Source of the DNA: Dictyophora rubrovolvata
Taxonomy: Eukaryota; Basidiomycota; Agaricomycetes; Phallales; Phallaceae
Assembly: GCA_029959195.1 (NCBI GenBank)
Contig: CP114120.1
Span: 186,001-250,000 of the forward strand
Direction: 5' to 3'
DNA: 64,000 nt
Part shown: piece after piece, positions 1-64,000 of the stretch
How positions within the stretch are numbered: position 1 is the first letter of the stretch
Layout of the letters: every line of letters begins with the position of its first letter
The notes under the pieces: generated by a model
The model's database searches: none
The model's input: only the letters and a program-made list of their open reading frames with translations
What the model was told of the DNA's origin: nothing
Made by a program: the position numbers and the translations under genes

Positions 1-3000
1 GCAGATCTAGCGGGCGTATCTTGTGGAGGAGAAGCAGATGCTTCTCTTCTTCTTTCCCAAAGTACTTCGACAGGGGTCAAAACAAGATTCTTTTCAACGT
101 CGGCACCGTCACCGTCACCTTTGTTATTGTCGTCTTTATCGTTTTTGTCTCCCGCTTCCTCCTCCGCCTCCGCTTTCGTCTCCTCCTTCGACATACGCTC
201 GGCACTGGCATCTAAAGTTTCAGATTCATCCTTTGCCAACTCTTCCTTTTCTCTCCTTCCCAAGAAAAATTCAGTTGGAACCGACCAGCCTTTGACTTTT
301 CTCGAGCTCAACTTGGGTGATACAAGCGCAGGTGGGGTAGGAGATGGAGAAAGCATTCTAGCTTCCTGCTCCCGCAACTCAGCCTCGACTTCAAGGATCT
401 GCAATTCGGTGGGAAGAACAGCAGATGCACCGGATGTGTGCTTGCGTTTCTTCAACGTCGCGGGGCTTTCCCTTCCAGAGTGTGTTGACTCGACTTTAGA
501 CGGTATTTGGAGGTTGGAAGATACGTCGTCCGATAATGATTTCTTGTGCCAGAAGAACTTTGATTTTGGTTTAGACGTGGTGGTCGTGCTCGGAAGTATC
601 AGTTGAGCGGATAGTGATTTAGAGAGAGGCGCGGATGAGGGGAAGGATGCTGAATTCCTAGACTGGGTGCCGTCACCTCTATCATTCGCCTCGTCGCTTT
701 CGTGTGATGGCACTTCCTTCTTCTCCTCGTCTTCCTGTTTTGACATATTGAAGCTTTCATCAGCAGACGCAGAAGAAAGAACAACCGGCTCTGGCATATT
801 CAAAGGCGGAATATCATCAAGCTTGGCTACCTTCGCAGCAATTGGAATCGGTGTGCCTTCCCAATTATCATCTTCTACGGGTGAATTGCGTGCGGTCAGA
901 ATCGGACTATGTTCCGGGGTGACGAACTGCGAAGTTGGAATGGAAGCGATAGAGATGACGGTATCCGGTCGTTTAGGGTATGTACTGGAGAATGTATAAG
1001 GATATGGCGGTGGCGAGTACGGTCCAGGAGTGGATGGTGAACCCAGGGTGACGTGAACCCCCGAAAGCCGTTCAGGGACCATTGACGAGTGAGAATTGCT
1101 CTGAAGCTGGGAATCAACGTCGGCGAATGCTGATGCTGGAGTTGTTTGTGCAGAATCTCGTGAAGATGAACGAGAGCGAGAGCGGACTTTGGATGGAATG
1201 TGACCATTAGAAGAAGGGGATCTCCGAGGTGGCGAACGCGACGTGGAACGTAGATGGCCGTTGGAGGGTGACATGACTTTGGGAGATTGGGTTGACGATT
1301 GGGATTGGGGCTATTAAATAGAATGTGAGAAAAAAATACAGGTACGAGATGAAAGTGAAAAAGAATGTACTTCAGGTTGAACACTAGTCCGTTTATCCCG
1401 AAGAATAGTTGTTGTGGAGCTTGATCTGGTCGTTGTGTCTGGACTATTAGCATTAATAGTTGTCGAGATATCGCGGTGAGATTGGTTAGATTTAGGTTCG
1501 GAGACCGCAGAAGGATTCAACGGATTCGATACCCCATTTAACAAGCTAACTCTTCTCCTACGCCCACCTTCCAGGAATGCCTTTTCAAGATCATCGAATT
1601 CAAAGGACGGTAGAGACAACGCCGCGGATCTGACAGCAACGGAAGAAGGGGCAGAGGACGCTGTTAAAAAACTTGGGGTACTTGTGGTTGCCATAGTTGC
1701 ATAACTCTTCGACAAGGAGACGACGTGTCGATGGAACGCAGTTATGAGATCGAGCGTATAAGTCGACTTTTGGGGTAGTTGAGGCGGTTGTAACCCGTTT
1801 GCTTCAGTCTTTTCTTGTATTGTCGTTGAGACAGAAGAAGACGTGACCTTGTCTGTTTCGCTAGAACCCTTTTCCAAATACTGAGAGTTGCCATTTGAGC
1901 TCCATCCGCCGGGAACTGCAAAGTCTCCGTCATCCCAGTCTTCGCTATCGCTTATACTGCTCCTGCCTTGTCTGCTGCCATTCCTCTGGTTGTTTCTACC
2001 TCCGTTCGTCCTTTCGTGACCTCGTTCGGAGGAGCGCAACGCCCGTTGCTTCGAACGTTCAATCCGCTTCATGACGCTCTGCGCGTCACTCCATAGCTGA
2101 ATATCGAGTAATGTGAAACGAGTGGGTCGCACTTCTAGACCCGGTTCAACTATCGTAGGTGATGAAGACGGAACAAGTAAAAGGGGAGACCTAACGTCAT
2201 CAGAAGCGTTGGAAACGGTCGTCTTGTCCGATTCCAATAGAGACGGGGAACTGAATACAGGAGACAAATCCACAACGAGGTCAATGTTTCCAAGGTGAGT
2301 GTGAATAGCTTGTTTGTTGGCGGTACAAACGATCCATCCAAATCCGGAATCCGTCGATTGGTCAAAAAGGGTATTATTTAATCTATCACCATCTAAAAAT
2401 CCCAGGGCGTATGGCCGATCCTTTCCTCCACATAAAGCGGGAAGGATGTGTGTGAGACTAGACGCTAGTTCACATGGTCTAGTCAATAAGGGAGATGTGT
2501 CCGCCGCTTTAGGGATAGCAGAAGAATTAGGATCATGGCGGTGATCTGGTTTTTGCGGCACATTATTGGCTGAAGTTCCAGGCGGGACGTATATGACCAC
2601 CCGCATCCTCGCGAGAACATATTTATACAATGTTACGAATGAGGGTCCGAAAACACGTAGGAGGAACGGGAGGATATGAAGTGGATGATATGCCTACAAT
2701 GAATAGATTGAGATACATGTCACGATCGGCGAGAAGAAGGGCCTTTCAACAAAAAAAAATATACGCACAGAGTCAGCCAGCTGTTCTTCCCATGTCACCG
2801 TCTTGGTATCCAATATCCTAACGGAGCGAGCTCGTTTGACGACTTTGGTAGAATACCATATTTTTGCAGCTTGTCGCGTCGTCTCTTCATCGGGGCATGT
2901 CGCCAGGATGTTCTTCAAATCAGAGATATAGTGCCAAATCTGAGGCTGCGATGAAACTGGAGTGGGAGAAATAACTGCAAGGCATTCAATATGGACGTCC

Positions 3001-3460
3001 TAGTTATCAATATATATCAGCTGACACCTTCGGATGATTTACAATGAAGAAAACGCACGTCAAATGAGTTGGTACGCCTTTTAATGAGGGCTATACCGCT
3101 TCTCGAAGCATGGGTGAAGTAGCTTTTTCAAGAAGAGATAAGAACACTGGGTGAGGAAATGGGTTATGTCAATAGAAGACACGAACATTATCTCTTGATC
3201 TGCAGTCGAATCTCCGAGTGGCAAAATAACATTTTGAATGGCGTTATTCAACGCTAATGCGGGATTTCCAATTTCCGAGTCGTCTGATGAGTCTGGGTCT
3301 AATCACCCTGGGCAGTCAGCCGGCAATTGCAAAACCAACTTTAAACAACATTTTGTTGTTCACCTGAAATGATCCAGTTTAAGCGAAATCCCTCGGCGCG
3401 GGCATGCGTGCCATAAACCAAGAGTAAGACGTTGAGAGCCTGGTCAACATCTGCGGACAT
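1..3460 (-). CDS. DENN-domain protein, LCHN/DENND11-like (3' end outside window)
   Basis: DENN proteins are membrane-traffic regulators, often exchange factors for Rab GTPases; that role is inferred from the family. Exons as I read them: 3460-3364, 3292-3187, 3122-3059, 2999-2769, 2693-1371, then 1310 to beyond the left edge. The start MSADVDQALNVLLLVYG resembles the first strand of an upstream DENN module. Exons 2-4 give the segments EIIYFTH and LAVISPTP, which match the LCHN order. The fifth exon opens with HPLH then LRVFGPSFVTLYKYVL and RVVIYVPPG, the counterpart of the LCHN stretch FGEQILILWK...RKRILIFSPPP. WIVCTANK and NIDLVVDLS follow, as in LCHN (VACTT...YDVYVD). The remaining roughly 700 residues are Ser/Thr-rich, acidic and probably disordered, with DSEDWDDGD near the middle. 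The frame stays open to base 1. The start was chosen because it begins the domain; intron phases all agree. Confidence 0.72.
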
Positions 3461-3770
3461 GTGCACGGGAAGATAGCGGCGCGGTGGCTGCTTTGCTTTG
3501 AACAACGAGTGAGTGCTTTTTCCGGGACTTGGAAGCGGAATCAAATTTATTTCCCACGTGCACTGCCGAATGATGCCGGCAAAGCCCGGGGTACCTTGAC
3601 GGACTCCGTTGACCGTCTCTGCGACCGCAGTGACGATGATGCCTACGGGTCCTACACCGAGGAAAACGTACTGCCTCCTCCTTCCTCCTCTACACACTCT
3701 TTACAGTCTTTACTCTTCCCCCTCAACCATATTTATATCATAACTATCTACCAGCTGGAAATTAGTAGGA
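3461..3770. promoter_or_regulatory. short divergent intergenic region (bidirectional promoter)
   Basis: Only 310 bases separate the start codons of the DENN gene (-) and the membrane-protein gene (+). Both promoters and 5' leaders must lie here or overlap the neighbouring genes. The right part is pyrimidine-rich and then A/T-rich (3680-3760), common in fungal core promoters. No clear TATA box was seen. Long open frames on both strands here have no recognisable domain and look accidental. Confidence 0.45.
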
Positions 3771-5095
3771 ATGTACAGCAATCTCATCCGAACTGCTTCC
3801 CCACCTCGTCTGCTGGTGTTGGCGTTCTCCTTTTTCTCCTGTTCACTCGCTGCGCTTCTCGCCGGAACATGTTTTGTTCTGGCCTTAGGTAAATTATCAA
3901 AAACGTTTCTCCATATTTACGTCTAGTTCACTCGTGTTTCCTTTCCTAGATAAGCGTTCAGACCCAAACGGAGCCGTTTCTCTTCCCAGGGGTCAAAAGT
4001 TTGCCACATTTTTCACTGCAGGCATCTTCTTATCTGTGTTGCCTATCACACTCCTTATATTTGTCTCTACTCTTGTTCATAATCGGCAGCGGCATTCCCC
4101 TTCATCCTTTGACCCTCAGTCTAAAGTCTACGAACCAGTTACTCTTCAAGGACTGTCTCTCCCGCCAACTAAACCTTTTTTTTTCATCTCCTCAAAAATA
4201 TGCCGCATAATTCTTGCTGTTGCAATTTTTATTCAACTTGCCGATATGATCGCCTTCACAACCGTAGTCTGCATTCGTCGAAACACCGACATTTGCCTTT
4301 ACAATGGTCGAGTCGTACTTTGCAATCTACCCACAACAGCACACAAAATTGTTGTCGTTATACCAGGTTTCATACAGATCCTAGCCCAGATTGGTGAGCC
4401 CGCAAAATAAAAGACCCCTTCATACAACAGCTGACTGTGGACTTATGTTTCGATTTAATCTCATAGCCCTATTTATCTTGATCAAGTCTTACGCTCGCTC
4501 ACTTGAAGCTACGGCCTCCACAGACGAGGAAACATTCACTCCTATTATCACCTCACTGAAAGGTGGGAAGCCGGGTCAAGTACCGTTCCAAATGGTGCCC
4601 GGGTTCGACCCTGATCTCGAAAAAGACGGTGACCTCACCAGCAGTCTCTTTGACCAACTTTATGACCCGGCTGATGATGACACGGCCAAAGAACTCCGCT
4701 TAGACACTGTCAACCATTCTACTCTATTCAATATCCCCAGATTATCTGCTAGTAAACTCAATTTCGCACAAGAGTCTAAACTGACTCGGACATTGAGCAC
4801 GTCCACGACCGGTTCTCATATGCAAGGTCCCCGTCCGGCTCCCAAACGAATCAGTTCGGTTCTCCAATACACTCCCATAGCTGACCCGGCTCCATTGGCT
4901 GCGCCTCCCCGGAAGAATAAGGAATGGTTCAAGAGGTTCAAGTCGAAGACCATTGAAACCATACCTGCTGATGATGAAGATGCTGACGAGGCTGATGCCT
5001 TGGTTTCCGGCTCCGGACGGATACGCAGCGAGAAGTTGGAGGTTTCTCAGGAACGTGATGCCGATGTAGATCGTCAGGATGAGCAGGCACCGTAA
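3771..5095 (+). CDS. multi-pass membrane protein with acidic disordered tail, unknown function
   Basis: I do not recognise the family. Exons: 3771-3888, 3950-4393 and 4467-5095 (phase-1 introns). A second acceptor at 4430 would also stay in frame but leaves only a 37 nt intron. Hydrophobic spans are seen at the N-terminus (LLVLAFSFFSCSLAALLAG), then around FFTAGIFLSVLPITLLIFV, IILAVAIFIQLADMIAF, IVVVIPGFIQILA and at the start of exon 3 (ALFILIKSYA). So about five segments, followed by a roughly 200-residue hydrophilic C-terminus rich in Asp, Glu, Ser and Pro. The tail contains a basic patch (WFKRFKSK) and an acidic run (ADDEDADEADA). The topology suggests a small integral membrane protein with a cytosolic tail. 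It is transcribed away from the DENN gene. Confidence 0.6.
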
Positions 5096-6714
5096 TTGGA
5101 ACGACTTTTGGGGGAAATTCTCTTGATTCTTGTTGATCTTTGAAGCCAGGATTAATTACATTATATCGTACACTTTTCACTTGAGATCACAACAGGGACC
5201 TACTAACACCAATCATACTTGATTCTCACTTCGCAATTGCACCTATGAAGCTACTTCTGCTTTACACATTTTATTTATATATTTATAATATCAACTCCTT
5301 GATATTTTCAACACCTTCTAACCCTGAGCATTGGGCTCTGAATGTGTGATTCGATCTGCTCGTCACTACAACTCATACTAGTCTTGTGTGTATATGTAGT
5401 TCGCTGGTGAAATTTTATGATGGTATTTTTACTTTCTTCGGTTCCGGATATGTTGCCTCGGGCGTGCTGATTTACAAGTTATTTTAAAGGCTGGTTCAAC
5501 GGACCGACTGCAGATCCTATCGTTGATCTATGTGAGTAATTTCTGAAAACTCCACTCCGGCGCTCTGCTCGTGTTTACAAAATACTTTCAGTTCATACCA
5601 GAGGAGTCATTAGGATGTTTCTTTCAAAGTCAATTCTCCTTAAGCCCCAGATATTATCAGGGTCACTGCATACGTATGGTAAGTAAGTGCAGCTCGGACA
5701 TTTAGGAACCTATCCTCTAACAAAAAACAAAAATGGTGCTCGGAGAAAAAGAGAAAAAAGTAAATTTAGCTAATACAGGTTGGGTAGTGTGTTTTTTCGA
5801 TCAGGATAATAATCGATCGGTGCCAGCTGCTGCCTCCCTCAACCCGTAGAAGACCGTGTAGTTTGCTATTAACTTTAGTTCTTCGACGGGCCTTTCTCTA
5901 CCAGCGATGCTCTTTTCTAGCAGAAATTGTCGACAAACGCTCGCCACCCAGTGGGAGATTTCCTCCAACAAGTTTATGGTTGCTTTCCAAGATATGATCT
6001 TTTTAACAAGGTTTAGATATATCAGGTACGAGGAAAACGGGATGTAGCTCCCAACTGAAATGATCGTGATGATCGCAGAGAAATCTCAATCGTCCGTAGG
6101 CGCAACAACAACATGAAGTATACTGACGATTTAGCTGTAGCCTGTCGCTAGTAAGTAACGCAGGACTGTCCAGAGAAGGTTTTAACGTTGTATTCACCCT
6201 CGTGAACGATAGCACCGAGTGGCCACAATGATACATATTAGCTTCGGGCCTTACGGCGGTCCCGGGACCTTACCGAAGTTAGTGATCTAGACCGATTGAG
6301 CTGTTAATTAATCTGAACAGTAAATTTTCAGGTGATAATATTAAATATGCCACCAGCTAATATACTCCCTGTCTGTGCCACTAGGTGCCACTGCACTGAA
6401 CACTGAACAGCGCGGGGGTCCCGGGTTTGTAAGTAATAGTCACACATTACATAATAATACAAAGGCTGTCGGGGGAGATATTTGTATCTCCAGCTCCGTG
6501 CCACCTCAAATGTCTCGCCATCTCACGGACGGCGACGGTGGCTGAGTCTTGACAACGGCAACGGCGACGATTGATTTGATTTCGACATTTTTCGGATTAG
6601 CGCCTATGGCCATCTTGGGAGGAACAATACTTGTCCGCCGTCCGCCGTGCACGATCGCTGTTGGGTCGTATTTGGTCCTGCTCACATAACCCTGATGCTC
6701 GTAAGTATAGTCGT
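5096..6714. other. intergenic, no gene seen
   Basis: No reading frame here shows splice-consistent extension or a known motif. It holds the 3' flank of the membrane-protein gene and A/T-rich runs. A G/C-richer patch with CGGCGACGG-like triplets lies at 6520-6575. Short frames on both strands (for example 6003-6236) are Cys- and His-rich by chance composition. Confidence 0.5.
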
Positions 6715-7161
6715 GTAGGTCCGTGTTTTTTTTACACCTCGCTTAATGTGTTCGCCTGTCTCCTCCGTCTGTCTTTTTCTGTACTTTAAAAGGCATAACA
6801 CATGCTCTCATGTACCGCGGTTGAGGCCTTTTTTCTCTCTCTCCATTTTCTCTTTTTCCATCCCCCTTCATCCTCCCCGTCGCTGTTCCCTTTCCAACTT
6901 CTCCCGTCTTCCATTCTTTTTTTTGCCTATCCTAATCCCTTTTTCTCTCCTGTATGTCAACCTTCCTCCTTCTAGCTTGCTTAACTAATAACAAGTGACA
7001 CATAGTTTAACAGCCAGCCTTGTGTTTATTCTTTATATCTCCCCTGACCCTCCCCCACCTCTATTGGCATCACCATCATTCTCACAAGACCGTCGTACCA
7101 TTTTATCAAATCACATTCCCTTCCTTTGCTTTAAAACCCGCGTTGTCTGGTTATCTTTAGC
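6715..7161 (+). promoter_or_regulatory. pyrimidine-rich leader/promoter of the Clp1-like gene
   Basis: About 450 bases upstream of the start codon at 7162 are strongly C/T-biased on the + strand, with long CTCTCT, TTTTCTC and CCTCCC runs. CT-rich tracts just upstream of start codons are a known feature of strong or precisely initiated fungal promoters. The exact transcription start cannot be read from the sequence. Confidence 0.45.
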
Positions 7162-8361
7162 ATGTCAACAGCTCTTTTCGAATCTGTTACTCAACCGGCA
7201 CATTTGAGCTGCCAGGCCCATTCACTTAACCTTAACATAGTCGCGACCAGTCAGATTAACAATTTGACTAATCAATTTAAGCACGACTTGTCCATATCGT
7301 CTTCCCCTCACAAGTGTCCTCCGTACTTCATGCAGTCCTTGCTTCAAACTCCCCCTCCCACCCCGCGTCGTCCTGATGGGTTTGTCTCTTCCCCCCCACC
7401 AGCCCCACCGGCCCAGACTCGGAATTATCCCAAACGCCTTTCATTCCCTATCCCTCGAAGGCTTGCTAGTCCAGATAGCCAGGGTAATTGCACGAGGATA
7501 GAAGACAAATTAACGGAATATTCGTCAGATTTTGCCGGCGTGCCCGTAGACTATGTAAGGTCATCAATTAGAAAACGGGGAAAGAAGTGCGTTTATTTTT
7601 AGATACTCTAAATCTTCTTTGTTTAATTAACACCCCCTTTTCCTTCCCTTTTGCAAAGATTGTATGATATCGCTCGATCTTCAGTATTACAGCGCGGTGG
7701 CCCCCAAATTATGGCTAAGCAATCAGATCAAGACTCTGAGACGCTCCCGCCTAGCCACGTTCTTGTCGTTTATCCCTTAAATCCCTCACCTACTTCGGCA
7801 CCCGAATTCTTCCCAATTCATTCTCTTATTCCCACTCTATATTGTGCAAATTTCCCACCTTTTCCTCAAAACGACAACTCCCCGAATCTTCCCCAATTAT
7901 CCATTCGCCTACCTCACCCGCCTTCTTTCAAACTCCTCGTTCATTTCCTTTACACACGTAATATCCAGAATATCCTGAGCTACCTCCTTCCCGTGCCTTG
8001 GTCATCTCGTCGACACCATGACTACATTTCGTATCCTACTTTACCCGTTCCCATCTCCCTTTCCGCATTAACGAGTTTAGTACGCGCCGCCGCCGCATCT
8101 CTCACATCCGAGGATCGATGGTTTTATCTCGACTTGCTACACGGCGTATATCTAAACGTCGTCGCTTTGGGAATGTATGATCTGCCATTGCACGGAACTC
8201 GAGACGAAGATCAGGACTTGGATACTGGAAGAAAGAATGGTACCGAACGCTTTACTTCCGAATGGGGCTCAACTATCGTACAAAATGGAACGCGAGATGT
8301 CGACGGTCGATTACTTTGTATTAGTCTCATCGCCATGTGGGAGGGACTTTGCAGAATCTAA
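7162..8361 (+). CDS. Clp1-like protein (clamp-cell/dikaryon regulator family)
   Basis: Two exons, 7162-7586 and 7659-8361, with a phase-2 intron (donor GTGCGT, acceptor AAAG) that joins KRGKK to LYDIAR. The 375-residue product is close in length to Clp1 of Coprinopsis. That protein is needed for clamp formation in the dikaryon and is induced by the homeodomain mating-type proteins. Motifs that fit the family as I recall it: VPVDYVRSSIRKRG before the intron, then LPPSHVLVVYP, FFPIHSLIPTLYCANFPPFP, LVHFLYTRN and a C-terminal helical region with GVYLNVVALGMYD. The N-terminal third is Pro/Ser-rich. No enzymatic motif is present; Clp1 proteins have no known catalytic domain. Family assignment is by motif order only. 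An AATAAA lies at 8425. Confidence 0.62.
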
Positions 8362-8424
8362 CTTATTCCTCTTTTTTTGACATTTTCCGAGAGAAAGCGT
8401 CTTCCGTATTTTTTTTTAATCCCT

Positions 8425-8430
8425 AATAAA
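8425..8430 (+). terminator. candidate polyadenylation signal of the Clp1-like gene
   Basis: AATAAA lies about 64 bases after the stop codon at 8359-8361. It is followed by T-rich sequence, in the right place for 3' end formation of the + strand gene. The 560-base gap 8362-8921 otherwise holds only the two convergent 3' flanks. Confidence 0.4.
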
Positions 8431-8921
8431 ACTCTGATCCAGCAATCGAGTTGATTTCTCTTCATCCGATATGTATCATTTTTTTATTCTGTATATTACT
8501 CCCTATATGTCAACCACTTTGCATTTCCAATGCCAGGACGCACACTGGCTTGCCACCTACACTGTCCCTTTTAATAACGGGTTTTCCCATACTTCGCTTT
8601 ACGATAGCTTACTTGTATCGCCAGAAATATAGTTTTTGTATTAATCATGCCCTCGTGAGACCGCATATATGTGCACTCAGCAATCAGCGAGCGTTTCTGC
8701 AAATCAGAGTGACGATGAGTGTGTATTCGTACAAATGACGTACAAAAGTTACAAGGTATATAGAATGCACTAACAGCGACAGGAGGCCGGTAAAAATATA
8801 AAAAAGCCACGAATTACCGATGTCCGAAGGGGAAAAAGAGACGGATATTATACAACATGACCAGCTCGATACACGTGGTCACGTAACTCCTACAGTCCCA
8901 AAAGAAAGAAAAAAAACAAGG

Positions 8922-11900
8922 TTATCTCCAGAAATCCATGATTGGAAAAAGATGACGTACATCTCGAGAGCCAAGTATAGCACCACATTTCTCATTGCGT
9001 AGCTCATCTCTCCACTGACATATCCACAAAAGCTGATCATTTCCCCGCTCGAGTAACCGTTTATTCTGCTCCTCGGTTTCACGCTCTTCCCGCCGACGAG
9101 CCAACTCCGCATCATCCCGCGCTTTCAACTCAAACCGCAACTTGGTATTCTCCATCCCCATCTGCGCAAACCGGTCTTTCCACTCTTCTGACTCACGCAA
9201 AACATCCTCAATCTTCTTCTGAGCAACAGGCAGCAACGCAGCTTTATCGCGTATCCCCTGCGTAGCATGAATTTTCTGAACCAGCAACTGCGACGTAGCC
9301 TCGGCTTGTTCAAGCTTCTTCGACAGCGCGTCGATTTGAGTCTTCCAGTACACATTAGCTTGTCGGACGCCTGTTGTAGCTTGCTCGCGCAGGCTTGCGT
9401 TATCGCGCTGAACTCGCCTGAGCTCTTGAAGATTGTCTGCATGCGAACTCGACGCCTGTGCGTATAGTGTCCGGAAAACGTTGTTCTCGCGCTCCTTTTC
9501 AGCGAGCTTTGCTTCGAGCACTTCAATCTCGTGGTGAAGGTGTTCTAGCCACTCTGAGGTTGGTGTGCTGATGAGTTCAGTCGCAACAGCGCTTTGGTCT
9601 GATACATCCGGGTGAGGTTCGGGCTGTAGCGGCGGTGGTGACGGTGACGGTGGCTGTTGTGGAGAGTGTGACTGTGGTTGCAGTTGTGGCTGAGGCGGAA
9701 GATCGGGTTGTGATTGAGACTGGGATCGAGGCTGAGGTTGAGAGGGAGAGAGTGAGGGGGAGAGTGAGGGAGATGGAGGTTGAAGTTGAGATTGAGGATT
9801 GGACTGTTGCGGTTGGGGACCTAATGCGTTCTGTACCACCTTGACGGCAGCCTCGCTCTTAGCAGCGATCAACTCATTTTCAAGTTGTAAGATCCTCATC
9901 GCCTGCGCTTCTCGCATCTCTTCCGAACGATCTAGATCCTGATCCAACCGAGTCATCTCACTTCGGGCTCTCTCCAGTTCTTCCAGAATTTGAGAAACCC
10001 GATCACGCAATTGTTGGATTTCTTCTGATTTACGATGAAGAAGACCGAGAGCGCTGTCTAGTTGACGGACGGGAGATTCAATCACTGGTTGCAACGTTTG
10101 TTGGGTCTGAGCAGGTTGGACCATTAGCGAAGAGTCCATTCCTTGTGCAGCTTGGGACTCTACGACAGAGGAACCGACGGCATCCACATCTGCGGCATCG
10201 TCGGGTCCTAATTGGTCTACTTCTTCATCAAGTGGGTCGTGTGCCTCAGATGCCAATTGGTCTACCTCCTCATCGAGTGGGTCATGTACGTCAGCTTCCG
10301 GTTGGTCCATCTCCTCATCAAACGACTTGTAGATATCCTGAACCTCATCTACATCCTCATCAGGGCCACGCATCACCATTCTCAGGGCATTATTGTCATC
10401 GTCGGCGTTATGCTCGTCGTCATCCTGTTAAATAGCACTGTTAACTCGACAACATAAGTAGAAGATAGCCGCCCTGTTCGTACCTTGGGTTCAGAAAGCT
10501 CACTGGCCTGTGCCGCCTGTGGATGAGACGATAGCGCCAATTCATCCTCAATAGGATCAGAGACATCCTTTGGGGGTTCTGTTGTCTTGAAAACCTTTCC
10601 CAAACGACCGAAGATAGACGTAAGAACTTGTGCACCACCACCCGAAATTGGCTTTCGTGGTCGATAAGATATGGCGGTGGGTGCCGGAAGATCCGACGCG
10701 TTGTTGCTAGTGCTACGACTCGATCTGGCAAGTTGTTCCTCCTCTTGCGGCTGAGTCTCCTCTTCTTCAAACTTCTCGTGTAGCCAATCGTCAAATTGCA
10801 CCTGCGCCTGGTCGTCGTCTTGATCTTGATCGTCTTGTATAGGATCCGTCACCCGGTGTTGAAGACTTCTCTTCTTGTTTTTGACATACGCTTCCTCTGC
10901 CTTTTGCGACGGAGAGAAACTTTCAATAGGTGATACGACATGTGGGCGCGAATTGAAAGTGAGCCGGGTGATGTGTCCAAATGGCCTTGAAGCGGCGTTC
11001 TGTTGCTCTCCATTGCCATAGAGCGTGGGTTTCTTGGGAGATGTCCGATGCAGAGATTGTGAGGAAGAAGACTGCTGTTGCGTTGTTTCTTGAATAATCT
11101 CCTGCGAGAACCCGTTTTTCGAAGAAGACTTTTCCACAATTACCGGGATATCGAGAGACGAGAGATCACCACCTTCATCGTTATTTGCGCTTCCGCTCTT
11201 GCTTCTTGTTCTGATCAACTCAGAAGACGCAGGACGAGAGTTGGATCGTTTAGGAGCTGGTTTCTTTCCGCGCTTTCTAGGTGGAGCAGTCCGAACGTCG
11301 GTTTCATCATCCTTCGTGCCCTTACTGTTGCTTGTGCTCGCGTGAGACGTAGAACGATGAGAACCTGAAGATCCGCGGGATTCTCCTTTTTTACGCTGTT
11401 TATAAGGCATTACAGGAACCCGTTCTGCACCAGGGATGATCGTATATTCTTTAGCTCGGCCAGGAAAACCGACCCTAAAGGTAGTCAGATCTAATAGAAT
11501 TTATTTAGCACATTCGCGAGAGAATGTTGATGTTATGATATGATAAACGCACTCCGAGGAACAGACTCTTCTTTGTTTGCTTTTCGACGTTTCTTGGGGC
11601 GAGAGTTCGAGTCATCGGTGTCCGAAGGGGAGTTGTCAACGACCTTAGTTTTCCTCTTTGATATTCGTGTTATTTCTACAAAGGGTGATGTATCTGTTTT
11701 CGTGTTTGAGGTTGAATGACTTTCGGGCGTTCCATATCTCGGAGCTTTGATGCTGTCCGAGCGAGACCGTCGATTCGTTTGGTCTGCAGCAGCACCGAGC
11801 CTAATCAGAGCAACTCATCAATTCATAAGGACTAAAACTCATACTTTTGCTATCCTTCGCAGGGCGTCCTCGGGGTTTAGCCTTTTTTCCCTTCCATTCC

Positions 11901-12082
11901 AATATCAAATCCCTCGTGCAATCTTCCTTTGCAACCCAAGAATCAGGCCACGGTTTATTCGTTTTGGGATCAACGCCAGCCCATCGAACAAAGTATCGAT
12001 GTGCACTTTCTTTGAGAATCTCCACGACCTCCCAGAATTCTTGACTGGAGTAGAGGTTGGTACCGGACTGCGAGGAGGACAT
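8922..12082 (-). CDS. chromodomain protein with long low-complexity linker and coiled coil
   Basis: Four exons: 12082-11845, 11783-11553, 11490-10484, 10424-8922; all joins keep phase. Residues about 10-60 are a chromodomain: FWEVVEILKES, then HRYFVRWAGV and the WPDSWVAKEDC segment. Such modules bind methylated histone tails. The aromatic residues of the cage strand (F/W, then W) are present. A basic nuclear-type region follows (KRGKKPAPKRS and KKRRK-like). Next come a Gln/Ser/Asp-rich stretch and acidic DPLDEEVDQL repeats. The C-terminal half holds two coiled-coil blocks (QQLRDRVSQILEELERAR and HHEIEVLEAKLAEKEREN onward), separated by a Pro/Gln/Ser linker of about 75 residues. The likely role is a chromatin-bound scaffold; no enzymatic domain is seen. 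The start is the first ATG before the chromodomain. Confidence 0.72.
10200..10310 (-). repeat. in-frame tandem acidic repeat in the chromodomain gene
   Basis: The coding sequence repeats the unit DPLDEEVDQL, preceded by the related DEEMDQPEADVH, so about three copies of a 13-16 residue acidic block occur. The nucleotide copies share TTGGTCTAC and CTCATCGAGTGGGTC-like blocks, indicating recent internal tandem duplication. Confidence 0.6.
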
Positions 12083-12975
12083 CGGCCCTACAGAGGTGCA
12101 CAGAAGAGACTCTTGGATTATTAGTCAGCATGATTTGACTGCCGATTACATAACCCCGCGCCGAGACACAGCCGTTGTACATACAATGGGCTGACCGTCA
12201 TTATTCATACCGTCATGTCTGGCTCCCATGACGTGAGATGAACCTATGGCTCAAAAGTTGGAAATTCGTTCGTTATACGATATCTCAACTGGTTTGGCCT
12301 GTGGTACATACCGGTGAAATAGAAAATCTCGGCGTTTGTCACGAGGCTCGTTCCTCTCCTTGTTCTCCGTGCGAGCCCTGAATTTAGCGTTTCCTCCCTG
12401 AATATAAATATATACAGCTTGAATTTCAAATATTCCTCTCGTTCCACAATTGTCGAGGAATATACGTACTTGGTTCTGGATCAATCATTTCCGATGATTG
12501 TTAAAACCACAATTTCAAATCGTGATCATTCTCTCGAGTTCAGCAATAAAAACATCCAAAAACCTCGGTGAAACTAGACAATCTCCGCTGTTCGCGTCTA
12601 AATTGGATGGAGGCTTTTGTCTTCCATTGAGAATTTGACCGAACAGGAGATAATTTATTTGACCGGTGACTTCTTCTGCTGATTTAGTGATTGTCTTAGC
12701 CGGATTTAAGGGACTCGCCGAGCTAATCTCACCTCGTTACTTACACCGCCTAGAACGGGGCTGAGGGTTGCGATATATACCGACAGTGCTGAGAAGTGGC
12801 CCGCAGAGCTCAACCCACAACTGATTGCAGCACCAGCGTGTGCTGCCCGTCCGTTCATTCAATTTCATCCAGACGTTGAGAAGCTCGAGCTCAGCCTCTA
12901 CATATTTAGTGGCTAACCTTAGTAAAAATAGCGCAGAGGAAACTACTACTGGCTGTGGCATCGGCCGGGACCTCG
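12083..12975. other. intergenic between divergent genes
   Basis: This stretch holds the upstream regions of the chromodomain gene (-) and the DUF6534 locus (+). Short frames on the minus strand at 12244-12484 and 12737-12997 have no recognisable motif and no convincing splice partners. I see nothing else. Confidence 0.45.
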
Positions 12976-14733
12976 ATGGGAACATATGATTCCACACTAG
13001 GTATGAACTTCTTTCATTTCAATGGAAAGTTATTCAACTGTACTCCATTTGTTGATACAAAAGGTGCTGCGCTGATCGGGTTGACTCTGAGTTCAATGTA
13101 TGTAATTCCCTCTATCATCAAAAAAGCTGACGTTCATTATACGGTGACGAACACTCGGTCATTAAGACTATACGGTGCTACACTTCTCCAGTGCTTCTTC
13201 TATTTTACCAACTACTATAACGATTCCCGTACTTTAAAAACAACTGTACGTGCAGTACCGGCTATCCCCGCTCGCTATTTCGATTAACGACACTTCTTTT
13301 TTTAGGTCGTGGCGGTTTGGTAACTATCAAAATCTCATGCAGAAACAGCTGTGTTAAACCAACGTTACTTTGGACAGGCTGGTTGACACCGTGCACACCA
13401 TCATTGTGACGCACATTCTTTACTACTATCTTGTTGTTAATTATGATAATCCCAACGCCTTGAATTATGTCGTTTGGTGCGTAACTACTTTGTATAAGGA
13501 AGAGTTTGGAGCTAACTTTTAGACAATAGGAGTTTAGGGGTGAGTGGTGTCGACCATGTCTCACAGGTTTTGTCGCGTTAATGTGTTTTCGAGTATAGCT
13601 GGAAGTGGGTTTGACGGTAAAATTTTACTTCCTCGTTTCAGCAATCCTTCTAAATGTCGTGTCGTCGTTGAGACTTTAGCAGCTTTGATTGCACAAAGGT
13701 ACTTTTTTCTTCTAAAAATAAACTAGTACCTTCCTACTCAAATTACTTTCAATGAACAGTTTTTTTACCTGGAGAGTATGGATCTGTGAGTAATCGAATC
13801 CATTTGAAAGTCTACTCTAAGTTTGCTCATATTCCGTTAGTAAGTCTTCATAATAAACTTGTCGTCGGAGTACTTGTAAGAACATTTGATGATACCATAA
13901 CCGTACCTGACAATGCGAATGCAAAAAAAGATTATCTTGGTAGCGATAGCATTTGGTACGTTAGTGTTCTTGTCATCCGTGAAGAATATTCTAAAGTGAT
14001 TGATAATAACAGGTACTGGAATCGGTCAGTCTTTGCTAGAAACCCATCATATCATTTAATCTAAAAACCCAACCTTAGTCTGCATGTCTGAAGTGTAACG
14101 CCTCATCATCTTTGCTTTAATTATATCTATCCCTGACCAGATTTGTCGTAGCTGGAAACTCAAGGCCATCCCCCGACTATCTGAAATTGAGGTAGCTCAA
14201 TCTAAATTACTTATTGGCTGATACAAATACCGGAGGCTCATTCAACAACCAGTGGCTTGTTTCCGTGAAACACAGTACCGTCGCAGCTGCAGATATCGGG
14301 GTTGCACTAACGCAGTGTTGGTATCTGCACCTTGCTAGGACGGGGTTACCGAGGTACCGTTCGGTTTCATCATTTCCGTTGTGCGCGTTTACTGACTGCA
14401 ACTCAACTCAGGACCGATTCACTAATTAACGCATTGATGATATACAGTCTCAATCGAGGAGTTTTGAACAGGTCTGCCATCCGAGCCCCCTGTTTTATTT
14501 TGTTTTTGGTTTTGTAATTAGGGTTCTCTTCTAGCATTGCGGCGGTGGCCGATTTGACATGCGTAAGAGAATTCCAATTGTGAAAAACAAGGGATAATGC
14601 TCACAATTTTAAATCAGTTTCTGATAATGCCTGATAATGTTCGTCATCCCTTCTCTAGCTAATTGACCGGCTTTCACACCAAAAGTATAGTTTGTCTGGC
14701 TTGCCCTCAATTTCGTTGTTTCAAAGCTGTATT
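12976..14733 (+). pseudogene. DUF6534-type membrane protein gene, apparently decaying
   Basis: The spliced 5' part reads well: MGTYDSTLG joins to ALIGLTLSSI, then LYGATLLQCFFYFTNYYND, then VVAVWLVDTVHTIIV with THILYYYLVVNYDNPN. Later come ALIAQSFFTWRVWI, IILVAIAFGTLVF, VAAADIGVALTQCWYLH, RTDSLINALMIYSLN and SIAAVADLTC. This order is that of the fungal DUF6534 integral membrane family (about seven spans, function unknown). Early exons are 12976-13000, 13064-about 13100 and about 13163-13248, with several small exons after. Toward the 3' end the expected SKxYVNSLLAxLN motif appears only as a damaged version near 14682-14722, with a stop at the tyrosine position. One central junction (about 13440-13650) also does not splice cleanly. 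I infer recent decay, but a gene with unusual splicing is possible. Confidence 0.5.
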
Positions 14734-15273
14734 CGAATTCTCTGCTAGCCACGTATATTTTTTCTTTCCTCAGCTGATGACCGGCTCACCTTTTATACAG
14801 CCTTAACACCCGAAATGTTCTCCGAGGAAAAGGTGAAGATACGGACTCGACTTGCACGCTGTCTTCGTTGCGGATCACGACGGTCAATCCGGGTCCAAAC
14901 CTTGAAACGCAGAGTTTTGCAGAAATAACGGTAATCTTTACATAACACCATATTAAATCAATTATAAAAAGACATTTTCTCATAGTTTGCTTGCTTGGTG
15001 TCAAAGCAGGATCTAGATCTAAAAGAAGACTCGACGGTATGCGCTGGTTCATTTTCCGCCTCTACCTCGGCAGGCCGATTGTCTTCGGAGCGTCAGCCTG
15101 AACCACAAGTTTTCGATTTGCATCATGCAAATAAGAAATCTAATGTCGATATTGATTCAAGTTAATCATCCTTCTGTCTCCATTTATTACTGGTATACAA
15201 TCATCTTAGTATCGTCTATTGTATTATGGAAGATACACAACAATAGTCGCAGTGTAATATTGGTATTATTTAG

Positions 15274-15460
15274 CCTATCTCCGAGACGGATCGATCCCCA
15301 ACAAAACACGCAAAGCAGTCCGAAAGATAGTCATATCAAAACGAGAAGTATGTATGTAGTTGGCTACTAGTCCACTGGCATCATCCTTGGGCAATACGTT
15401 CTTCAATGATGAATGTCCTAAGAGTTTCGATATTGCCACTTAAAATAGTTTATACTCTCA
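15274..15460 (-). pseudogene. relic of a duplicated heme-thiolate peroxidase C-terminus
   Basis: The minus strand reads GNIETLRTFIIEERIAQG followed, after an interruption, by TALRVLLGIDPSR and a stop. The intact gene just to the right ends GDAETIRTILLEERIPEG... TVLRVLFGINPSW. The order and spacing match, but a stop falls after AQG and the segment between is scrambled. This is the decayed tail of a tandem copy. No peroxidase N-terminal motif was found next to it. Confidence 0.6.
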
Positions 15461-15906
15461 TGTCAGGGCCTGTCTTGACATGACAGCGGAGGGGGAGATA
15501 AGGGAAATACTATTTATCTTGAACGAGTACAAGAAGACATACATAGTTTCAGGAGGTGCCGTTCCCTCTCCATTGAATGTCAGGTCTACATAGTAGTATA
15601 TACGTCTCAATGTCTTTGGGATGGTCATCTGAACCGAAACTAAGTATTAATCCATGCGCAGAACCTTTGCGCAATCAACTTTCGCGTCTTTTTCTGTTTC
15701 GCAATGCTTGCTACACGGACTTTGGAACAATGAGTCCCGGTCAGCCCTAGTGCGTTAACCAATAGCGTCCATGCATCTTTCAAAACATCGTATAATGTAT
15801 TGAAGGCACATACAAATCATGATTATCATTACATATACTTAAAGCTTCTCATGATTGAAAACAACGATGAGCAGCCAATCGGCGAACTGAGATTCCGCCC
15901 ATCGAC

Positions 15907-17042
15907 TCAAGACTGGTATTTAACTTTCTTCCAAGACGGATTAATTCCAAACAAGACACGTAAAACCGTCGAATTGAACGAGCCTATAGTCAATCCAAAG
16001 CGAGACTTAGTGGACGAAGTCCATCCTTCGGGAATACGTTCTTCGAGAAGAATCGTTCGGATAGTTTCAGCGTCGCCTCCAAAAATGCGCATCATAGTCG
16101 AAGCACTATTATATATATATATAAAAAGAAGCAGATTTTGGTCAGAAATGGTTATCCAAGTTTGAGTGAAAGATGAAGCATCTGTACTTGGCTGCAGCGA
16201 ACAAAAGTTGGGAGCCGGTAAGAGAGAAGTGAGGATTGTTACGTATGCTGTGCGTGAAACGGTAGGATAAAGCACGAGAGCAGTCGGCGGCGGTGACAAT
16301 TTTGCTATCCTTGGTAGTCGAAAGGAAGTCCTCGATAAGATTCTTATCTGGAACCCCTTGATTGGGCTGGAAATAAGTGTCCTGACCTGATAAATGGGTT
16401 TATTAAATCGCAATGTATTTATTCTTCCGAGACTTACGGAATAAACTTCCATCGTGCTCCTACGAAAGCAATTCGAATAAGCTAACGTTGCAGACAAGAA
16501 ACAATTGAGAGACACTTACGATACAGTTATGAGTTCCAATAGCACTGATATCAATTGCGTCGCCAAGGTCTTTCCGGAGAGAGGTGGCAATGTTCACACA
16601 TGTGTATTTGCAAAAGGTTGTAGAAAAGTTGTAATGAGAATGTACAACTTTGGCAAGAAGGTTGAATGTGATATTCTTGCCGTCACGTGGGAGAACGCCT
16701 GGCGCAAATTTTGTTCAGTCAGATCTTCGAGCTATATAAAGACAAGTGTTAAAAGTGTTGTACCATGATTGCTGTTTATTCAAATAACAATTAGAATGGA
16801 TCCCCCGCACACGATCAATCGACGCACCATAGGGCATTTAAACCCGGACAAGGACAACGACTATCCGAGGGTGTAGGAGGAATGTATTCATCCCATACAG
16901 CGTTTATCCGTTTACGAGGCAAGATAAGGTTGAAAAGAGTCATAAACGTATCGCACGTGATCAACCACGTAGTGCTGAAGAAACCGCCGAAAAATTGGCC
17001 TAAAGGAACGAACGTGTTACGAAAGGCGAAGGAAATCCACAT
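15907..17042 (-). CDS. heme-thiolate peroxidase (chloroperoxidase / short peroxygenase type)
   Basis: Six exons: 17042-16828, 16771-16764 (only 8 nt), 16698-16520, 16459-16438 (22 nt), 16386-16188 and 16105-15907. They total 822 nt, or 273 residues. Family landmarks are complete: CPCPGLNAL carries the cysteine that ligates heme; NHGVLPRDGKNITF follows; then IEHDGSLFR, the acid-base motif of the short chloroperoxidase-like group. The C-terminal landmark is LLEERIPEGW, then FGLTIGSFN. Such enzymes use hydrogen peroxide to oxygenate or halogenate organic substrates. The N-terminus (VPLGQFFGGFFSTTWLITC) is hydrophobic and could be a signal or anchor. The micro-exons were placed because they restore exactly NHG and EHDGSLF in phase. 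A relic of a duplicate lies downstream. Confidence 0.8.
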
Positions 17043-20000
17043 TGCAGCTGTTTGTTAGTGGTAAGAAGGGAAGGAGAAGATCAAGGAACGTGACGCTTGT
17101 TTCTTTTTAAATCATGAATGAATTCAATTGTGGGCGGAGAGAAGCCGAGGAGACTCAAAAGACTCAGAAGCGACGCCATAATTCTTACTCCGTCCAACTT
17201 CGTCAGACTGCACGCCGGTTGGATACAGGAGAGATCCGGTGAAAGGGGCTAGAAACACAAGGGCGCGCCCTCTGATCGACTCTGCGACTAGGCCTAGTCC
17301 CGACGTGCGTGACGTTCATGAGTGGGTTTAACCAACGAATGTTATGTGTAGGAGCCAAAAAAAAAAGAGTTTGCTGCCCGAAAAAGAGGTGGAGATGAGA
17401 AAGGAATGGTTTGCTGTGGTAACAACCATTCTAGAAGTGGAGCTCACCAGTTTGACAGGTGACTGTAACAAATAGATTTCATATCGGCGTATTTCGACGA
17501 GAGTTCCGAGTCCTTCCTTTTCTTCCGCCGTTTCGCATATCAAGACGTCGTGACAGTTCCTAACCCTTCTTAGCTCTAAACGCCCCACCGTACGATATCC
17601 AAACGAAACCAAAGCCAATTTGAAGCTTGAGAACGTGGTCTGGGACATACAACATGACAACTTCACAACCATTCACTTCCTAAATTAAAACGTCCACCGG
17701 AAATGCCTTCTCTGACATCGCCCATTCAATATTGACCGACACTACCGAACTTCTTATCATTCGACGCAGAGATCCCGCACTCGTTTTCCGAATTGCATAT
17801 AGATCATCCAATGCGATTAATCCCATTCATCCTAACCGATGATGACAACCTAAGAAAACGGTAATTTCCTTCCTTTCATTCTTGAAAAAAGTTTTCTTTC
17901 GGTCTTTAGTTGCTAAGGTTACTTTCTCGGTGCACTGGTTACTGAAAAGAACAGGCTGATGGAGCTGGAACTTGGCTGGAACGAAACGATGACTGGAGAA
18001 AGAGATGCAGATGTTATCACGTAAGCAATATTTGTCACCATCACGTGGCTCTGAGAGAATTACATCAGTGAGGGCAATTATGTAACCGTTAACGTCAGCC
18101 TTCTATTGGCCATATCTTCTACTTTGGGTTGAGGTCTTCTTCTGATGTATCCCCGGATGGACCTGGGCGGACTTGGTGGATACTTGCTAGTTACCGTTCT
18201 TATCTCCGTCTCAGGAGAGAAGGAACAGGAGCGGTTTACCCAAACCTATTCCATTACCTCGGATCAATTCTTACTGTATCCTGAACAAGTTACAACAATG
18301 CCGATATATCGCATCTCCCCAACGCGTAATTTTACCCCCTGCCACGACCCCCGATATAAAGGTGTTGAATCACCACAGATTCTCGACAACCTATGAAACA
18401 ATAAAACCCGCGTACCTATATTGAAAATGGTGGTTTGGGCTTCGGCACTGGCGTGAAATGGGGAAAGCTTAACTTTTAGCTAACTCAAGTCTTTTTGTCC
18501 GACAAGAAACAGCACATATCGCCAGTAGGTTGAAAAACCTACCGAAGTTAGTTTCAATTGGCTTTCGAGGATGATGTCCTTCAATCGTTGTCAGGGTATA
18601 TCGCAACGCGAATGCCGCGGTCACTTTTGTTATTAGCTCGGATCTCGAATTTTCCCTATACCATAACATTTTCCCCGATAACTACTACAAATTTGGAGTT
18701 CCAAAGCAGCGTCGTTTGAATCTCCAAAAGTTAAAGGTTAAAGGCTGCAGACTGAAGACGGTGGGCTCTCGACGAGAAGCAATCGGGCATTGCTTTTTGT
18801 CACTAAGAAACTTAATCCAGGGGGGGAAGAATAGAGAGTGCGGGGCCTTAACACAAGACTCAGGATTCAGACGAAAGTAAACGTTTGAGGGTATTTCATC
18901 GTTCTGACAATTAGAAGGTACTCTATTCTCCGTTAGCTACAAGACCCAAATTTTACTGATCTCGATGATATCTTCTGACGTAAAGATCTCAGGATTGCGT
19001 CTCCCGTCGGACCTCAAGTCACCATCATCAGGCTCCTTTCTTCCCGAAGGCTGAGTCTATCTGACCCTTTCCTTTTTCTCCTTCTGTTCCTCCCTGGGAT
19101 TTCTCCACGTGCTCAAAGATGAGATTTGTTATTAAAATATCCACCAGACCTGCAATTGTTTTCATAAAAAAAGTCATGTTGCGATCGTGGATCAGACATC
19201 ACAGCATGGATGCAAACGTATCTTGATTTCCGGGCCCTTTCTCTCGCTGAATTGTCCGAATGATTACTATAATCGAATAATTTCAGTAATATTGGGTTTC
19301 CGTGCTCATTCATCGGTAATGAAACTAGTTAGGAACCTTTGACAAAAGTTGCACCGGTACCGAGGCCCCGCACTGTTTAGGTTATGGACATACTCCATAC
19401 ATCACATACTTACGGAGCAGGTCAAAATCATATAGAAGACCAGATTCATTCAAACTTTGACTAGTTATTTCGCAGAAAATATCCCCGAACTGGTATGCGA
19501 TGCAAAGACATTAACAGTTGGCTGCTGATCACCACGGCGCGCGCTGAAATGGGAATTAGAGGCTTAATTTCAGCCAATCAGAAAGGCTCGGGAGATTTGG
19601 CCACTTCGGGTTTAGTGCCTACAGCGCCGGTCATTAGTTGAACCGACCATTAAACGTGGAAATGAATGCTACATATGTATGATGAGGTCTCAAAGCTATC
19701 GCTTCATCAACTGCCACAATCCTCAGATCTCGCGTTTTGAAAAGGCCCTTTCAGCGGAATGCACCTCCCGTAACTGCCAATGGCTTACCCTGCCACCCTG
19801 GACCCATGCTACCTACCCTGTTTTTATTGGTTGTCTGGTAAACTCAAAAGGGCCATGGTGCAACCATGGCTCTTATCCATCTCTGGCATATAAAGCTATG
19901 TATGCATAAACCTATGTCCATACGCATAACGCCGGTTAGCGCGTCGCGCCCAGCTAACTTTATGCTATAGATCAACTATAAAACTTCATATGACATAAAC

Positions 20001-20959
20001 GTTTTTCATTTGGCTTGGGGCGATTGGCTGTGGCTCTGGCTTTCAAAGCAACAAAAAAATAAAAACAAAGAGTACAATCTAGGGCAATGATGAGAAATGA
20101 GTTGAGCTGAGGATACGAAGTTGAACTCAGGTTGAACCGTTGAATTTGAATTAAGTCCTAGGTTATTTGTGGAAGTAATTAACCGCACTCGTCGCAAGGT
20201 ACAGAGAGCTCATACTCGATCAGGCCTTCGGCAACAGTCGAGATGCACTCTACGTTAAAAACAACTTTTCTGGCAGTTGGAACAGCATACCGAATCGGTT
20301 CGAGCCACCTGGCCAGGGATAGATAGTGATATTAAACCTGGACGAGTTTATTTCAATTATTAGAAAAATAATCCTCCAATTCGTACAAGGGCTTTAGGTA
20401 CACAGTTTTGCATCTTTTTTTTTTATTTTGTTGTATCACAAAGCACTCAGTAACGTAATTCGGTGCACGTTTTGTAAATTAGACGCCCCACACCGCACAG
20501 ATCTGCAGTGCCTCTGACAGAGGTAATACAATTGCGAGAAGCATGAGGTTCGATAGCTCAACTTTTTGATCAGATCTCAACTGCCTCGCTTGTTAAAATC
20601 CCTTGGAGGGTGGTATTAAAGTAATCATAATATGTATGAGCCGAGATCACGAAGCGTACTTTATTAGGTCGAGTCAAGGGCCACCGCCACTTTTGAAGCG
20701 CTTACATGGGAAGTATCGCCACGATAGACACGGCACCAAAAAACATCGCACCCGAAAGTTCCTTTGATAGTCGCTGCCATATTACAATTATGATTGGCTC
20801 CAAAACCAAACGTCAGATCAAGAACAGCTTAAATAACGCTCCTGACCTTCCCGTATCTCCTCTACAAAAGTAAAATATTCCCTCGCACTTGTTGTGACTC
20901 GTCCTTCCACTTCCACGATTTCATAACCTTTTCTTCTAAAGCCAGAGCACTCACTCCAC
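17043..20959. other. gene-poor stretch with unassigned reading frames
   Basis: Nearly 4 kb with no gene I can identify. A minus-strand frame at about 17328-17900 looks partly coding: EVNGCEVVMLYVPDH and LICETAEEKEGLGTLVEIRR follow plausible splice sites. A plus-strand frame at 18145-18396 (MYPRMDLGGLGGYLLVTVL) is open but short. Neither has a known motif. The rest (18.4-20.9 kb) is A/T-rich with only short frames on both strands and may be old, decayed sequence. Confidence 0.4.
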
Positions 20960-22198
20960 ATGTCATTGGAAAAGCAGCTCGGCATAAATATACGAGGTCG
21001 TAATACGTTTAATCTCATGGGTAACAACAAACTTCATAGTCCAGATGGTCATTTCGAACCCTCGGACGACTTCGCTCGCCAATGGCAGCAGCTCAGATCG
21101 TTTTCGTTGGCGGATATACACGTCCGACGAAGGAGCAAAGACCAAATCAACTGTATGCAGGACGTGGAAGAAGAAGACACCGTTACGAACGACGGTCTCC
21201 ACAAGTGGCTGCCACCCAAAAAGATTGACTCAAGATCGCCCTGTCCAGCGCTGAACACAGCAGCAAACCACAACTACCTCCCTCGGGACGGGCGCAATCT
21301 CACTATACGAACTACTGCGAAGGGTCTCCAAGAATGTTACAATATTTCGTGGGGTCTCGCTTTGATGCTCACTGTTGGAGGGTATATCATGTTGCGCCTG
21401 AGCGGCGTCGGCCGAGGATGGATCAACCCTATGATTGATCTTGAAGATCTGGCAGCCCATGATGTGTTGGAGCATAACGCATCATTAACAAGGCTTGATT
21501 TTGATGAAGTTGACCCAACATCGCCCTTGTCGCGGGGACATCATCCGCCTGCCAGATCCCGTTCTGTCTCGTCTTCGTCGTCAACAGCCGTCGCATCAGC
21601 GCCTCATCAATCATCTTACCACCTCCCATTTTTCCTTTCTTTCTTCTCTTTCCTATACCCATCATCTCTTCTTTCCATTTCGTTTTCAATCATATCTCGT
21701 ATCCTTTCTTACGTTTTCCGCTCATCTTCAATTTCCGTTCTCGAATCACTGTCGCCAGCATCATTATCATCATCATCATCACCATCATCATCCCGCAAAT
21801 GCCACCCAGCGCACATCAAACCGAATCGCTCGCTAATCCGAGCTCTCCTCGCCGATTCCGCGTCTGGCACGCACTTCACCATCAAAGACATCGCCCGCGC
21901 CCGCATCCGCCGACTGGACAATTGTCCCAATCCGAAGGTCTCTCGGATTCTCAATCAATTCGCCGATTCAGAGCTGTGCCTTTCGCTAGCTGTGCTAAGC
22001 TCTGGGAAAGAGCTTAAAGTCGATTTGGAGACACTGCGCGAATGGCTTGAGGAGGAGCGGCTACCAAGGAATTGGAAGCCTCGCAGGATTGGAGTTTGGG
22101 AAAATCATCAAAATACGGCGAGAATGCAGGGAATAATACATGCCATGAGGCAATATAAGGCCAAGGATAACATAACTAAAACGGTTGTTTTTGAATAA
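20960..22198 (+). CDS. heme-thiolate peroxidase-like protein with variant EHN motif
   Basis: One open frame of 412 codons. Residues about 93-113 read SPCPALNTAANHNYLPRDGR, the heme-cysteine region of the peroxidase family. TAKGLQECYNISWGLALML follows. Then comes LEHNASLTRLD, where the family usually has EHD; the acid-base aspartate is replaced by asparagine. The C-terminal landmarks GTHFTIKDIARARIRR and LREWLEEERLPRNWKP are present. A Ser/Phe-rich insertion of about 100 residues (roughly 185-290, from CT-rich DNA at 21550-21800) interrupts the usual spacing. It could be an unrecognised intron: a donor at 21560 and acceptor at 21809 keep frame, but the donor is weak. The N-terminal about 85 residues match nothing I know. 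Activity is uncertain because of the EHN change. Confidence 0.65.
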   Translation: MSLEKQLGINIRGRNTFNLMGNNKLHSPDGHFEPSDDFARQWQQLRSFSLADIHVRRRSKDQINCMQDVEEEDTVTNDGLHKWLPPKKIDSRSPCPALNTAANHNYLPRDGRNLTIRTTAKGLQECYNISWGLALMLTVGGYIMLRLSGVGRGWINPMIDLEDLAAHDVLEHNASLTRLDFDEVDPTSPLSRGHHPPARSRSVSSSSSTAVASAPHQSSYHLPFFLSFFSFLYPSSLLSISFSIISRILSYVFRSSSISVLESLSPASLSSSSSPSSSRKCHPAHIKPNRSLIRALLADSASGTHFTIKDIARARIRRLDNCPNPKVSRILNQFADSELCLSLAVLSSGKELKVDLETLREWLEEERLPRNWKPRRIGVWENHQNTARMQGIIHAMRQYKAKDNITKTVVFE

Positions 22199-22388
22199 TT
22201 TATTGGCGCCGTGATCCGCTGACAAAAGGGTTATTATCATATTGATATTTATCTGGAAATCTAGTTTCTATATTAGTAGTTTGTTGCAACTTAATTGTTT
22301 TCATAAATATAGTTTAAAAACTATCGCTATTGAGCCTCTAATCAAAAAGGGAGGGAAAAAAAGACGCACTTGCAGAAAAAGTTACCCT

Positions 22389-23903
22389 TTAAAATGTTCT
22401 AAGTAAATTAACAGGCGCATAATGTAAATCACAAGCGCGCCAACCATCTTCAGGAATCCAAATCCAGCGATACCAACTGAGGATCTGTACGTCTTCCAAC
22501 ATTGGATGAGCACGATATTTAGAATCAGCGGCGCGTCCTACAGGACAATGAAAGCCGGCGGTCCGGTGCCGTTCCAAGTCTGTTGGGTGTCCCAACAAGT
22601 CAAATACTCCGCACTGTTTCAGGTAAGGTAAGTCAGGAAGAATGGACAGTACGACATCGAATATTTCCTAGGAATGTCGTGAGAAAAATAATGGGAGGAT
22701 AAGAAATTGAAAAGAGAATGAACTTCGTGCGTTGCTCGATGTTGTCTCGTGGCTGTGATCTGCACGCTGGTGGCGTTGGGGAACATGCGAGCCAAATGGG
22801 TGAGTTCTTTCTCTGGATCTTCGAGTGGACCGTCATAAGCCACATATTTGACGCCTTTTGAAATAAGTTTGAAATCGTTGGGGAACTCATTCGGATGGAT
22901 AGCAAAGATATGTATTTTTTTGAGAGGGGGCCCGAAGGATATGATGTCATTCGCCATGCTCGGAGGTGCCGTCAATGATTCGAGGTTACGCAGCAAAGTG
23001 GGGGAGAAGACAGCAGCAGAATCTAAATTGGTTGGAGGGGAGAGATTGACAATCATATGTAATTCGCGGAGGTTGGGCATAAGGCTGAAAAAGTTGGAAA
23101 ACTTTTCTGCGACGATACTAGATGATAATACAATCTTATGATAATGAACCACCGTTAACTTTTGCAATTTGTGAAAATTGGATGTTGATGAATCGGTGCG
23201 ACCGGCTAGAATGATGAAAACCGGAAGGGACAATGAGGTGAATTGGTTTGCTTGGGAGAAAACGAGAGCAGCTATGTCTTCTGGGAATGGGTAAAAAGCA
23301 CGATATTCAAAGATGTGCAGTGAGGGGGGAAACGTTCTTAAATGGAGCCTTGGATGTTTCATGTGTATGAATTTGATACGGAGGAATTCGAGGGTGGCGC
23401 TGCCCGTAATGGAAGAAGCAAGCGTTGGCGTGAGGGAACAACTTTGGCAATCGAGGCGATAAAGTCGAGGCAGACTAGACACGAGCTGTGCAATAGCTTC
23501 ATATACAATGGATATGAGCTTGATGATCTCGGCGTCCGTGCTATAGATAGTGGCGTCTTTGTAGTAGTGATAAGTAAACATTAAACATTTTTCGAGCATC
23601 CTTCATATCCTTACCACGTTCGAGCCTGTCAATGTCCCAAGAAATTAGATTTAACCGACGAATGGCATTGAGTACACGAGGAACAGCACCAATTCCGCGA
23701 ACATGCTGTAAAACTTGCTCGAGATAAAGACGATATTTGACTGACGAATAGATGTGGGTTGGTGCAGTTATATTCAGTGTGTCAAACACGACGGGCAAGG
23801 CGACATCGCGAAGAAGTTCGTTGACCAAAGACAAAGACTTTACGGTGGGTGCGTCGACATATTGTATGATAATGAGCCAAATATCGGGTGGGAGCGGTCC
23901 CAT
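22389..23903 (-). CDS. F-box protein with leucine-rich C-terminal region
   Basis: F-box proteins link substrates to SCF ubiquitin ligases through Skp1. The start MGPLPPDIWLIIIQYVDAPT with LSLVNELLRDVALPVVF is a typical basidiomycete F-box at residues 1-45. A phase-2 intron near 23578-23527 joins KDARKI to TDAEIIKLI. The long second exon has irregular leucine-rich strands: LPRLYRLDCQSC, PNLRELHMIVNL, LKKIHIFAIHP. A likely last intron (about 22711-22614, donor GTTCAT) joins ATHE to CGVFDLLGHP and a final exon ending at 22389. Without it the frame stops at 22619. Its substrate is unknown. The 5' leader carries a CAAAAA repeat on the + strand. Confidence 0.62.
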
Positions 23904-23924
23904 CGGACGACGTGACGACGGGGA

Positions 23925-23957
23925 ATGCAAAAACAAAAACAAAAACAAAAACAAGGG
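23925..23957. repeat. (CAAAAA)n microsatellite
   Basis: About five CAAAAA units lie just upstream of the F-box start codon, so the mRNA leader would carry TTTTTG repeats. This is a simple-sequence repeat likely to vary in length between strains. Confidence 0.85.
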
Positions 23958-24806
23958 TGTCGTGGCGCCGCTCGTGTTACGCGTTAGGGGCGTGACTATG
24001 ACAACCAATGTCACATAACCAAGATGGTGCATCCTTATTTTTGTCGAAGATTCAACAATTCTCGTCGACTTATATAACAATTCAAGCTAGATCGAAACGG
24101 AGACGTGAATCAGAACCAACTATCGAACTCGGAGCAAAACTCCAAACTAGCAGGGGTAATATTAGCAACCCACTATTAAGTAAATATACCCGATTGAGCT
24201 TGAGTTATACGACGTTTCATTTTTACATTTCAGAATGATCTCAAGCCACTATTGCGTTAACGTAGTACGTTATCCGTCTATACGGCGTTACTTTGGCAAA
24301 CACACTGGCACCTGTTTCTATGTCCTGTTCTCAAAAATGGTAGAACCGTAATGGAGGTATAATCATAGCCTTTGTGTCCTCTCGCCGCTACGTTTTCTAA
24401 CCATTTGATTTTGTTATGTAGCATGGTATATGAATATATAGATATATTCAAAAAGCGGCCAATGTGCGTAGTCTTTTTCAGCTGTCGAGGCTAATAATTT
24501 CAAGTGCTCAGCTTTTTTTACTTCAGGTCAAATTTGGGACGACATCGACAATTGGGATACCAATGTCCCGTTCGGCGCCCGCGTCCTTTGTCCAATTTGC
24601 ACTTAACTTGTGTAGCGTCGCGTCTAAGGACGGTCGTCAACTTGGGCTACGGACACGCCAGTCCATTATCACTGACAGTGGGCAAAACTTTTGAAACATA
24701 TTTAAACAGTTGGTGGACTCCCCCTTCTCTTAACACTCATCTAACACTCATCCTTCAATTTTTCAAAATTTTCAATCGTACTACTTACATTAACCCATTA
24801 CCTGCT

Positions 24807-27468
24807 ATGTCTTCTTCCACAGTCGCGTATTCCGACAGCTCAATTCCATCTGATGACATGCTGGTGAGTTTTGTTTTTACTTACCAGCCATAAACGCGCC
24901 TAATCACTTATGACGCACCCAGACCTCCCCGCGTTTAAACGCGTCCGGTCCGTACGGTAGTGATGCCGATGCAATCGGGGAAGAAGTATCCGAGAATGAG
25001 TACTGGACTGAAGCAGAGGTATGTATATTCGTTTATGCAATGTGAGGAACCCCCAGTTATTGACGCGTTTTGCATTAGTACAATGCTGCGATGGCTCAGC
25101 AACTCGGTCCCACAGGAGCCCCTCAGGCCGGACAAGGCTCACAAGTTCGTTTTTCACATTTCCAATTCCCAGCGAACCTTCAAATGATATTTTGAACATA
25201 GTTAAACCACGCTTCCAAGCAGGCTGTCTCGGTTTCAACTGTTTCTAAAGCGTCGGATGCAAACCCGCTTCCGGACAAGTCGAGCGAAAGAAACAAGGCT
25301 CTTGTCAAACTTGGATCTAAAAAGGGTGCCTTTAGAGGCCTGGACAATAATACCCTTCCTGGAGTCGCAAATGTTACTTCCGGCGATGAAGATTCTTCAG
25401 ATTTATTGGGCAACGATGGCGCCCCGGTTGAGTCGATGAATGGTCCAGAACAACACGGCAGTTCCGACGATATGCAAACTGACACAACGAACGGTTCCAA
25501 GAAAATTGGTTTAGGTGGTACCCGAGCTGCAGCCAAGTCCACAACTGTTGTACGGCCATACGAGTTCGATGGCGATCAAGTGCTGCCGGTCGAGCTTGAG
25601 CCAGGCGAAGTCACAGGAAGTCGAAAGTCCAAAAGCACCCAGCCCAAACTCGGAGAATTAGATGTATCACCCTTTTACCTCTCTATGCCTGAATCTTCTC
25701 GTAGTCTGGTCATCGACGGCTTCATACAGATTTACCTATCCTCACGGGGGACAGAACGAAAGCATGTATGTGAACACGGATTTTTTGGCGCATACACTGC
25801 ACGTCCTGACAATCTTGTTTTTCAGATACATACTCGTCTAGCAGAGTGCCAGAAAAAACTTGTATGTGCTAACGCAGATATCATATTGTTTTTTTTCCTG
25901 ATCGACTGACTGTCTTTAGAATATCAAGGTGGCACCTGTTGCTGATGTTGAGCCTTCCCTTCCACCTGTAACGGCAAAGACGGGAAGTTCCGGTACCGCT
26001 GCCAGTGACTTGTCGTCTCCTGCACGTCCAGCAGGATTGAGACAAAAGGGCCCTGAATCTCAGATGGTATGTTCTTTCTTTTTAAGATCTTTCCGACCAT
26101 GTTGTTCTATACATTTATAGCACCAGCCTGCCAGAACCTCTGCTCAGGCATTGATGTCTACGCAGCAGTCTCTCCCTCGCACATCAAAATATGGAAAGGG
26201 TGTGGTATGTTATTGCATATTAATATATAAATGGCGTGGTGGAGAACTTGAATTATGTTTTTAGTCGGCTCATAATGGATTCAGGCCTGGTGGTGTTCGG
26301 TCGTCCCGTCCAACCTCCTACGTCAACATGAGAAATGTTTCTCAAGGTTGCACTAATCCTCACGAATGTTTTCAGGAAAACGACGAGAACACCAATGTAA
26401 TCACCTCAGCGCCCGAACAGCATCTGTATCAGGCGGCCGCCCGGATGGACGTGAAGGATCCATTGGATTTGGTATGTTGCGCATTCTCTTGCTTATTTTA
26501 CTATACATGGTGTTGAATAAATGTACCAGTCCTCAGATTTTGAAGAGTTTGAACCAGAAGGGTCATCGGAATATGTTCCCGACTTAAACCAATCACAACA
26601 GTGGCACGCTCCCGCAGCGTCGAAGTATAACGAACCTTCTTCGGATAATCAAGTTGTTTATTTTTATTCCCTTTTTTGAACCAATACTGACTTTGTCATG
26701 TTTATCTAGTCTCACACGCCTGCGTACTGTTCCAACTCCGGGCCTCAGACAACATCTGCTGTAACTCAATTTACACAAGGGAGCTCTCGAGACGGTCTCC
26801 AACCGTCAACCCACCCTACCCCATCCTCTCGCCCGCCGCCGCCATTCTGGAACAACCTTCGTAACACTCCAAAGCGGCCACATGATCTCGGATGGGAAAC
26901 CGGGCGGTCACCACTTCGTCGACGGGTGGTTTCTTCTCCCGGTTACATCGATTCCTCGTGTCGTTCATCATCGATTCCAACGTCGTCAGATCGTTCTTCT
27001 TCTCCATTGGCTTCTCCAGCTTCATTAGATCGTTCTTCCTCCCCCCCGACATGGTTCCCAAAAGCACTCCCACCCGAAAGCAACGACGCGGTGGTGGATA
27101 TGTATTTCAAGCCCCATCTCACCGGGGACGAGTGCGGCAGCTGGGCCTGTATCTACCAGTGCCCCAATACTGGTATCACTTGTAAAAGAGTCATAAGTGG
27201 TCAGGATAGGCGCAACCGATTTCGCCACCTTGCTACACACGCGCAAAGCGAGGAAGCTTGCATTGAGGAAGGTGTTCTTGACGTGGAGAAGGCGTTGGTT
27301 TTCACTCAGCTAAAAAGGGTGCCTGTTACGTGCTTCTTGCCTGGTTGTGACTTCATCAAGGAAGTATGGCGGACGGATAAAGCCCGTGAAGACCATGAGA
27401 GGGAGGCTCATCCCGACCTATATGAGAAGAGGAAGCAAAACAAGAAAAAAAAGACAAAAAGAGCGTAG
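24807..27468 (+). CDS. ten-exon protein with C-terminal zinc-finger-like pair
   Basis: Exons: 24807-24863, 24923-25018, 25079-25144, 25202-25765, 25826-25861, 25920-26066, 26121-26204, 26265-26471, 26530-26652, 26710-27468. Every intron is phase 0. The product is about 712 residues. The first 560 are hydrophilic and Ser/Pro/Gln-rich, with no known fold, and probably disordered. The C-terminus holds two Cys/His modules. The first is CGSWACIYQCPNTGITC ending RHLATHA; the second is VTCFLPGCDF ending EDHEREAHPD. Each has a Cys pair and a His pair as in C2H2 zinc fingers, with a long inter-pair loop in the first. A Lys-rich tail (KRKQNKKKKTKRA) looks like a nuclear signal. I infer a DNA- or RNA-binding nuclear protein; the family is not recognised. 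Confidence 0.68.
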
Positions 27469-28578
27469 GTGACGGATGTGAAGGAATGTGGGGGAGATAA
27501 GAACGGCTATGCACTCTTATGTATCTAGTATGCCTTATGACTTGTGGAATATGTGTATTATGACATTTTGATTACCTCGTGAGATTTGAGTCGAACAATC
27601 GTGCTGAATCGCAGGGGTCAAAAATAGGGAGATGAAGCGTGAATCAATGTCCCCCATTGTTAGATGATACAAAGGAAGAAGGGGAAGTGCGAACCATACG
27701 GACGACAAAGGGATGTTTTTCTGTTATGTAATTATTATTCCACGTCTAAGTAAGTTATAGAAAGAGACTGATTTGCTTAAATGGTATTTAGGAACGTTAT
27801 ACTAAGGAAAGTAATGGGTTTAGAACAAGACAAGCTACGTGAACTCTTAGACATGACATGTAAAGTAGCGGGTATCCTGCCTGCCATACATATGGGGTTT
27901 CCGGATTGTAAAATCGTTAAAAAAAGTCGTTGGCGATGTAACTCTATTGGTTAACGGGATAACGTCAGTTCTATAATTATAACTGACAGGAAAACGTACC
28001 CCGACAAAACGTTCACGTAGATCACTACGATAAGAGTCTATTAGAGCAGGCGTAGTACGCCAACCTATTTCAGAATCCCAGACCCAGCGAGTCATAGAAT
28101 CGTCATCTACAATGCTGCTGGGACTGTAAGAGTACTATTGGGTTGAACAGAACTGGCAAGGCTGTTTCGCGCAAAAAGTGGTTAACCGACGCTAAAGGGA
28201 TAACGCCAAAAGTATAGGCAACAAGTCGTATTATATGCAGTCAAACGTCGCTTGGAAGTGGCTTCAAGCAACTTTGACTCTATATTGGCGACTGAATTGT
28301 CGAGCTGGGGAATTGCTCAATGTCGGGGAAAGTAAATTATGTAGACCGGCTGTCAACTGGCTGTGCCGGACCTGCGCGTCAATTGTGTTACGACGCGTTA
28401 CTAGAGGCGTGACACACGTGACGCGCGTGATGCATGATGCGTGACAGTATCACGGCGGTCGATGCCGATCTCGACTTTGTTTCGTAGCCTCGTTTTATGG
28501 CCATGTTATACATCTAAAGAAAGATCTTTCATTGATTGATCTCCAATATTTTAGATCTCTCACAAACGACAAACGAAG
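27469..28578. other. intergenic, no gene seen
   Basis: This is the 3' flank of the zinc-finger-like gene and the promoter of the kinase-like gene. Minus-strand frame 27847-28095 and plus-strand frame 28235-28444 have no motif. CGCGTGACNCATG-like repeats (GTGACGCGTGATGCATGATGCGTGAC, in parts) occur near 28410-28450. Confidence 0.45.
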
Positions 28579-30631
28579 ATGTCCGATCAAAGTCTCAACG
28601 ACAGAAAAGATGCCAAATCGCAACGCGGATTTGAAGCCAATCTTCGCGGAAAACTAAGCAGAGGTTTTGGATTTACTTCGAGCAAGAGCAGTCCTTCAAA
28701 GCCAGACACAAGTTCTGGTCCTCCTACGCTCAATGTCGTCCAGCACGAAGGCGTCGTGGGCGAAGCAGGTACGGTAGATTCATCTCACCATCGCTTAACT
28801 TTTAACTGATGTCCCTCTTTCTGACCAAATTTCAGCAGAGGAGATTTCTGAAATACAGCCAGAACAACCGGAACTCATCGATATCATGGATGTGAACATG
28901 GACCAAAAGGAGTCTTCCAGGCAATCGTGGCGTAACCTTTTATCCAAGGTTGTTGATGCTGAATTGGATATGGGAGTAAATCCCAACGAAGATCCGGATG
29001 ATTATGAAGGGGACTCTGCTGATGAGGACGGATATCACGATTGGACGGCCATTCCAGTCAAGCAGAATATGGTGGCGATAAATTTGCATGGTAGCGACCC
29101 CCAATGGCTGAAGGATAATCATGTCCTACCGGATGGTATTCGCAGTCCAGAAGGATACTTGTGGGGAAGAAAACCTTCGGAGATGTTTTGGTTTGAGTAT
29201 GTTCTTCTTGTCAGCTGCCCTTTCTTCCTTGCTTTAACAACTACACTTTCTAGAATTCTCCCAGGTTACAAGAAGCTGGGTACACTAAGCCAGCAATACG
29301 CTCTTGACAATAAAGTCGTCAAAGTATACCAAGTTGACGAAAACGGCAAAGCAGAGTCCAAACCTTCTTTAATAGGAACCTGCGATGATCCTTATTTCCT
29401 GAGACTTTGTTGTGGAGAACCCGCACCAATTCGTGAGCCCCCGTACAACATCCACCCTCTGATGCCGGAACTTCGAGGTCCCGAAATATTGGACACGTAC
29501 ATTCCTCCTTCCGACCTGCTGCCTTGGCTTTATGTATATGACCAAGACGACTTGACTGTCCCCCGCTATCCCATTCCCAGTCGCACCAAAACCGACTGGC
29601 TCGCACCCAATCATCCCCTTCTCCCAATTCCAGTTGGCGTCAAACCACTAAAATATCGCCTTGTTGATCCTACCGGCAGAAACCTGATAGACGACGATCC
29701 ACCCATTGACCCGGAAGCAAATCATGCCACACTTATTTTATCCAAAAGAAGAGTAATAAGCGGAGGTTTTAGGAATCATGTATACGAAGGGCAGATATCT
29801 CTGCCAAATCCAAAGTATCCATCAAGACTCCGCGTCGTTGCTAAACTGAATAGAGGTGTGCACTCACTCAAGCATATCGAAGGAGAGGCAATGATGTATT
29901 CTCTTTTCCCGGATACCTTTACAAGAGAGCATAACGGGGTACAATTGGTCGAACCTTCCCATTTTGCGAGACCTTTAACGCGAGTTGTTCCTGCTTTTTA
30001 TGGCTACTATAAGCATGTTCCCGAAGAAAATGCAGCTGGAAGTTCGAATTCTGAAGAAACGCCGCAAGACGCTCAAAACCCTCAAAACTCCGAGCAGTTT
30101 ACAAATCCGGAAAGCTCGGAAGATGATATCGTAATTGAAAGAAACTCTCCTCCCGAGGCAGCTCGCTCTTCAATTCTCTTAACAGAATATTGTGGTTCGC
30201 TCATCAATCCACACACTGAGGAGCTTACTCAATATCAAAAGTTCGTTGAGACATACATGTCGACCTTTCGAATTGTTTAACTAAATATCCTCCTTGTTTC
30301 CACAATTTATAGACTCGAGATAATTTCTTTATTGGACCGCCTTCACAAAGCTGGGTTCATTTACGGTAAATCAACGGACGAATCATTCGAAATTTTGAAA
30401 CAACCAGGACCACATAAACGAACGGAGCCGCTTTGTCGAACTCCAAGGTGGGCTCGAACGCCTGAACGGCCTTCGATGCGTTTGGTTGGTCTCGGAACGG
30501 TGAGATGGTTTGGGATGCGCTCTGAGAAAAAACAGATTGAGAAAGAGCTGGGTTATTCAATGTCGCTAGATCAGTATATGAGGCATGAAAGGCAAGAACT
30601 GGGGAAGTATCTTAAATTGAGGCTTGTTTGA
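28579..30631 (+). CDS. kinase-fold-like protein, probably catalytically inactive
   Basis: Four exons: 28579-28768, 28836-29196, 29254-30240, 30313-30631. The C-terminal 250 residues resemble the basidiomycete protein-kinase-like family. They show GGFRNHVYEGQISLP (glycine-rich-loop position), RVVAKLN (the Lys strand), EGEAMMYSLFP (helix C), LTEYCGSLI (hinge) and LLDRLHKAGFIYG (catalytic-loop position). In working kinases of this group the last segment is followed by an HGD- or N-bearing loop and DFG/DFE. Here the sequence reads KSTDESFEILKQPGP and later RLVGLGT, so the catalytic and metal-binding Asp residues are missing. The first 300 residues are acidic and unassigned. I infer a pseudokinase or scaffold. 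Start: first ATG, with a Ser/Lys-rich leader. Confidence 0.65.
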
Positions 30632-32051
30632 AATGTTTTTTCTTTGGTGTTGTACATAAGAGATGGTGTTATTGCAATAGAGAAGTTGTATGCATGTTGT
30701 TGCATTGAAGTGCGGTTGGGGAGATTATCTCCGCATTCCGCAAAAAACTCGAATATAGTAAATTGAAGAAAATATTCAAATTGTTAGCGAGAATATCGAC
30801 ATGTATTTGGATAAGCGAAAGAATATCTTTCACTGGCAGATGGTAACAAATAACACCCATCCTCCCTGATGAGGGTTAAAACGCTCGCAATGCCAATTGG
30901 AGCTTAAGGAGGTTACTTCTGTATGTTCCTGCGACTTCGCCTCGACGCCAGTAAAGATCCGAGTACATATTTAGATGAGGGCGCGATCTCCTGGGAACCC
31001 TAATATTGGAAAGGAAACCGGACATTGGTACCCTGCAGCGTCGATTAGGTTTCTAGGGTTTGGTTTCGATAGTTGAAGGCACAACCCATATAACTTATCC
31101 ATGTATTAGGCTTTCCGGAGCTTTTTTTCCAACCTGCGGAATAAAGTAAGAGTTGTTGTTACGGTGCAGATATTTTTACAGGGAGAGAACCTTCACGCCA
31201 CACTCAGGGGCAGCTGCAAGGGGTTCGGGAGTATAAGGCCGTTTTGGACTGCATACATACATGAATATCTTTTTTCGTAGATGTTTCAAAAAAAATCATA
31301 AGATAAAACACGAACAAATCGATATTTTATTCACTGAAGTAATAGCGACAAGCTCCCCTGGTATTACTTCTCTATTCTAATCGGATTTGATGGAACTTGG
31401 AAGCTCAGGCCCCCCGTTCATAAGTGTGACAGCCTATAATGTTTTGAAATGGAAGGAGCTTCGAAAAGTTCTCACCTGCTCGCGAGGGATCTAGATAAAA
31501 GAGTAGGCATTGAGAGAATGCCAGTCCTGAATCATTGAGTGGTAAAGTTCAACTTCGGAATCCGAGGTTCAGCTTCATACGAAGTAACAACAACAGGGAA
31601 CCCGGCGGTCCCGACCTTTGCATCCGCATTCTTCCAATTACCAGGAAATAAGATCTTGTGTTAAAACCATTCAAAACAAAAATTTCCGGGTTCAGTTTAC
31701 TGCTGGCTCTATTCGCTAAATCTTACACGTGAAAATGTCAATAACATGATCAAATGAGGTTTAGTCATTCGTTGCTTACTTTGGAAAGAACGTCCGAGGC
31801 TGTGTTCTCCTGACCGCATAGATCGTTCCTAAATGAATACGTAAACCTACCAAATGGATTGGAATAAAGTCGAGCATTCTGACAAAACATACAGTTAGAA
31901 TCCAATGAACTAGTAACAGGATAAATACTATGACGAACGTCCAATGCAATGCTCGGGGGAAGGTGGCCGATGTGTGACATCTGTGACCCGCGTGGCGCCG
32001 CCTGTCCCTCTTGACTTTTCTTTCTCTCAGGCTTCTTGCTGTCCATCAATC
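30632..32051. other. intergenic, no gene seen
   Basis: A/T-rich sequence with only short frames on either strand (for example 30669-30860 and 31765-32049, minus). It contains the 3' flank of the kinase-like gene and the promoter of the membrane-protein gene. A CT-rich patch lies directly before the start at 32052. Confidence 0.45.
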
Positions 32052-33399
32052 ATGTCTAATTCAACTGGAGCATCAGCTGGAGCACCAGCTTCAATTGACC
32101 CAGCGTCATTGTTACCCCCTTACTTGAATCTTCCCCCGCACTTGTCGGCACACAAGTATTTTTTCGTGTGTACGCTCACAGTCGCTGCGTGGGATACGCT
32201 TGTGCTGAGTCCAAGGACGTACCGTCTTTTCCGTACCAAAGAATGGCCTCTCTTAAAATGGGCGTTCTTTTTTATTCGTGTTTTAATGCCTATTGAATTT
32301 ATCATTGTCGGTATGTTTTTGAACTGTTTCATTGTGTTTTTGCGTAGAATTGACTGGTGTCCTTTTGGTTTGCAGGGGTCGCCTTTTTTGATATCCATTG
32401 GACCAGAGAAATGTGCCAACATTTCTTCCTATTCGAACCTATCATGACAGCAGTTCTCCTCTCAGTCTGTTCTGCAGTTCATCTCGTTCGTATCCGTGCC
32501 ATCTACGATAAAGGCAATGAAGTCACCGCAGTTCTCGGCGTGCTCTTAGCAGTTCAAGTAGTAATGATGGCCATCGCATGTGGATTCTTCCATGGTTAGT
32601 CAGTCTCTTTATATCTTTCCTAATGACATTCACATCTAACCTTTTTACTTCCCGAAGTCGTCCCCGTTGATGATCCATCTCAAGGCTGTATCGCTGGTCC
32701 AAAGCACAACTGGGTCGGCATCTACTGGGTTGGAGCCACCCTCTTTTTCACCACTACCTTCGCTTTAGCTCTCGTCCGCTCCTTCCAATCCCGCGCTCAA
32801 AAACCTCTCGGTCTGTGGAAATTGATGCTTCGTGATGGTCTCAACCTGTACGGCGCCATCTGGATCGTCAACATGGTTAACATGCTTTTCTGGTTCATTA
32901 TTAAACCAGACGGACCTGAGGACCCTATTCGCACTATTATCACTTCCATGGCCGCTGTTTTGACTATGACTATGACTATGAGAATCATTCTCTCCGTTAG
33001 AGGGAGTCTTGTCAATGGTGGTTCCTTCGCCGGATCTTCGTAAGCAGTTCACACATATCATGAAACTAAACTTTTTCATTCCATCTGATTCCACATAGAT
33101 CCACCCAATCCAGCAACGGTACCTTCCGCTCAGGGCAGAGCCAAGGTCGCAGCGCCATCGCCAATACTACACACGGTCAGGGCCAAGTCTTTTCAATCAA
33201 TCCCGCCACGAGCCAGATCCGCCAGGGGTATGGCGAGGAGATACGTTCCAAACCTCAGTGGGACCAAATCGTCGATGACAAGGACCATAGGTCAAGTCTT
33301 ACGGGTTCTCAAGGAAACAGTGATATCAAGCCGGAAAGAAGCTTAGTACGCGAAGATAGCGTTGGTGTTAAGGTTACCGTTGAACGGGACTTCGAGTAA
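32052..33399 (+). CDS. integral membrane protein of a DUF6533-like basidiomycete family
   Basis: Four exons (about 32052-32310, 32376-32594, 32658-33042, 33098-33399). Hydrophobic spans: FFVCTLTVAAWDTLVL, WAFFFIRVLMPIEFIIV, FLFEPIMTAVLLSVCSAVHL, TAVLGVLLAVQVVMMAIAC, GIYWVGATLFFTTTFALALV, IWIVNMVNMLFWFII and a final TMTMTMRIIL. That is about seven spans. The motif AAWDTLVLSPRTYRLF sits where DUF6533 proteins carry their conserved WD...E/R...W block. The C-terminal 100 residues are hydrophilic (Gln/Ser/Asp). Function is unknown; such proteins are highly expanded in mushrooms. Of the relatives in this window it is the best preserved. Confidence 0.65.
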
Positions 33400-34417
33400 A
33401 AGATGGATGGCGTTCTGGGTTCCGTTTATTAAACAATGGTCGTGAATTGTATTACATATATTTCTTTTCTCGCTCGTTTCTGGAAGAGTATACATATGAG
33501 TGAGTGTATTCTTCTTTTTTTGTCTTGGATTCCACACTGCCTTTAACTAGTAAGAGGGCATACTTTAGACTGACATATTTCAGTTAGTAGTACATACCCA
33601 TCTTGTAAAAACTAGATGCGAGTCATAACCTACACTCGTTTCTTCATTTTGTTTACCATCGGTTATATATACTCTTTTCTCTCGCTAGTGACAAGAGTGA
33701 CCAACTCTCCAACTTTCGCTTCCTGTCTGACACACCCCTCGCGCAAATACAATTACCAGATACTTTTTTAGGAACAAGTGAATACTAAATAGTAAGTTTG
33801 GTACGTACCATGTGTTTGTTATTGCTAATAATAGGCACTAAAGCTTTATCTAGCACGTTCTTGAAGGCTCCATTTCGAATAACTCGAAGACTAGAAGAAA
33901 TTATTGACGTCCTCTCTCAACAAAACCCCAGATTAGGCTACTGGAAAGAATATTGTATTTCAATTTTTCGGTTAAATCTGACAATTTGTCAATTCATTAT
34001 TATTTCGGGGTCCGTCCGACGGTGGATATACAGTTTCTGGAGCCCTCATGTTACATGACAAACAATTGATTCATTTGATGAAGTTCAACGCCGCTTGTAA
34101 CCTCTACACAAGGGAAAATACTCGTACCATGGACACGCCCCGAATAAAGGCACACGTGAGTGGGATAGGGAGCATGGGCGTGGGTGCGGTTCTAGTTTTG
34201 GCAGTTGTCCAAACTTCTTTTAAATCATAATACTTGCGGTGCGATGCGAAGCCTTTTAAGGAAGCACTTGCTTTCAAATAATCAGAAATAAGCTTTTTCC
34301 ACGGGTTAATCGAGAACCAATCAATTGCAACCCAAGCGATTGGTATATAAATACATGCATCATCAGACGACGTATCTGATAACACAGACATTTTCCCTTT
34401 TTTCAAGGGCTCTGAAG
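33400..34417. other. intergenic, TATA box before the P450
   Basis: No gene recognised. Plus-strand frame 33798-34058 (KAPFRITRRLEEIIDVLSQ) is open but unassigned. The P450 promoter lies at the right end. Confidence 0.4.
34344..34353 (+). promoter_or_regulatory. TATA box of the P450 gene
   Basis: TATATAAATA lies 65 bases upstream of the start codon at 34418, the usual place for a fungal TATA element. Confidence 0.5.
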
Positions 34418-37092
34418 ATGTTTATACAGCTAACACCCGGCCTTTCCTATATCCTCCACACTCTGCCAGAGCCTATATTCATTGCTAGTGCAGTCCACGC
34501 CCTTCGGGCATTCGTATTCACTACCACTCGGATAACACCTTTAGCATGGAATTTCCTTTACGTCTTCACGTTTCCTATGATCAGGCTCATTCAGCACTTG
34601 ATAAAGCGACATTTGGAGCAACTGGAGATGAGGCGGTTGAGAGCACGCAATGTTCCTGCTGTCTATTCACAACTTCCCTTCGGAATAAGTATTTTGCGGG
34701 ATTCTGTGAGGACTTTTTTACATGGTCAATTGGGTAAGTTTCTTTGCTTCTATGGATAAGGTCGCAATCATCCTTACTCATTATACTTCAGGTGGAAGTT
34801 TCTGTTCATGGCACATACAGTACGGTTCAACTTACAGTTTCCGTATCTTGGGGGAATATAATGTATGTTTATTATTCAGTGCGGGCCATTGCTCAATAAT
34901 GATTTGGCGTGTAGATTTTCACTTGCGAACCTGATTATATCAAAGTTAGCCTATGAATGTCAAATTTTCTGAACTCAACTCACATAGCGTGTCTTTATTC
35001 TTGAATAGATTATGCTAACCACAGATTTTGACAACTTCGGAAAAGGACAACATCTTAAAGCTATTCTTGAATCAATGCTAGGAAATGGTGTATTCAATTC
35101 CGATGGAGAAATTTGGAAGTCAGAGATGATCCTCGTTCTTTCCGTTGAATCGGTTTCTCAAGTGGATTTTGTCATTGCAGATTTCACAGAGCTATTACTC
35201 GGCCTTTCTTCGCAAAAGACAGGGTGACCGATTTCGACATCTTCGAACGCCATAACAAAATTGTTATCGACAAACTAATTGAACGATTTGCTGGGAGCGA
35301 GGCAATAGATTTCCAGGTAAATTTTTCTTCCGAACCTGATCCTCAGATTCGTCGACGTTGATAACTGGATTTTAGGATCTAATGTCACGACTCACACTTG
35401 ACTGCGCTACCGAATTTTTATTCGGATCTTGCATTCACAGCCTAGCAGCACCCTTACCTTATGCTTACAGCGCTCTAAAAAACTCACGGACAACAGAACC
35501 ACACCCGAGCGAACGATTTTCAATGGCTGTTGCAGATGCTCAAGTTATGTCCACTTTAAGGACAAGATTTGGTAGTATATGGCCGCTAGCCGAGATTTTG
35601 AAAGACAACATTGCGAGACCCATGGCTGTGATATATGATTATATGAATCCAATTTTTCAAGAGGCCCTGAAAAAAAAGAATACGCAAAGTAATCATACAA
35701 AAAATAACGAGCCGGCGACGCTTTTGGACCATTTGGTGCAGGAAACCGACGGTAATATGATTTTTTTTGTTTTCGTGTGGTTGCTCATCGAATAGCGTTA
35801 GACATCAACATAATTCGAGAGGAAGTAATCAAGTACGTATGACATTTCTATAACTGGCTGTATTCATTATTTACTAACTGTACAATTCAAGTATCATGAT
35901 TGCTGGCCGGGATACAGTGAGTCCCCAAACTCTTGTCGATTCTATATAACCCATTGCCACTTTTTTTAAAAAATTTGGAGTAGACAATGAGCATGTTAAC
36001 CTTCCTCATATACGCCCTTTCTCAGAATCCCGAAGTTCTGAAAATTTTACGACAAGAAATTCTGACAATAATAGGCCCGAACCGTCGGCCTGATTATGAC
36101 GATATACGTAAATGCAGGTATTTACGGGCTGTAATCAACGGTTGGTTTTGTTTTCGTTTGTTACTCCTACATATCTGCTATCTTTACCAATCATGACCAC
36201 AGAAACACTTCGCTTGTACCCTCCTGTGTATGCCGATTCTTCCTCTCAGCTCGCGATAGTCCCTTACTAATTCATGTCTATTCACCCAGTCCTCTCAATA
36301 TCCGGTATGGAACCTAATCATCTTATGGACAATTTAGAATGCAGAGTAGGTGATTTCATGCAGGGCTTCCATCGGATCCATGACCTGGCCAGCAAAAGAT
36401 GGAGGTAAACCGTATTATATCCCCAAAGAGTGCCCGTATGTTCGTTTTGTTGAATTGGAATACGCACGTTAATCCCTATTAGATTCGTTTATTCCGTGTT
36501 TGTAATGCATCGGAGGAAGGATCTGTGGGGTCCAGATGGTATGTGTATGCATCGTAGTCAGTACGATCGACATGCTAAGTTTGAGTTACACAACAGCTCT
36601 TGAATATGATCCGAATCGGTTCTTAGATGAACGAGTTCACAAAGTATGATTTGCTTCGATAATTTCATGTATGAAACGAGATCCTTTGTTCTGTACAGTA
36701 TCTCACACCCAACCCGTTTATCTTTTTACCCTTCAATGCCGGTAAGAACGACATAACCATAACCACGAGATCAGTCCTAATGTTTTCTTCTAGGTCCACG
36801 TATCTGTCTAGGACAACAGGTAAATAACAAATATCTCAACTGAGAATTTCGGCGATGTTATTTTTTTGTTCAGTTCGCGTACAACGAGGCTTCATATGTC
36901 CTAGTAAGACTACTCCAAACATTCGACACGATTACATTGGATTCCGATGCACAACCACCTGATTCACGTCCTCCTCCAGATTGGAAAGAAACTCCCGAAA
37001 TCCATAAAGACGAAAAAGTATGGATGAAAGCTCATTTGACTTTGTATGCCTATAAGGGGCTATGGTTGAGAATGACGCAAGCAGCGTCGTAA
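34418..37092 (+). CDS. cytochrome P450, CYP63-like
   Basis: A heme monooxygenase; CYP63 members in white-rot fungi hydroxylate alkanes, fatty acids and aromatics. At least thirteen small exons join in phase. The N-terminal anchor includes LSYILHTLPEPIFIASAV. Then follow HIQYGSTYSFRILGEYN, DFDNFGKGQHLKAILESMLG, GVFNSDGEIWK joined to FHRAITRPFFAKDRVTDFD, and RLTLDCATEFLFG. The oxygen-binding I-helix is AGRDTTMSM (about 35902-35916 and the next exon). The K-helix is ETLRLYPPVP (ExxR, about 36203). MHRRKDLWGPDA and the FLDER region follow. The heme loop is FNAG plus PRICLGQQFAYNEA, split by an intron at about 36740-36793. All catalytic landmarks are intact and no break was seen, so the enzyme should be functional. 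Anchored in the ER by its N-terminus. Confidence 0.85.
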
Positions 37093-38150
37093 TATATGTA
37101 TATTGCATTGAACTAGCGCAGAAGCTTTCGCGCTTGATCACATGAAGACTACTACAGCTTTGAAACGCAGTTTCACGTCTTAACTTACACATATTTTTAA
37201 TTTTCCACATACAAATGAAGAATATAAGAACATCCGTAAAAGTGGTGATAATATTCGTGAGCAACTCGAGGACGACAAACATATCGTGGTTATTCAAGAC
37301 GTTCAATTTCAATTTTACTTTCCCTAATAATATCAACCATATTAGTTTCGAGGTAAAACTAACTAAGAATAGGCAATCACCTCAACAGTCAATTGATGGC
37401 ACAAGTTGAGTGATGATTGGTATGAAGCTTTTTTTTTCATTGAACTCTGTGGGAGAATGTGGTCACAACAAAACAGACCGATGGTTTATAGATTAATTAG
37501 TTTGCTCGAGCGCGATTATAGCGAGAGGAAAGGGCAGGGCGAGGACGGGGCGCGTCCTCGCGAGTTCGATAAGACGTACGGTCTAGGTAAGCGAGAGAGC
37601 GTCGGCCACTTTCACCTCCGTCATCTTCGCCTTCACTTCCAGCATAATAGTTATTTTCCGCTATCAAATCCTCCATAATTCCTGCGCTGAGACGATGCCA
37701 GAATTATCTTCTAGAGCATGTACAACCAATGGTAACACAACATTTTTTATCTTCTTCTAAATCGAATGCTCGTTCTTCGCAAAACTCATCGGGTTTGCAC
37801 AAATGCCTTCCAACTGTTGGGTTAAGGGTTAGTGACCTAGCACATAAGGAGCAGGTCGCCCGGACTGCCTTTCTATTAGTTTAGCTCAGTGAGAGGCGCT
37901 ATGGCAACTGGATCGCTCACGGTCAAGGCATCGGAGCCTGATGAGACTAAAAACTCCCCATAGATCTCATGCCGAGTCGGATGAATGGACAACGCAGTGC
38001 CGTCTAGCTCAGTCCTTCCACTATCGGGACCCGACCTTGAGGACACTGTCCGTAGTAACCGTTAATAGGACACGCATCACGTAGTTGAAGTATGCGGTCT
38101 ATAAAAGCAGAAGCCCGTTTTCTTTCATCTCATCCATCTCAAAAGTCAAA
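37093..38150. other. intergenic with TATA box for the F-box gene
   Basis: No gene recognised. TATAAAAG at 38100-38107, 44 bases before the start at 38151, is a good TATA box. A G/C-rich patch with an imperfect palindrome (GGACGGGGCGCGTCC) sits at about 37543-37557. A TTAAGGGTTAG motif is near 37823. Confidence 0.45.
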
Positions 38151-39845
38151 ATGAAACTATACCCTCCTGCCACTCGTCTTCCTTACGAGGTTTTTCGCCA
38201 AATAATGGTTTACACCTACAAGTACATCCCGCGGGCGCTGGAAATTGATGATGTAGAATTGGATCTACAACTTGTCTCGCCTCCCATAATAGCGTCGCAT
38301 GTTTGTCGCTCATGGAGATACGATCTTTTGTCAGATCCATCAATGTGGTCATTGCTTGTGATACCAAAAATCAAACCAAGCGGAGTACTGGAACTACTTC
38401 GACGATCTGATTCTGCCTTGCTGAACGTAATCCTCGTTTTGAGGAGTCACATCAAGGTGGATTATGACGATACGTCAAGCATGCTTTCCTCTCTTTTTTC
38501 GCAAATTCATCGATTCAAACTATTGAACGTAGAGGTTAATGTTAATGTTGACCTTGTGCCGAGCTCTTCGTCTAACTCTCGAGATTGTCTACATGGATTA
38601 ATCCAAAAGGTTTTGCTAGGTCTTCGTCGACCCGCGCCCAAACTACAAACGTTCCGCTTTTGGTATACTAATCCCGACCTCCGTCTCGAAGACACATTTC
38701 TGGACACGCTTTTCTCCAAAGATGCTCCCAATCTTAAACGCCTACGCCACAAACTTTCCAACGATTTTCGGGAGTTGAGTTGCCCTCTGTTCCGTGATCT
38801 TTCGGAGCTTTACCTTACTCTTCCTTACTCTTTGCCACTGAATTTCGACCGTTTCCTCGATCTTCTCGCTTTGTCGCCATGTCTCAAACTATTTCGCCTC
38901 TGTGCCGCTCGGAACAGACTTGTGTGGCCATCATCCTCCGACTCTTCCACCTCTGACCACAAAATCAATTTGCCACACCTAGAAAGGCTCGTTCTCGAGG
39001 TGAACACCGCTGTCGATTTGTTACCTTCGATTTTGGAGCACGTTGTCATTCCCTCGAATTTTAAATGGCATTTTGATCTTCAATACCGACTGGACTTAAC
39101 TGCGGACTCGCCATTATTATCCCAACTACTATTCAAAGCGCACTTCACGTCCCTCCGTATCACGTTTACCGAAGATGACTTTATTTACGTGTCCTTTCAG
39201 GAGAACCGTGACCGGCACTATATCAATCAATTCAATGATAATACACTCATGTATTCGCATCAGGAAACAGCGGAGGTGTTATCTCTCTGGGACCCGCTGA
39301 TGCAGTCTATCAGTGCATCTTTTATCACACACTTAGACATTGAAGTCGAAGGTACTTTGGAACACACAACACTCCCAACGATTTTCGCGTCGTTACGGAA
39401 TTTAACTTTCCTATCTATCAAACAAAAGTATTCAATAGACTTTGATGATGTCGAACCGTGCGTTTTGTGCTTATCGGCCTTAACACCGAGCCTGGACCAG
39501 TCCGAGGCCTTGAACCACAATATGAATCATATGCAGGGTTCCGAATTGATTTTATTACCCCAGGGCTTTGGAGGTATACCCTATAATTCCAATTCCCCAA
39601 AGATATCCACCACTTCAGAGCTACCATGTCCACTTCTACGCAAACTAACAGTGGAGCTGTCAGAAAGCCGATTCAACAAGACACATGCCTCCTTGGTCCG
39701 TGCATGTTGTGACCGCCGACGGGAGGCGGGATATCCATTACAAATATCTGTCCGTTGCCCCAAAATGGAAAAAGGCGTCGAGTCTGTTCTGCAGTTGAAC
39801 AACTGCAGTGCTATTGTCGTTTCAATTATTCCGCGCTACTATTGA
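38151..39845 (+). CDS. F-box protein, family B, intact copy (B1)
   Basis: Single exon. The F-box region is TRLPYEVFRQIMVYTYKYIP, then IIASHVCRSWRYDLLSDPSMW, the usual mushroom variant in which the F-box helices end in CRSWR. A leucine-rich region of about 450 residues follows, with strands such as LERLVLEVN, HLDIEVEG and LLRKLTVEL, a typical substrate-recruiting fold. The start at 38151 is preferred over the upstream in-frame codon because the TATA box at 38100 would leave too little leader otherwise. A paralog (57053-58616) and a short relic (50230-50453) share this architecture. Confidence 0.75.
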   Translation: MKLYPPATRLPYEVFRQIMVYTYKYIPRALEIDDVELDLQLVSPPIIASHVCRSWRYDLLSDPSMWSLLVIPKIKPSGVLELLRRSDSALLNVILVLRSHIKVDYDDTSSMLSSLFSQIHRFKLLNVEVNVNVDLVPSSSSNSRDCLHGLIQKVLLGLRRPAPKLQTFRFWYTNPDLRLEDTFLDTLFSKDAPNLKRLRHKLSNDFRELSCPLFRDLSELYLTLPYSLPLNFDRFLDLLALSPCLKLFRLCAARNRLVWPSSSDSSTSDHKINLPHLERLVLEVNTAVDLLPSILEHVVIPSNFKWHFDLQYRLDLTADSPLLSQLLFKAHFTSLRITFTEDDFIYVSFQENRDRHYINQFNDNTLMYSHQETAEVLSLWDPLMQSISASFITHLDIEVEGTLEHTTLPTIFASLRNLTFLSIKQKYSIDFDDVEPCVLCLSALTPSLDQSEALNHNMNHMQGSELILLPQGFGGIPYNSNSPKISTTSELPCPLLRKLTVELSESRFNKTHASLVRACCDRRREAGYPLQISVRCPKMEKGVESVLQLNNCSAIVVSIIPRYY

Positions 39846-40490
39846 CAGTCTGTGGTCAACGCAGCTGTAACGTTTACGATTCTGGATCCCGACGAAGTTA
39901 TTATTGGTCTGGCTAGCGTTGGTAATGCTTTCGATTGTAATGATGTTATGAAGTATATTATAAGGACTTGTGACCAAGCTTCACCGATTGTCGATTACCC
40001 TCCAGTAGACGGCTGCTTCTCCCTGTGTCGTTTGAATCATTTTAACCGTCAAAAACACGTAGGCGGTTGCAAGTGAATTTTATTTTTTCCCTAAACGATT
40101 TTTAAAAACCTTTTAATTCAATACAAATATGAAAGTAAATAGATATAAATGCATACATTGATTCGTCCCAAAGTTTACTCAAGATCATGATGGTGACGCT
40201 CAGGCTCAGGCGGCAGCGGCGACGTACAATGCGTCTTTATCATCGCTCTCGCTGAATAGTGTGTCTTTGATTGTTTATATATCGTTAGTACATTTAGAAG
40301 CCATATTACTCAATCTATGTATATTCCAAATAGCCCTTTCATTGCGTTGAGGAGTGAAAACCGAGCCGGTTAATTGTCTTCGTGTCCGTCTGTTATATTT
40401 ATGTGCCACTGTTTTCACTTACAATCACGACAAAACACCACTAAAATAGTAAATCCCTATCATACATTCTTATTTGACATGAGGTCGACT
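39846..40490. other. intergenic between convergent genes
   Basis: 3' flanks of F-box B1 (+) and the aldo-keto reductase (-). Plus-strand frame 39852-40076 is open but has no motif. I see no other feature. Confidence 0.4.
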
Positions 40491-41931
40491 TAAGATGCGT
40501 TTCGCGCACCGGCTAATAAAGCGGTGGAAACAAGTAAGGAAACAGCAGCGAGAACAATCAAAGAAAAAATCCTGATCCTGTATCTACTAGTAGAATCCAC
40601 CTTCGGAAAGACGTCTTCAGCCTCTTCGCTGAACATGAAGAATGAATCCGGACCTTTCTCGCCTTTTGCGCCGGCTTCATCGATTTCGGAGATCTCTTCG
40701 GCCGTCAGTTCTACACGGACGTAAATACGAATACGGGGTGAAATGTGTCAACAAAGGGGAAGGTTTGTGTACACACCTATATCTCCAGCCTTAATGTAGC
40801 CTTCCAAGCGGGAGGACTTGGAACTCGATCTACAAAATGCTATTTTAGGATGTATATGGATGGGAGGCGTTTTAGTACATACGTCAGGACGATGGATCCT
40901 TTGGCTTTGTTCCACGCAAGCAAAATCTGGTCATATGATGCGCCAGTGCGCTTGGAGATCTTTTCCAAGGGGACATCGACTGGTCCACCCGAACGTTGCG
41001 TGACGGGACTGAGAACAGATGGGTTTACTGGAGTAATATGAGAAAGAACTGGACAAGACACACATAAGAGGACTGTAAGCTTCGATGGCAATACCCTTTT
41101 TGCGACAAAAATCAATAATCGGTTTTTGAGTTGCATAAACGTATGGGTGCAGATGAATCTAGAGAATTAAACGATTTAAATATGAAAGGAAAGTTGAGAG
41201 GTTGATAGTGTTACCTGGTTGACTGCAGGGACAATTTTGGCATCTTTAAGGAGAACCTTGAGTTCGGAGACATTGAAGTTGCTGACACCAATATTTCTGA
41301 AACACGCCATGTGAGTTTCGTTTTTGAAAGTGACTGATTGATGGTGTTACGCACTTGGCAAGACCGTCCGCTTTGATTTTTTCAAATTTTTTCCACGCTT
41401 CAGGGATAGTATCACCTCTAAGCACGGGAGGACCATGGATCAGATAGAGATCAACCGATTTGACGCCAAGCTGCACAGAAAGAACCCAGAAGCTCGGGTC
41501 ATGAACGTAGAGGTAACAGTTTCAACGAACATTGTTAACAGAGTCTTTGATTGATTCTTCTATGCTTTTCTTGCCTGAGAATTTGGTTGTGAGCCATATG
41601 GAAGATCGGGACGAGCCAATTTCTCTAAGAGCTTGACCCGTTTGGAGCTCATTGGTGTAGTTTTGGGCCGTATCTGTTACGCTGTTAGGAGAAGAGGCTG
41701 AACGAGGTTACTAAGTAAGATCATACCTATGTGGCTGAAACCGGCCTCAACAGCTTGCGTGAGTTGCCTCAAAGTATCAGATTGCGGGATTTTCCATGTT
41801 CCAAACCCAATACTAGGTATAACATCACCTAATTCAGCAAGAAAAAGAAATCAGCTCTCGTCCGTCCGTTATGTGGTAATTTTTTGAAAGTGTTATATAC
41901 CCGAGTTCAGCTTAACGTCAGTCCAAGGCAT
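40491..41931 (-). CDS. aldo-keto reductase with C-terminal membrane anchor
   Basis: NAD(P)H-dependent carbonyl reductase. The spliced product starts MPWTDVKLNSG, then IPSIGFGTWKIP. The catalytic tetrad is visible: the Asp and Tyr in DTAQNYTNE, the Lys in WLTTKFSG and the His in LYLIHGP. Next come NIGVSNFNVSELK, the NQIHLHPY segment and AYSPL; SIVLTSS gives the cofactor-binding end. Exons are short and lie between about 41931 and 40491. After the barrel the protein continues ELTAEEISEIDEAG, then a basic residue group and a hydrophobic segment IFSLIVLAAVSLLVSTALLAG before the stop. That is unusual for the family and suggests tail anchoring. An in-frame extension upstream to about 42204 has a basic, hydrophobic presequence-like character, but I prefer the ATG at 41931. 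Confidence 0.78.
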
Positions 41932-42659
41932 TTTGTTTGCAAAAGGCTTTGATTGTATGGATTTGGCAAAAGGAAACAGAGAGAAAAAACCTAACCAGCT
42001 TTTTGCGATAACGAGGGAAGAAAGTTCAACATAACGGCCGCAGCCGGTGATTGCGTCAATAGTATTGGGTGTGACAGCGGTCTGTAACGCGTAACGCTGT
42101 ACACGTGTCAAAACTCTCACACGGGAACTCGACAGAAAGTTCAAGTTTCTCTCCCAGAAAGCTGCCAGGTTAGTTGAAGGTCTGATAAGATTGGTAATCG
42201 ACAATGTGTTTTTGTTGATGGGCGGTGGTGCACCCTGGAGAAGTTGGCTTCAAGGGGTCGGTCGCGTTGTGTGCACGATTGGTGCACAACGGTAGTAGGT
42301 ACTACGTAATAAAATTCTGTTTTGAAAAAACTGACAAAATTGACAAGCGTTGCGACGACTAGAGGGCCCATAGTTCATAATGAGGCTTGGTACAAATGAT
42401 AGCCTCCTAGACTTTTTTCGATTTCGGTGAGAAGGGTGACATCTTCCGTGAGGGCGGCAAGAAATGCACGTGCTACCTACATGGCGATAAAACATTAGAT
42501 ACAAGTCAAGGGCAGTAGTGTCAAGGTACATTTGAATGTAATCCAGAATACTGCCAGCGGATCATCTGCGCCATTCTGATCATTTCAGTTAATATATTGA
42601 CCAGTCACCATGTGCTCGGGTTCCACATACATAGGTTGCTCCGAGCTACGGCCCTATAT

Positions 42660-43680
42660 CAACCTAGCACCGATATAACAGATGGATGCTTCTGGCACTT
42701 TTTTGTTCGCACATGCACTTAAAGGACAAACACACGCTGCTGTTCCCCAATACGAGCCAGTTCCTCCAAATCGATAGCAAAACTCATGTTTAAAGCAATA
42801 TTTCGAGCACTTCTTTCATACGCATCTGTTTTAAACTTCTCACGAGAGGTCGACTATATTTGGAGAAAATCATTTAAGCTCACAACACTTCTTTATTTGT
42901 TTACGCGGTATGGGGTTATCGTAATATCTAGGACTACCTTTGGCTGAGGAGTTTCTTTTGAATGACCTGAATGTTGAGCAGTAAGACTCATCTTTGAAAA
43001 GCTTAGTTGTCAGATGTACAGAATTATAAAAATTTGTAAAGGATTTGCTATATCGTCGTCGACGCTGTCGAGATTTTTTATATCTTGGGTTACATCGAGG
43101 TTCAAGGTATTTTCCTTCTTGCTCGGGGATATGCATGTCCTTCGTTAGGTTTGTTGATTACTCGAACGTATGCACTCTGCTGGGCCCGCGCTTCAAGCTT
43201 CATCCCCGAATGGCTCAAATCATGTTATACTGCGTTCTTGGACTTCTTTTTCTTTTTAGGACTATCTCTCGACATTTATGGTAAACATTTTAGGCCGCTG
43301 TTTTTTCTTGATCTCACAAGCAATACATATTTTTATTTATTCTCAGGCATTTATCAAAATTTCCAAGCTGTTCAAATGATGACTCCGCCACCTGTATATG
43401 TAAGCCATCCTGATGGATCATGAAGGGCTTCAGGTGTCGTCTGAAGGCGAGGATATTGGTAATTTTTCTGATGTCTAAGGAAATGAGATGGACTTCTCCG
43501 GAACGCAACGAGTCCGTTCCGGGGTGGTTTGATCAACGTACATATTTACATGGTAGGCTACAGAATCTGGTTAGATATTATGTACTCCAACGCATGTTTT
43601 TTTTACAGCTGATAGACCAGTTCGAAAACAGTTATTTGACTAAATTTAGCGTTCGTTGTTAGGCCCACGCATGTCCGCAA
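42660..43680 (+). pseudogene. DUF6533-type membrane protein, degenerate copy 1
   Basis: Recognisable pieces in order: LLSYASVLNFSREVDYIWR with LTTLLYLFTRYGVIVI, IVVDAVEIFYILGYIEVQ, then GLLITRTYALCWARASSFIP. This is the DUF6533 block (W...RY...R.YAL) of mushroom integral membrane proteins. Compared with copies 2 (45.7-47.4 kb) and 3 (51.2-52.9 kb), the frame is lost after the RY motif near 42930, and no intact start exon or C-terminal LSALLL...FTL.VREC block is found. I infer a pseudogene. Confidence 0.55.
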
Positions 43681-44079
43681 ATTATAAATCGGCGGGATTC
43701 GGTGCGGCCATAATATGGAAGCGAGCCTCTTGTGGCTTCGACTAGCCAGTAATGCAGTGTTTTCGGCTATAATGATAACGCAAGCAAACTGGAAACGTCT
43801 TGGGGTACATGTTGTTCTGGTTGCCTACGCACTTGGCTCAAAGAATCAACAGTACATAAGCTGTCGACTTGATGAATGAAGCTTGATTTTAAAGTGTGGT
43901 TGCTAATTTTTTCGCCAATGCATTATATATAAGAAAGGTAGATTCTGATCGTGTAATGTTACCGCTGTCTGCTACCTTAACAATATCGTTTTGTTCCGAC
44001 GGAATCTGTCAATATTCGGACTTGAAGACAACTTGTTAATCGTGATTATACAACCGGGAGGACCACAGCTACTTTTAGC

Positions 44080-44563
44080 CTAAACTATTTTCAGCTCGGG
44101 TGAGATATTGCTAGAAAACTGATACTTCACATTCATGATATTACCATTGTCAGGGCTTGCAACCCTGATTTCGAAAAGATAAGTGATATATTATCCATAG
44201 CTACCAGTAAACGTTCATAGCTCACTTGAAACCATTACTGTCTGAGCCGGTAATGACCCAAGGAAAAGGCGTGTTGCTGAACGGGGGATTACCGCTTCGA
44301 GAATAATTTCCAGTGCCAACGTTCTGGATTTGATATGTATATGTATTTGAATTTGATTCGGGATTAAAAGGTTTGATACGCCACTATAAAATGACTACAT
44401 AAACATTAAGGGTCAAGTCAAGTGGCAGTAAACAAGCCTGTTGTGTAGGATCTTGTGAATCTTTGGCGGTAAGGATAATCCCGTTAGGTCCAGCAGCGAT
44501 GGAATTGTTGGTTCCTCTGCCAGAGACGGACATGAGATAAACACCGTTAAACCTGGGTGACAT
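44080..44563 (-). CDS. small beta-trefoil-like protein (copy 1)
   Basis: About 122 residues: MSPRFNGVYLMSVSGRGTNN, then a join to WRIKPFNPES with TYQIQNVGTGNYSR and FPWVITGSD, then KVASPDNGNIMNVKYQF to the stop at 44080. The pattern of short strands with a Trp (xWxI, YxIxNV) repeated about every 45 residues is that of ricin-B-type/mycocypin beta-trefoils common in mushrooms. These bind sugars or inhibit proteases. It is shorter than the usual 140-150 residues, so the last repeat may be partial, and the first splice junction is uncertain. No signal peptide is seen, so it would be cytosolic. A second copy is at 53.3-53.9 kb. Confidence 0.5.
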
Positions 44564-45179
44564 GGATGGCACTGGCAGGAGGACTACGGATTACTACTGG
44601 AGAAAACCTCAGACGGTGTTTTTATAGGATTTAAATGCTCACTGCAATTCCATAACGAATCAACTATTGCTTATTTGTTGTCTCTGTCTGGTCTTTGTTC
44701 AGTAAATGACATTGAAGCTCGGAGTCTCGGACGCCGGTCAACCGGTCGTCACATAGTCACATGGCGCGCGCGCAGGCCAAGTTTGCTAAGCCAGACTCTG
44801 CCAGAGGACAACCAGACAGTCCAGACTCCAGATTCCGACAGAGGATCGGCGCGGCGACATTACTTGAGATTGACCGACATGTCCTAACTCCTGAAAGAGC
44901 TTCAACCTCATCTCCTAGCTTGGAACTTAAAAAACTAATCAGATCACGTTGCCCGACGACAAGGCACCCGCGTAAGCACATTCATGTCTGGTGTTCACGT
45001 TCAAGCAAGCTATATCACTGACAAATAGACTGTCACTTAGGAGGAGCAATCAGATCAGTATCAATCTCTTGTTGATGACGAGGTCGAATAACGCTCAACG
45101 TTCGAGTTCAAATACATTTAAAGCGGCGGCAAGCCTTAAGCCTGTCGATGTTCCCCTGGGATTTTGATGGAAAATATTA

Positions 45180-45505
45180 CCTTTTAGAGCTAGAGAAACA
45201 AACCTGCGAAAGACGGGTCCTTGGACGGGTTATTTTTGTGGCTGATGCAATCGTGTGCGCCCTGAACGCTGTTTCGACATCAAAGACGTCTTCCCCATAA
45301 GGCGACCACTGGAATTTCCGTAGTCTGATGCCTAACACTAATGTACATGTGGATCCATCAGATGTAAAAATCGACTCTGCCCCAAAGCGATATATTGTCG
45401 AGTCAGGCACTCAACAGAGTCAACACGCACAAGCACGAGATTATTGATGTCACGACTGCGGAGGTCACTGGTCTTTAAATCATTTGTAAGGAGCTCGAGT
45501 CTCAT
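45180..45505 (-). CDS. possible DUF6593-like small protein
   Basis: The start MRLELLTNDLKTSDLRSRD with VLVRVDS resembles the opening of DUF6593 proteins, a mushroom family of unknown function. It continues in another frame with DSTIYRFGAESIFTSDGSTC, then VLGIRLRKFQW and ETAFRAHTIA, also in family order. The two parts are not cleanly joined by a canonical intron, so this may be a broken gene. Assignment is tentative. Confidence 0.35.
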
Positions 45506-45738
45506 CCGGATCCTATCGCGTACTAATACCAACGTCAGCTGCGATGGCCGTAATTGTACAACCAATGTCAAACATTTCGGGTTTGAAATGGAATAACGGC
45601 GTGATACATATTCGTGACTAGCGTGGTGCGTGAGGTTCTAACGCGCCCTAAGTGAACAGACAGATACATATAAAATCAGTTTGACGGGAAGATAAAAGTA
45701 ACACCTCCAAACTTATGCATCCGTCCTTTATATCAAAC

Positions 45739-47351
45739 ATGAGCAATGCAACAACTACCGCAATTATCATTCAGGGCTATTATTTGAAGTATGTATTTCA
45801 ATTTTACATTTTCCCCGTTGACACTAATTGATGGGCAGCGATATTTACATCATGGCCCTGGTCTGCAATATAAGTGAGTTGTCCAAAGCAAGTTTAATAA
45901 CTAAAGAAATATTTTCAGCACTCCTTTCGTACACTTCTTTCCTGAATCTTTCACGAGAGATTAATTACATTTGGAAAAAACCACTCAAGCCTCCAACATT
46001 GTTTTACATTTTAACAAGATATGCGACTATTATATATCTCGCAATGACTTTGGCTGAGATTTTGTTTACAGATGATGTTGTAAGTTGAACGTTTTCTAGA
46101 AGTCTCAAAGCAACACTAATACCCTATAGCCAAAAAGGTAAGGGGATAAAAGACGCTCAGTCATTGGGTGGACTCGAACTGAAAAAGTAAAGGACTTGCG
46201 ATATCGTCGTCGACGCTATTGATGTTTTTACTATTTTGGGTTACATCGGCGTCCAAGGTCTATCCCTTTTTTTGCTTTCGAAAGTAGTTGACCCATGATT
46301 TTTTCCAGGTTTGCTAATCACTCGAGCGCACGCACTCTGTCGAGCGTGTTCACTTCCTGATTGGCTCAAAATTATATTTTACTGTATCATGGCTTTGTTT
46401 TTCTTCTCAGGGTTATCTATAGACCTCTATGGTGGAGATTTTCAAGTTGTTCCTTGGTGACATATGCAAACGACCTTCCTATTTTTTAGCCGTAATACGT
46501 TTTGGCGGCTGTCCAGACTACACCAGCAGGTCAGTTTATTCTATAAGTCAAATCATTCTAGATATATTCTGTCTTCTACGCGAACCCATATAATTCTGTT
46601 TCTAGTGGTAATTTATCTTCCATCAATCTCTATTATCAATCTCTAATTCATCTACAGAAACACCAGGGGATGTGAACCTAATTATTCTCCTTGGAGATAC
46701 ATGTGTTTTCGTGACCGATTTTCTCGTCTTCGCCATGAGCCTGTATTGCTTTTGGGACATCTGGCAATTCAGTGTTCAAAGAGGAAACAACCTTACGTTC
46801 ATAGTTTTTAATGAAAGTGAGTTTCACACCTTGTTAAATAGTTCGGATGACCTTATCCGTAACTATCAGTGATATCAAGATTTTCGTGAGTACATGAGAC
46901 ACCCATTTTTCGGAAAACCATTCATCTCAGCTTGATCGGAAGGTTTGCCGTTGTTATTATCTTCGTCCTTACGATCGTATCACAAGTGCGTCCAAATAAC
47001 TTGATGTTGATTTGTCAATATTCAATCTGTCCTATACTAGTTTGTAGAAAAAGTGAGTTTTCTTTCGACGTCAAATACTAATCGCTAAACTCGAGCCAGT
47101 CGCCCGTTTTTACTGCTTTTCAAAACGGGTAAAAACCACTTTACCCCTTATTTCAAAAGAATTGACTTCTCATTTCTCGATTTCCTAGTTTATCAGCACT
47201 ACTTCTTACGGAGTTTACTTTGAATGTTCGCGAATGTCATTTTGCTCAAGGTTACAGTAAAGATAATATCTCATTTGTATTATCTGCCATGCGCTTCAGT
47301 CGCATCGAACCACCATCCGAACCATCTACCAATCAACTTGAAGGCAGGTGA
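45739..47351 (+). CDS. DUF6533-type membrane protein, copy 2
   Basis: Start MSNATTTAIIIQGYYL, then exons giving NDIYIMALVCNI, TLLSYTSFLNLSREINYIWK and PTLFYILTRYATIIYLAMTL. After these come DIVVDAIDVFTILGYIGVQ and GLLITRAHALCRACSLPDWL, then FFFSGLSIDLYG. Later LIILLGDTCVFVTDFLVF and SLYCFWDIWQFSVQRGN, and the C-terminal SALLLTEFTLNVRECHF reaching a stop at 47351. About seven spans; the RY and YAL/RAC positions are the DUF6533 signature. Function unknown. A TATAAAA at about 45669 precedes it. Not every central junction (about 46090-46190, 46450-46670) was resolved, so small defects are possible. Confidence 0.55.
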
Positions 47352-48012
47352 GGAAATGCGACTTGGACTCGGAGAATTAACACCCTCTATTCCATTCAAG
47401 GAGTTCTGATTTGTTTTGTTGTTAGCTGATTATAGTAAACATTTGTAATTAATCTTATTAATACTCTGGGTAGTACGAAAGATACTTTATTATTGACGTT
47501 AATTAAGAACCATGTATTTGCACTTCGTCCTCAAAACCCATTATTCACTGTCGTTTCCCTTTGAAATTACATTAATGCTTCATGCTTCTGATCAGACGAG
47601 TTTTCAAATGTTTGTTGACAATGAAATGGTACTAACCGCAAGTTTGTACGCTCTCTTGACGCCATAGAAAATATCGAATAGGGTTTGCAGGGGGGCGCTC
47701 GTATGCGGTCATACTTGCCCGTGGGCCGTAGTCGACAAGTCACCATGAAAAAACCACCGACACGAGTTCTGTATTTCGTGGTAAGCGCCGGAGTTTCTTT
47801 CATTACCACGCGACGTCATGGACGAATTTAAATTTTGTTTTTTTTGCGCAAATTACCGTAGACAATACTTTTCAAACTCATTTGTTGTTCGTTCCATCCT
47901 CAACAGCGTCCATTTCTAGGACTGTCCACACAATGGTATTTAAATTGACTTCACTTCAATTTCTTTTTTTCTCTTCTCGGCCTCTATCGTTCCCTGTCTA
48001 CCTGCCTTAACC

Positions 48013-49659
48013 ATGAATCCTATCTTCGGGACACGCGATTATCTGGACGAAATTTTCTTTTGGCTGTCGAGTCGCGATTTAGCGGCCACTATTTGTGTCA
48101 ACAAGGCTTGGTTCCGAGCTTCTGTATTTCCATTGTGGAGGACAATCAATCTATCAGTGGCGTTGAAACTCCTGGGACCAATTGTACAGTTGACAGAAGA
48201 CGTGTTTTATGTGAGATTTACATACGTCCAAAATCGTATTGCCTTTTCTCTCTAAACCCTTCAAAACCAGAGTTTTTCAGAGATGTCTTCCTCGAAGAAT
48301 TGGGAGCGATTTATGGTGTATGCCCAACATGTTCGTGTTCTGCACGCAGATGATACAGACTCCTTCGCCCTTGCTACGGCGATAGTTTATACGCCATCTT
48401 CACTCGCAAACGAATTCAAATATTTTTTCCCAAATTGCCGGTATCTCAGTTGGCATACAAGCACCACACAAATTCCAGCCGATATTTGTGAGGTTTTGCT
48501 GCCACCTAGTCTCGATCACGTTGTGCTTACTGGGAGGGCTATTAATCGTGAATGGTTAGCTGGACTCTGTCAGCTACTGGTTGCCAGATTGCCCACTCTC
48601 AGTGTTTTCCACATCGATTGCGAGAGTTTTCTGGTACCTTTGGAATCCCCATCGTTTATCAGCCTTTTGACAACGTTTTCATCGACTTTGACATATATCT
48701 GTATTCCTGAAATTTTATTTACAGACATTACACTGCTGAAGCTTCTCGAATGCGACTTACACCATATGACGGCCTCACGACCTTCATGGACGCCGATGGG
48801 TTTGACGAGAGAGTATGCTGATCGTAATGGCGGGAAGTTTTTTCTCTCTCTCAAATCTCTTACCTTGGGCCCGCTTACATCCAGTTTCCTCGTATTAAAT
48901 ATCTTTGATCGCTCTTTTCCGTCGCTTACGAAATTCTGCTGGGATACCTACGACATAAACTTTGATTTCGATACCTTCGTCATGGCAATTTCCACGGCTG
49001 CTCCCAATCTCGAGATATTGAGTTTGGGGGTTTGGGGATTTATGAATGACCTGGACGTTTCGTGGTCCTCGTTCAGGTGGCTTTTAAACCGGGTAAAGCT
49101 TACTTCTTTGTCGATACATTGTGTCCGAGTGGACATGACCCTGGACAATCTGATCCAGCTCTTGAGAAGTCGACAAGAGCCCTCGAGTTGGCACGTACTG
49201 GAAATCACAAGCACACAGCCTTTTCATTTCCAAGACGCTTTGCTGTCGGTCGCAAAATACTCACCAAAAATCCATACACTCTGTCTTCGTGTGCACGACC
49301 AAAATTTTGTACGGCTGTACACCGATATACCCGAGTTGTCTTCGCGGCTGATACCTCGCCACGCAAAGAAAAATAATATTCGGACTCAAGTCGAATTAAG
49401 AGGTCGACTCAAACAAGCAGGGTTCTTCCTTCCTTGCATCTCAATTATCCGACTCAATCAAAGTATCTGTTCCCTTGATTCCATAGGACCGGTTGCTTTT
49501 CTTATTTTGGCCCTTTGTGACTTGGACCAACTGCAGGATTTTATTGCGGACGATGAAGATCTGGGATTTCGCATCGGCTGTCGGATAACAAAATATCACA
49601 ATGCAACCCGGAAATTCGGACATATCCCAGGACCCCGCCGAAGATTCTTCCGACATTAG
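48013..49659 (+). CDS. F-box protein, family A, copy 1
   Basis: Two exons, 48013-48210 and about 48271-49659, with a phase-0 intron. The F-box is RDYLDEIFFWLSSRDLAATI followed by CVNKAWFRASVFPLWRTI at residues 8-45. A leucine-rich region runs from about residue 80 to the end: NCRYLSWHTS, LDHVVLTGRAI, LTYICIPEILF, LEILSLGVWGF, LTSLSIHCVRV. Family A has no obvious sequence relation to family B next door beyond the general F-box-plus-repeat plan. An inverted paralog at 54612-56233 is similar over its whole length, with long identical blocks such as NNIRTQ and LTSLSIHC. Likely SCF substrate adaptor. Confidence 0.75.
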
Positions 49660-50162
49660 TTCCGTGATTATACCCTGAAATCATCCATTGAATATGTGTT
49701 CTGCATAATAATTATAAGATTCTGTTCCTTCCCTTTGAAAATAATATTACTCTAGTACATTTCTATATTTCCTTCTGTTTTAGCTCGTTGTACTAGTTAC
49801 TTGTCCTAAATATCAATATACATAGAAGTCTTCTAGATCGCTTGGTTGCATGTTCGATGGCGTAAATAGTAGCAGGCGACTGGTTTCCCTTTATGTATTT
49901 GGCGGGTGCAAATAAGTCGAATCCCTCAGCAATATGATTCAGAACATCTGGAGACACACGCTAGTGGATGATCGGATCGACCCTCTTTTATCTTCTAGCC
50001 TGATAAAACGAGGCGGTTTTGTAAGGGTCTGAAACTTACAAAAAGCTGACAGAGATTCTAATTCATAGGACGTCCCTATGAACACTAGATTGTAAGACGT
50101 TGAAGTTGAACTTGGGCGTTATTGTTCGGAGTCAAGCGGGGTGACATGGAGTGACATGGTAG

Positions 50163-50180
50163 GTACACGTAAGCAACTGT
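50163..50180 (+). repeat. 18-nt element shared upstream of family-B F-box copies
   Basis: The string GTACACGTAAGCAACTGT is identical at 56967-56984, each 67-86 bases before the family-B start codon. It is a leftover of the duplicated promoter. ACACGT could be a factor-binding core, but that is inference. Confidence 0.6.
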
Positions 50181-50229
50181 TGCGTCTCAAACTCAAAAAC
50201 TTCCTTCGCGCCGCCAACACACCACTAGA

Positions 50230-50453
50230 ATGTTCAGCATGTCCGCGTTCAGTAATTCTGCGATTCTTGAAGGAATGAGATGTTCTATACCGGAATCGGA
50301 GGGATACAATGAACCCGAATCAGACCTCCAAGTCATTCGCTCCGGTAATCGCACACTCCTGCCTGGCCCGATAGTGTTGGTGTGTCTTTCAATCCCAGAT
50401 ATGAAGCGCGATGGGATAATACAATTGCTTCGAAGATCTAGTTTTTTCTTATA
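50230..50453 (+). pseudogene. F-box family B relic
   Basis: The start MFSMSAFSNSA parallels MFSQMNLNSAV of the copy at 57053. Further on, CLSIPDMKRDGIIQLLRRS parallels CLLIPQMKPDGILELLRRS. The intervening F-box is scrambled and the frame stops at 50453. This is the short remnant of a once complete gene, with its promoter element still upstream. Confidence 0.6.
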
Positions 50454-51242
50454 AGCGTTTATCTCAAACTTATGTGTCTCAATGATCATAAGCCCAAGAT
50501 CTATGGCGATAATTCAAATGTGCTTTCCAATAGATCTATCAGTTTAAGGTAATGCTGCTGCTATTGCACCTCCAGACCGATTGTACTTCGGGCTATCTTT
50601 TGATCACCATCCTTACTTCAGCTTATGTCCGCCGCAAGTGCCACATACTACTGTCAAGGCCTGGAGAAACATCACGCGATTGATTTTGGTAGACAGTGTC
50701 AAGGGTCGACAAAATATAGATCACGAAAATTGTCAGCGCAGTGTAAGCAACACTGTTTTCCTTTTTTTCTGCCCCGGTACCTAGCTACTTTTTATATAAT
50801 ACACGATTTCTTGCCTTTTCTGCTCTTCAGTTCTCCTATTCTCCTATTCCTGCTAGCTCCAACAGTTCGTCGGGCCAAGCGTTACAACACCGCCAGCTTG
50901 GACGGACTTCATTCAAGTTGAGCTGCCTTTGTGCCAACGCTCCTTGTTCTTTTCCGCAGCTCTTGCCCTGAAAAAACCCGATCATGGAACTGCCGTCGGT
51001 GTTAGACTTCGCTTGAGGTATTCAATGGTGCCGGTGACATTGGTTTCCCTGACACTGATGTGCCTAACGTGCGCGTGACTACTGAGTTGTCTTAATCGTC
51101 CGGTCTATCGTGTGCGATAATACACGGTTGGCAACTTGTACCAACCTCAGTGTGCCTTGAGGTGCGGACAGGTTTTACAGGTATAAAAAATCGTATGTTA
51201 GGAGGTCAATAAAATGTTCTCCCTTAAAGCGTAAACAGCAGC
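50454..51242. other. intergenic, TATA box before DUF6533 copy 3
   Basis: Plus-strand frames at 50581-50784 and 50625-50921 have no recognisable motif and no splice partner. TATAAAAA at 51182-51189 lies 54-61 bases upstream of the start at 51243. Confidence 0.4.
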
Positions 51243-52886
51243 ATGAATAGCAGCGTGAACAACAACAATGCGGCTAGCATTATCATCCGAGAAGAATATC
51301 AAAAGTATGTATTTGCCGCATTTCCATCTCAATATGAAGCTGAGCATACCATTGATTTAGCTATATCTACACTCTGACCCTCATTTCCAATATAAGTGAG
51401 TTGCTCAAGATTAATGATGTGAATTCATGGCTCAAATTATTTTTTAAGCGCTCCTCTTTTATACTTCCCTTTTGAGCATGTCACGGGAGAGGGATTATAT
51501 CTGGAAGAAGCCATTCAAAATTACCACTGTGCTTTACATGTTTACAAGATACATGACTATGATGAATCAAGTGTCATATTTTGCTATAGACGTTTACCCC
51601 TCCTCTATAGTCAGTTAAGCATTTCTTTTTAGTTTCGTTGCCATCGGCCATCAGTTAAGTAATCAATTCCTTATAGCCAATACGGTAAGACCAAAGCTCC
51701 ATGTTTGTGCGGTTCTTATAAAATAGCAAAGAACCTGCGATTTTATTTTCAATACAATGCATATTTTAACACTCTTGACGTACATCGGGGATCAAGGTTG
51801 GACCATTTCAATTAGTTCTCGACCAAGCCTTTAATTCATCATCCTAGGATTACTGATTGCTCGAGCGTATGCACTCTGTCAAGCGTGTAATCTTGGTCGA
51901 TGGTGTAAATTTATGATCACTGGCTCTTTGGCTCTGAGTTTCTTTGGGGGTTTATTTTTTGAGCTTTTTGGTGAATCTTTCCGACCTTTAACTGCATTCA
52001 CAATTATACAAACATTTTCATTCTTAGTCGCGATACGATTTGGTGGATGTTTATATATTGATATGTTAGTATATTAAGCTATATACTCCCTTTTTTCAAA
52101 GCTGAATCATTCCGTATCAAACCCCCTTTTCAGAGGTACAGTATACTAACGCTTCCATGATATTTTTCCCAACTTATTTAATTTTCAGGCGACGAAGCCC
52201 TATTCATTCTTCTCGGGAATGGATGTGTTCTCCTGACCGATGTTTTGGTATTTCTTACATGCCTCTATTACTTCTGGAACGGGTGGAGATCGTTCCGAAT
52301 TGAGAGAAATAACGCTCTCGCGTCTTTGCTTTTTAGAGCAAGTGAGTGCTATTCAATAGTTTTGGTAGACAATGGTCCTTACCAGAAATTCTCAGCTATA
52401 TTAAGATTTTGGTGCGCAATATAAATAATAGTCGATTCTTTTAGACAAAGCGATCTGACCTGACCTGTCCCACGAAGTTTTGCCCTTGTTATTATCCTTA
52501 CTCTTGAAATCGTTGCAGTACGTTCAATATTCTAACGTTACGTTAATGTACTTATGATTCAATGTTATGAATTCAATCAGCTTGTAACTATACACCAGGT
52601 GAGTACCTCTAGAACATGCAGTTCATACCGATCACTAAATTTGGGACGTAGCCTCTAGACATCGCCGCTTTTCAAAACAGGTAAAACCGTACTTGATTTA
52701 GATTCGGAACTAACTTCTCACCTCTCGAGCCTTAGTCTATCAGCGATTTTGATTGCCGAGTTTACCCTAGATATTCGTGAATGCGAAAACGATTCCGCCG
52801 ATGGTCATCTTGATATCAGTATATCATCTGGGATAATGTTTGCTTCTCACAACTTGTCGAACAATGCCTCTCTTACGATTGAATAA
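51243..52886 (+). CDS. DUF6533-type membrane protein, copy 3
   Basis: MNSSVNNNNAASIIIREEYQ joins by a phase-2 intron to NYIYTLTLISNI. Then TLLFYTSLLSMSRERDYIWK and TTVLYMFTRYMTMMN follow, then a block near 51750 and GLLIARAYALCQACNLG. Next are LALSFFGGLFFELFG, LLGNGCVLLTDVLVFLTCLY, LRFW and the C-terminal SAILIAEFTLDIRECEND, ending SLTIE at 52886. Domain order equals copy 2. The C-terminus is longer and Asp/Ser-rich. Spans about seven. Central junctions (51600-51700, 52070-52190) are only approximate. Confidence 0.55.
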
Positions 52887-53289
52887 ACTCGAGTATTTAA
52901 ATATAATATGGTTGGAATTTCGATGAAAATGAAACAGGGGCTTTTGAATTCTCACTCAACCAGTTTGTTTATGAGCATATGCGGTGATGCAAGAAGCTGA
53001 GGATCCTGCTCTGCACTGACAGCATGTAAATAGATATTTAACCCACTGCATATTTTTATTGACTTTCTCGACCAATTTTTGCATTGTTCATCCTCAAATA
53101 CAGGTATATAACTCCAATATGTATGCGGAATACGTCGACATTTATCCAATTGCCCAACCCAGGCCACCGAAAATCTGAACTTTTCTTCAACTTTCGTGGA
53201 AGACCATAGGGAAATGAATACCTTACCCCCTGCATACACTTACATGATTAATCGCATCTTTTAATTTTGATCAAAGCTGTAGGGGAATT

Positions 53290-53865
53290 AAACCTACCCA
53301 AGGATTGCTCGACATTGGTTGGGTTTGGAGGCTGATGCACTGAACTTCTTTAATCCTAATCAAAAGCTATTGGAAATTCAAACTTACCGCTCCATCAGAG
53401 TACCAATAATAGAGCTGAGTTCCGCTTCCTGAACTCATTCTGATTTTGAGGAAAACAATCAATAATATTTTGATATGTCCTGCCAGTGCAAATAGACCCT
53501 TATGGCTCACAGATATTCGTTTGGAGTCTGGGGATTGACGACTATATTCCAGACAAAGGCCCCGGGGGTATCGCTGAACACGATCGATGTCCATTGGGAA
53601 TTGGGAACAAGATATTGTCCTGCTATGTAGCTCTTAATTTGACACATGCTTGATCCCTGTGCTGTGGGCTGAATAATCCACTGTAAAAAAATAATTAGGT
53701 ATACTACATCGGGACGTGGGGAACCTCGACGAACAAACAAACCTTTTGTCCGTCTGAGTTTGGCGGGCTTAAAGTGGGCCCAAGTCCACCGGCATCGGTT
53801 ACAACACTGTTCGACGTGCCCTGCCTAGTTGAGGTAATAATGCGAGTACCTTCTGGGATGCTCAT
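53290..53865 (-). CDS. small beta-trefoil-like protein (copy 2)
   Basis: Exon 53865-53743 encodes MSIPEGTRIITSTRQGTSN through NSDGQK; the next begins WIIQPTAQGSSMCQIKSY. It continues with QYLVPNSQWTSIVFSDTPGA, VWNIVVNPQTPNEYL and, after another intron, MSSGSGTQLYYWYSDGA. The 3' exon (about 53290-53340) contains PPNPTNVEQ in one frame. The W...I strand repeats fit a ricin-B/mycocypin-like beta-trefoil, as in copy 1 at 44.1-44.6 kb, and the MSxPxGTxxI start is usual for mushroom cytosolic defence lectins and inhibitors. The 3' end is uncertain. Confidence 0.5.
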
Positions 53866-54355
53866 GATTTGTCTCGTGTAGATAAATTTTAATGGAGAGC
53901 TGATGCTCGCAGCTTAGGGTAAGGTGTCTTTTATGTCTGTAAAAAAACGTATTGTGAATAATAAGATGGTGTGAAGATAAAGTTTATGAAGTTCCTTTTT
54001 CCATCATTAGGAACAAGGGCGATCGATTTATCATCATAAGCTATCGCTTGCGGCGGATTTGCCCCGTGTAGTGGCTTTTTAAATTATCGGCGGTTCTTCG
54101 CTTGTTTGGCAATTAGTGCCAGAAAAATACGCTTCCTCAAGCACATTTCCGTCTCAAAGTATCACGCTAAATGGAAAACTCATGACACCTCGAAGTCAAC
54201 CTTATCTGCTATAAAAAAACATTTTACGCTCCTCTAGGAGACACTGTAGTCATCGATGGCGATTCAGAATCACTTGCATCAGACTCATTCCGCTGCCGGC
54301 GAAACCGCAAAAGCGCCTCTACTTCTTACCAAACAGCTTGATCACTCTCGGGACG

Positions 54356-54371
54356 TAGGGTTTAGGGTTAG
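54356..54371. repeat. telomere-like hexamer run
   Basis: TAGGGTTTAGGGTTAG on the + strand, two to three imperfect TTAGGG units, lies 240 bases left of the inverted F-box A copy. It is too short to call an interstitial telomere, but it is paired with the next entry. Confidence 0.5.
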
Positions 54372-54611
54372 CTAGAAAACATCATTCGTCTTTTCTGGTC
54401 GTTCAAGTTTCTGGCTAAGTTTGCGCAGAGTCGCGCTCTGGGAAAAGGGAGGCTCATGCGTCTTCGAAAGACAATTCGATCTGATCATTTTGTACATCCA
54501 CTATTGCATCTAAAAACCTTTTACTTCCCTCATAGACACTTCTATTTACACTCTCAGACCCACGCCGCACATTTACGCTGGTCCCCTGGTTTACCCTCTT
54601 GCTCCCGCCCA

Positions 54612-56233
54612 TCAGTCGGTGAGATTCAGGATCGCGTAATAGTATTTTTTCATCCGACAACGGATGCGGTATTCCAGACCCAAATCGTCCACAACGAGTC
54701 TCTTCATCTTCATTGCGTCACAGATCGCCAAAATAAGAAACGCAATTGGACCTATTGATTCAAGACTACATACGCTGTCATGTAACCTCAAAGAGGAGAG
54801 ACTAGAAAGCGAGAACCCCGATTTCTTAAGTTGATCTACAAGCTTCAATTGAGTCCGAATATTATTTTTCTTTGCGTGGCGGGGTATCAGCTGCGAAGAC
54901 AACTCCGGTATTTCGTTGAACAGATTTGCATAGTTTTTGTCATGCACACTAAGACCAAGTAAATGAATTTTGGGGGAATATTTGGCAACAGAGAGTAAAG
55001 CATCTTGGAAATGAAGGGGCTGAGTGCTTGTGATTTCCAATACATGCCAACTCAACGGCCCTTGTCGACTTCTCAGAAGCTGGACCAGATTGTCCAGGGT
55101 CATGTCCACTCGGGCGCAATGTATCGACAAAGAAGTAAGCTTTACGCAGTTTAGAAGTCGCCTTACTGAGATCCACGAGACCTCCATGTCCTTCACGGAG
55201 CAAAAAACTCCCAAAATTAATATCTCGAGATTTGGAGCAACACTGGAAATTGCCATGGCGAAGACATCGAAGTCGAAGTCTACGTTGTAAATACTCCAAT
55301 GAAACTTCGTAAGTGCCGGGAGAGGGAAACGTATCATCCTCAATGCGAGAGATTTGGAGGTAAACGGGCCAAAGATGAGGGATTTCAGAGACGAAAAACG
55401 CTTTGGGCCTTTGGGATCAGCACGCTCTTGTATAAAGCCCAACGGCTCTTCGAGTCCTATGGATGATGATCGCGTGACCATCAAGTGGTGCAAGTCGCAT
55501 TCGAGGAGCTTCGCCAGAGTCACATCTGTAAAGAGCCTTTCGGGGATCCAGACATACGTCAGAGTGGATGAAAACGTTGTCAAAAGGCTGAGAAACGAGT
55601 CCGAGCATTGCAATGGTGCAATAAAGCCATCGTAATCAACACGGAAAACGCTGAGACTTGGTAGACTGGAGGACATTAGTTGACAAAATTTATCAAACCA
55701 ATTTGGGTCAATAGCTCCCCCAGTGAGTACAATATGATCAACACTGGGTGGTAGTAAAACCTCAAGCATTGTGGCTTTAACTTGTGCGGTTGTCGTGTGC
55801 CAATTGAGAAAACGGCAGCCTGGGAAGAAATATTTGAGCTCATTCTTCAGTGAAGGTGGCTTAGAAATTATGGCAGTAGCAAGAGTGAGGGAGTCAGTTC
55901 CGTGCGCGTGCAGAACGCGAACATGTTGCGCGTATATCATAAATCGCTTCCAATTGTCTACGCAAGTGAGATCTGGAAGTTTCTGATTATCGAAGTTAGA
56001 TATAAATCAGTATAATAATATCAGACGTCATAGCTCACAAAGATTCCTTTGTGAATTTGTCTAGCTGGAATCAGGAGTTTCAACGCCACTGATAGATCGA
56101 TTATTTTCCACAAGGGAAATACAGAAGCTTCGAACCAAGTTTTGTTGACACAAATGGTGGCCGCTAGATCGCGATCCGAGAGGCAGGAGAAGATCTCGTC
56201 CAGATAATCACGGTGTTTAAAGATTTGATGCAT
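54612..56233 (-). CDS. F-box protein, family A, inverted copy
   Basis: Two exons, 56233-56039 and about 55982-54612, phase-0 intron at the same place as in the copy at 48.0 kb. The F-box is RDYLDEIFSCLSDRDLAATI, then CVNKTWFEASVFPLW. The leucine-rich part keeps FFPGCRFLNWHT, VDHIVLTGGAID, LTYVWIPERLF, LEILILGVFCS, LTSLSIHCARVDMTLDNL and NNIRTQLKL. Substitutions are spread along the protein while the frame is fully open. That implies selection since duplication, though this was not measured. Orientation is opposite to the other copy. It ends 40 residues before the other copy's C-terminal basic tail. Confidence 0.75.
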
Positions 56234-56892
56234 GACAAGTGAGTTCGAGGCGGGATGGCAAAGGCAACTTTAATAACCGCAAGAGCAAAGTGGGGGAATT
56301 CACAGAAAAAAATGAGGTGAAATAGGTTTATATTATAAAAGGGCCTGTCCATGATTGTGTCACATTATTCGGACAGTTCCAGTAAGTTAATTGCAAACGG
56401 ACGGCTGTCAAAGGACGAGACGGTCAACTATGGGTCTGGGGGTATTATTTTGGTCAACGGTTAATTGCCTGTCATGGTAAGATTCGTTTATGAGATTGGG
56501 CGCTGATGAAGTCAGATTCAACTTTGATCTTATACCCTTGCCCTATCTGCTGATTTGAAATGGGGTTACTTGGAAGTAGAACACGAATAACGCGGTTCGA
56601 TCGACGGAGCGATGAAGCTACACAGGGGTGGGAATTCCGCAGTGAAATTTGCATAGTATGTAAAAAATAAAACTTCTCTCAAAATTCTCAAGCCTAAATA
56701 ACAGTTTAAAGAGGATAGCAGCTAAGGCAGCCATGATCACAAAGAGAAATTATATATTTATAGTAGTCCGCGCATAGCCTTGCATTAATGCGCTTTGCAC
56801 GAAAGACTCGGAAAGAGTGTTGGAATATTCTAGCTTTGGGCTTGCCGTGGTAACAATATGATATGAACACAAGCAAACTACATCTAGTCATT

Positions 56893-56918
56893 AAACCCTA
56901 AAATCTGAACCCTAAACC
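56893..56918. repeat. telomere-like hexamer run, inverted relative to the one at 54356
   Basis: AAACCCTAAAATCTGAACCC and then TAAACC: imperfect CCCTAA units on the + strand, so opposite in direction to the TTAGGG units at 54356. The two runs bracket the inverted F-box A copy. Confidence 0.5.
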
Positions 56919-56966
56919 TGGGGTACGCTGGCAAGTGGAATTTTCCGAAGACCTTGGTGGTACTCC

Positions 56967-56984
56967 GTACACGTAAGCAACTGT
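56967..56984 (+). repeat. 18-nt element upstream of F-box B2
   Basis: Identical to 50163-50180 (GTACACGTAAGCAACTGT). See that entry. Confidence 0.6.
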
Positions 56985-57052
56985 AAATATGGCCGACTCT
57001 TGCCGACGCTAGTATTTTTCTACACCCGTGTGTCGAACACTTCAAACACTAA

Positions 57053-58616
57053 ATGTTCAGCCAAATGAACTTGAATTCAGCTGTGCGTTTTCCCTACGAT
57101 GTTTTGAGGGAGATAGTACTCCACGCTCATATATACACATTCAAACCGGGGCGCGACGATCCCAATATACTTTTACAACTGCCATCGCCACCCATAGTTG
57201 CTTCACACGTATGTCGATCGTGGAGATATTCTCTTCTATCCGACACATCAATGTGGACATGCCTCTTGATCCCACAAATGAAACCAGACGGAATACTGGA
57301 GCTCCTTCGTCGATCCGGGTCAGCTCCACTCAACGTATTTCTTAAACTGGAGCACTCTCGCGAGCTGGAACATGAAAACGTGTCACACATGCTGTTCTCC
57401 CTTTTCCAGCAGATTCATCGATTCAGGCTGTTGTACGTTTATGTTTACCCTTGCATCCTGGTACCCTACATCCATCGATTCGGCAAGTATTGCGATACCT
57501 TCAGCGACCCGCGCCGGAACTGTTCTTCTTCTCATATTCCAATATCGATCTTCCTCTCGAAGACACATTCATAGATACTCTATTTTCAGGAGATGCGCCC
57601 AATCTGAAGCACATGCTACATCATGGACCTTCCATTGACTTCCGCGAATTACGCTGTCCTCTCTTCCATAACCTGTCAGAGCTTTCCTTCACTTTAGATC
57701 ATTCGATGAACATAGATTTTGGTCTCCTTCTCGATCTTCTCGCGTTATCTCCTCGGCTGAGGCTGCTGTATCTTCATATCGATCATTATTATGATAATGT
57801 CTGTGTATCCTTCGAACGCTTTACTGGACGCACGGTCAACTTACCATACATGCAAAGGCTTGTGCTTGAGGTGAACCGCCCAGCTGAATTGGTGAACTTG
57901 ATCTTGGAACACGTAACGCTTCCCTTAAATCTCAAGTGGCGTATCACCTCCCAACATGTATCTGAATTCGCGAATTCACCAGCCTTACTTCAATGTCTAT
58001 CTCAAGCCCGCTTTATATCCCAGCATATTCGATTAAATGTTGAAGATTTTGCACTGGTATCGTTCGAAGAAGAACCAGGTCCAAGCCATATCAATCAATT
58101 CAACCACAACAAGCTCATGTTTATGTTTGAAGACCTACTGGATTTAATAGGTTCCTGGGACTCATTGATGCACTCTATCGAGCCGTCTCGCATTACTCAC
58201 CTGAATCTTGTATTCCTCGAATGGCTTGAATCGGGGAATAATATAGCCATTCCAACAATTCTTACGTCAATGACAAATCTGGAGACTCTAGACATCACAG
58301 AAAATGAGGTGTTGGGTAACAAAAAAACATTCTTGTATTGCCTGTCGATATTACTACCAGGACAAACTCTTGCACCGGACTGGTCCGACTGGATTCCCAT
58401 TAATACAGACAATACCTCCATAACGCCTTCATTTCCTTCTCCCTTTTTACGCGAGATAACTATCAAAATGAAACACTTGTTGGAAGAAATCGAAGCGGTC
58501 ATGATTCGGAAGTGTTCGGAAAAACGACGAGAGGGAGGATATCCTTTACGAATACTCGCCCATTGCCCCCGGAATAGAGGAACCCGTCGACTCTATACTG
58601 CAGTTGCAGGAGAATA
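57053..58616 (+). pseudogene. F-box protein, family B, copy B2 with apparent frameshift
   Basis: The 5' part reads MFSQMNLNSAVRFPYDVLRE, then IVASHVCRSWRYSLLSDTSMW and GILELLRRSGSAPLNVFL, parallel to B1 at 38151. Near 57450-57500 the frame changes. The second part resumes RYLQRPAPEL, EDTFIDTLFSGDAPNLK, LLDLLALSPRLRLLYL, PYMQRLVLEVN, HINQFNHNKLMF and RREGGYPLRILAHCP to 58616, again parallel to B1 along its length. No canonical intron explains the shift, and a few residues present in B1 (a Ser-rich stretch) are missing there. So this is a young pseudogene, a two-piece gene or a sequence error. Confidence 0.6.
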
Positions 58617-60014
58617 GCATCTTTCAGGTCGTGATTGTCCCCCGTACATATTGAATTATTTGAATAATGTCTATGCCGCATCCTGATGGGCGGTTTCATA
58701 ATCTATTGGTATTCCCTTTTAAAATATACAAAAGCTTACACCTCTACGATGTCCATCAGTAAATAACTAATAGCTCTAATCATCTTATCTTCATGTAGCG
58801 AAGTTCGCGAATACGGTCATATTTCATAAAATTTAGTACACCTATTTCAAGAGAGCTTTGTCACTAAACCATGAGTCATTTAAATTGTTGAAAGAAAAAT
58901 CGCTGGAACAACAATCATTGGAGCATCAAGAGCTCTATTCCCCACTGGCCGTAACGAAAGATACAAAATACTCCGTCAAAGGAGTGTTGAAATTCAAGCG
59001 TAGGCATATGAAACGTATTTCGTTATATTCAAAATGTAATATATACAATGGTCACCGGTCACCGTGTAAGACAACACGTCATAATCATAACGTATTTATT
59101 TAAACTCCAGATAAAAGGAAGAGAGTCGAGGAATTGATATCGACAAACCACGTCATTCTTCTGAAAAAAAGAAAAAAAACCCCCAAAAAAATATGGGAGA
59201 CAAGAAAAAAAGGAGAATAAAAAGAGGAGAAAAATGGAACATGTCAAACAAATAAATATACGAGAAGACCAAAATCAGGGGTAACAGTCATTAATGGGGG
59301 TAACTTTGACATCTGAGTTCATGAAAAAGACAAAACAAATTGTGGTGAGACATGTCCGCAAAGGTATGGATGGATGTGGATGCTATCATGAATCGAAAGT
59401 ACGCCTTGTATAATGCCGCCGCGATGGATGAGCGCCACGAGAGGGAGAGGGAGGGAGGAAAGGCGCTCGATGAATGCGTCTCATTCATATATAATAACAT
59501 TAGTTTGTTAGGCGGCGAAAAAAAATCAAATTGAAATTTGATTTCGAGGACTTGTAGTAGTATAGTATATTGCAGATTGCGAGAGAAAGAAAACATCTTG
59601 TAAAAAAAAAAGCCATCATGAGATTCGTGTGGATTTCTTGAGAAGAATAAAAGGCGATGTACAGTGGTATACTGGAGGCGCGAAACGGGGTTGAGCGGAG
59701 AGGGATGGGGATGGGGATGAAATCAGAGGCGAAGATGGGCCACTATACTCGAAACCTGATGTATGATGAATGGTGACGGGAACAGAAGACGACGATGAAG
59801 ACGACGATGATGGTGACGAAGGACGAGAGTAACAAAGCATGATTCAATCTCGTCTCCTGGTATACGAAACGAAAAAAAGCGGGGGGGCGATACAAAACAA
59901 ACAAGCACAGAAATGAGGAGAGGACAAAAGGAGACAAAAGGACACGACGAAATATATGACATAGGGAAAATGTTGAATTTTTTGGTGCGTTCGTCTACTG
60001 CTCGCCATCATAAT
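58617..60014. other. intergenic, simple-sequence rich
   Basis: 3' flanks of F-box B2 and of the FHA-RING gene. It contains A-rich runs, a G/A-rich block (59440-59460, 59690-59720) and GAC/GAT triplet stretches at 59780-59830 that yield spurious open frames. A frame at 58858-59103 has no motif. No gene supported. Confidence 0.45.
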
Positions 60015-62354
60015 TCATCTCCTCTTGTTGACGAGCGTCGCAACGGAGACAGGACCACCACCACCACCACCAGATCCAGGAGCGTTCGAACCGCCAACCG
60101 TACCCAATTCACCCACACCATCCCCATCCCCGTCTTCGATAATCAACGGCGAACCCAAACCCACGCCCAAACCCAGACCCACACTCGCACCGACCTCAAC
60201 ATCAAGCGTCGAAGGTGAACCTAGAATAAAAAGCGGACCCGGACCCGGACCCGAGCTCGAACTCGAACTCGAATTTAATTCATCGTCTTCCCTTAATGGC
60301 AGACGTAAACCCTGCACGGACGGATCAACGTCAACCGTCAGATCGTGTATTAGTCCAGGTGTCGCTGGTCCTTGTCCTTGTCCTTGTCTTTGTCCTGGTA
60401 CTGGTACTCGCGTTTGTACCGGCGTAACGAAACCCCCACCAACACCAGCAAACCCACCCATACCAGTAGGACCCATCGCCTCAGGCATCGTATCAGTCTC
60501 GGCACCCGCATCACCTTCGCCGTCCACTTCTGCGCCAGCTTCTGGAGTTTGCGAAAGACGGTGCTGCTGCTGCTGCTGTTGTTGTTGTGATTGACCAGCC
60601 TGACGCGATTGACTCCGCTGCTGACCTGCGCGATCTTCATTACTCCCACTCCCACTCCCGCCGCCTTCACCCTCTACAACTTCAAAACCCTCTTCAATAA
60701 CACCACCACCATCTTCTTCATATCCTTCCTCTCCATCAACGACCATCTGGTCGTCTCCGGCACCAAATCCAGCACTACCATACATAAGCTCTCCTCCTTC
60801 AACGTCAGCCTCAAGATCGGCAAAAGTTCTACAAAGAGGACATGAAAATCCAGGGTGGTGCATCTGTAAAAGCGGACGGATGCATTTATAGTGGTATGCG
60901 TGCGAACACGGCGCGATAAAGAGGGCTTGGCAGATTGTCACGCTCGAGAGACAGATACAGCAGTCTGAGACTGCACTGTTCGTTGATGTCGGGGCGGATG
61001 CTGAAGCTGGTATAGCTTGTTTTGATGCGGCTTTTGGGCGAACTGCTCTAGAGGGTTGACGGATTGGTGGTTTGAGTGTTGAGGTTGAGTTGGTTGTTTG
61101 AGATTGGGATTGTTCTGCTGGACGCGGTGTTGTACGTCCTTGCGCGAGGCGAGATGAAGACGACGATCCCTCTCCATTCGGAAGAGAAGCGGCACCGGGA
61201 TTGGCAAGATTCTTAAGCTGTTGAAGAGCTTGCAGACTAAAAGAGGAAAATGAGTCTTCAAAAATTCTGAGCGGCGGCTGTCAACACTTACTTGTAGGCA
61301 TTAACACCCGACTGCCATTCCCTACCCAACTCGATCCGGATCCTCACACATCGATACATTTCTTCAGTTCCGCCTTGATAATCCACACCAAGCTGGAGAA
61401 CATCGCCGTCCTTGATTGGAAACGGTCTTGACTCGGAGTTGGGCGGAGAGAGTCTAATGTGGTTCAAAAAAGTGCCAGAAGACGACTTTGTATCTTTGAT
61501 GTAAAACTAATCAAAACAAAACCAAAGAAAAGAAAAGAAAAGAAAACTTCGTCAGCAACCTTTGAAGACTCCAAAAAAAAAAAGAAAGAAAGAAAAACGC
61601 GTACCGAACCATTCTCAAACCACACTTCGGCGTGGCCTCGACTAACCACTTTGCTTTTGAAAGCAAGCTTGTTCGATACCTGTCCGGGCGTTGAAGAATG
61701 CTCCGTAAAGCGCCCAATGCGAAGAGGCTGATCGCCTTGGCGAACATCGCGAGAGATTGGTTCAAAAGTTAGGGAACGCACCGAGTCCAAATGGGGCACC
61801 AAACGGATGCGATGGGTGGGGCCGGTGCCACCTGCTCCCGGATTACTAGTAACATTCGCAGTGGTTCCTACACTACTGTTGTTGGTATTGGTATTATTAT
61901 TATTGTTGTTGTTGTTGTTATTTTGAATGTGAACTCTTCTATTCGTTTCGCTGCGCTCGACATTATTGGCGGACCGTCGACGACGAAGCATGTTCCCGAA
62001 ACTGCCGGTTTGCATGGAAGGCGATGAAGGTGTGGGTTGACTAGTGGAGGTATTGTTGTTATTGGAAGCGACAGCAGCGGTAGTAGAAATGGTCTGTCTT
62101 CTAGATGGTATAGGCGATTGAGGCAGAAGCTGGGAAAGAGCCGCTGCTAAGAGAGGAGGCTGGGGGTGTTGCTGGGATAGTTGGGGCTGTTCGTTTGGAT
62201 TTGAATTTCCTTGCCCTTGAGTTTGAGATGGAAGTTGAACCTGGGACTGAGGATGTGCGTGAGCAGGTGGTGGTGCCTGTGTGCGCGGTCGAGAAGGACG
62301 ACCGAGAAATGCGAGAAGAGATTGTCGTGGCGTATCACTTGCAGGAGAGTCCAT
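60015..62354 (-). CDS. FHA-RING ubiquitin ligase, Dma1-like
   Basis: E3 ligase family that couples a phosphothreonine-binding FHA domain to a RING. In yeasts Dma proteins delay mitotic exit and cytokinesis when the spindle is faulty. Three exons: 62354-about 61604, about 61509-61293 and about 61243-60015. The first 190 residues are Gln/Pro/Asn-rich, including a poly-Asn run. The FHA core follows with LRIGRFTE, SKVVSRGHAEVW (the R...S-RGH phosphate-binding set) and, after the intron, YIKDTKSSSGTFLNHIRL and DGDVLQLGVDY. The RING is CCICLSS ... CSHAYHYKCI ... CPLCRTF (C3HC4-type spacing). The tail of about 250 residues is Gly/Glu/Gln-rich with a poly-Gln run and (GQ)n. The domain order FHA then RING is diagnostic of Dma1/Dma2. 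Start at 62354 is the first ATG. Confidence 0.85.
60568..60590 (-). repeat. CAG/CAA repeat encoding poly-Gln
   Basis: On the + strand CTGCTGCTGCTG then TTGTTGTTG; read on the minus strand as an eight-residue glutamine run in the tail of the Dma1-like protein. Such tracts vary between strains. Confidence 0.8.
61887..61921 (-). repeat. AAC/AAT repeat encoding poly-Asn
   Basis: Triplet repeat TTATTATTATTGTTGTTG on the + strand gives about ten asparagines before the FHA domain on the minus strand. Confidence 0.8.
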
Positions 62355-63067
62355 CAAAACATAAAATAGTGAATAGAAAAACAGAGGAAAGAAGGTCAGT
62401 GGACAAGGTTGAGGTTGAAGAGATCTCCTCTCGGTTGTGGAGGAACACTGGCACTCCCCTTTACTGCTGCTGGCGAAAATGGAGCGCCCGGTCCTTGATT
62501 TTTTTTTGACTCCGCTTTATTAGACGCCCAGGCGTTGTTTTGGTGTACGCTAGTCTGCAGGGTTGCGGAGGATAGTCAAAATATTGAGAATATCGGAGGA
62601 ATCTAATGTATTGTAGCTGTTCTTCTTGGAACTTCGATGTTTCGGCTTTCGTTTCCGAGACGTTTATTACTTTAATTTGTACGGAAAGGCACGGATTTCA
62701 GCCCACAGCTTCCGAGTCTTCCGTTCTGACTTGGAGCGGAAAATCTGCAGCCGTCATGTGGTATAGTCACAGCCATGGCACCAGCGCAATAATAAGGGTC
62801 AAATAGGAGTATATACAATGTGAACTACTAGAGTAAAGGAGCCTAAGGAGAACTTGCAGGGAACCAGAGATTGATATTGACATGTGCGGCCCGCGGGACA
62901 TGTGATGTCATTATTCGGCAACGGCTCTGCCGACCTGTATCAGTGATAGACAGTGAGCCATATAGATACAGCGTGATTACAGCCCAGGTTGGTTTGATGC
63001 TTAGCCCAGAGTGCGTTCCTGTTAAAGGAGCATTCCTGGCTTGCTTAGCAGCCCCGCCAAGGCCGAG
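62355..63067. other. intergenic, promoter of the Dma1-like gene
   Basis: No gene recognised. It holds the promoter of the minus-strand ligase gene at its left end. Short + strand frames (62606-62806, 62871-63071) have no motif. Confidence 0.4.
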
Positions 63068-63919
63068 TTAACTAATTAAAAGTGCTTTCTTGTGTTTCGG
63101 GAAGGCAATATACCACTTGATCTTTGAACGTATCTGGAGAATCGTGTCAAGTGAACCGGGAAAGCCATCCACCATAATCATTAGCCTTTCCAAGTGAGAT
63201 AAATTTATGACAATGCAGTGAAACTTTATTTCGTAACTTGACGACGAATCAGCTACTCTCCAATTACGAGAGCCTGAGATATAAAGCAATTTGAGGCAGA
63301 GAGATATCGAGCAAGTGTCCGAGATCGGTTTCTTCCGCGCGCAAGATCAGCACAAAGTAGTGCCCTTGCGAAACTGTAAACCATGAGGAGAGTCGGCTCC
63401 GAAGTAAATTACACCAGAAACAGAAACATCCGTGGCTTTGGTGACGTGGGTTGCTGAAGGTCCGACAAACCCAGACAAGGTGAATCGGCGTGAAATCCGA
63501 AGGGAGGAGTCCCAAGGCGATGAATTTAGATAAACGGAAGAGCTCGGAGCATGTTTGATGTTTGATTCGTCCTCATTCAGCGAGCCGCAATCAATCAATT
63601 TGAGAAAGACAATGGAGCCGAATCGGAACGAAAAAGTAATCTCATTAAGTATTCCACTTGGCACGACCACATCAACGGATCGGGCCAGGGAGAATCCCGC
63701 CACGAGCTGCGAGCAACAGACATCATGGCCCATGGGACGCGACAATGGAAGGCGAGACGAATTGAGAGTCCGGCTCGGGTCGCCCTCTTCTCTAGGCAAT
63801 TGTACGTATGCGTAAACGTAAAAGATTATCAAATCTCGTAAGGAGGACGCAGATAAACTCGAGTTCATTGTTTTGAACAAGTTGGGGGCGAGACTTGGAC
63901 AAGGGACCTGCTTAGTCAT
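63068..63919 (-). CDS. unidentified reading frame(s) at the right edge
   Basis: A 190-codon frame 63919-63347 (KTMNSSLSASSLRDLIIFYV onward, with DVVVPSGILNEITFSFRFG) is open but has no domain I recognise. Overlapping it, two short frames carry HYFVLILRAEETDLGHLLDI and LSHLERLMIMVDGFPGSLDT. Their leucine pattern resembles the repeat part of F-box proteins, but they do not join cleanly. This could be a decayed gene or one with unresolved introns, possibly continuing beyond the window. Confidence 0.3.
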
Positions 63920-64000
63920 CTATGAACCATAGACGCCATACGTCTGCCAAGCTCATATGATGGTAAAAGTAAACCGTGAGCATTGCTCTCCCGCCTTCAT

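Follow-up and report, generated by a model that had tools for sequence, protein, structure and literature searches.

The gene field at 38-58.6 kb of the window, the 64-kb stretch of DNA analysed here, most probably marks the left margin of an extensive birth-and-death array of F-box B genes on this chromosome, C4, in which independent duplications of several ages have piled up; we assign this reading a probability of roughly 0.78. F-box A, DUF6533 and probably trefoil genes would have been copied locally long ago, and one F-box B gene, along with a DUF6533 gene that points away from it, would belong to a much younger 3-kb segment common to C4 and C7. Later decay would have affected the DUF6533 genes at 37.1 and 42.7 kb, the F-box B gene at 50.2 kb and probably the one at 57.1 kb. 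The copying may have gone through ectopic recombination or break repair, in an array rich in repeats and close to a chromosome end; a search for the telomere pattern found none. The homology, positions, ages and decay of the copies are shown by the analysis. Since the copies differ in age and one of them has its twin on another chromosome, normal gene turnover in four ordinary families, in a neighbourhood that would have no joint function of its own, is favoured over the copying of a single block and over a dedicated recognition system.

An earlier note on this DNA had described four gene types, namely F-box A, F-box B, DUF6533 and beta-trefoil, as recurring in the field, which self-comparison, Pfam and protein alignment bear out. 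Comparison of the 64 kb with itself yielded eight non-self DNA matches at E<=1e-3, seven of which join genes named in that note. F-box A DNA at 48012-49613 matches 56234-54625 in inverted orientation at 72 %, F-box B DNA at 38266-39347 and 39705-39797 matches 57174-58215 (62 %) and 58513-58606 (71 %), respectively, and DUF6533 DNA matches between 45668-47236 and 51183-52783 (59 %) as well as between 42740-43341 and 45858-46487 (62 %), with two shorter matches besides between the genes at 42.7 and 51.2 kb. The trefoil genes gave no DNA match to each other at this threshold. The two F-box families are unrelated, no blastp match between them being better than E 0.9. As the gene finder overlooked the DUF6533 and trefoil genes with their short exons and recovered only part of the F-box A gene at 48.0 kb, models of these genes were drawn by hand from the reading frames. 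Genome searches were run exon by exon.

The F-box A pair comprises a two-exon gene on the plus strand (48013..49659, hand model) and an inverted two-exon copy of 521 codons on the minus strand (54612..56233, gene-finder model). Both are mutual best matches in the genome, with exon 2 of the 48.0-kb gene finding the 54.6-kb copy at 62 % and next C11:225177 at 47 %. Codons 281-340 of the pair reach 92 % protein identity. Gene conversion was considered as a cause of the closeness of the pair and rejected because the dS of this stretch, 0.64, resembles that of the rest, so that constraint accounts for the identity. The F-box labels of the window genes are themselves weak. The F-box-like profile matched exon 1 of the 48.0-kb gene at E 0.0012, the 54.6-kb gene at E 3.3e-5 to 0.0009 and the 57.1-kb gene at E 0.01; PF12937 stayed below its cut-off in these three window copies, of which the 54.6-kb one passed it, at 24.8 bits, when scored with neighbours in its frame. 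The F-box B gene at 38.2 kb was itself matched by none of the F-box families in Pfam and is not one of the 12 out of 17 F-box B proteins matching the F-box model at E<=0.1, and a profile of these 17 proteins found no solved-structure relative at E<=1.

The DUF6533 genes proposed at 42.7, 45.7 and 51.2 kb, all on the plus strand, exceed the curated PF20151 cut-off of 24.1 bits. They are a degenerate gene (42723..43420, 40.5 bits), a membrane-protein gene with several short exons (45733..47270, hand model, 35.7 bits) and a further hand-modelled membrane-protein gene (51243..52886, 36.5 bits). The first two are nearest to one another, the 42.7-kb gene being the best genome match of the 45.7-kb gene at 50-58 %, and the 51.2-kb gene is nearest to the 45.7-kb gene when exon scores are summed. 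In protein alignment, the 45.7-kb gene shares 53.5 % of 114 codons with the 42.7-kb gene and 45.8 % of 166 codons with the 51.2-kb gene. Within the genome, the F-box A genes match one another best, and the same applies, though weakly, to the three DUF6533 genes. An old duplication in place is thus likely for F-box A, and the DUF6533 trio probably arose locally as well.

Assignment of the genes at 44.1 and 53.3 kb, both on the minus strand, to the beta-trefoil family also holds. The first part of the 44.1-kb gene (44225..44563), a ricin-type beta-trefoil gene, passes PF14200 (RicinB_lectin_2) with 28.7 bits against a cut-off of 25.6 when exons are joined by hand. The second, trefoil-like gene (53510..53865) matched no Pfam family and is kin by its alignment to the 44.1-kb gene, with a score of 64 compared to 29.9 (sd 6.0) for shuffles, reached by 1 of 1000. 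Searched against the genome, the 44.1-kb query at E<=1e-3 and the 53.3-kb query at E<=10 each recovered itself alone. There may be distant relatives of the trefoil genes, since neither query found the other gene and a genome search with the PF14200 profile failed to recover even the 44.1-kb gene of the window.

The F-box B gene at 38.2 kb (38151..39845, plus strand) is intact, as had been claimed, its frame being open over a single exon of 564 codons. Its twin lies on another chromosome at C7:191159-192838, with 85 % protein identity and a dS of 0.17-0.27, and by sequence divergence the segment carrying the two is much younger than the local F-box A and DUF6533 copies. This co-linear segment of about 3 kb, coding and non-coding, joins window positions 37140-40205 to C7:194577-190853 in inverted orientation, in three blastn pieces at 74-87 %. 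The main piece (38074..40205, 86 % over 2146 columns) covers coding DNA and the 3' flank of the interchromosomal duplicate, a non-coding flank (37287..37539) matches C7:193275-192994 at 74 %, and a remnant exon of a DUF6533 gene (37140..37275, minus strand), head-to-head with the F-box B gene, matches C7:194577-194442 at 87 %. The C7 side of this last piece encodes a DUF6533-type exon (score 47, shuffles 22.9, sd 4.5, reached by 1 of 2000), and about 1.15 kb with the DUF6533 domain (C7:193734-193856) is present in C7 and missing in the window at 37275/37287. The remnant at 37.14-37.28 kb was absent from the earlier note.

A transposable element that captured the F-box B-DUF6533 segment and moved it between C4 and C7 could also explain why a segment the size of a gene is found on two chromosomes and why 30 kb of C7 show no C4/C7 match beyond it, and the C4 array does contain integrase matches, at 317.9, 384.4 and 495.7 kb. 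The window itself, however, holds no integrase match, and a single C4/C7 pair of this kind was compared at the DNA level; we regard such a transfer as rather improbable.

Further F-box B copies fit the picture of decay to different degrees. The gene at 57.1 kb (57053..58614, plus strand) had been called broken, and its two matched pieces indeed lie in different frames; as the gene finder bridged the frame change with a putative 62-base intron, the break is likely, not proven. The relic at 50.2 kb is real (50263..50520, plus strand, about 60-87 codons; best tblastn match 50287-50439, E 9.6e-12) and is closest to C9:208864, with 53.5 bits in tblastn versus 37.7 bits for the 57.1-kb gene. Outside the field, another F-box B relic not mentioned earlier lies at 63107..63822 on the minus strand (tblastn E 6.7e-6 and 1.9e-4). 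A tree was built from 34 of the 42 F-box B places examined in DNA, namely those covering at least 250 residues, and was rooted for drawing only. It unites the 38.2-kb gene and C7 with a support of 100/100 and places the 57.1-kb gene outside a group of 25 with a support of 99/95. AU tests disfavour a clade uniting 38.2, C7 and 57.1 (p 0.011) as well as 38.2 and 57.1 as a pair (p 1e-53, mainly reflecting the C7 twin), and in this phylogeny the 57.1-kb gene is a lineage separate from 38.2/C7. Members of the family cluster on C4 and C9, and many of them are broken. On C4, 31 places were found in 186-420 kb, 12 of them open over their full length and 19 partial or interrupted; the array holds block duplications of about 80-95 % DNA identity, several of them inverted, and its description beyond 420 kb is based on match rows and four short stretches. 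This array supplies young duplicates that can be dated, which suits it to studies of the mechanism.

Block duplication followed by loss, as the earlier note had proposed, predicts similar divergence for linked pairs. Including the C4/C7 pair, dS gives at least three non-overlapping age classes, and the values within the field differ, with 0.59-0.93 for F-box A, 0.79-2.02 for the DUF6533 genes at 45.7 and 51.2 kb and at least 1.44 for the F-box B genes at 38.2 and 57.1 kb. The first two ranges overlap, so F-box A and this DUF6533 pair could share one event. Nine of ten non-coding comparisons in the field, including the F-box A intron region, were at chance and one was marginal (2/200 shuffles), with the C4/C7 non-coding flanks serving as positive controls (z 65 and 50). 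Since the intron region of F-box A, too, does not rise above chance, non-coding similarity would be gone at these ages anyway. The repeated gene order does occur twice as DUF6533-trefoil-F-box A-F-box B if the genes at 45.7 and 38.2 kb are left out of account, but with a chance of about 2-5 % it is suggestive only. That linked copies are mutual closest relatives is true for F-box A, weak for DUF6533 and untrue for F-box B.

Duplication and loss in general, and the local origin of F-box A, thus stand; a single block copied once is unsupported in view of the C7 twin, the separate position of the 57.1-kb gene and the unequal dS, and after tests by self-alignment, dS, tree and shuffled flanks it is retained solely as a rival. 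It would posit one old block of DUF6533, trefoil, F-box A and F-box B that was tandem-duplicated once, with F-box A then inverted, members lost and the 38.2-kb F-box B gene arriving later. The doubled order, the mutual best F-box A pair, the locally nearest DUF6533 copies, trefoil genes found nowhere else by the searches run, the overlapping dS ranges and the marginal non-coding pair are all compatible with this scenario. We nevertheless consider it unlikely, as the 45.7-kb DUF6533 gene is closer to the 42.7-kb than to the 51.2-kb copy, the 50.2-kb relic matches the C9 copy better than the 57.1-kb gene, one F-box A copy has the opposite orientation, the two trefoil genes show no alignment at the DNA level and the order may be due to chance. 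With piecemeal turnover preferred, the field offers a worked case of variable-gene-family turnover in a mushroom, where small events of several ages, one of them interchromosomal, can mimic one duplicated block by eye.

The note had further suggested that F-box adaptors next to putative binding and membrane proteins could make up a fast-evolving recognition module, for instance in defence or in telling self from non-self. Such a module would link a receptor, a binding protein and an F-box degrader. Constraint on the 38.2-kb F-box B gene and its C7 twin is uneven, with a dN/dS of 0.14 for codons 5-84, 0.62-0.67 for codons 85-204 and 0.82 for codons 406-485, a lectin-type gene is present in the field, and the DUF6533 protein Snowball acts in development according to PMC10949477. 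Yet dN/dS did not exceed 1 in any pair or F-box B window compared, several members are decayed, the trefoil genome searches did not place these genes next to other such genes, and DUF6533 and F-box genes are not co-located beyond chance genome-wide: 7 of 144 DUF6533 matches lie within 5 kb of an F-box gene (rotation mean 8.2), and 10 of 144 lie within 10 kb of F-box A or B alone (5.6 expected, P 0.11). This rotation test used hand-entered positions of 144 DUF6533 and 131 F-box-like rows (up to E 1) together with 16 F-box A places selected out of 19 match rows and 58 F-box B places selected out of 83, with the extents of C3, C5, C6 and C10 estimated. We consider such a module highly improbable. 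Barely credible is the variant in which the divergent DUF6533-F-box B pair moves as a unit between chromosome ends as receptor and degrader, its specificity renewed by exchange.

By family knowledge, the F-box proteins, variable at the C-terminus, would each act singly as an adaptor that brings substrates to SCF ubiquitin ligases. They resemble mushroom F-box families, as described in PMC8893723 and PMC12884345, in an N-terminal F-box-like region, a long divergent C-terminus and many paralogues, and differ in their concentration on C4 and C9, their many broken copies and the lack of a solved structure matching the profile. The 44.1-kb gene resembles fungal Ricin-B-type beta-trefoil lectins, mentioned in fruiting bodies in PMC10949477, in passing PF14200; here, two copies were detected, both in the field, and the 53.3-kb copy is unrecognised by Pfam. 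The DUF6533 proteins would be membrane proteins of a kind that includes Snowball (snb1), sharing the domain near the N-terminus and hydrophobic, multi-exon genes; PMC10949477 gives seven transmembrane helices and a plasma membrane location as a prediction for SNB1 only. Compared to the four snb1-family genes reported there for Coprinopsis cinerea, this genome holds at least 144 DUF6533 matches, counted as domain matches by exon with 150 of 217 candidates scored and not as an snb1 orthogroup. An extra DUF6533 HMM match, not listed in the earlier note, lies in the window at 32.2 kb.

The window (C4:186001-250000) comes from a genome of 28.2 Mb in 11 contigs, and a self-comparison of all 64 kb returned eight non-self matches at E≤1e-3, seven of which lie among the genes of the field at 38-58.6 kb. 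Self-comparison, reading frames, and profile and protein matches showed that the four recurring gene types described in the earlier note are present with their listed copies. F-box B occurs at 38.2 kb as an open frame of 564 codons, at 50.2 kb as a relic and at 57.1 kb, where the frame changes or a short intron has been gained; a gene-finder model joins up this frame shift as a short intron. F-box A lies at 48.0 kb and, inverted, at 54.6 kb, DUF6533 genes at 42.7, 45.7 and 51.2 kb, and trefoil-like genes at 44.1 and 53.3 kb. While this observation was a good one, the two readings attached to it, a single block duplication followed by loss and a joint recognition or defence module, exceed the data: the field reflects an ordinary turnover of variable families of genes where a large F-box array has its edge, and it includes one clear case of interchromosomal duplication.

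The F-box label itself is weak for the window copies: of the four longer ones, the 38.2-kb gene fails to match the Pfam F-box-like model and the other three do so below its cut-off; among F-box B proteins, 12 of 17 match at E≤0.1. Comparison of F-box A with F-box B revealed no relationship. The window also holds an F-box B relic at its right edge (63107-63822, minus strand), a DUF6533 domain match of 27.2 bits left of the field (32157-32294, plus strand), and pieces reading like an aldo/keto reductase (40843-42374, minus strand), one of three tested matching PF00248 with E 0.0047, below cut-off.

F-box B does not fit into a local block, since genome-wide the 38.2-kb gene has its best match at C7:191159-192838 (85%), ahead of the 57.1-kb copy (44% and 56% identity in two pieces). 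Gene and flanks match together, window 37140-40205 aligning inverted with C7:194577-190853 in three pieces of 74-87%. C7 carries about 1.15 kb of extra DNA, including a DUF6533 domain (C7:193734-193856), between the points matching window 37275 and 37287, and window 37540-38073 spans about 530 bases versus about 70 in C7. C7:194442-194577 encodes a DUF6533-type exon (score 47 against the 51.2-kb gene, shuffles 22.9, sd 4.5, reached by 1 of 2000; the score against the 45.7-kb gene was reached by 24 of 2000), so that the matching stretch, window 37140-37275, is a remnant of that gene. What identifies it is the DNA match with C7; in a direct comparison to the protein of the 45.7-kb gene, the frame around the remnant scores no better than chance (475 of 1000 shuffles do as well).

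A tree of 34 F-box B rows, rooted for drawing only, pairs the 38.2-kb and C7 genes with full support and leaves the 57.1-kb copy outside a group of 25 others (support 99/95). A forced pair of 38.2 and 57.1 was rejected with an AU p of 1e-53, chiefly an effect of the C7 twin; a fairer constraint, which joins all three in one clade, gave 0.011. F-box B genes at C2:200 kb, C7:191 kb, C8:179 kb and C9:209 kb, 178-209 kb from the contig start, group among C4 array genes in this tree. Within 500 kb of contig ends, 39% of the sequence with the sizes of four contigs estimated, lie 47 of 56 F-box B and 11 of 16 F-box A places. (TTAGGG)4 was not found in the whole genome; the pattern read backwards occurs six times, on one strand.

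Across the window and adjoining DNA (C4:186-420 kb) we counted 31 F-box B places, 12 open and full-length and 19 partial or interrupted. Further matches reach up to 561 kb and occur near 910 kb on C4, as well as on C9; for C4, in the match list the 38.2-kb gene is the leftmost F-box B on that contig. The array contains internal block duplications of about 80-95% identity, several inverted, and so the block copying pictured in the earlier note can be seen next door, at a younger age. C4:303206-309097 and 335803-341611 form a direct segmental duplication of 94.5% and 86% identity, and repeats of about 405 bases near C4 315.5, 316.0, 326.6, 369.6 and 370.4 kb possibly represent solo long terminal repeats.

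The F-box A copies are mutual best matches at 62%, the next best (47%) being on C11. The best match of the 45.7-kb DUF6533 gene is that at 42.7 kb; the 51.2-kb gene is closest to 45.7 by hand-summed exon scores, although the score of its domain exon, taken singly, is equalled by other members of the family. Each trefoil query recovered itself alone in the genome (one at E≤1e-3, the other at E≤10); as neither search recovers the other window copy, this shows close relatives to be rare and does not establish the pair as nearest kin. A further RicinB_lectin_2 match, on C6, came from a search that missed the window's own split gene. In F-box A (window 48256-49656), codons 281-340 are strongly constrained (dN 0.04, dS 0.64) within an otherwise variable C-terminus, and codons 281-320 hold the most invariant columns among five paralogues (14 of 40).

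Codon comparisons gave 95% bootstrap ranges of dS of 0.17-0.27 for the C4/C7 F-box B pair, 0.59-0.93 for F-box A, 0.79-2.02 for DUF6533 45.7/51.2, 0.66-2.40 for 42.7/45.7, at least 1.2 for 42.7/51.2 and at least 1.44 for F-box B 38.2/57.1. On these ranges the F-box A and DUF6533 45.7/51.2 duplications could be one event, and both F-box B pairs are of other ages. Nine of ten non-coding pairs picked as the block model predicts were at chance level, 50452-51160 versus 58618-59290 being marginal (2 of 200 shuffles), whereas C4/C7 controls were far above chance. Because the F-box A intron region, one of the ten, is also at chance, missing non-coding similarity is no argument against a block this old. 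The order DUF6533-trefoil-F-box A-F-box B would occur twice by chance in 2.1% of cases with three DUF6533 genes and in 4.7% with all ten members.

As for the module, we found no adjacency of DUF6533 and F-box genes above chance genome-wide, rotating one gene set along the contigs as expectation: 7 of 144 DUF6533 genes lie within 5 kb of an F-box (rotation mean 8.2), or 4 of 140 versus 7.7 when the four window genes are left out. For F-box A and B alone the counts were 5 of 144 versus 3.2 at 5 kb (P 0.24) and 10 of 144 versus 5.6 at 10 kb (P 0.11). No pair or codon window compared had a dN/dS above 1. Between 38.2 and its C7 twin it is 0.14 in codons 5-84, 0.62-0.67 in 85-204 and at most 0.82 in 406-485, and five other recent F-box B pairs gave 0.24-0.63, a pattern in keeping with relaxed or mildly diversifying change in the region outside the F-box. 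A role of these proteins as SCF adaptors is suggested by their family. In Coprinopsis cinerea, the DUF6533 protein SNB1 is described as having seven predicted membrane helices and as required for fruiting-body patterning, its mechanism left open by the authors (PMC10949477), and development-linked groups in mushrooms are reported to include ubiquitin-ligase genes, F-box genes among them (PMC8893723, PMC12884345). Such studies are leads on single genes and no evidence of a joint module. A separate DUF6533 expansion is seen on C7, where 49 of the 144 scored matches lie on 2.43 of 28.2 Mb.
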